A DNA stretch of 64,000 nucleotides. It comes from Ricordea florida (Eukaryota > Cnidaria > Anthozoa > Corallimorpharia > Ricordeidae). Below, piece by piece: positions 1-64,000 of this stretch (the first letter of the stretch is position 1; every line of letters begins with the position of its first letter). The position numbers were made by a program, and so were the translations under genes. The notes under the pieces were generated by a model that worked only from the letters and a program-made list of their open reading frames with translations, did no database searches and was not told where the DNA came from. Where the stretch lies: NCBI GenBank assembly GCA_949710005.1, contig OX453274.1, forward strand, positions 36,989,214 to 37,053,213. Direction: 5' to 3'.

Positions 1-524
1 AGGACATGAACACTTCATGGGGACATTATTTATGCATTAAAAGATATCTTTTGCTAAAAGATGCATTTTTCAGGTTATGACACATACAGCACTTGAGAAA
101 TCAAATGTATCTTCTGTCTGCTGTAACTTGGACTTATTCATGCATTTCTGCAAATGTTTTGATCCCCCGAGCTGTTCATCAAATTTTATGATATCTTTGT
201 ATGTAGTCCTGCATGATTTCTTCTAGATTGGCTAGTTCTGTCAATAATTTTTTTTGTTAATCTAAGTTTCAAACGCTGAATAACCTCTCAATGAGGCAAT
301 TTCTTTAGTTTGTCTCTCGCAGGATTTACATAATGCCGGTGTAGAAAGCTAAACATGAACGTGACAAAACTTTATTGCACAGAAGGGGTACTGTAAGTTA
401 TAACGTGAAAACATGTTTTAAGTGCTTTGCTTAAATGAATTTTTTTAATTTATAGTATCCATGTTGTCTGTAGAATTCGGGAGAAAATTAATCAACTGGT
501 TTCCGTAATTCTTTATCAATTTAG
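1..524. other. Intron upstream of first visible exon
   Basis: No coding segment, RNA gene or clear repeat is recognised here. It ends in a pyrimidine-poor acceptor (TTTAG) at 524 in front of the first visible Gly-X-Y exon. More 5' exons are expected before position 1. Confidence 0.5.
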
Positions 525-38418
<37,894 letters not shown>

Positions 38419-40410
38419 ATCCCAACAGTATTCTCACAAATGAACGTTGCATTTTGTATTGTATGTTATTTAAAGGGTGCGATTACTAGAGGTATTAGTG
38501 AATAGATTTCCAACCGAAAAGGTAGCTTCATAAATATAAAACCCTTCAAAGATTCACTTAAATGGTATCGATTATTTTTCTTGCTCATTTCTACCGCAAC
38601 GTTCTTTTGTGAACATATTTTGTAAGGAAAAAAAAAATTTAAACTTAAGTACTTTGCAAAATTCAGTTTAGTGGTATCGGTTTTTTTCTTGTTTATTTGT
38701 ACCGCAACTTTCGTTTGTGAGCGTAATCTGCAAGAAAAAAAAACATTTCAAAACAGCTAACAATGCAACTGTTTTTTGCTATTTTTACGTAATATTGGCC
38801 CTCTAAAATGCAAAGAATAAAACATAAGTGGTAATCAGAACCGTAGGTCACTAACATGGCTATAGATCTTCCCTATTACCGGTTTCAGTCACTCCCAAGT
38901 TCAAATTTATCACTTAATTTGAAAAAAAAATGAACAGCCATCTTTTATGCAGTTTGCGTTGTAGCAATCACAAAATGAATTAATTTTTACTTAGGGACCG
39001 TTTTTTTTTTTGCGAGGAAAAGGGGGCTGGTGGCATTTGGCGGTTCATGCGAAAAAATGGCTTTCGAGGGGGGGTGGCACTCCAACAAATAGGGAAAAAC
39101 GGGGGTCACCTGAAACATTTTCGCAAAACTTTGAAATGGCATTATGTTTTAACAGGAGCCATCAATGAAATCGCTGCTTCAAGGAGGGGGGGCATGTGAA
39201 AAAATTGCCAGCCTGGGGGGGGGTCACGCAATTATTCAATGATTCTTCCGGAATCTCACCAGCCCCCCCCCCCTCCCTCATAAAATAATGAACTGTCCCT
39301 TATAAAGGAGTGTAGGAGTTAGATTTTAGTTTTGTTTTTTAAATGTTTGTGCAGAACGTTACGTTTATGGCTGAGGAAATAACAAGATCCTTGACAACGT
39401 TTAAGATTAAATATAATGCTTGTAAAGAAAATCTGTCACGAGATTTTGAACCTTGAAACATTCGACCTGGTTTTTTGAAATCTCTCAGTTTGGTTTCCAT
39501 ACCTTTTCTATCTCGTTAATGTGGAGATCAAAATATTTCATCAAGAAATCTTTTGAACCAGTGATTAGTTTGTTTATTCTCTTTAGCTGCATTATACTTG
39601 TTGTACCAATGCGTTAAGTAGAAAACCCTCGCTGATCACTAGTAGGTCACGCAAAGTTTGGTAAAGTTAATACAATTAAATACAATTATTGGGCTTCCAC
39701 TATAGCGTCTTAAAAGTAGATCCACAGTGTTATTGCAGCAAAACGCACCCGATTTCGATGTTATATTAAAAGGGTTGTATAATTTTTAAGCCCTTTTGAA
39801 TATTGTTTGCTAGCTTATACTAAGAGCTTCTGTATGCCGTTTAGTATATTTAGAAATCTAAGTAACGGATAGTTATTTTTAAGAAATATTAAATTCATGT
39901 AAAACCAAATGAATTTGTAATTTAAATATACACTTATGAAATCATTGCTTTTAGTTACACAGTATCAATGGGTAGCTGAGAGAGATCTTTGATTACTTGA
40001 TATACCCTTAATGTGATTCGGTGCACTGCAATTACCAATTTATAAATGTATCTAATATTTTGATGCCTTTTATTATTGTTGCTGAAATAGTTTGTTTTTT
40101 AGTTAGGTAACATAAGCAATCTGATTTGATTGAGTTTCGGGGAAATGCCAATAAATGTTAACTGTCTTATACCAACGCCTTCAGTAATCGTTACAAGATT
40201 TTTAGTTTCGCCAACGATGACAAGGCGAAAATAACATAACAGTTTCGATAAAGCATGCTTCGCACGCCCTGCATTTCACGAAATGTTCTCTGACCAACGT
40301 GTTATAATGTGTATTGTGGGGATAGTTTCTAAAGAAACTGGTGCTGCGTCGGTGTGGAATTGAAACACAAGGAATTGGGTAAATCAAACGAATTGATTAA
40401 GTAAGTTATA
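38419..40410. other. Collagen 3' UTR and downstream flank
   Basis: The first AATAAA after the stop is at about 38817, a plausible polyadenylation signal. A MITE lies at 38994-39305. 39306-40317 is AT-rich with nothing recognised, and 40318-40410 is a copy of the GAAACTGGTGCTG repeat. Confidence 0.5.
38994..39305. mobile_element. MITE with G-run/C-run interior
   Basis: Starts 'AGGGACCGTTT' and ends 'AATAATGAACTGTCCCT', with GGGGGCTGGTGGCATTTGG near one end and CACCAGCCCCCCC near the other. Related to 16880-17060. Confidence 0.7.
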
Positions 40411-40490
40411 CAGTGGAACCCCGTTAATACGGACACCAAGGGGACATGCCAAAATGTCCGTTTTAACGGGTGTCCGTATTAACCGGGGTC
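40411..40490 (+). repeat. Terminal repeat of a Tc1/pogo-like DNA transposon
   Basis: 'CAGTGGAACCCCGTTAATAC' follows a TA, and its GTTAATACGGACACC block is repeated inverted at 40455-40480 (GGTGTCCGTATTAACCGG). The window's last bases (63935-63999) carry the same block, suggesting the other end lies just outside. No transposase was found. Confidence 0.6.
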
Positions 40491-40662
40491 CTCGGAAAAA
40501 AGTCACGGACACGTGTTTTATCGATACAGACACTAAGGCCGACACTTGTACGGCAACGAAACGTTTTAATTGTACTGTAAATTACAAATCAATAACTGTA
40601 TCGCTCTCGGACTAAAATAAATTTTATGTATTACGGACTGTTCTTGACACTATTTCATTTAG

Positions 40663-42584
40663 TAACTAGAAATACGAGTCCCGCAAAAACCTCGCGAAGC
40701 TAGTTTTTGAAGAAGTCACAATGCTTTCATATTTTATTCTTTATTTTTTTTTATATTATATATTTTATTTTTTATATTAGCGTAATCCCCATTATTTTAT
40801 TTCTTATGCTGTGTTTGGTACACAATTAGTGACACCTGGTGCAAATTACATGATCAGTATACCGCTCAACACAGTGCTTAAAAATTGACCTTCATTTAGC
40901 TCTTTCACTGCCACTGAGATTGCACCAGAGGGAATAGAAGTAAAATTATTTATTATCTTGACAGGGAATACAGAGTCGATGAAGTATCACAATAATATTC
41001 ACTTAACACAAATTGAAAATGATTGTAAATCTTTTGCAGGTGAAATCTTGAAGAGTTGATATGAATGCTTGTGTTTACCACGGTGTAAAAACCTGTGTTT
41101 TTTTTCTTTAGTTTTATTTTCTTAGTCTCTACTGCTTTGTCTTCTTTGTTGTACATCACTTTTGAACACAATATGTTCTTACACAGAGGATGAGCTGAAC
41201 GCTCCAATTATTTTTTGTTTATGTTTTTTTGGTTATAATTGCATGAGATTCATTGTAAGAAGAATCTTCTGATTAGATATTTTATTGTCTACTGCAGTCA
41301 TTATTTCATTCCCGGGTAACCACAATTGAGAGCATTATGAATAGTGCATGTTTTAATGTGTGTACTCTTTCCAGTTGCAATGGTACCCCCAGTGGTAGAT
41401 AGAAAAATTCCTCTTCCCTCAAAAGAGATGCCATATCAACAAATTGGGGGTAAAACAATTGGATTCTACAAAAGCTTTGAATAAAGGTTTGGTAATAGTG
41501 AGTGCCCACTGTATAGTATGTGGTTGTGCTATTTTTAGGTCATATCATAAAAACAATACATGTAAGAAAGAGTTATTGAAATCTTAATATGTTCAAAAAG
41601 ATTGCTGCACTAAGTACTCCTGTAAAAAAATAATGTGAAATCAACATCAATCAGTCAAAAGTATATACCACATGAAAGTTTAATTGTGCTGTTACAGAAA
41701 CAGGCAAAATATCCATACCCAACCATAGAATAGTACATTATTTTGAATATATGAAAATTTCTATTATAAAAACTGCAGAAGAAAGATTTAATATAAGGAC
41801 AGTATTTCATCGAAAAAGTCATGCCAGCCAGAGGTATTGAACTGTAACCAATGACATATAGTAACGAGAAGAACGATCATTATATTATTATCATTATTAT
41901 TATCATTACTATTATTATTACTGGTATTGATATTATTATTGTTATATTTTTTATGTTAAACATAATATATTTTTATGGGGTGGGATTCATGTCTTAATCT
42001 TGGTAAAGTTATTGTTACTCTACTACTAAAAGCAATACAAAAATCTTCTTAATAGGCTTTCCATCAGAGGTGGTAGTAATCAAAACAGCTCCAAACAATA
42101 CCATTTCTTCTAAAAGGCTTAGAATCTAGTGCAGTCATTTGTCTAGAAAGTTTGTGTGGAAAATCATTATTGAAAGCATAGGGCATTTAGGAAACTTGAA
42201 ACACTTGTTACTACATACAGCACACTTGCAATGAATATATGAGAAAGATCATAAACATTTTGGCATTACAAAATTTATTTTCTTCTTTATAAAGTTTTTC
42301 CAATGTAAAAGGTTAATTGCATGTTGTGGTTGTTATGAAATATTGATATTTGACATAAAAATAAAGTAAACGGCAGAAAGTAACAAAGTTAATATGTTAT
42401 GTCTAACTTTGCAAATTAAGGCTTGAATTAACATTTCATTTGTGAAAAAAGGGCAGGGGTTCTAGATAGCAATATTATCAGGGGGGGGGGGGGGGTCATT
42501 GCACTCTAAGGTAAAACTGACCCATTGTGAAAAGGCTATCAAACTTGTCTCTACACAATATTATTGAAACCTTTCAATCAGAGA

Positions 42585-42619
<35 letters not shown>

Positions 42620-42893
42620 GCAAAGAGAAATACTACTCAGAATTCAGTAATCACATTTGCTTTATTTTAAAATGATCACATTGATCACTGATAATATTGC
42701 AGAACCAGTACTTTATAGTGACACAGGGTATACATTCTGTTGAAAATGTTTAACATAACTGCTAGATCAAGAAAATTTACAATATTTTCACTGTTGCAAT
42801 GATATCAGATCACATCGTTATAAATGATTGCTATAACAACTGCAACTCTCTGTGTTGGAAATTACTTCAAACTGGAAACGCTATCGTTTTATT
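40663..42893 (+). repeat. Long inverted repeat, segment A
   Basis: Nearly identical, inverted, to 43640-45870. Matching open frames fall at mirror positions (41306-41509 with 45024-45227; 40953-41207 with 45326-45580), both giving a coordinate sum of 86533. It includes an (AT)n run at about 42592-42619 and a G-run at about 42481. The frames have no recognised homology and are not called genes. Confidence 0.9.
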
Positions 42894-43644
42894 CCTCGCG
42901 AGGCGAGGCCGAAGGCCGAGCGTAGCGAGGTTACTAATCGTGTCGGTTCCGGTCAGACCACGTGGCTCGCAAGCCCGAGTAAATCGAGCCGAGAGTTTTT
43001 ATATATGTATAGATATATATTTATATATATGTTTATATATATCTATATTTTAAAGGTGTCCGTTCGCAGGCCAGGTTACCTGGCAATAGTAACGCACTTG
43101 AGAACGCTGAATTTCCGCCATTATTCGGTGATGCCTTTTTGAAAGTAATGTAAATTTTGTGGAAACCGATTTCACTCGTCCTGGAAGTACATCCCAGCAA
43201 GGTGATCTCCAAGATATTCAAGAAATATTAGCACGAGATCGTCGCCGAGTAAGTTCGAATACCGTGAAAATCAACACGAGGAAAGCACGACTCAAAGCAG
43301 GGATAGAGAAACGACAGCAGGGAGAATAACAACAGAAATCGCAGCCAAGACAACAACTGCTCGCTCCAGAAAAAGGCAAACGAAACAGCAGGGAAAATGA
43401 CCAGGAAATCAATCAAGTTAGTTTTGAATTTGAATGTGTTATTGATAGAAATACAGGACATGAGTGAACGATTACATAACGAAATATATTGGTGTACTAC
43501 ATTTAGCAAAACGACTTAGAAGGGACACCGAGTAAGAACGACTTCAACGATTGGAGATGTCTCTGGAAAATAATTCTATTAGTCTAAAACCGGAATCGGA
43601 AGACGACCAACAGATTACAAGAGAATGTAAATAGGTATTTTTCA
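42894..43644 (+). repeat. Segment B (repeat, inverted copy at 45871-47283)
   Basis: 43033-43644 mirrors 45871-46482 (coordinate sum 89515). 42894-43030 mirrors 47190-47283 plus 63786 onwards. It contains the unoccupied version of the Polinton target (GAAGGCCGAGCGTAGCGAGG, about 42911-42930). Confidence 0.88.
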
Positions 43645-43919
43645 TAATAAAACGATAGCGTTTCCAGTTTGAAGTAATTTCCAACACAGAGAGTTGCAGT
43701 TGTTATAGCAATCATTTATAACGATGTGATCTGATATCATTGCAACAGTGAAAATATTGTAAATTTTCTTGATCTAGCAGTTATGTTAAACATTTTCAAC
43801 AGAATGTATACCCTGTGTCACTATAAAGTACTGGTTCTGCAATATTATCAGTAATCAATGTGATCATTTTAAAATAAAGCAAATGTGATTACTGAATTCT
43901 GAGTAGTATTTCTCTTTGC

Positions 43920-43950
<31 letters not shown>

Positions 43951-45870
43951 TCTCTGATTGAAAGGTTTCAATAATATTGTGTAGAGACAAGTTTCATAGC
44001 CTTTTCACAATGGGTCAGTTTTACCTTAGAGTGCAATGACCCCCCCCCCCCCTGATAATATTGCTATCTAGAACCCCTGCCCTTTTTTCACAAATGAAAT
44101 GTTAATTCAAGCCTTAATTTGCAAAGTTAGACATAACATATTAACTTTGTTACTTTCTGCCGTTTACTTTATTTTTATGTCAAATATCAATATTTCATAA
44201 CAACCACAACATGCAATTAACCTTTTACATTGGAAAAACTTTATAAAGAAGAAAATAAATTTTGTAATGCAAAAATGTTTATGATCTTTCTCATATATTC
44301 ATTGCAAGTGTGCTGTATGTAGTAACAAGTGTTTCAAGTTTCCTAAATGCCCTATGCTTTCAATAATGATTTTCCACACAAACTTTCTAGACAAATGACT
44401 GCACTAGATTCTAAGCCTTTTAGAAGAAATGGTATTGTTTGGAGCTGTTTTGATTACTACCACCTCTGATGGAAAGCCTATTAAGAAGATTTTTGTATTG
44501 CTTTTAGTAGTAGAGTAACAATAACTTTACCAAGATTAAGACATGAATCCCACCCCATAAAAATATATTATGTTTAACATAAAAAATATAACAATAATAA
44601 TATCAATACCAGTAATAATAATAGTAATGATAATAATAATGATAATAATATAATGATAGTTCTTCTCGTTACTATATGTCATTGGTTACAGTTCAATACC
44701 TCTGGCTGCCATGACTTTTTCGATGAAATACCGTCCTTATATTAAATCTTTCTTCTGCAGTTTTTATAATAGAAATTTTCATATATTCAAAATAATGTAC
44801 TATTCTATGGTTGGGTATGGATATTTTGCCTGTTTCTGTAACAGCACAATTAAACTTTCATGTGGTATATACTTTTGACTGATTGATGTTGATTTCACAT
44901 TATTTTTTTACAGGAGTACGTAGTGCAGCAATCTTTTTGAACATATTAAGATTTCAATAACTCTTTCTTACATGTATTGTTTTTATGATATGACCTAAAA
45001 ATAGCACAACCACATACTATACAGTGGGCACTCACTATTACCAAACCTTTATTCAAAGCTTTTGTAGAATCCAATTGTTTTACCCCCAACTTGTTGATAT
45101 GGCATCTCTTTTGAGGGAAGAGGAATTTTTCTATCTACCACTGGGGGTACCATTGCAATTGGAAAGAGTACACACATTAAAACATGCACTTTTCATAATG
45201 CTCTCAATTGTGGTTACCCGGGAATGAAATAATGACTGCAGTAGACAATAAAATATCTAATCAGAAGATTCTTCTTACAATGAATCTCATGCAATTATAA
45301 CCAAAAAAACATAAACAAAAAATAATTGGAGCGTTCAGCTCATCCTCTGTGTAAGAACATATTGTGTTCAAAAGTGATGTACAACAAAGAAGACAAAGCA
45401 GTAGAGACTAAGAAAATAAAACTAAAGAAAAAAAACACAGGTTTTTACACCGTGGTAAACACAAGCATTCATATCAACTCTTCAAGATTTCACCTGCAAA
45501 AGATTTACAATCATTTTCAATTTGTGTTAAGTGAATATTATTGTGATACTTCATCGACTCTGTATTCCCTGTCAAGATAATAAATAATTTTACGTCTATT
45601 CCCTCTGGTGCAATCTCAGTGGCAGTGAAAGAGCTAAATGAAGGTCAATTTTTAAGCACTGTGTTGAGCGGTATACTGATCATGTAATTTGCACCAGGTG
45701 TCACTAATTGTGTACCAAACACAGCATAAGAAATAAAATAATGGGGATTACGCTAATATAAAAAATAAAATATATAATATAAAAAAAAATAAAGAATAAA
45801 ATATGAAAGCATTGTGACTTCTTCAAAAACTAGCTTCGCGAGGTTTTTGCGGGAGTCGTATTTCTAGTTA
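43640..45870 (-). repeat. Long inverted repeat, segment A'
   Basis: Inverted copy of 40663-42893 with only scattered differences, e.g. the length of the C-run near 44041 and Phe/Leu in the frame 45024-45227. The high identity indicates a recent duplication. Confidence 0.9.
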
Positions 45871-46489
45871 TGAAAAATACCTATTTACATTCTCTTGTAA
45901 TCTGTTGGTCGTCTTCCGATTCCGGTTTTAGACTAATAGAATTATTTTCCAGAGACATCTCCAATCGTTGAAGTCGTTCTTACTCGGTGTCCCTTCTAAG
46001 TCGTTTTGCTAAATGTAGTACACCGATATATTTCGTTATGTAATCGTTCACTCATGTCCTGTATTTCTATCAATAACACATTCAAATTCAAAACTAACTT
46101 GATTGAATTCCTGGTCCTTTTCCCTGCTGTTTCGTTTGCCTTTTTCTGGAGCGAGCAGTTGTTGTCTTGGCTGCGATTTCTGTTGTTATTCTCCCTGCTG
46201 TCGTTTCTCTATCCCTGCTTTGAGTCGTGCTTTCCTCGTGTTGATTTTCACGGTATTCGAACTTACTCGGCGACGATCTCGTGCTAATATTTCTTGAATA
46301 TCTTGGAGATCACCTTGCTGGGATGTACTTCCAGGACGAGTGAAATCGGTTTCCACAAAATTTACATTACTTTCAAAAAGGCATCACCGAATAATGGCGG
46401 AAATTCAGCGTTCTCAAGTGCGTTACTATTGCCAGGTAACCTGGCCTGCGAACGGACACCTTTAAAATATAGATATATATAAACATATA

Positions 46490-46531
46490 TTTAGCAATTA
46501 TTCCACGAAATCGAGTCGTATATGAGCTAAT

Positions 46532-46564
<33 letters not shown>

Positions 46565-47185
46565 AGCTCATATACGACGAGATTGAGTGGAATAATTGTT
46601 TTATTATATCTCTAAACCCTCGCTTATGAGACACTGGAATTAGTTTGTACGACAAGAATTGACTTTGTTATTGTTTTTGAACAGAACCATGTCAGTTGTC
46701 GAGCCGACATATTGTAGAGCCGATGTGTAAAAAAGTTTGAAACACGAGTCCGGCTCGTTTTTAAACATCTCTTTAATGTACTTGTCAATTTTTTTTCGAG
46801 TTAGCAAATTAGTTTAAGAATTTTAAAGTGGAAAAAGTAGGCAGAAATAAAATAAAACTCAGTTTACGGGCTTCACAGATCTTTCAAAATGGCGGCTGTT
46901 TGTAAGAGTTTCACTTTCGTTCGTAATAAACAATTTCGCAATATAATTTGCTCACTTACCGTCGAATAATTTCATCCCATAATTATTTGCTTCGGTAGTA
47001 TTTCTTCGGTGTATGATTTTTAAGCTTGACTTGAATTTCTCCCTGTCTAATTCAAGAAATCATCCCTCCATGATGGCCGTTTTCTGTGCCAATGGTATAT
47101 GAGCTGATATACTATGAGTAGGGAACCAATCAGAGCGCGCGTTTGCTCATATACAAGGGTTGCAGATATAATAAATAAATATATA
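46490..47185. mobile_element. MITE inserted in segment B'
   Basis: Inserted in the TATA-rich part of B'. It holds the hairpin 'CGTATATGAGCTAATAGCCAAC'/'GTTGGCTATAGCTCATATACG', TTATTATATCTCT and AGATATAATAAA near the ends, and CCAATCAGAGCGCGCG. B lacks it. Confidence 0.75.
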
Positions 47186-47278
47186 TATATACATATATAA
47201 AAACTCTCGGCTCGATTTACTCGGGCTTGCGAGCCACGTGGTCTGACCGGAACCGACACGATTAGTAACCTCGCTACG

Positions 47279-47283
47279 CTCGG
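47279..47283. repeat. Target site duplication, left
   Basis: CTCGG immediately before the left terminal repeat; the same five bases follow the right one. Segment B has a single CTCGG in the same context. Confidence 0.9.
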
Positions 47284-47626
47284 ACTACTATGTAAGCGTG
47301 TTTATAAGTACGTTTTTAGGTTATTTTCAAATTTGACTGAAAAATCTCTGTCTTTTTTTAGCTTAAGGTTCATAAGCACGTTTTGGGTTTGAGAGCCCTA
47401 GGGAAGGGTCAAGTCTCTGTAAAGTTCATAAGTACGTTTTAGGTTTGGGAGGGGTTACCAAGTCTCTCTGCAAAGTTCATAAGTACGTTTTGGGTTTGGG
47501 AGGGTCAAGTTTCTGCAAAGTTCATAAGTACGTTTTAGGTTTGGGGAGGTTCTGCAAAGTTCATAAGTACGTTTTAGGTTTGGGGAGGTTCTGCAAAGTT
47601 GGGCCGACAGGCGGAAGGCGAATCTA
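47284..47626. repeat. Polinton left terminal inverted repeat
   Basis: Begins ACTACTATGTAAGCGTG. Inside are direct repeats of 'GTTCATAAGTACGTTTTAGG' at 47369, 47424, 47475, 47520 and 47559, with spacing shrinking 55, 51, 45, 39. The repeats produce an artefactual open frame (KVHKYVLGLG units). Polinton terminal repeats act as replication origins in protein-primed systems; that role here is inferred. Confidence 0.95.
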
Positions 47627-47712
47627 CCTTTGGCAAGTCTAGGACAAGACTACTTTATGAGTCTGATTAAAAGTACAGGAATGTCGGAAAAATTTGAAAA
47701 TAATAATTACGG

Positions 47713-47721
47713 TTTAAAAGA
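47713..47721 (+). promoter_or_regulatory. Early-class promoter motif of PolB
   Basis: TTTAAAAGA, 33 nt before the PolB ATG. The surrounding stretch (GGTTTAAAAGAAAAATCAG) recurs at the mirror position in front of the SAP/zinc gene. Confidence 0.6.
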
Positions 47722-47745
47722 AAAATCAGTGAAATACAATACTAA

Positions 47746-50700
47746 ATGGAACAACAATTACGAGGATTAAAAGTACCGCAACTAAAATCTTTAGTTAGAT
47801 GGTATAATATTCGTGGACGATCTGCGTTTAATAAACCAGAACTTATTAACGCATTGGTTAATATACCTGAAATAACTAATAATATTCAACAAATAACTAA
47901 TAATATTGTGGGGATTGTTAATGAGCTGCGTAATATGCCAATGAGACCAGTAAATCAACCAAATTTACCTCTCCCAATTCCGAATATTGCACCACCTTTA
48001 ACTATTCCCCAACCAATACCAGGTACCCCACCTGGATCACCAGATATAATTAGGCCGGTAACTCCACCCGGATCACCTCCGCCAAGAACTCCACCTGTTA
48101 CACCACCTGGTTCTCCTCCGCTAAGAAAAAGGAAACTAGCACCAACTTTTATAAAACCACAAACACCAAGAACTCTACCCGGTTCTACCCCGTCAAGAAA
48201 AAGAAAACTAGCATCACAAATACCAATTCTTGATGAGCCGGTACCTAAAATTAATGTTCCAATTCTCAAACCAAAGAATATTTTTAAGGTGTTAGATAAA
48301 GATAAGTTTGCCAAAAAGCTTGAAGAATTAGCAAATGAAAACATCATAAAATTTACTAATAAGAAAACTAAACCAAAAAGGGGGGTAACTATATCTGATA
48401 GTGTGAGAGATGAATTGAAGGAAAAAACTAAAAAGAAAAGAACAACAACTCTCAAAATATTTTCAATAAATCTGCATGAAGATGATCCCCCAATTCAAAA
48501 TAATCGGGAAAATATTATTAGAATTAGGAGAGATCTAAATAATGATTTGACAGAAACAATTTATAATGAGTTGGAACCCCAAATAGAAATGGGGGCAAGA
48601 ATTGTTTCCAGTTTTACTGCTATGATCCAAAGAGGAAATGGAGAAATAGCTTACCACACGCACACATTTAGAAGCGGAGGAACTTTTACTTCCCTTTCAG
48701 AAATAAAAGATTATATAGAGAAGTGCGAGGGTGAGAGATTGAGTTTAGAAGGAGCTGCTTGGATGAGAGCATATTTACCCCCAGAAAAGAAAATTAATAA
48801 ACCAGGTGTTAATGAGGGCGGAGTTGAGTTTAGAGAAGTACAAATAAAAGTTATTAATACCAGACAACCTTTAGTTGGGTGCGGAAGATTACCCGATGAA
48901 TTACGAAAGAAAAGATGTATTTATTCCGTAGATGATAAAGATGATAATCTCTGTGTCTGGAGGTGCTTGGCTATTCTTATGAATATCAATTCTGGTAAAC
49001 AAAACCCTGAAAAACGAATAGAGAAACAAGCCCTAAATTTAGCTAGAACTTTTTATGGCTTCAAAAAATTAAAAGGAGAAGAAGTTAGATCGACAAAATT
49101 GGTTGATTTTGAGAAAATTTCAAAAGTTTTCTCCATAAACATCCGGGTTTATGAGCAGAAAGATATATCAAATTTTTCAGTTTGGAAACTGGTGTTTGGG
49201 AAAAATAATTTCAAAGATAATTTACCAACTTTAAATTTAGGTCTTTATAATAATCATGGTTTTTTCATTAAGAATCTAGATCTTCTTGCTCAAAACTGGG
49301 TATGCCAAGGATGTAATCAAAAATTTACCAGGCATGAAGATTTAAAAAGGCATTTTACCAATGAAACATGCACAGGAGGAAAAACAAAAATATTTTGCAC
49401 AGGAGAAAAGATAAAACGCCTCATGAATGAATCTGAAAAAGTTTTTTACGGGGGTAAAATCAATTTTAGTTATAAAGCGTGTCGGTGGATAGAAAACCAA
49501 TCTAAAATTATGGGTAAACATATTCATCATGGGCTTTGTGGTCACGGGGGTGAAAGGTGTTATCGGGATGAAAACGGGAATGAGATTTTGTTTGATGGAT
49601 ACGAGCCCGAGACAAATACCGTTTTTGAGTTTTATGGTTGTAAATGGCATGGGTGTCCGTGTTCATCAACCGACAAAATTAAATATAATGAAACTATTGA
49701 AAGAGAGAATATGATAAAAAGCTTGGGTTATAATGTAGTATCGGTTTGGGAGTGTGAAAATCCTGAATTACCCAATATCTGGTTCAAAAAGAAATTTAAT
49801 CCATATCCTTATTTTATTGATTACGATTTTGAGGGATTATTACAAAAAGAAGATAAACAGATTACCGATGATTTAATTTTTACCCATACCCATATTCCAG
49901 TTAGTGTTGCAATAATCGATAATTTAACAAAAAAACCCGTTTTTCTTTGCAACCAAAATCCTGATCTCCTCATAAAAGAATTCGTTGAAAAATTGGAGGA
50001 AATAAGAAAAATTATAGTAGAAAAGGTTAGAGAAGAATACCCGCTTCCTGATCAAGATTCTTTGCAAAAAAATGTCTTACAAAAATATGAAGAATGGTGT
50101 AACCAAGTACCTGTTTTGGGTTTTAATAGCGGAAAATATGATATCAATTTGATTAAAAGACATTTTATAAAACACATGACCGAAAAAACAAAGGAGATTT
50201 TTATTGCAAAGAAACAGAATAGGTATATGTTTTTATCAACACCGCATTTCAAATTCTTGGATATAATGTCCTACCTTGCGCCTGGAGTTTCTTTTGATTC
50301 TTGGTGCAAAGCAAACAACTGTGAAGCCAAAAAACTTGTACTTCCTTATGAAAAATTGGACGGTTATGATAAGCTTTCCTTAGTTGGACCCGTGAAACAT
50401 GAAGATTTTTACTCTTCCTTGAAAAAGAAAAATATTTCCAAAGAAGAATATGAAGAATATTTGCTCGAATTCGAAAAGAGGGGCTGTGTTACAATGTTAG
50501 ACTGGTTGAAAGAGTATAATTTGAATGATGTTATTCCCTTTCTGGAAGCCCTTGAAAAAACAAGGCGATTATATTATCCGGATGAAATTGATATATTAAA
50601 AGATGCCGTTTCCATCCCAGGAGTATCAATGAGGGCTGTTCTAAATAAATACCAAAAAATGAAGAAGAAAGGTGATCCTGAATTGTATGCCCCGGGGCAA

Positions 50701-52338
50701 TACTGCATTCATAGATGCGAAAAAATTTGTAACAACGAGTTTTGCAAAAAATGCTACAAAATAAGAAAAGATTGTAAAGTATGCGACAAAAACAAGAGTT
50801 ATAAACTATTGAAAACGGGTATGGTTGGAGGGCCTAGTATTTTATTTATGAGATATGCGGAGGCAGGAAAAACAATGATTCGCTCTCATAAATATAAAAG
50901 CCCGAAAAAATGCGTGCGAATTGTTGGCTATGACGCAAATGGTTTATATCTATCCTGTTCTGGACAAGAAATGCCATGCGGAAAAGAAAAATGCATTGAG
51001 ATTGCAAAGCCATCGGATCCTAAATTTATTAAGAAGATTTGCGAAGATATTCTTGCTGATAATCTTTTCGGGTTTTGTCAAGTTGATATCCATGTCCCCG
51101 TTCATCTAAAAGAAAAGTTTGAAGAATTCTCCCCCTTATTTATTGTAGACTCCGTTCCTGAATATTTAGTACCGGAGCCCATGAAAGAATATCAAAGAGC
51201 GACAGGTAGAAAACATCTAAAAGACAATAAAAAATTGCTTGGTGTTACCAAGGCAAAAAAGATATTTTTATATACTCCTATGATAAAATGGTATCTTAAT
51301 CATGGCTTGGAGATTACCGCCATCCATAATATTTTAAAGTATGAATCGGGAAGGCCCTTTGGATTTTTTCCAAAAGAGGTGGCAGATGCAAGAAGAGATG
51401 GAGATATTGAGGTTTTATTGGACAAACTAAGTAAAGCCTTTGATGAAAACAAGATTGACGCTGTAGTGAAAATTACCAATGAATTAAACCAATTTCCTGA
51501 TATATTTAAAGTTATTGAAGAAAATAAAGATATCAAAGTACTGATTGAAAAATTAAAACCAAAGTACAAAGGTTGTAAAGAATTAGCCGACACTAATAAA
51601 CTCAGGGGAAATTCTTTCTACGGAAAAATGATAGAAGATAAAGAAAAACATAAGATTACAAGGTATACAAAAGATGAGGAAGAGGTTGAAAAAGCCCTAA
51701 GATCTGCGTTCTTTGAGGATCTTAATGAAATAAATGACACATATGAAATAATAAAACGAAAAAGATTAATAAAAATAGACAGACCCTATCAATGCGGCAT
51801 CGCGGTGTATCAGCTAGCAAAATTAAGAATGCTGGAATTTTATTACGATTTTCTAGATAAATATCTTGATAGAAAGGATTTTGAGTTGATTCAAATGGAT
51901 ACAGATTCGATGTACATGGGAATTTCAGCCGAAAATTTGGACGATATTATAAAACCCGAAATGAGAGAAGAATACTTTAGTGGCGGGAAAGAAAAATTCC
52001 TATCGACTTCTAAATATCATGACAAGACTCCGGGTTTGTTCAAAAAAGAGTTTGACGGTATTAGAATGATCGCTCTTTCCTCAAAATGTTATTACGCGGA
52101 GGATGAGAAAGGAAAGGCAAAGTACAGTTGCAAAGGTACAATTCATAGACAAAACGAAATGAACTGGGATAGATACATGTCAGCTTTGAAAGGGTCAATT
52201 GATATGTCACAAAATACAGGATTTAGAATCAATGATAACCAAATTGTGACATATACGCAAATTAAAAAGGGATTGAATGGATATTACGATAAAAGATGGG
52301 TTTATGAGGATGGAATTCACACAAAACCATTATTTTAA
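47746..52338 (+). CDS. POLB: Protein-primed family B DNA polymerase (Polinton type)
   Basis: 1530 aa, the replicase of the element. In order: SAP-like DNA-binding motif (about 5-40); proline-rich linker with two PGS-x-P-x-RKRKLA units, likely nuclear signals (about 65-160); a conserved DDNLCVWRCLA segment (about 400); a C2H2 finger (C-x2-C...H-x4-H, about 520-540); a nuclease-like block with DGYEPETNTVFEF and GCKWHGC (about 613-635); the 3'-5' exonuclease with YDFEG (Exo I, about 694), N-x2-KYD (Exo II, about 790) and YNLND (Exo III, about 925); then polymerase motif A YDANGLY (about 1060), motif B GNSFYGK (about 1287), motif C MDTDS (about 1384) and the K-x-Y motif (about 1447). All catalytic residues are present. 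No separate terminal protein gene is recognised; the N-terminal region may supply it. Ends tail to tail with the integrase, overlapping by 9 nt. Confidence 0.96.
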   Translation: MEQQLRGLKVPQLKSLVRWYNIRGRSAFNKPELINALVNIPEITNNIQQITNNIVGIVNELRNMPMRPVNQPNLPLPIPNIAPPLTIPQPIPGTPPGSPDIIRPVTPPGSPPPRTPPVTPPGSPPLRKRKLAPTFIKPQTPRTLPGSTPSRKRKLASQIPILDEPVPKINVPILKPKNIFKVLDKDKFAKKLEELANENIIKFTNKKTKPKRGVTISDSVRDELKEKTKKKRTTTLKIFSINLHEDDPPIQNNRENIIRIRRDLNNDLTETIYNELEPQIEMGARIVSSFTAMIQRGNGEIAYHTHTFRSGGTFTSLSEIKDYIEKCEGERLSLEGAAWMRAYLPPEKKINKPGVNEGGVEFREVQIKVINTRQPLVGCGRLPDELRKKRCIYSVDDKDDNLCVWRCLAILMNINSGKQNPEKRIEKQALNLARTFYGFKKLKGEEVRSTKLVDFEKISKVFSINIRVYEQKDISNFSVWKLVFGKNNFKDNLPTLNLGLYNNHGFFIKNLDLLAQNWVCQGCNQKFTRHEDLKRHFTNETCTGGKTKIFCTGEKIKRLMNESEKVFYGGKINFSYKACRWIENQSKIMGKHIHHGLCGHGGERCYRDENGNEILFDGYEPETNTVFEFYGCKWHGCPCSSTDKIKYNETIERENMIKSLGYNVVSVWECENPELPNIWFKKKFNPYPYFIDYDFEGLLQKEDKQITDDLIFTHTHIPVSVAIIDNLTKKPVFLCNQNPDLLIKEFVEKLEEIRKIIVEKVREEYPLPDQDSLQKNVLQKYEEWCNQVPVLGFNSGKYDINLIKRHFIKHMTEKTKEIFIAKKQNRYMFLSTPHFKFLDIMSYLAPGVSFDSWCKANNCEAKKLVLPYEKLDGYDKLSLVGPVKHEDFYSSLKKKNISKEEYEEYLLEFEKRGCVTMLDWLKEYNLNDVIPFLEALEKTRRLYYPDEIDILKDAVSIPGVSMRAVLNKYQKMKKKGDPELYAPGQYCIHRCEKICNNEFCKKCYKIRKDCKVCDKNKSYKLLKTGMVGGPSILFMRYAEAGKTMIRSHKYKSPKKCVRIVGYDANGLYLSCSGQEMPCGKEKCIEIAKPSDPKFIKKICEDILADNLFGFCQVDIHVPVHLKEKFEEFSPLFIVDSVPEYLVPEPMKEYQRATGRKHLKDNKKLLGVTKAKKIFLYTPMIKWYLNHGLEITAIHNILKYESGRPFGFFPKEVADARRDGDIEVLLDKLSKAFDENKIDAVVKITNELNQFPDIFKVIEENKDIKVLIEKLKPKYKGCKELADTNKLRGNSFYGKMIEDKEKHKITRYTKDEEEVEKALRSAFFEDLNEINDTYEIIKRKRLIKIDRPYQCGIAVYQLAKLRMLEFYYDFLDKYLDRKDFELIQMDTDSMYMGISAENLDDIIKPEMREEYFSGGKEKFLSTSKYHDKTPGLFKKEFDGIRMIALSSKCYYAEDEKGKAKYSCKGTIHRQNEMNWDRYMSALKGSIDMSQNTGFRINDNQIVTYTQIKKGLNGYYDKRWVYEDGIHTKPLF

Positions 52339-53337
52339 AACAGAATTAGGGGGTAACTCTGTATCATAAGGAATAACCTGTAATTCTTCACGCACAAAAC
52401 CTCGCCTTGGGCCATCCTCTAAAAAGTATAAAACAGGCTGATTAGGAGAAATTCTACTTCCAGAAATATAATAAACTTTTATGCTCCAAATGGGATCTGT
52501 GGCTCTTCTTCTTTCTCCTCCTTCAAGTTCACCCGGAGCTAATAAATATCTAACCCTAACTTCGGTTGGTAGTCTAACCTCATCAAGACCCACCACACGT
52601 TTGTAATTTTTAGTTTCAATATTCACCTCTTTCATTTTTATAGCCTCATCGGGCTCTTTACCGGTTATTCTCTTTTTCGTATTATTCAAAGTTTTTAGAA
52701 TAGCTGGTAATCTTTTCATCCACACCCGCGATCGATCATCGCTGATCATTTCTTGCGCATATTGATGACTAAATAATCTTTCTCCTAATATTCTATTTGC
52801 GTTTTCCACAAATGCTTGTGCTCTATGATTACCAGCTTCACTTCTTTGTATCCTCACATTATGGTAATTCATGAGTTTACTAACTTCACCCATAAATTCT
52901 TTCCCAGGATCAACCATTAATGTTTTTGGGAATTTCAATCTTCTAGAATATATTTTCTTAAAAGCTTCTGATATCTCTCGACTTTCTTTTGAGGTTAATG
53001 GCTCAGCATCTTTATATCTCGAGGCGATATCAACCAAAACTAACGCGTATTTATATGTTTTTCTTCCGACTCTATCATGAGGTAAAAATAATAAATCCGC
53101 TTGGTGAATCTGATTGGGTTTATCTACAGTCCAGTGCGGTCTAGGTATATACTTTGGAGCAGGAAGATAGATTTGCCATATTGCCTGTTTCTCTAACCAC
53201 CGTTTTGCCTCATTTTCACTTACTTTAGCCTTCTCAGCTAATTTAGGAATTGCGGAATATCCTTTCCAATACCCCTCGGTTGAATAATATATCCGCTCGA
53301 AGAGCGGGGCCGGCGAAGCCGATATTTTTGACATCAT
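52330..53337 (-). CDS. INT: Retrovirus-like DD35E integrase
   Basis: 335 aa from the first true ATG (a TTG-led frame extends to 53352). It inserts the element by strand transfer, generating the 5-bp duplication. The rve core has Asp in HQADLL (about 81), Asp in LMVDPGKEF (about 143) and Glu in AFVENANR (about 178), with 34 residues between the second Asp and the Glu. The N-terminal segment resembles the helical region of Polinton integrases; the C-terminus (VRYLLAPGELEGG to VREELQVIP) is probably an SH3/chromo-like DNA- or chromatin-binding module. A zinc-binding HHCC is not obvious. Divergently oriented from the capsid genes with a short shared promoter region. Confidence 0.95.
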   Translation of the reverse strand: MMSKISASPAPLFERIYYSTEGYWKGYSAIPKLAEKAKVSENEAKRWLEKQAIWQIYLPAPKYIPRPHWTVDKPNQIHQADLLFLPHDRVGRKTYKYALVLVDIASRYKDAEPLTSKESREISEAFKKIYSRRLKFPKTLMVDPGKEFMGEVSKLMNYHNVRIQRSEAGNHRAQAFVENANRILGERLFSHQYAQEMISDDRSRVWMKRLPAILKTLNNTKKRITGKEPDEAIKMKEVNIETKNYKRVVGLDEVRLPTEVRVRYLLAPGELEGGERRRATDPIWSIKVYYISGSRISPNQPVLYFLEDGPRRGFVREELQVIPYDTELPPNSVLK

Positions 53338-53353
53338 TTTAAAAATAAACAAT

Positions 53354-53366
53354 TATCTTATAAATT
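53354..53366. promoter_or_regulatory. Shared promoter element between INT and the 63-aa ORF
   Basis: TATCTTATAAATT ends 3 nt before the 63-aa ATG. Read on the minus strand it gives TTTATAAGATA, one base from the early motif, 27 nt before the integrase ATG. It may serve both directions. Confidence 0.45.
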
Positions 53367-53369
53367 GAA

Positions 53370-53561
53370 ATGGTGGCGGAAGAAAAACCTGTAAAGTTCA
53401 GCGAATACCAAATTAATCTCATGAAAAAAATTATTAGAAAAAAAATTCTGTATATGGAAGATGGCGAGAAAATTTTTAATGTTTTAATTTTAATTCCCGA
53501 GGCAAGAGAGGGTTTATTAAAACATATTGGCGAGTTAGAAAATAGGACAACACAGGTTTAA
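53370..53561 (+). CDS. Small hypothetical protein (63 aa)
   Basis: A short, helix-rich, charged protein (KFSEYQINLMKKIIRKK, EDGEKIFNVL) with no membrane segment. Same orientation as the capsid gene, 29 nt upstream of it, preceded by the same 13-mer as the capsid gene. No homology recognised. The shared upstream element and open frame suggest it is real; the small size keeps confidence moderate. Confidence 0.6.
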   Translation: MVAEEKPVKFSEYQINLMKKIIRKKILYMEDGEKIFNVLILIPEAREGLLKHIGELENRTTQV

Positions 53562-53574
53562 AGGTTAACCAAAG

Positions 53575-53587
53575 TATCTTATAAATT
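53575..53587 (+). promoter_or_regulatory. Promoter-like 13-mer before capsid gene
   Basis: TATCTTATAAATT, identical to 53354-53366 and also ending 3 nt before the ATG. Close to the start codon, it may be an initiator or late-promoter element. Confidence 0.5.
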
Positions 53588-53590
53588 ACA

Positions 53591-54829
53591 ATGACGTCTG
53601 AAAAAATTAATCCAAACAGAATTCCAAAGGAACCATTTGGTTTGAAAGCAGAATCAACCCTGAATAGAATTACTCTAAATCCATCCTCAGCCAGCCCCGG
53701 AGAAACATTATACATAAATATTCCCAAACTCGCCGAGAATTTGGTGATTGTTCCTGGAAGTGTATCTCTTCTATTTGATTTAGATGTCGAGGGGCATGCA
53801 AATAATACGGTTGTAAATAATTTGAGTCGTAATCTTGTAACCAGACTAAAAGTTCTTTTTGGAGGAGAAACATTGCAAGATACTCAAAGATATGATCTAT
53901 TTCAAACGTATCATGATTTATTCTTAACCGAAGAAGAGCGAGAAGATAAATTAAAACAGGGCATTTCTTCCCCAAATATTAGAAAACTCAGAACAAAATC
54001 TGGAGATGCAAAAACACAAGATGTAAAAGAAGTTGCTCTCGCTAATGTACACGGTTCCAAGTATAGAATACCAATAAAGCACCCTATTTTAAACGATCAC
54101 GGTGTTTTTTATCCGAAAGCATTGGAAAATCATCTAATATTTGAGATTACACTCGCTCCAATCAATAATATTCTTATTTTTTCTGACACAACTAAAGCAC
54201 CATCATATTCAATCAAAAACTTGGAGTTAGAATATTCCTCAATTTCAAGCGAATACTTAGCCCGCGAGGCTCAAGCAGCTTATCAAGTCGGTAAAGGATT
54301 CTTTTACGAAAATATTACCTTGCACAAAACTTTTACATTTTCCGTGGGCGGTGATGGTGTTATTAATCAGCATATTAATTTACCGAGAAGATCAATGACA
54401 GGAATATTGTTTTTGTTTTTATTGCCTCAAGCATCAGGAGCAAGGGATTCAGAAAATTTTTATAATCCTGGTATATCTTCCGTTGAAATTGATGTCGATG
54501 GGGTGCCAAATAGAATATACTCTAGGGGAATGATTCCGTCTGATCTTTGGGAATCCGTGAAAAAACGATTCCGACCAACGGGGGAACAAATTTCTTTGAA
54601 AGAAAAAGAATTTTACGCGGATAAGTTTGCTCTTTGGGTTGATACTAGAACGCATCCAGATAATGGTATTCATGGCGGCGGACTTGCTCTAAATAATACG
54701 CATGATGGCGTAAAAATAGAAATTAAAAGGAAACAAAGCGGGTCCGGAACAATAACGTGTCATATGTTTGTCGTAGCAGATGCGATGCTGGAGATTATGA
54801 ATTCAAGTTTGAGATCAATTAAGTACTAA
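53591..54829 (+). CDS. Candidate major capsid protein (double jelly-roll)
   Basis: 412 aa, beta-strand-rich, no membrane segments. Early strands (LVIVPGSVSLLFDLDV), a segment LVTRLKVLFGGETLQD followed by YDLFQTYHDLF, and two similarly built halves are what double-jelly-roll capsid proteins of Polinton-like viruses look like. It immediately precedes the packaging ATPase, the usual neighbour of a capsid gene. It is shorter than typical Polinton hexon proteins (about 600 aa) but near the size of the smallest double-jelly-roll capsids. The function is inferred from composition and position; a structure prediction would decide. Confidence 0.65.
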   Translation: MTSEKINPNRIPKEPFGLKAESTLNRITLNPSSASPGETLYINIPKLAENLVIVPGSVSLLFDLDVEGHANNTVVNNLSRNLVTRLKVLFGGETLQDTQRYDLFQTYHDLFLTEEEREDKLKQGISSPNIRKLRTKSGDAKTQDVKEVALANVHGSKYRIPIKHPILNDHGVFYPKALENHLIFEITLAPINNILIFSDTTKAPSYSIKNLELEYSSISSEYLAREAQAAYQVGKGFFYENITLHKTFTFSVGGDGVINQHINLPRRSMTGILFLFLLPQASGARDSENFYNPGISSVEIDVDGVPNRIYSRGMIPSDLWESVKKRFRPTGEQISLKEKEFYADKFALWVDTRTHPDNGIHGGGLALNNTHDGVKIEIKRKQSGSGTITCHMFVVADAMLEIMNSSLRSIKY

Positions 54830-54841
54830 AAACATAATGTT

Positions 54842-55483
54842 ATGATACAAAAAATCATGGAAGATTTACGAGATAAAATACCATTCCATTGTATTATAAC
54901 AGGACCCACAAATTGCGGAAAAACAAAGTACCTAATTGAACAGCTCCGAGGCCCTTTCCGGAAAGTTTTTGAATATATTGTGTTAATTTGTCCGACTTTT
55001 TCTAAAAATAAAACTTATCATAATTTTGCCTTGGGGGATAAACATTTTTATGTATTATCTCCAGATGCTAGTAACGTTGACGAGATTAATGAATTGTTAA
55101 ATGATTGTCAAACTTTATTCTCCGGAACAAATACTTTAATAATTTTAGATGATTGCGCCGTATCCACCGATCTGAAGAAAAGAACAAATAAATTTATAGA
55201 TTTAGCATTCTCCGGAAGGCATCATGGATTATCGGTTTGGGTTCTCACCCAGCAATTAACATCCATAGCAAAACCATTCCGCGAAAATGTAGCATGCGTT
55301 GTTACTTTTCATAATCCATCGCAGAAAGGCATGAAAATGTTTTTCGAGGATTACGGCGGTGATTTGGATTATGAATTGGGTAAAAAGTTTATGCAGCTCC
55401 TGAAAACTGAAAAATATTCTAGGTTATGTTTGAGTTTGCGTTACCCATTTAATTGCTATTTAGAGATTCCCGAGGTGGTTTAA
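54842..55483 (+). CDS. ATP: A32/FtsK-HerA type genome-packaging ATPase
   Basis: 213 aa; would power DNA translocation into the capsid. Walker A GPTNCGKT at 21-28, Walker B LIILDD at 99-104, then a sensor-like LTQQ at 135-138 and FRENVACVV, the order seen in A32-like ATPases of Polintons and large DNA viruses. It starts 12 nt after the capsid stop codon without a promoter motif, suggesting joint expression with the capsid gene. Confidence 0.93.
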   Translation: MIQKIMEDLRDKIPFHCIITGPTNCGKTKYLIEQLRGPFRKVFEYIVLICPTFSKNKTYHNFALGDKHFYVLSPDASNVDEINELLNDCQTLFSGTNTLIILDDCAVSTDLKKRTNKFIDLAFSGRHHGLSVWVLTQQLTSIAKPFRENVACVVTFHNPSQKGMKMFFEDYGGDLDYELGKKFMQLLKTEKYSRLCLSLRYPFNCYLEIPEVV

Positions 55484-55489
55484 CAAAAG

Positions 55490-56041
55490 ATGTCTAATAT
55501 TGAAGATTACATTGACCAAACAGAAAAAACTGACCGACCGGAGGGAGAATCTGGAAAAAGTGAGGATTTTGAAGTTAAACAAGAATCGCTGGCCATTCTC
55601 GCAGCTCTTGGAACCACAAAGGAATATTTAGGAGTTGATATGAGTTTAGGCGATATAAAAAAATTATCGGAAAAAGATGTAGAAAAATATTTTAATCGTT
55701 ATCAAGCGGTAATGGGTAAGAAAATTAACGGAGGATTGGTAGATTCATCCCTTCAATTAGTTTCCAAAATTATTTCTTATTTAGTTCCAGTTGATGATAT
55801 AGAATCTCTTTGCAATGATCTGAAGAATGATGATTTGGTTAATCGAGAACTATCAAACATTGTGGGTCTCTTAGCATTGAAAGCAGGAAGATTGGCAGCA
55901 CTTGCTAGCGGTATATTCCAGGTTGCAAAACACATCAAATTCAACAAAAATCAGCAATTTCTAAGAGAAGAACCAGTAAATTCTAACACAACTGATAAGG
56001 AAACTAAGCAATCTGCTGAAGGCGTTGATACAGTATATTAA
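55490..56041 (+). CDS. Hypothetical virion-module protein (183 aa)
   Basis: Acidic, disordered N-terminus (about 1-30), a helical core with SLAILAALGTTKEYLGVD and IVGLLALKAGRLAALASG, and a polar tail. The alanine/leucine helix at about 125-150 could be membrane-associated or a helical bundle. It starts 6 nt after the ATPase stop with no promoter motif, so it probably shares the capsid-ATPase transcript. No family recognised. Confidence 0.8.
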   Translation: MSNIEDYIDQTEKTDRPEGESGKSEDFEVKQESLAILAALGTTKEYLGVDMSLGDIKKLSEKDVEKYFNRYQAVMGKKINGGLVDSSLQLVSKIISYLVPVDDIESLCNDLKNDDLVNRELSNIVGLLALKAGRLAALASGIFQVAKHIKFNKNQQFLREEPVNSNTTDKETKQSAEGVDTVY

Positions 56042-56046
56042 ACAGA

Positions 56047-56055
56047 TCTAAAAAC
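56047..56055 (+). promoter_or_regulatory. Late-like promoter motif (variant)
   Basis: TCTAAAAAC, 32 nt before the 145-aa ATG; deviates from TYTAAAGAT in the last four bases. Confidence 0.4.
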
Positions 56056-56078
56056 TTATTTGCGGCATCTAAATAACA

Positions 56079-56516
56079 ATGTCTGAACAAACTGAACAAA
56101 GCGGAGGAGATGCGGAGCAAATTACAGCAGATCCCAAACTCGAAAATAAAGATTCTAAAAAGAGGGAGAAAGATCCTAAAAAAGTAGCAGCTGGAAAGAA
56201 ACTAGCCGAATATAATAAAAAAGCAAAAGATGCATTAGCCAGGGAGATGAAACGCGAAGAAAAAATGAAACAGGAAGAGGAGCAAAATGAAAATACATAT
56301 AGAGAAGCGAAATCATGGCTTCCAGAGTTATCTTTTACTACTGTTTTATCCGTTATTGGTTTAGGGTTTACAGCATTTGATCTTTTTATGAGATATAAGG
56401 AAAAAGCTGGGGTTGAATATTCTAATAGGATACCTGATTTATCACAAGTTCCGCAAATACCCCAACCAAAAAAGATACCATTTTCTGCAGCCCCAAAATC
56501 TTTAGGAATGGAATAA
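56079..56516 (+). CDS. Basic single-pass membrane protein (145 aa)
   Basis: The N-terminal half is lysine/glutamate-rich (KDPKKVAAGKKLAEYNKK, then AREMKREEKMKQ), predicted helical and able to bind DNA or another charged partner. A transmembrane segment (FTTVLSVIGLGFTAFDLF) lies at about 86-103, followed by a proline-rich tail. The layout suits a protein linking an internal membrane to the genome or core; this is inference. No family name recognised. Confidence 0.8.
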   Translation: MSEQTEQSGGDAEQITADPKLENKDSKKREKDPKKVAAGKKLAEYNKKAKDALAREMKREEKMKQEEEQNENTYREAKSWLPELSFTTVLSVIGLGFTAFDLFMRYKEKAGVEYSNRIPDLSQVPQIPQPKKIPFSAAPKSLGME

Positions 56517-56518
56517 TC

Positions 56519-56527
56519 TCTAAAGTT
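56519..56527 (+). promoter_or_regulatory. Late-like promoter motif (variant)
   Basis: TCTAAAGTT, 43 nt before the 72-aa ATG. GTAAAAAATCATG precedes both this start and the 389-aa start at 58143. Confidence 0.45.
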
Positions 56528-56561
56528 ATTTAAAAGTTTCCCAATGGTGTAGTAAAAAATC

Positions 56562-56780
56562 ATGTCAACTGAAAACAAACTTGTGAAAACTGTAACTGAT
56601 TCAGCAGTACTTATCGGATTGGGGGCTGGGGTTGGATATGTAGCCAAAAAAGTAATGAAAGAATCATTTTTGAGTGATCCGTCCTCAAGTATTACAAATT
56701 ATGCAAAGTGGGTAGCTGTATTATCCGGAAGCATGTATCTTAAAACATATTTAGAGGATCAAAAGATTTTACCAAAATAA
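56562..56780 (+). CDS. Small membrane protein (72 aa)
   Basis: Two hydrophobic stretches: SAVLIGLGAGVGYVA (about 14-28) and WVAVLSGSMYLKTYL (about 49-63). No homology recognised. Its stop overlaps the next start in TAATG (56778-56782), so the downstream protein may be made by termination-reinitiation. Confidence 0.75.
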   Translation: MSTENKLVKTVTDSAVLIGLGAGVGYVAKKVMKESFLSDPSSSITNYAKWVAVLSGSMYLKTYLEDQKILPK

Positions 56781-57178
56781 TGGCATTAGCATCAATAGCA
56801 ATGATGATTGGAGGAGCTGTATTAAATGCATCTGCCTTTGTTGGCGGAAATTATCTTGCAAAAAGTCTTTCAGGGTATAATGCGGATACAGAAAAAATAC
56901 GACACGATAAAGCAATGGAAAAATATCAAAGAGATTACTCAGAATATCAGGAAAAAAGACAAAAAATGCTTGATTGGAAAATGAAAAGAAAAGATGAAAA
57001 ATATCAAGCATCAAAAAATATTTCGGCCACAAATCAGGCTTTTGAATTGTACGCCCAAATGAATGAACCAAAATTCTCTGATTATTACAAACCAAGTGAT
57101 AGTCAAAAGACAGGAGAAATGGCATATGTCGGGGCTGGAATGTTAGGTTTAGGTTACGCGGTCAGTAAAATATTATAA
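56780..57178 (+). CDS. Membrane-flanked coiled-coil protein (132 aa)
   Basis: N-terminal hydrophobic segment (IAMMIGGAVLNASAFVGGNYL), a charged helical middle (about 35-80, many K/E/R/Q) and a C-terminal hydrophobic segment (AYVGAGMLGLGYAV). Both ends could span or enter a membrane with the middle as a spacer. It has no promoter motif of its own; its start overlaps the 72-aa stop by one base. Followed by a hairpin terminator. Confidence 0.8.
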   Translation: MALASIAMMIGGAVLNASAFVGGNYLAKSLSGYNADTEKIRHDKAMEKYQRDYSEYQEKRQKMLDWKMKRKDEKYQASKNISATNQAFELYAQMNEPKFSDYYKPSDSQKTGEMAYVGAGMLGLGYAVSKIL

Positions 57179-57183
57179 ATTAT

Positions 57184-57221
57184 TTTGTTATGTAACCAGT
57201 AATTTTGGTTATATAACATAA
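57184..57221. terminator. Hairpin between convergent genes, copy 1
   Basis: Arms GTTATGTAACCA and TGGTTATATAACATAA with a loop of about 7 nt, exactly between the 132-aa gene (+) and the 273-aa gene (-). A near-identical hairpin lies at 62331-62368. Works for either strand as a palindrome. Confidence 0.7.
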
Positions 57222-57227
57222 GTATAT

Positions 57228-58049
57228 TTACATGAAACTCCCAAAATCAGAATCTTCATATTCATCATAACCAATATGGGAAGAAGCAGATTCGCCGTCT
57301 GAAATAACTACTTCTTGATTATATTTTTTGCGTGGAGCTAATCTTTTAATTTCTTTTTTCGTTTCAACGAGAGCGTCATAAAGTTTTACTTGCAATGAAA
57401 TACGCTGACCAATAAATATTGATTCAATTTTGATTGAACACTCTGCGTGGCAACCTTTATTGACTAAATCTTTAGGGTCTATTGTTTCATTGCAATCCTC
57501 ACTTCTAATGTCATAAAATTTTGTAAGAAATTCTCCTTTTTTGTATGAAATTAATTTGGGATATAATGTTGGTCCTCTTTCAGGAACTTTTTGCATATAA
57601 GGTTTGTTTTTACCATCCTCAATTTTTTCCATTTTCCAATAGAGAGGATTAAAACCTCCCTTTGATTTAGTAAGATCAGATCTTTTCAACTCAAATCTAT
57701 CAATTTCTTCTTTATTTTCTAAAATATGATCAATGCAGCAATCTACTATTTCATTAAATTTTTCTATCCATTTTTCCTCTTCATCGGTGGGTTTATTTCC
57801 ACTCCATAAACATAAAGGAAAAGAATAAGTTGAAAAACTTTCAGAAACTCCAAATGAATACAATCGGCTGGTTGGAATAACTAGTTCTCCTTCAGTTCCA
57901 TCTTCATTTTTTGTAAAAATTTTTATTCTTCTAAATTCAACCTTTGGTTTTTTATCTGGAACTTCACCTAAAATTGGTTTAGAAAAGATCATACTTTCTT
58001 GGGGGTTATAATTATTAATATCTATTAATTGAGTATTTTCGTTCATCAT
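57228..58049 (-). CDS. Candidate viral ssDNA-binding protein (273 aa)
   Basis: Soluble, mixed alpha/beta, with SFPLCLWSG, ERGPTLYPKL and GCHAECSIKIESIFIGQRISLQVKLYDA, strands resembling an OB-like fold seen in ssDNA-binding proteins of nucleocytoplasmic large DNA viruses. The C-terminus is an acidic tail ending in aromatic residues (DEYEDSDFGSF), a feature of several phage SSBs. It is transcribed opposite to the structural genes and carries the early-class motif, like PolB. Family assignment is tentative; a profile search would settle it. Confidence 0.5.
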   Translation of the reverse strand: MMNENTQLIDINNYNPQESMIFSKPILGEVPDKKPKVEFRRIKIFTKNEDGTEGELVIPTSRLYSFGVSESFSTYSFPLCLWSGNKPTDEEEKWIEKFNEIVDCCIDHILENKEEIDRFELKRSDLTKSKGGFNPLYWKMEKIEDGKNKPYMQKVPERGPTLYPKLISYKKGEFLTKFYDIRSEDCNETIDPKDLVNKGCHAECSIKIESIFIGQRISLQVKLYDALVETKKEIKRLAPRKKYNQEVVISDGESASSHIGYDEYEDSDFGSFM

Positions 58050-58076
58050 TTTATTTCTTTTTCTTTTATATTTTTT

Positions 58077-58085
58077 TCTTTTAAA
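58077..58085 (-). promoter_or_regulatory. Early-class promoter motif of the 273-aa gene
   Basis: TTTAAAAGA on the minus strand, 36 nt before the ATG at 58049. Confidence 0.55.
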
Positions 58086-58110
58086 TCATTTTTTCTTCAG
58101 CTCTAAGGGG

Positions 58111-58119
58111 TCTAAAGAT
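58111..58119 (+). promoter_or_regulatory. Late-class promoter motif of the 389-aa gene
   Basis: TCTAAAGAT, 32 nt before the ATG at 58143; back to back with the early motif at 58077-58085. Confidence 0.6.
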
Positions 58120-58142
58120 TTCATACTGATGAGTAAAAAATC

Positions 58143-59312
58143 ATGGCAGAAGAAATACCAATGGAAGATTTTTCAAGAGATAATGATGGTGATACTGATT
58201 TGGATTGGGATGATAACCCATTTTATCAAACCGCAAACACATCTTCAAACCTTGAACAAGATTATCCTGGTTATGATGATGAAGAGACAGCAGAAACTGA
58301 TCAATTGTTGGGTATGGAAAATGAAAAAGATCGGGTGTGGAGAGATATTTTAAATAAATTTCCAAATGCTGAACCCAATTTTCTTTTCAAATATAATGAG
58401 TGGGGTAAAATCTTAGCCGCAATCCCCCGAAGCGATCCTAAGAAAATTGTATGGCACAATTTATTAGATAAAAATGATGATATTAATAAAAAACTCCCTG
58501 CCACCATATTGAATGCTCTGGGTAAAAAAGCAGGAGAAGTTGTGCAGGCCGGTGATGATCTTTTATCGCAATTGAATGAAAAAAATGAAGAAATTAGGGA
58601 TTTGCGTAATGCATTAGATGGTTTAAGAGCAGTAGCGGAAACAAGCCAATTCGAAATAGATCGATATGTTTCAATTGAAAAAGAGTTGAGGGGTATGATT
58701 GAACGGCACCAAACCACAATCGCAGAAAAAGATAGTTATTTAGAAGACGCAGTTAGACAGAAGGTTGATGCAAAACAATATGCAGAAACTTTACTTAATG
58801 ATTTGAAAGAAATCAAAACCGAGAATGAAAAGGGTAAGAAAGATTTGGCTAGCTTGAAAAAGATTGAACAAAGTCGAGATAGGTTGGCTAAAAGGGTTGA
58901 AACTTACGATGAACTATCGAGAAAACAGTTAATATTAAACGAAGAAGAAATGGCTGATATTGGGAGAAAAAATGATGAAATACTTAAAAATTTACCACTT
59001 AGGGAGAGATTAAAGTATATATTCAAAAAGTATGGTTTTACAGTTTTTGCTGTTCTAAGTGCGGTAGGTGCCATCATTGGGGTTATAGTTTCTAATCTTT
59101 CAAGGGGTTTATCTGCTTTGGGAAAGGGTGTTAGTAATGGATTAAAAACTATAGGAAAAAAACTAGGTGAAATATTACCCGGGATGATTGGCGCAATAGT
59201 TAGCTTTCTTTTCAAAACAGCTGGTGAGGTTATTGGATTTTTAGGTAAAAATGCTTGGCTTTTGATAATGGCTGTGGTTCTATATTTTGTGGAACAAATG
59301 AAAGGAAAGTAA
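58143..59312 (+). CDS. Coiled-coil protein with C-terminal membrane domain (389 aa)
   Basis: Very acidic N-terminus (about 1-58), an ordered segment with two Trp, a long coiled coil (about 130-290, heptad-like L/I spacing), then a hydrophobic, glycine-rich C-terminal quarter (FAVLSAVGAIIGVIVSNL, MIGAIVSFLFKTAGEVIGFL, WLLIMAVVLYFV). This layout resembles membrane-anchored spike or fusion stalks and also scaffold proteins; which one cannot be told. No signal peptide. Structural-class promoter motif. Confidence 0.8.
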   Translation: MAEEIPMEDFSRDNDGDTDLDWDDNPFYQTANTSSNLEQDYPGYDDEETAETDQLLGMENEKDRVWRDILNKFPNAEPNFLFKYNEWGKILAAIPRSDPKKIVWHNLLDKNDDINKKLPATILNALGKKAGEVVQAGDDLLSQLNEKNEEIRDLRNALDGLRAVAETSQFEIDRYVSIEKELRGMIERHQTTIAEKDSYLEDAVRQKVDAKQYAETLLNDLKEIKTENEKGKKDLASLKKIEQSRDRLAKRVETYDELSRKQLILNEEEMADIGRKNDEILKNLPLRERLKYIFKKYGFTVFAVLSAVGAIIGVIVSNLSRGLSALGKGVSNGLKTIGKKLGEILPGMIGAIVSFLFKTAGEVIGFLGKNAWLLIMAVVLYFVEQMKGK

Positions 59313-59316
59313 CAAA

Positions 59317-59325
59317 TTTAAAGAT
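59317..59325 (+). promoter_or_regulatory. Late-class promoter motif of the 231-aa-frame gene
   Basis: TTTAAAGAT, 34 nt before the ATG chosen at 59351. Its position supports that start over the upstream ATG at 59255, which lies inside the 389-aa gene. Confidence 0.6.
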
Positions 59326-59350
59326 AACACGGAGATCAGTAAAATACAAT

Positions 59351-59950
59351 ATGGATGAATACAATAGAATTTACCCTGGATTACCCAATAATACTGATCC
59401 TACTAATTTCAGACTGCAAAAATCAAGCGAAGTATTACAAAATCTTGAGAAAGAAATTAAACATTACGAAGAAGTAAGGAAAAAATATAATAGGGCGAGA
59501 GGAATATGTACAAAAATAAGTGTTTGTGGCGGGGTGATTTCAGTTATTCTATCAGCAAGCGGATTAGGAACTTCTCTTACTGGTTTTGGCGCTATTGTTG
59601 GCGTGCCTTTGGGGGTTGTAGGCGGTATTTTTGGTGGATTATCGGTTGGATTCGGTTATGCATCAAAAAGACTTTCAAATAAAGTTAGTAAACACGAACA
59701 AACCGCTGCAATTGCAAAATCAAAATTAAACACCATTAACGATTTGGTTTCAAAAGCTCTGAAAGATAATTCTATATCCGATCAAGAATTTTCCATAATT
59801 TTGGCGGAGTTGGAAAAGTTCCAAAAACTAAAACTAGAAGTTCGTCAAAAATTTAGAAAAGATACAGAAAAAAACTTCGACATGTCGATTATAAGGAAGA
59901 AAGTTCGAGAAGATCTATTGAAAGAACTTACCGGAGGGAAAGGACATTAA
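59351..59950 (+). CDS. Membrane-hairpin protein (199 aa)
   Basis: Starts MDEYNRIYPG. A charged N-terminal helix is followed by a long glycine-rich hydrophobic stretch (VISVILSASGLGTSLTGFGAIVGVPLGVVGGIFGGLSVGFGY, about 62-102) likely forming a membrane hairpin, then a basic/coiled-coil C-terminal half (AKSKLNTINDLVSKAL, LEKFQKLKLEVRQKF). No family recognised; the pattern resembles pore- or vesicle-associated proteins only superficially. 38 nt after the preceding stop, with its own promoter motif. Confidence 0.8.
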   Translation: MDEYNRIYPGLPNNTDPTNFRLQKSSEVLQNLEKEIKHYEEVRKKYNRARGICTKISVCGGVISVILSASGLGTSLTGFGAIVGVPLGVVGGIFGGLSVGFGYASKRLSNKVSKHEQTAAIAKSKLNTINDLVSKALKDNSISDQEFSIILAELEKFQKLKLEVRQKFRKDTEKNFDMSIIRKKVREDLLKELTGGKGH

Positions 59951-60010
59951 AACTTGTGTATGAGAAAACTGAAGTTGGTTGCAATTGTTTTACATCTTAT
60001 TCTTAAAAGA

Positions 60011-60019
60011 TCTAAAGAT
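60011..60019 (+). promoter_or_regulatory. Late-class promoter motif of the 530-aa gene
   Basis: TCTAAAGAT, 36 nt before the ATG at 60047; an overlapping TTAAAAGAT lies at 60003. Confidence 0.6.
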
Positions 60020-60046
60020 CACATTATTTGAAACACAAAGAATAAG

Positions 60047-61639
60047 ATGTTATTTGATGATTTCAGAACTCGGTATCCAAACGCTAACATTAAAAAATTT
60101 ACATTTGTGAATGACCCGTTTGGCGGATATATTAAATGGAAAGTTAATGGAACAACAATTATGTCCAATGATGATCCTTCTGGGGAAACTTGGACTGCAA
60201 ATCTTTCTAATAATTTGAAAACATTATTATGGGAAGATTTGGGATTAGAAAATAAAGTTAAGGTAAGTTCATTTCCAAAAAGTTTAACATTTACAAAACA
60301 AACATATCCAATACCCGGAGTTAAATTTGATGAATTTGCTAATGATGTAACAATGATGTTAACTAATTTAGATATATATGTTTCAGAAAAAGATCATTTC
60401 ACCGCGGCAATGCCAAATGTATTTAAAAATCAGACTGTAGAACTTACTAGTGGAAAAGAAGCTAGAGCTTGGTTAAATAAACCAAATATTAAGCACTGGC
60501 CTCAACAATTAAACATGGCGGTTTGGTGCGCAACATCCGGTTGCGGTGTTAGTTTAATTGAAATTTTAAATTACCCGAAAGTTATTAGAAGTTTTTTTAT
60601 TTTTCACGTATACTTTACCATCAGAAGAATATTGGAGGAATTAAATGTACCATTACCCGGCAGACAAACTTTTTCTTCAAAAAATAATTCATACAACAAA
60701 AATATTTATAATAGATTGTGCGCAGAATTTGGATTAAGTAATAATCAAGATTTTAAAGGATGGAATAAACCTTTAGCTGATTTTAGATTTAAGGGCGGTG
60801 CAAACCATGGTGTCGGAGATGTATTTATCGATTATGGTAAAGGATACATCCCTCCTGGGGGCGGTAGTTCACAATCAGTAGGAGGAGGAAAACAAAATGT
60901 TAGAATTGTAAGAAATTACGACCCTGATGCAAATATTTGGCCAAGCAGAGCAAATAAATTTTCTGATGCTGGGGGAAAGAAAATTGATGGAAATTTAATA
61001 TCCATGCTGCGAAATGATCATTTCATTGATTTTCAATACGCATGGTTTATACCAGAATCTGGATACGGATTAACAAAGGCGGGATTGGGGAGAATAAATA
61101 GATCAGTTGAGGCTTTTGTTTATTGCATATTGGGGGCTCAAGTTAATACCAGAAATTCTATTATTGGCGCCGGCGGCGGAGCAATAGAAACACAAAATGA
61201 ATTCAAAGACTTATTTGAAAGTTCTGTTAAAGTAAATGATATTTCTAAATCCGTTCAAAATTACCAACAATCTGTGCAAGAAACTAAATTACGGCTTGAT
61301 TTGGCTGTTGCTCCAGGAGTTTGGTTGATGCCAAGTAATATGATTATAAATACAGAGAGCGCGGTTGGGTACAATAATAATCTGAAAATAGCAACAGAAG
61401 ATATGAAATTTGGGATAAATAATTCAATAAATGCGGAAACAAAAAATGTCGGAATACCTAATAGCTTAGGATCTTCAAAAGTTTTATTAAATACCAATCC
61501 TCAACCAGAGAAACCTAAATTAAGCAATAACGATAAATCTGACAAAACAGATGATATAGAAACATCTTCTTCTCATCAAAATAATCTTATTGTTTTAATT
61601 CTTGGTGGAGGCTTATTATCTTGGTTTTTATTTCGATAA
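60047..61639 (+). CDS. Large tail-anchored virion protein candidate (530 aa)
   Basis: The largest protein of the structural module. A folded N-terminal half with FVNDPFGGYIKWKVNG, a conserved-looking core WPQQLNMAVWCATSGCGV and FFIFHVYFTIRRILEEL; a Gly/Ser-rich hinge (PPGGGSSQSVGGG, about 275); a second folded region; a polar Asn/Lys/Ser-rich stalk (about 480-510); and a C-terminal membrane anchor (LIVLILGGGLLSWFLF) ending in Arg. This suggests a protein fixed in a membrane with most of its mass on one side. Attachment or minor-capsid roles are possible; no family recognised. Confidence 0.82.
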   Translation: MLFDDFRTRYPNANIKKFTFVNDPFGGYIKWKVNGTTIMSNDDPSGETWTANLSNNLKTLLWEDLGLENKVKVSSFPKSLTFTKQTYPIPGVKFDEFANDVTMMLTNLDIYVSEKDHFTAAMPNVFKNQTVELTSGKEARAWLNKPNIKHWPQQLNMAVWCATSGCGVSLIEILNYPKVIRSFFIFHVYFTIRRILEELNVPLPGRQTFSSKNNSYNKNIYNRLCAEFGLSNNQDFKGWNKPLADFRFKGGANHGVGDVFIDYGKGYIPPGGGSSQSVGGGKQNVRIVRNYDPDANIWPSRANKFSDAGGKKIDGNLISMLRNDHFIDFQYAWFIPESGYGLTKAGLGRINRSVEAFVYCILGAQVNTRNSIIGAGGGAIETQNEFKDLFESSVKVNDISKSVQNYQQSVQETKLRLDLAVAPGVWLMPSNMIINTESAVGYNNNLKIATEDMKFGINNSINAETKNVGIPNSLGSSKVLLNTNPQPEKPKLSNNDKSDKTDDIETSSSHQNNLIVLILGGGLLSWFLFR

Positions 61640-61665
61640 TGTTTTGATTACCCAAGATAGCTCAA

Positions 61666-61674
61666 TTTAAAGAT
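61666..61674 (+). promoter_or_regulatory. Late-class promoter motif of the 209-aa gene
   Basis: TTTAAAGAT, 33 nt before the ATG at 61699. Confidence 0.6.
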
Positions 61675-61698
61675 GAGTTTAATGTAATCAAAACAAAA

Positions 61699-62328
61699 AT
61701 GTTCAGTATTTCAATGTACGATTCAGAAACTAGAATTTATTTAGATCCGCCGCTGAAAAATCTTCGTGAGATACAGCTTCTGGATTGTAATATACAAACC
61801 AAAAGACTAATAACTTTAAGGAGCCAAGAAAAAATAACCGATGAAAAAGGCGGACCTTTAGTAATATTTAATCCAGGAATATATTCCATAAATGATATAA
61901 AAATATTAATTGAGCTTGGCGAAAAGACAAAAGATATAACAATTATTATCGGAGATAATTTTGCATACATAATCAACAATAAATCAATTAACATTAAATT
62001 TACTCAGGGTTTGCAAAATTCTTTAGGTGTGCCGGAGGTTTTATTTAAAATAAGTCAAATAGATATAACTATAAAAGAACCTTTGAGACTTTTATGCAGT
62101 ATAGTTGATAATAGAATGTCATACGCGAATAAAGGTAAAAATGGAGATCTTACAAAAATACAACCATCCCAATTGTTAGCAAACATACCATCAAAAGATT
62201 ACCCCACAATTCCTGTTAGAAAATATGATAACTTGATTAACCATTTTGATTTAACTATCTTAGACTCTGAATGGAAAAAATTTAATCTTAAGGGTTCTCC
62301 CATAACTTTTAGTTTAAGATTTAGATAA
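61699..62328 (+). CDS. Candidate penton-like minor capsid protein (209 aa)
   Basis: Beta-rich and soluble: short strands such as FSISMYDSETRIYL, ITIIIGDNFAYIIN, LRLLCSIVDNR, then a proline-containing loop and the closing FDLTILDSEW...SPITFSLRFR. Size and strand pattern fit a single jelly roll of the penton type in Polinton-like viruses, where 'L-R-x-x-C-x-x-V/I-D' near the middle is familiar. It is the last gene of the rightward structural block. Function inferred; structure prediction needed. Confidence 0.6.
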   Translation: MFSISMYDSETRIYLDPPLKNLREIQLLDCNIQTKRLITLRSQEKITDEKGGPLVIFNPGIYSINDIKILIELGEKTKDITIIIGDNFAYIINNKSINIKFTQGLQNSLGVPEVLFKISQIDITIKEPLRLLCSIVDNRMSYANKGKNGDLTKIQPSQLLANIPSKDYPTIPVRKYDNLINHFDLTILDSEWKKFNLKGSPITFSLRFR

Positions 62329-62330
62329 AT

Positions 62331-62368
62331 TTTTGTTATGTAACCATTTATTGGGTTATATAACATAA
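62331..62368. terminator. Hairpin between convergent genes, copy 2
   Basis: Arms TTTTGTTATGTAACC and GGTTATATAACATAA around a short loop, between the 209-aa gene (+) and the 171-aa gene (-), starting 2 nt after one stop and ending at the other. Confidence 0.7.
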
Positions 62369-62884
62369 TTATGCCCATCTTTCTTCCAAATCTCTCAATT
62401 CTTGAAAATCTAAATATCTGCTTGGCTGCCAGACTGCAGCAACTATTTCATCATGCAGACTTTTGTAGAATTTGTTTTTACGTAAAACTTTATATGGATT
62501 TGTATATATACTTACCCAAAATGTATCAATGAGAACTTTTTGATTAATCAACGCATTTCTGAATTTTGTTGCCTCTGGACGATCATTTAAAAAATCATTA
62601 GAATTTTCATTGGAGGGAAATATTCCTGACATATCGCATTTTGGAGTAAAAGAAAAACCATAATAATGCTTATGCCCATTATCTTGTGTATAATTAATTT
62701 GAAAATCAACCAATTCATCTTTTCCAATATCTTCATATTTAATAGAAAGAGCTTTTGATAAATTATGTAAGCAATCTTCTTTTATTAATCTCAAAAAATC
62801 CATATTTGGAATTTTTTTATCATTAAAATATTCCAAGGTAAATCCTATATTACATTTACGTATTTTTTTTACTATTCTTGCCAT
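62369..62884 (-). CDS. Hypothetical accessory protein (171 aa)
   Basis: A soluble protein with a basic N-terminus (MARIVKKIRKC), a mixed-charge middle (DFLNDRPEATKFRNALI) and a C-terminus rich in Arg/Glu (YLDFQELRDLEERW). No catalytic signature: in particular no His-Asp-Gln-Cys arrangement of an adenovirus-type protease. Early-class promoter motif, leftward like the SSB candidate. No family recognised. Confidence 0.75.
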   Translation of the reverse strand: MARIVKKIRKCNIGFTLEYFNDKKIPNMDFLRLIKEDCLHNLSKALSIKYEDIGKDELVDFQINYTQDNGHKHYYGFSFTPKCDMSGIFPSNENSNDFLNDRPEATKFRNALINQKVLIDTFWVSIYTNPYKVLRKNKFYKSLHDEIVAAVWQPSRYLDFQELRDLEERWA

Positions 62885-62906
62885 CTTTTTTTTTATTTTA
62901 TATTTT

Positions 62907-62916
62907 ATCTTTTAAA
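62907..62916 (-). promoter_or_regulatory. Early-class promoter motif of the 171-aa gene
   Basis: TTTAAAAGAT on the minus strand, 32 nt before the ATG at 62884. Confidence 0.55.
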
Positions 62917-62964
62917 ATATCAATTTTGTTATCAAACCAAAATAAAGGTTTCATAACATAATTT

Positions 62965-63351
62965 TCAACATTCCTTACAATGATACTTTTGTTTATTATG
63001 TTTGCATATTTGTGATCCGCCGCATTCTTTACAAAAACTTTTTTGCTTGTTATGAAAACATATTTCTGAACCATCGCATAATATACAGTAAGACTTTCTT
63101 TTCCCATGAACGCATATTTGTGATCCCTCACACTCTTTACAAGTATATTTTTTAATTCTATGTTCACAATAATAATAATAATTATACATTAAAATAGCTT
63201 TTGTAAATAACTTATCAATATCCTCATCTGAAAATTTCCCCAACTCATTAATTAAATCAGCTTTAATCATTTTATGTCGTCCCTTAATTTTCAACTGCCT
63301 TGCAATAAATTTTAGTTGCGGAACATTTAAACTTTGTAATTTTTGATCCAT
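62965..63351 (-). CDS. SAP-domain protein with Cys/His zinc repeats (128 aa)
   Basis: Start chosen at MDQKLQ because the longer frame above it runs through the terminal repeat. Residues 5-38 form a SAP-like motif clearly related to the one that opens PolB (shared VPQLK, I-x-GR, LIN-x-L). After a Tyr-rich linker, residues 60-128 hold repeated units of the type C-x-H-x5-8-C-K-x-C-x-GSQIC, a zinc-binding repeat pattern also known from giant-virus and algal proteins. Likely a nucleic-acid-binding accessory or regulator. Early-class promoter. Confidence 0.82.
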   Translation of the reverse strand: MDQKLQSLNVPQLKFIARQLKIKGRHKMIKADLINELGKFSDEDIDKLFTKAILMYNYYYYCEHRIKKYTCKECEGSQICVHGKRKSYCILCDGSEICFHNKQKSFCKECGGSQICKHNKQKYHCKEC

Positions 63352-63376
63352 CTTAATATTATATTTCACTGATTTT

Positions 63377-63385
63377 TCTTTTAAA
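63377..63385 (-). promoter_or_regulatory. Early-class promoter motif of the SAP/zinc gene
   Basis: TTTAAAAGA on the minus strand, 34 nt before the ATG at 63351, in the same sequence context as the PolB motif. Confidence 0.6.
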
Positions 63386-63442
63386 CCGTAATTATTTTCA
63401 AAATTTTTTTCCTCGACACAAAACCTACCATTTTTTCGCAGA

Positions 63443-63785
63443 TAGATTCGCCTTCCGCCTGTCGGCCCAACTTTGCAGAACCTCCCCAAACCTAAAACGT
63501 ACTTATGAACTTTGCAGAACCTCCCCAAACCTAAAACGTACTTATGAACTTTGCAGAAACTTGACCCTCCCAAACCCAAAACGTACTTATGAACTTTGCA
63601 GAGAGACTTGGTAACCCCTCCCAAACCTAAAACGTACTTATGAACTTTACAGAGACTTGACCCTTCCCTAGGGCTCTCAAACCCAAAACGTGCTTATGAA
63701 CCTTAAGCTAAAAAAAGACAGAGATTTTTCAGTCAAATTTGAAAATAACCTAAAAACGTACTTATAAACACGCTTACATAGTAGT
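63443..63785. repeat. Polinton right terminal inverted repeat
   Basis: Reverse complement of 47284-47626, same length (343 bp), with no mismatch found by eye. Ends CACGCTTACATAGTAGT. Confidence 0.95.
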
Positions 63786-63790
63786 CTCGG
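63786..63790. repeat. Target site duplication, right
   Basis: CTCGG directly after the right terminal repeat, matching 47279-47283; the flank then continues as segment B' (CCTTCG...TCGCGAGGAAT). Confidence 0.9.
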
Positions 63791-64000
63791 CCTTCGTTCT
63801 CGCTTCGCGAGGAATTAACCCGCCGAAATCTGTCATAATTTGACCAGGGTACAAAATCTCTAATTAGCACATAATCATGTCAATGACAATAGACAAGGCA
63901 CAGATACAGTGTCCTTAAAGCGGGGTTGACGTTGTATAAGACTTTGTCGCTCGGGACACAGAAAAGTGTCCGTTGTCCGTATTAACGGGTGTCCGTACTA
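63791..64000. repeat. End of segment B' and partial Tc1/pogo-like terminal block
   Basis: 63791-63815 completes segment B'. The last ~65 bases hold 'GTCCGTATTAACGGGTGTCC', the block of the left terminus at 40411-40490, and run off the window. No gene. Confidence 0.55.

Follow-up and report, generated by a model that had tools for sequence, protein, structure and literature searches.

Two classes of virus-like promoter signals in a Polinton-like element of the corallimorpharian Ricordea florida

The analysed window is a 64,000-nt stretch of the Ricordea florida genome (GCA_949710005.1, contig OX453274.1, 36,989,214-37,053,213, forward strand). It contains a Polinton-like element, of which the host genome holds many copies. 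The host flank was assigned to an animal nuclear genome by a type IV collagen C4 domain (10 flank ORFs scanned). No 6-bp target site duplication was found, and the bases directly outside the delimited terminal inverted repeat (TIR) arms share at most TCG. Features are given by window position and strand, with negative numbers for distances to the ATG.

47283-47629, +: left TIR, 347 nt, 100% complementary to 63440-63786
47688-47697, +: AAAAATTTGA, degenerate early motif before PolB, an exact AAAATTGA in some related copies
47713-47721, +: TTTAAAAGA box of PolB, -33
47746-52338, +: PolB-like gene, 1530 aa (ORF), N-terminus resembling that of the SAP gene
52330-53337, -: rve integrase (PF00665, 7.2e-9), no exact box, box-like TTTATAAGA at about -27
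53591-54829, +: major capsid protein (MCP) candidate (Capsid_N, 5.1e-4), box TTTAAAGGT at -34
54842-55483, +: A32-type packaging ATPase (PF04665, 8.5e-12), no exact box
55490-56041, +: 183-aa gene, box TTTAGAGAT at -31
56079-56516, +: 145-aa gene, box TCTAAAAAC at -32
56562-56780, +: 72-aa gene, box TTTAAAAGT at -33, plus TCTAAAG at -43
56780-57178, +: 132-aa gene, box TTTAGAGGA at -30
57183-57221: hairpin at the convergent ends of the 132-aa and SSB genes
57228-58049, -: SSB candidate (DUF2738; PF10927, 1.1e-55), early class
58077-58085, -: TTTAAAAGA box of SSB, -36
58086-58094, -: AAAAAATGA ahead of the SSB box, AAAATTGA in several related copies
58111-58119, +: TCTAAAGAT box of the 389-aa gene, -32
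58143-59312, +: 389-aa gene, late class (this and the next four genes from ORFs and promoter clusters)
59317-59325, +: TTTAAAGAT box of the 199-aa gene, -34
59351-59950, +: 199-aa gene, late class
60011-60019, +: TCTAAAGAT box of the 530-aa gene, -36
60047-61639, +: 530-aa gene, late class
61666-61674, +: TTTAAAGAT box of the 209-aa gene, -33
61699-62328, +: 209-aa gene (o209), late class
62331-62368: hairpin at the convergent ends of the 209- and 171-aa genes, kept in copies
62369-62884, -: 171-aa gene, early class
62908-62916, -: TTTAAAAGA box of the 171-aa gene, -32
62920-62927, -: AAAATTGA of the 171-aa gene, -43
62927-62958: hairpin (one mismatch) right after the SAP stop, adjoining the 171-aa promoter
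62965-63351, -: SAP/Rho_N-like gene with cysteine-rich repeats (ORF, Pfam), early class
63377-63385, -: TTTAAAAGA box of SAP, -34, inverted copy of the PolB promoter
63440-63786, -: right TIR, pairing with the left arm

The Capsid_N match of the MCP candidate, the putative double jelly-roll capsid protein of a Polinton, scored 20.1 bits, under the Pfam cut-off of 24. The PolB-like protein, the candidate for a protein-primed PolB, shows palm motifs by eye; no polymerase was named for it by Pfam, PDB or PHROGs. The predicted fold of the SSB candidate was closest to the SSB of phage Enc34. Among the 16 ORFs of the element, Pfam recognised no RNA polymerase and, at 0.05, no maturation protease. 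Nor was a transcription factor identified among the proteins of the element, and the data gave no support to the 171-aa product as one (mean pLDDT 69; Foldseek E values 0.0058 at best, none <0.001). At E 0.01, the rest of the window yielded no pieces of these genes.

In the window copy, a TYTARA box lies at -36 to -30 of the ATG in 14 of 16 genes. In that interval, the box precedes 2.5% of the 551 ATGs that start no gene and 3.3% of randomly chosen positions, and 14/16 was matched by none of 2000 mononucleotide shuffles. Motif discovery before the starts, which had been proposed as a check, recovered a width-9 motif by EM with a score of 50.6 against a control maximum of 38.2 (30 control sets, run with fewer restarts), the solution placing the sites of a few genes off the box. 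A pyrimidine at box position 2 is the rule.

The preliminary description opposed two box types, TTTAAAAGA and TYTAAAGAT, and gave all their distances correctly: the former precedes PolB, SAP, the 171-aa gene and SSB by 33, 34, 32 and 36 nt, and the latter the 389-, 199-, 530- and 209-aa genes by 32, 34, 36 and 33 nt. The weaker variants mentioned for the 145- and 72-aa genes (TCTAAAAAC and TTTAAAAGT) were also present. TTTAAAAGA occurs four times in the element and five times in the window, and TYTAAAGAT four times in each, which is no window-wide enrichment, as the observed numbers were reached in 30/100 and 54/100 shuffles, respectively. The position of the boxes is non-random: each of the 8 element sites starts 32-36 nt upstream of an annotated start codon and on its strand (binomial 2e-10 per motif, for motifs picked after data inspection). 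Box type was associated with function (p=0.010, or 0.024 with PolB and SAP merged) and also with strand (p=0.045). The promoters of PolB and SAP are inverted copies of each other (60 nt, 85%) and are therefore not independent. The proposed split by function and not strand is confounded in the window copy, and it was the related copies that excluded strand.

All element DNA compared came from the host's own genome, i.e., from a single species. IMG/VR gave no DNA of relatives with MCP or SSB (each as a single sequence and as an alignment), with PolB or with the hairpin pattern, and neither did bacterial or archaeal genomes or phages; protein homologues were many. Promoter counts omit the window copy (L001), SAP loci also matched by the PolB query, L071, for which no start was found, starts with <60 nt upstream, and matches that begin beyond residue 25. 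The pairs L002/L039 and L003/L040 each represent one copy, and some mis-set starts (e.g., the 389-aa gene of L039) were scored as having no box. In the cluster test, the integrase, 63-aa, ATPase and 183-aa genes were placed in neither class; their 12 clusters had a box in 5, AAAATTGA within one mismatch in 0, and G at box positions 7 and 8 in 2 each.

Sharper class marks than the two box types are AAAATTGA upstream of the box (early) and C at box position 2 (late). In the window copy, the AAAATTGA of the 171-aa gene is the sole exact early motif among 16 promoters. Exact AAAATTGA was found in 16/37 early promoter clusters (PolB 3/6, SAP 5/17, SSB 3/5, 171-aa 5/9) and in 0/45 structural (late) clusters; with up to one mismatch, the counts were 33/37 and 5/45. 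On the plus strand, all six PolB clusters had it within one mismatch (three exactly), and on the minus strand it was found in 0/4 integrase clusters. Among the 8-mers of the early upstream zone AAAATTGA ranked first (10/24 clusters vs 0/29 late), a result reached by 0/500 shuffles, likewise after cross-gene clustering at 75% and 70%. Across both strands of 50 loci (0.5 Mb), 28 occurrences of AAAATTGA were counted, of which 13 lie at -60 to -36 of 33 early promoters (expected 0.03) and none at 122 late or 88 other promoters. Six further SSB promoters, out of 141 places, had AAAATTGA exactly (2) or with one mismatch (4). The late mark is C at box position 2, seen in 0/31 early and 16/41 late boxes, the other late boxes being TTTA; TCTA boxes were confined to structural genes among the promoters examined.

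Genome-wide, AAAATTGATTTAAAAG has 274 sites and its reversed control none. It lies 42-46 nt upstream in 11/37 SSB copies (C1-C5, window copy included; wrong strand 0) and in the 800 nt preceding the match in 7/35 PolB copies. Among 100 listed sites of the 274, at least 18 fall at compared SSB or PolB places.

The ratio of G at box position 7 to G at position 8 was 10:16 in early and 36:1 in late boxes. Two classes following function are kept across related copies; as written, TTTAAAAGA versus TYTAAAGAT is not diagnostic and is a tendency with exceptions. TTTAAAG is frequent in SAP and 171-aa orthologues, 183-aa orthologues of another subfamily have TTTAAAAGA and lack AAAATTGA, and the 72-aa box of the window copy has G at position 8, an exception to the late class. 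The cluster tests favour the early/late reading, despite the strand confound and exceptions in L009-L058. Early cassettes are near-identical before PolB, SAP and the 171-aa gene in other copies, and the promoters of these three genes appear to have been exchanged. Since the copies share ancestry and the early promoters look exchanged, the P-values are not literal.

Of the three convergent junctions, two have an AT-rich hairpin, as does the SAP end; the overlapping ends of the PolB and integrase genes had none. The 209-aa gene is followed by a hairpin in 28/28 loci (26 distinct copies), and SAP is likewise hairpin-ended. Paired base changes in the hairpin arms were drawn from seven distinct arm pairs, five of them containing a mismatch. 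Long stems were commoner in equal-length host flanks than in the element. The hairpins at gene ends may serve as 3'-end signals.

We consider a two-class cis code of nucleocytovirus/virophage type, most likely read by a giant-virus-like apparatus in trans, to be the best reading (probability roughly 0.55). A TYTARA core some 33 nt before nearly every ATG would give each gene its own promoter. The putative early class of replication and accessory genes (PolB, SAP, SSB, 171-aa) would carry AAAATTGA, exactly or with one base changed, ahead of the box, either abutting it or separated from it by 2-3 or 10-13 nt. The structural genes, presumably late, would lack AAAATTGA, and most would carry TYTAAAG, in which position 2 may be C. 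AT-rich hairpins would act as the 3'-end signal, and the apparatus would come from a co-infecting virus, in virophage fashion. The suggestion that the element has its own or virus-like transcription control stands for the virus-like signals. Since none of the 16 ORFs was recognised as an RNA polymerase, the other half of that suggestion is better understood as a set of cis signals addressed to a trans-acting apparatus from outside the element.

A less probable reading is that the host's RNA polymerase II treats the boxes as TATA variants, with transcription starting nearly on the ATG, AAAATTGA bound by an auxiliary host factor, and the two classes differing in strength of expression and not in its timing. 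TATA-to-start spacing is about 30 nt, and TTTAAA can be taken for a TATA variant. The fixed 30-36 nt between box and ATG would suit such an element (leaders of about 0-6 nt), as would the location in an animal nuclear genome and the lack of a recognised RNA polymerase. However, canonical TATAAA has 0 matches at 33 early and 4 at 122 late promoters of the host-genome copies, and the pyrimidine rule at position 2 and the 3' hairpins also argue against it.

It is improbable that the signals go back to a shared ancestor of Polintons and giant viruses and now depend, with no helper, on a reading factor of the element or host. The SSB (DUF2738) has homologues of about 50-60% identity on many metagenomic contigs, some >100 kb (best 120 of 312), so that element genes and probably large-virus genes are related. 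However, none of the element's proteins was identified as a transcription factor, and the 171-aa model is of low confidence with no clear fold match. Far less probable still are classes that are artefacts of relatedness, i.e., early promoters as cassettes copied by inverted end duplication and exchange and late ones as a separate lineage, with no functional split. The inverted PolB/SAP duplicates and the near-identical cassettes fit this, but AAAATTGA also turns up in dissimilar contexts and at SSB, and the signal is kept on clustering across genes at 70% (7/19 early vs 0/22 late). Chance AT-rich matching, which agrees with whole-window counts no higher than in shuffles, is refuted by the positional tests, and conservation across copies also speaks against it.

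The proposed code is compared here with known systems. In mimiviruses, AAAATTGA precedes early genes and palindromic hairpins lie at transcript ends (PMC4402537); in CroV, AAAATTGA is early, and TCTA with A/T flanks is late (PMC5294985). The element resembles mimivirids (mimivirus, megavirus, CroV) in having AAAATTGA before early-type genes and hairpins at gene ends. Mimivirids encode the RNA polymerase, none being recognised in the element, and the AAAATTGA of the element precedes a shared TYTARA core box. Promoters of virophages and endogenous mavirus-like elements match those of giant viruses (PMC8547959, PMC10945749); for Sputnik, the match is partial and does not explain expression changes (PMC11998528). 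Like these Maveriviricetes, the element is small, integrated and capsid-coding (candidate MCP); unlike virophages, it resides in an animal and has no known helper, and mavirus-type TCTA makes up just part of its late class. The DNA polymerase promoter of Invertebrate iridescent virus 6, one reported promoter of a large virus, has AAAATTGATTATTTG at -19 to -2 of the transcription start (PMC5294985), close to the element's AAAATTGATTTAAAAG.

The rve integrase, A32-type ATPase, capsid-like and PolB-like proteins and long TIRs are those of animal Polinton/Maverick elements and adintoviruses, for which a comparable promoter code was not found in the literature searched. The late box of beta- and gamma-herpesviruses, TATT, is a TATA-like variant that parts late from early genes and is read by a virus-encoded TBP-like factor. 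The late genes of these viruses use a viral pre-initiation complex (PMC6541308); unlike in those viruses, a TBP-like factor was not recognised in the element. Cnidarian MCPs are described as the sole metazoan ones outside the main Maverick-Polinton cluster (PMC10120064).

The gene-start and gene-end signals of the element have the look of giant-virus and virophage signals, not of ordinary animal ones. A two-class code made up of AAAATTGA, TCTA-type boxes and hairpins at 3' ends lets existing RNA data be used to study the transcription of animal Polintons, their ability to form particles and the reasons for their persistence. The code is a hint that animals, too, harbour parasites of giant viruses of the virophage type and that giant viruses infect, or once infected, the host lineage. 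More speculatively, and with greater doubt than the code itself, this may be an animal virophage system, a Polinton lineage using the machinery of a nucleocytovirus that infects this animal and possibly an inducible anti-giant-virus reservoir, as mavirus-like elements are in Cafeteria. With genes written for nucleocytovirus transcription and 3'-end machinery, the copies would then be silent until the virus arrives. In the host genome, Capsid_NCLDV had no match, the control being likewise silent, and four partial pieces of VLTF3 were found.

The element under study occupies the following part of the window:

47283-63786, Polinton-like element with 16 genes, bounded by 347-nt terminal inverted repeats (TIRs) that are 100% identical

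Its insertion was probably recent, since the two TIRs are identical. A 6-bp target site duplication was not seen at the element ends as delimited. The flank encodes domains of the collagen, VWA, and type IV collagen C4 families, which identifies the host as an animal. The TIR interiors (47346-47584 and 63485-63723) each contain five imperfect 48-nt tandem repeats with a spacing of 39-56 nt. Pfam matches and ORF reading yielded an rve integrase (INT), an A32-type ATPase, a DUF2738 protein, and a 1530-aa PolB-like protein, as well as a weak Capsid_N match (5.1e-4, under the cut-off). The 1530-aa protein, for which no polymerase was named by any library (Pfam, PDB, PHROGs), is taken here to be PolB from palm motifs recognised by eye. 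The predicted structure of the DUF2738 protein (57228-58049, - strand) was closest to the single-stranded DNA-binding protein of phage Enc34 (E 0.0095, probability 0.97, no match below 0.001), and this modeled likeness supports the SSB label of the preliminary description. Among the best 120 of its 312 homologues, many (approximately 50-60% identity) were on metagenomic contigs, some longer than 100 kb, and the two organism-named rows were both from the coral Stylophora pistillata, which makes a cnidarian host likely; the gene is probably common to these elements and large viruses. In the SAP/Rho_N-like gene (SAP), three 54-nt repeats (62976-63152) correspond to cysteine/histidine-rich units.

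In the window copy, 14 of the 16 genes had a TYTARA box starting 30-36 nt upstream of their ATG, compared with 2.5% of the other ATGs (551) and 3.3% of positions chosen at random; the exact box was absent at INT and the ATPase. The eight promoter sites previously assigned to two motifs were all present with correct spacings, and the motifs were ordinary in number across the window but not in their placement relative to the ATG. The exact octamer AAAATTGA was found at the 171-aa gene promoter only, being one base off at PolB and SSB and two off at SAP. The classes had been said to follow function and not strand, which were inseparable within this copy (function p = 0.010, or 0.024 once the PolB/SAP inverted duplicates were merged; strand p = 0.045). 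A 35-nt repeat around TATCTTATAAATT (53351-53385 and 53572-53606), directly before the starts of a 63-aa ORF and the capsid candidate (MCP), may be a further promoter element.

Related copies were sought in the host genome (538 Mb), giving 4649 first-look candidates for the 209-aa gene (o209; at least 150 scored and matched) and 6119 for a related MCP (at least 102 scored and matched). Promoters were collected gene by gene from 87 loci and the window, leaving out of the loci L001 (which is the window copy itself), L071, and short or startless matches, and were clustered at 85% identity separately per gene. The putative early set (PolB, SAP, SSB, and the 171-aa gene; class 1 of the preliminary description) comprised 37 clusters, 31 with the box and 6 without an exact one. 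The putative late set (the 389-, 199-, 530-, 209-, 145-, 72-, and 132-aa genes and MCP) comprised 45 clusters, 41 with and 4 without; it joined class 2 and its weaker variants to MCP and the 132-aa gene, which were added during the follow-up.

Box position was kept among the copies, and flanking sequence varied. Exact AAAATTGA occurred in 16/37 early vs. 0/45 late clusters, and with at most one mismatch in 33/37 vs. 5/45; the exact counts weigh more, because one-mismatch occurrences arise more easily in AT-rich DNA, as in the five late clusters. Box position 2 was C in 0/31 early vs. 16/41 late clusters, and the ratio of G at position 7 to G at position 8 was 10:16 vs. 36:1. Fisher values for these contrasts (3e-7, 3e-5, and 2e-7) are overstated owing to the relatedness of the clusters. 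The split is not caused by strand: PolB (+ strand) clusters had AAAATTGA (exact 3/6, at most one mismatch 6/6) and INT (- strand) did not (0/4). The two classes held in the copies; the exact motifs proposed for them held as a tendency, with exceptions in SAP and 171-aa orthologues (TTTAAAG), 183-aa orthologues (TTTAAAAGA), and the 72-aa gene (G at position 8). The 183-aa orthologues of L009-L038 combined the TTTAAAAGA box with a lack of AAAATTGA, though the gene sits in the structural block. In different copies (L007, L045, L073-L077), PolB, SAP, and the 171-aa gene were preceded by nearly identical promoter cassettes, which suggests that early genes exchange promoters.

AAAATTGA was first spotted by eye, and an unbiased 8-mer ranking was run afterwards. 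It was the top 8-mer of the early upstream zone, in 10/24 early vs. 0/29 late clusters (75% identity, across genes) and 7/19 vs. 0/22 at 70%; its count was reached by 0/500 dinucleotide shuffles at either threshold. In 50 loci, AAAATTGA occurred 28 times in a total of 0.5 Mb (both strands), 13 of these at -60 to -36 of 33 early promoters (0.03 expected) and none at that position of 122 late and 88 other promoters. Genome-wide, AAAATTGATTTAAAAG occurred 274 times and AAAATTGATTTAAAGG 101 times (reversed controls, 0 each). Among the matches listed for the 16-mer AAAATTGATTTAAAAG (C1-C5, up to C5:10.93 Mb), it lay 42-46 nt upstream in 11/37 SSB copies (wrong strand, 0) and within 800 nt upstream of a PolB match at 7/35 places, and 10 groups had two or three sites inside 17 kb. 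Six further SSB promoters had the early motif exactly (2) or with one mismatch (4).

An inverted repeat of the type TGTTATGTAAC-loop-GTTATATAACA followed the o209 stop in 28/28 loci (26 distinct copies), and one was also present at the 132-aa/SSB junction of the window copy. In 8 loci (7 distinct copies), a hairpin of the o209 kind also followed SAP by itself, and none was present at the overlapping PolB/INT ends. The two junction hairpins (209/171 and 132-aa/SSB) were the only stems of at least 12 Watson-Crick pairs in the element; five mononucleotide shuffles had 1, 0, 0, 0, and 0, and host flanks of element length had more than the element (4-7). In seven distinct pairs of o209-hairpin arms, positions 7, 8, and 11 varied, partly on both sides, and five pairs had one mismatch. 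Compared with shuffled sequence, predicted RNA energy was lower, more clearly for the + strand (z -4.9 and -3.4) than for the - strand (z -2.4 and -1.3).

Under the proposed mechanism, every gene would have a separate promoter, AAAATTGA with the box would mark genes read first and TYTAAAG alone those read later, and hairpins would terminate converging units. The apparatus reading these signals would be supplied in trans, because an RNA polymerase was not recognised in the element (Pfam, 16 ORFs). Of the own or virus-like control suggested earlier, the virus-like part would fit better: all three signal kinds are published for mimivirids, namely early AAAATTGA with hairpin poly(A) signals (PMC4402537) and, in CroV, early AAAATTGA with late TCTA (PMC5294985). 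The main rival, in which host Pol II reads the boxes as TATA-like, is opposed by the near absence of canonical TATAAA from the element promoters. Giant viruses and their virophages have promoters in common (PMC8547959, PMC10945749, PMC11464507), with only partial sharing for Sputnik (PMC11998528). Among the matches listed from open-licence PMC papers, the text available held no promoter code for animal Polintons, Mavericks, or adintoviruses.

In the host genome, Capsid_NCLDV had 0 matches, with the control search equally silent. Giant-virus traces were thin, amounting to four partial pieces, the two best with stops:

C15:18661274, Pox_VLTF3-like piece
C8:15643102, Pox_VLTF3-like piece
C12:7234181, Pox_VLTF3-like piece
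C6:16806129, Pox_VLTF3-like piece

These are possible nucleocytovirus insertions. PMC10120064 reports cnidarian MCPs to lie apart from the main Maverick-Polinton cluster and cites a cnidarian with NCLDV insertions, both consistent with a giant-virus-type reading.
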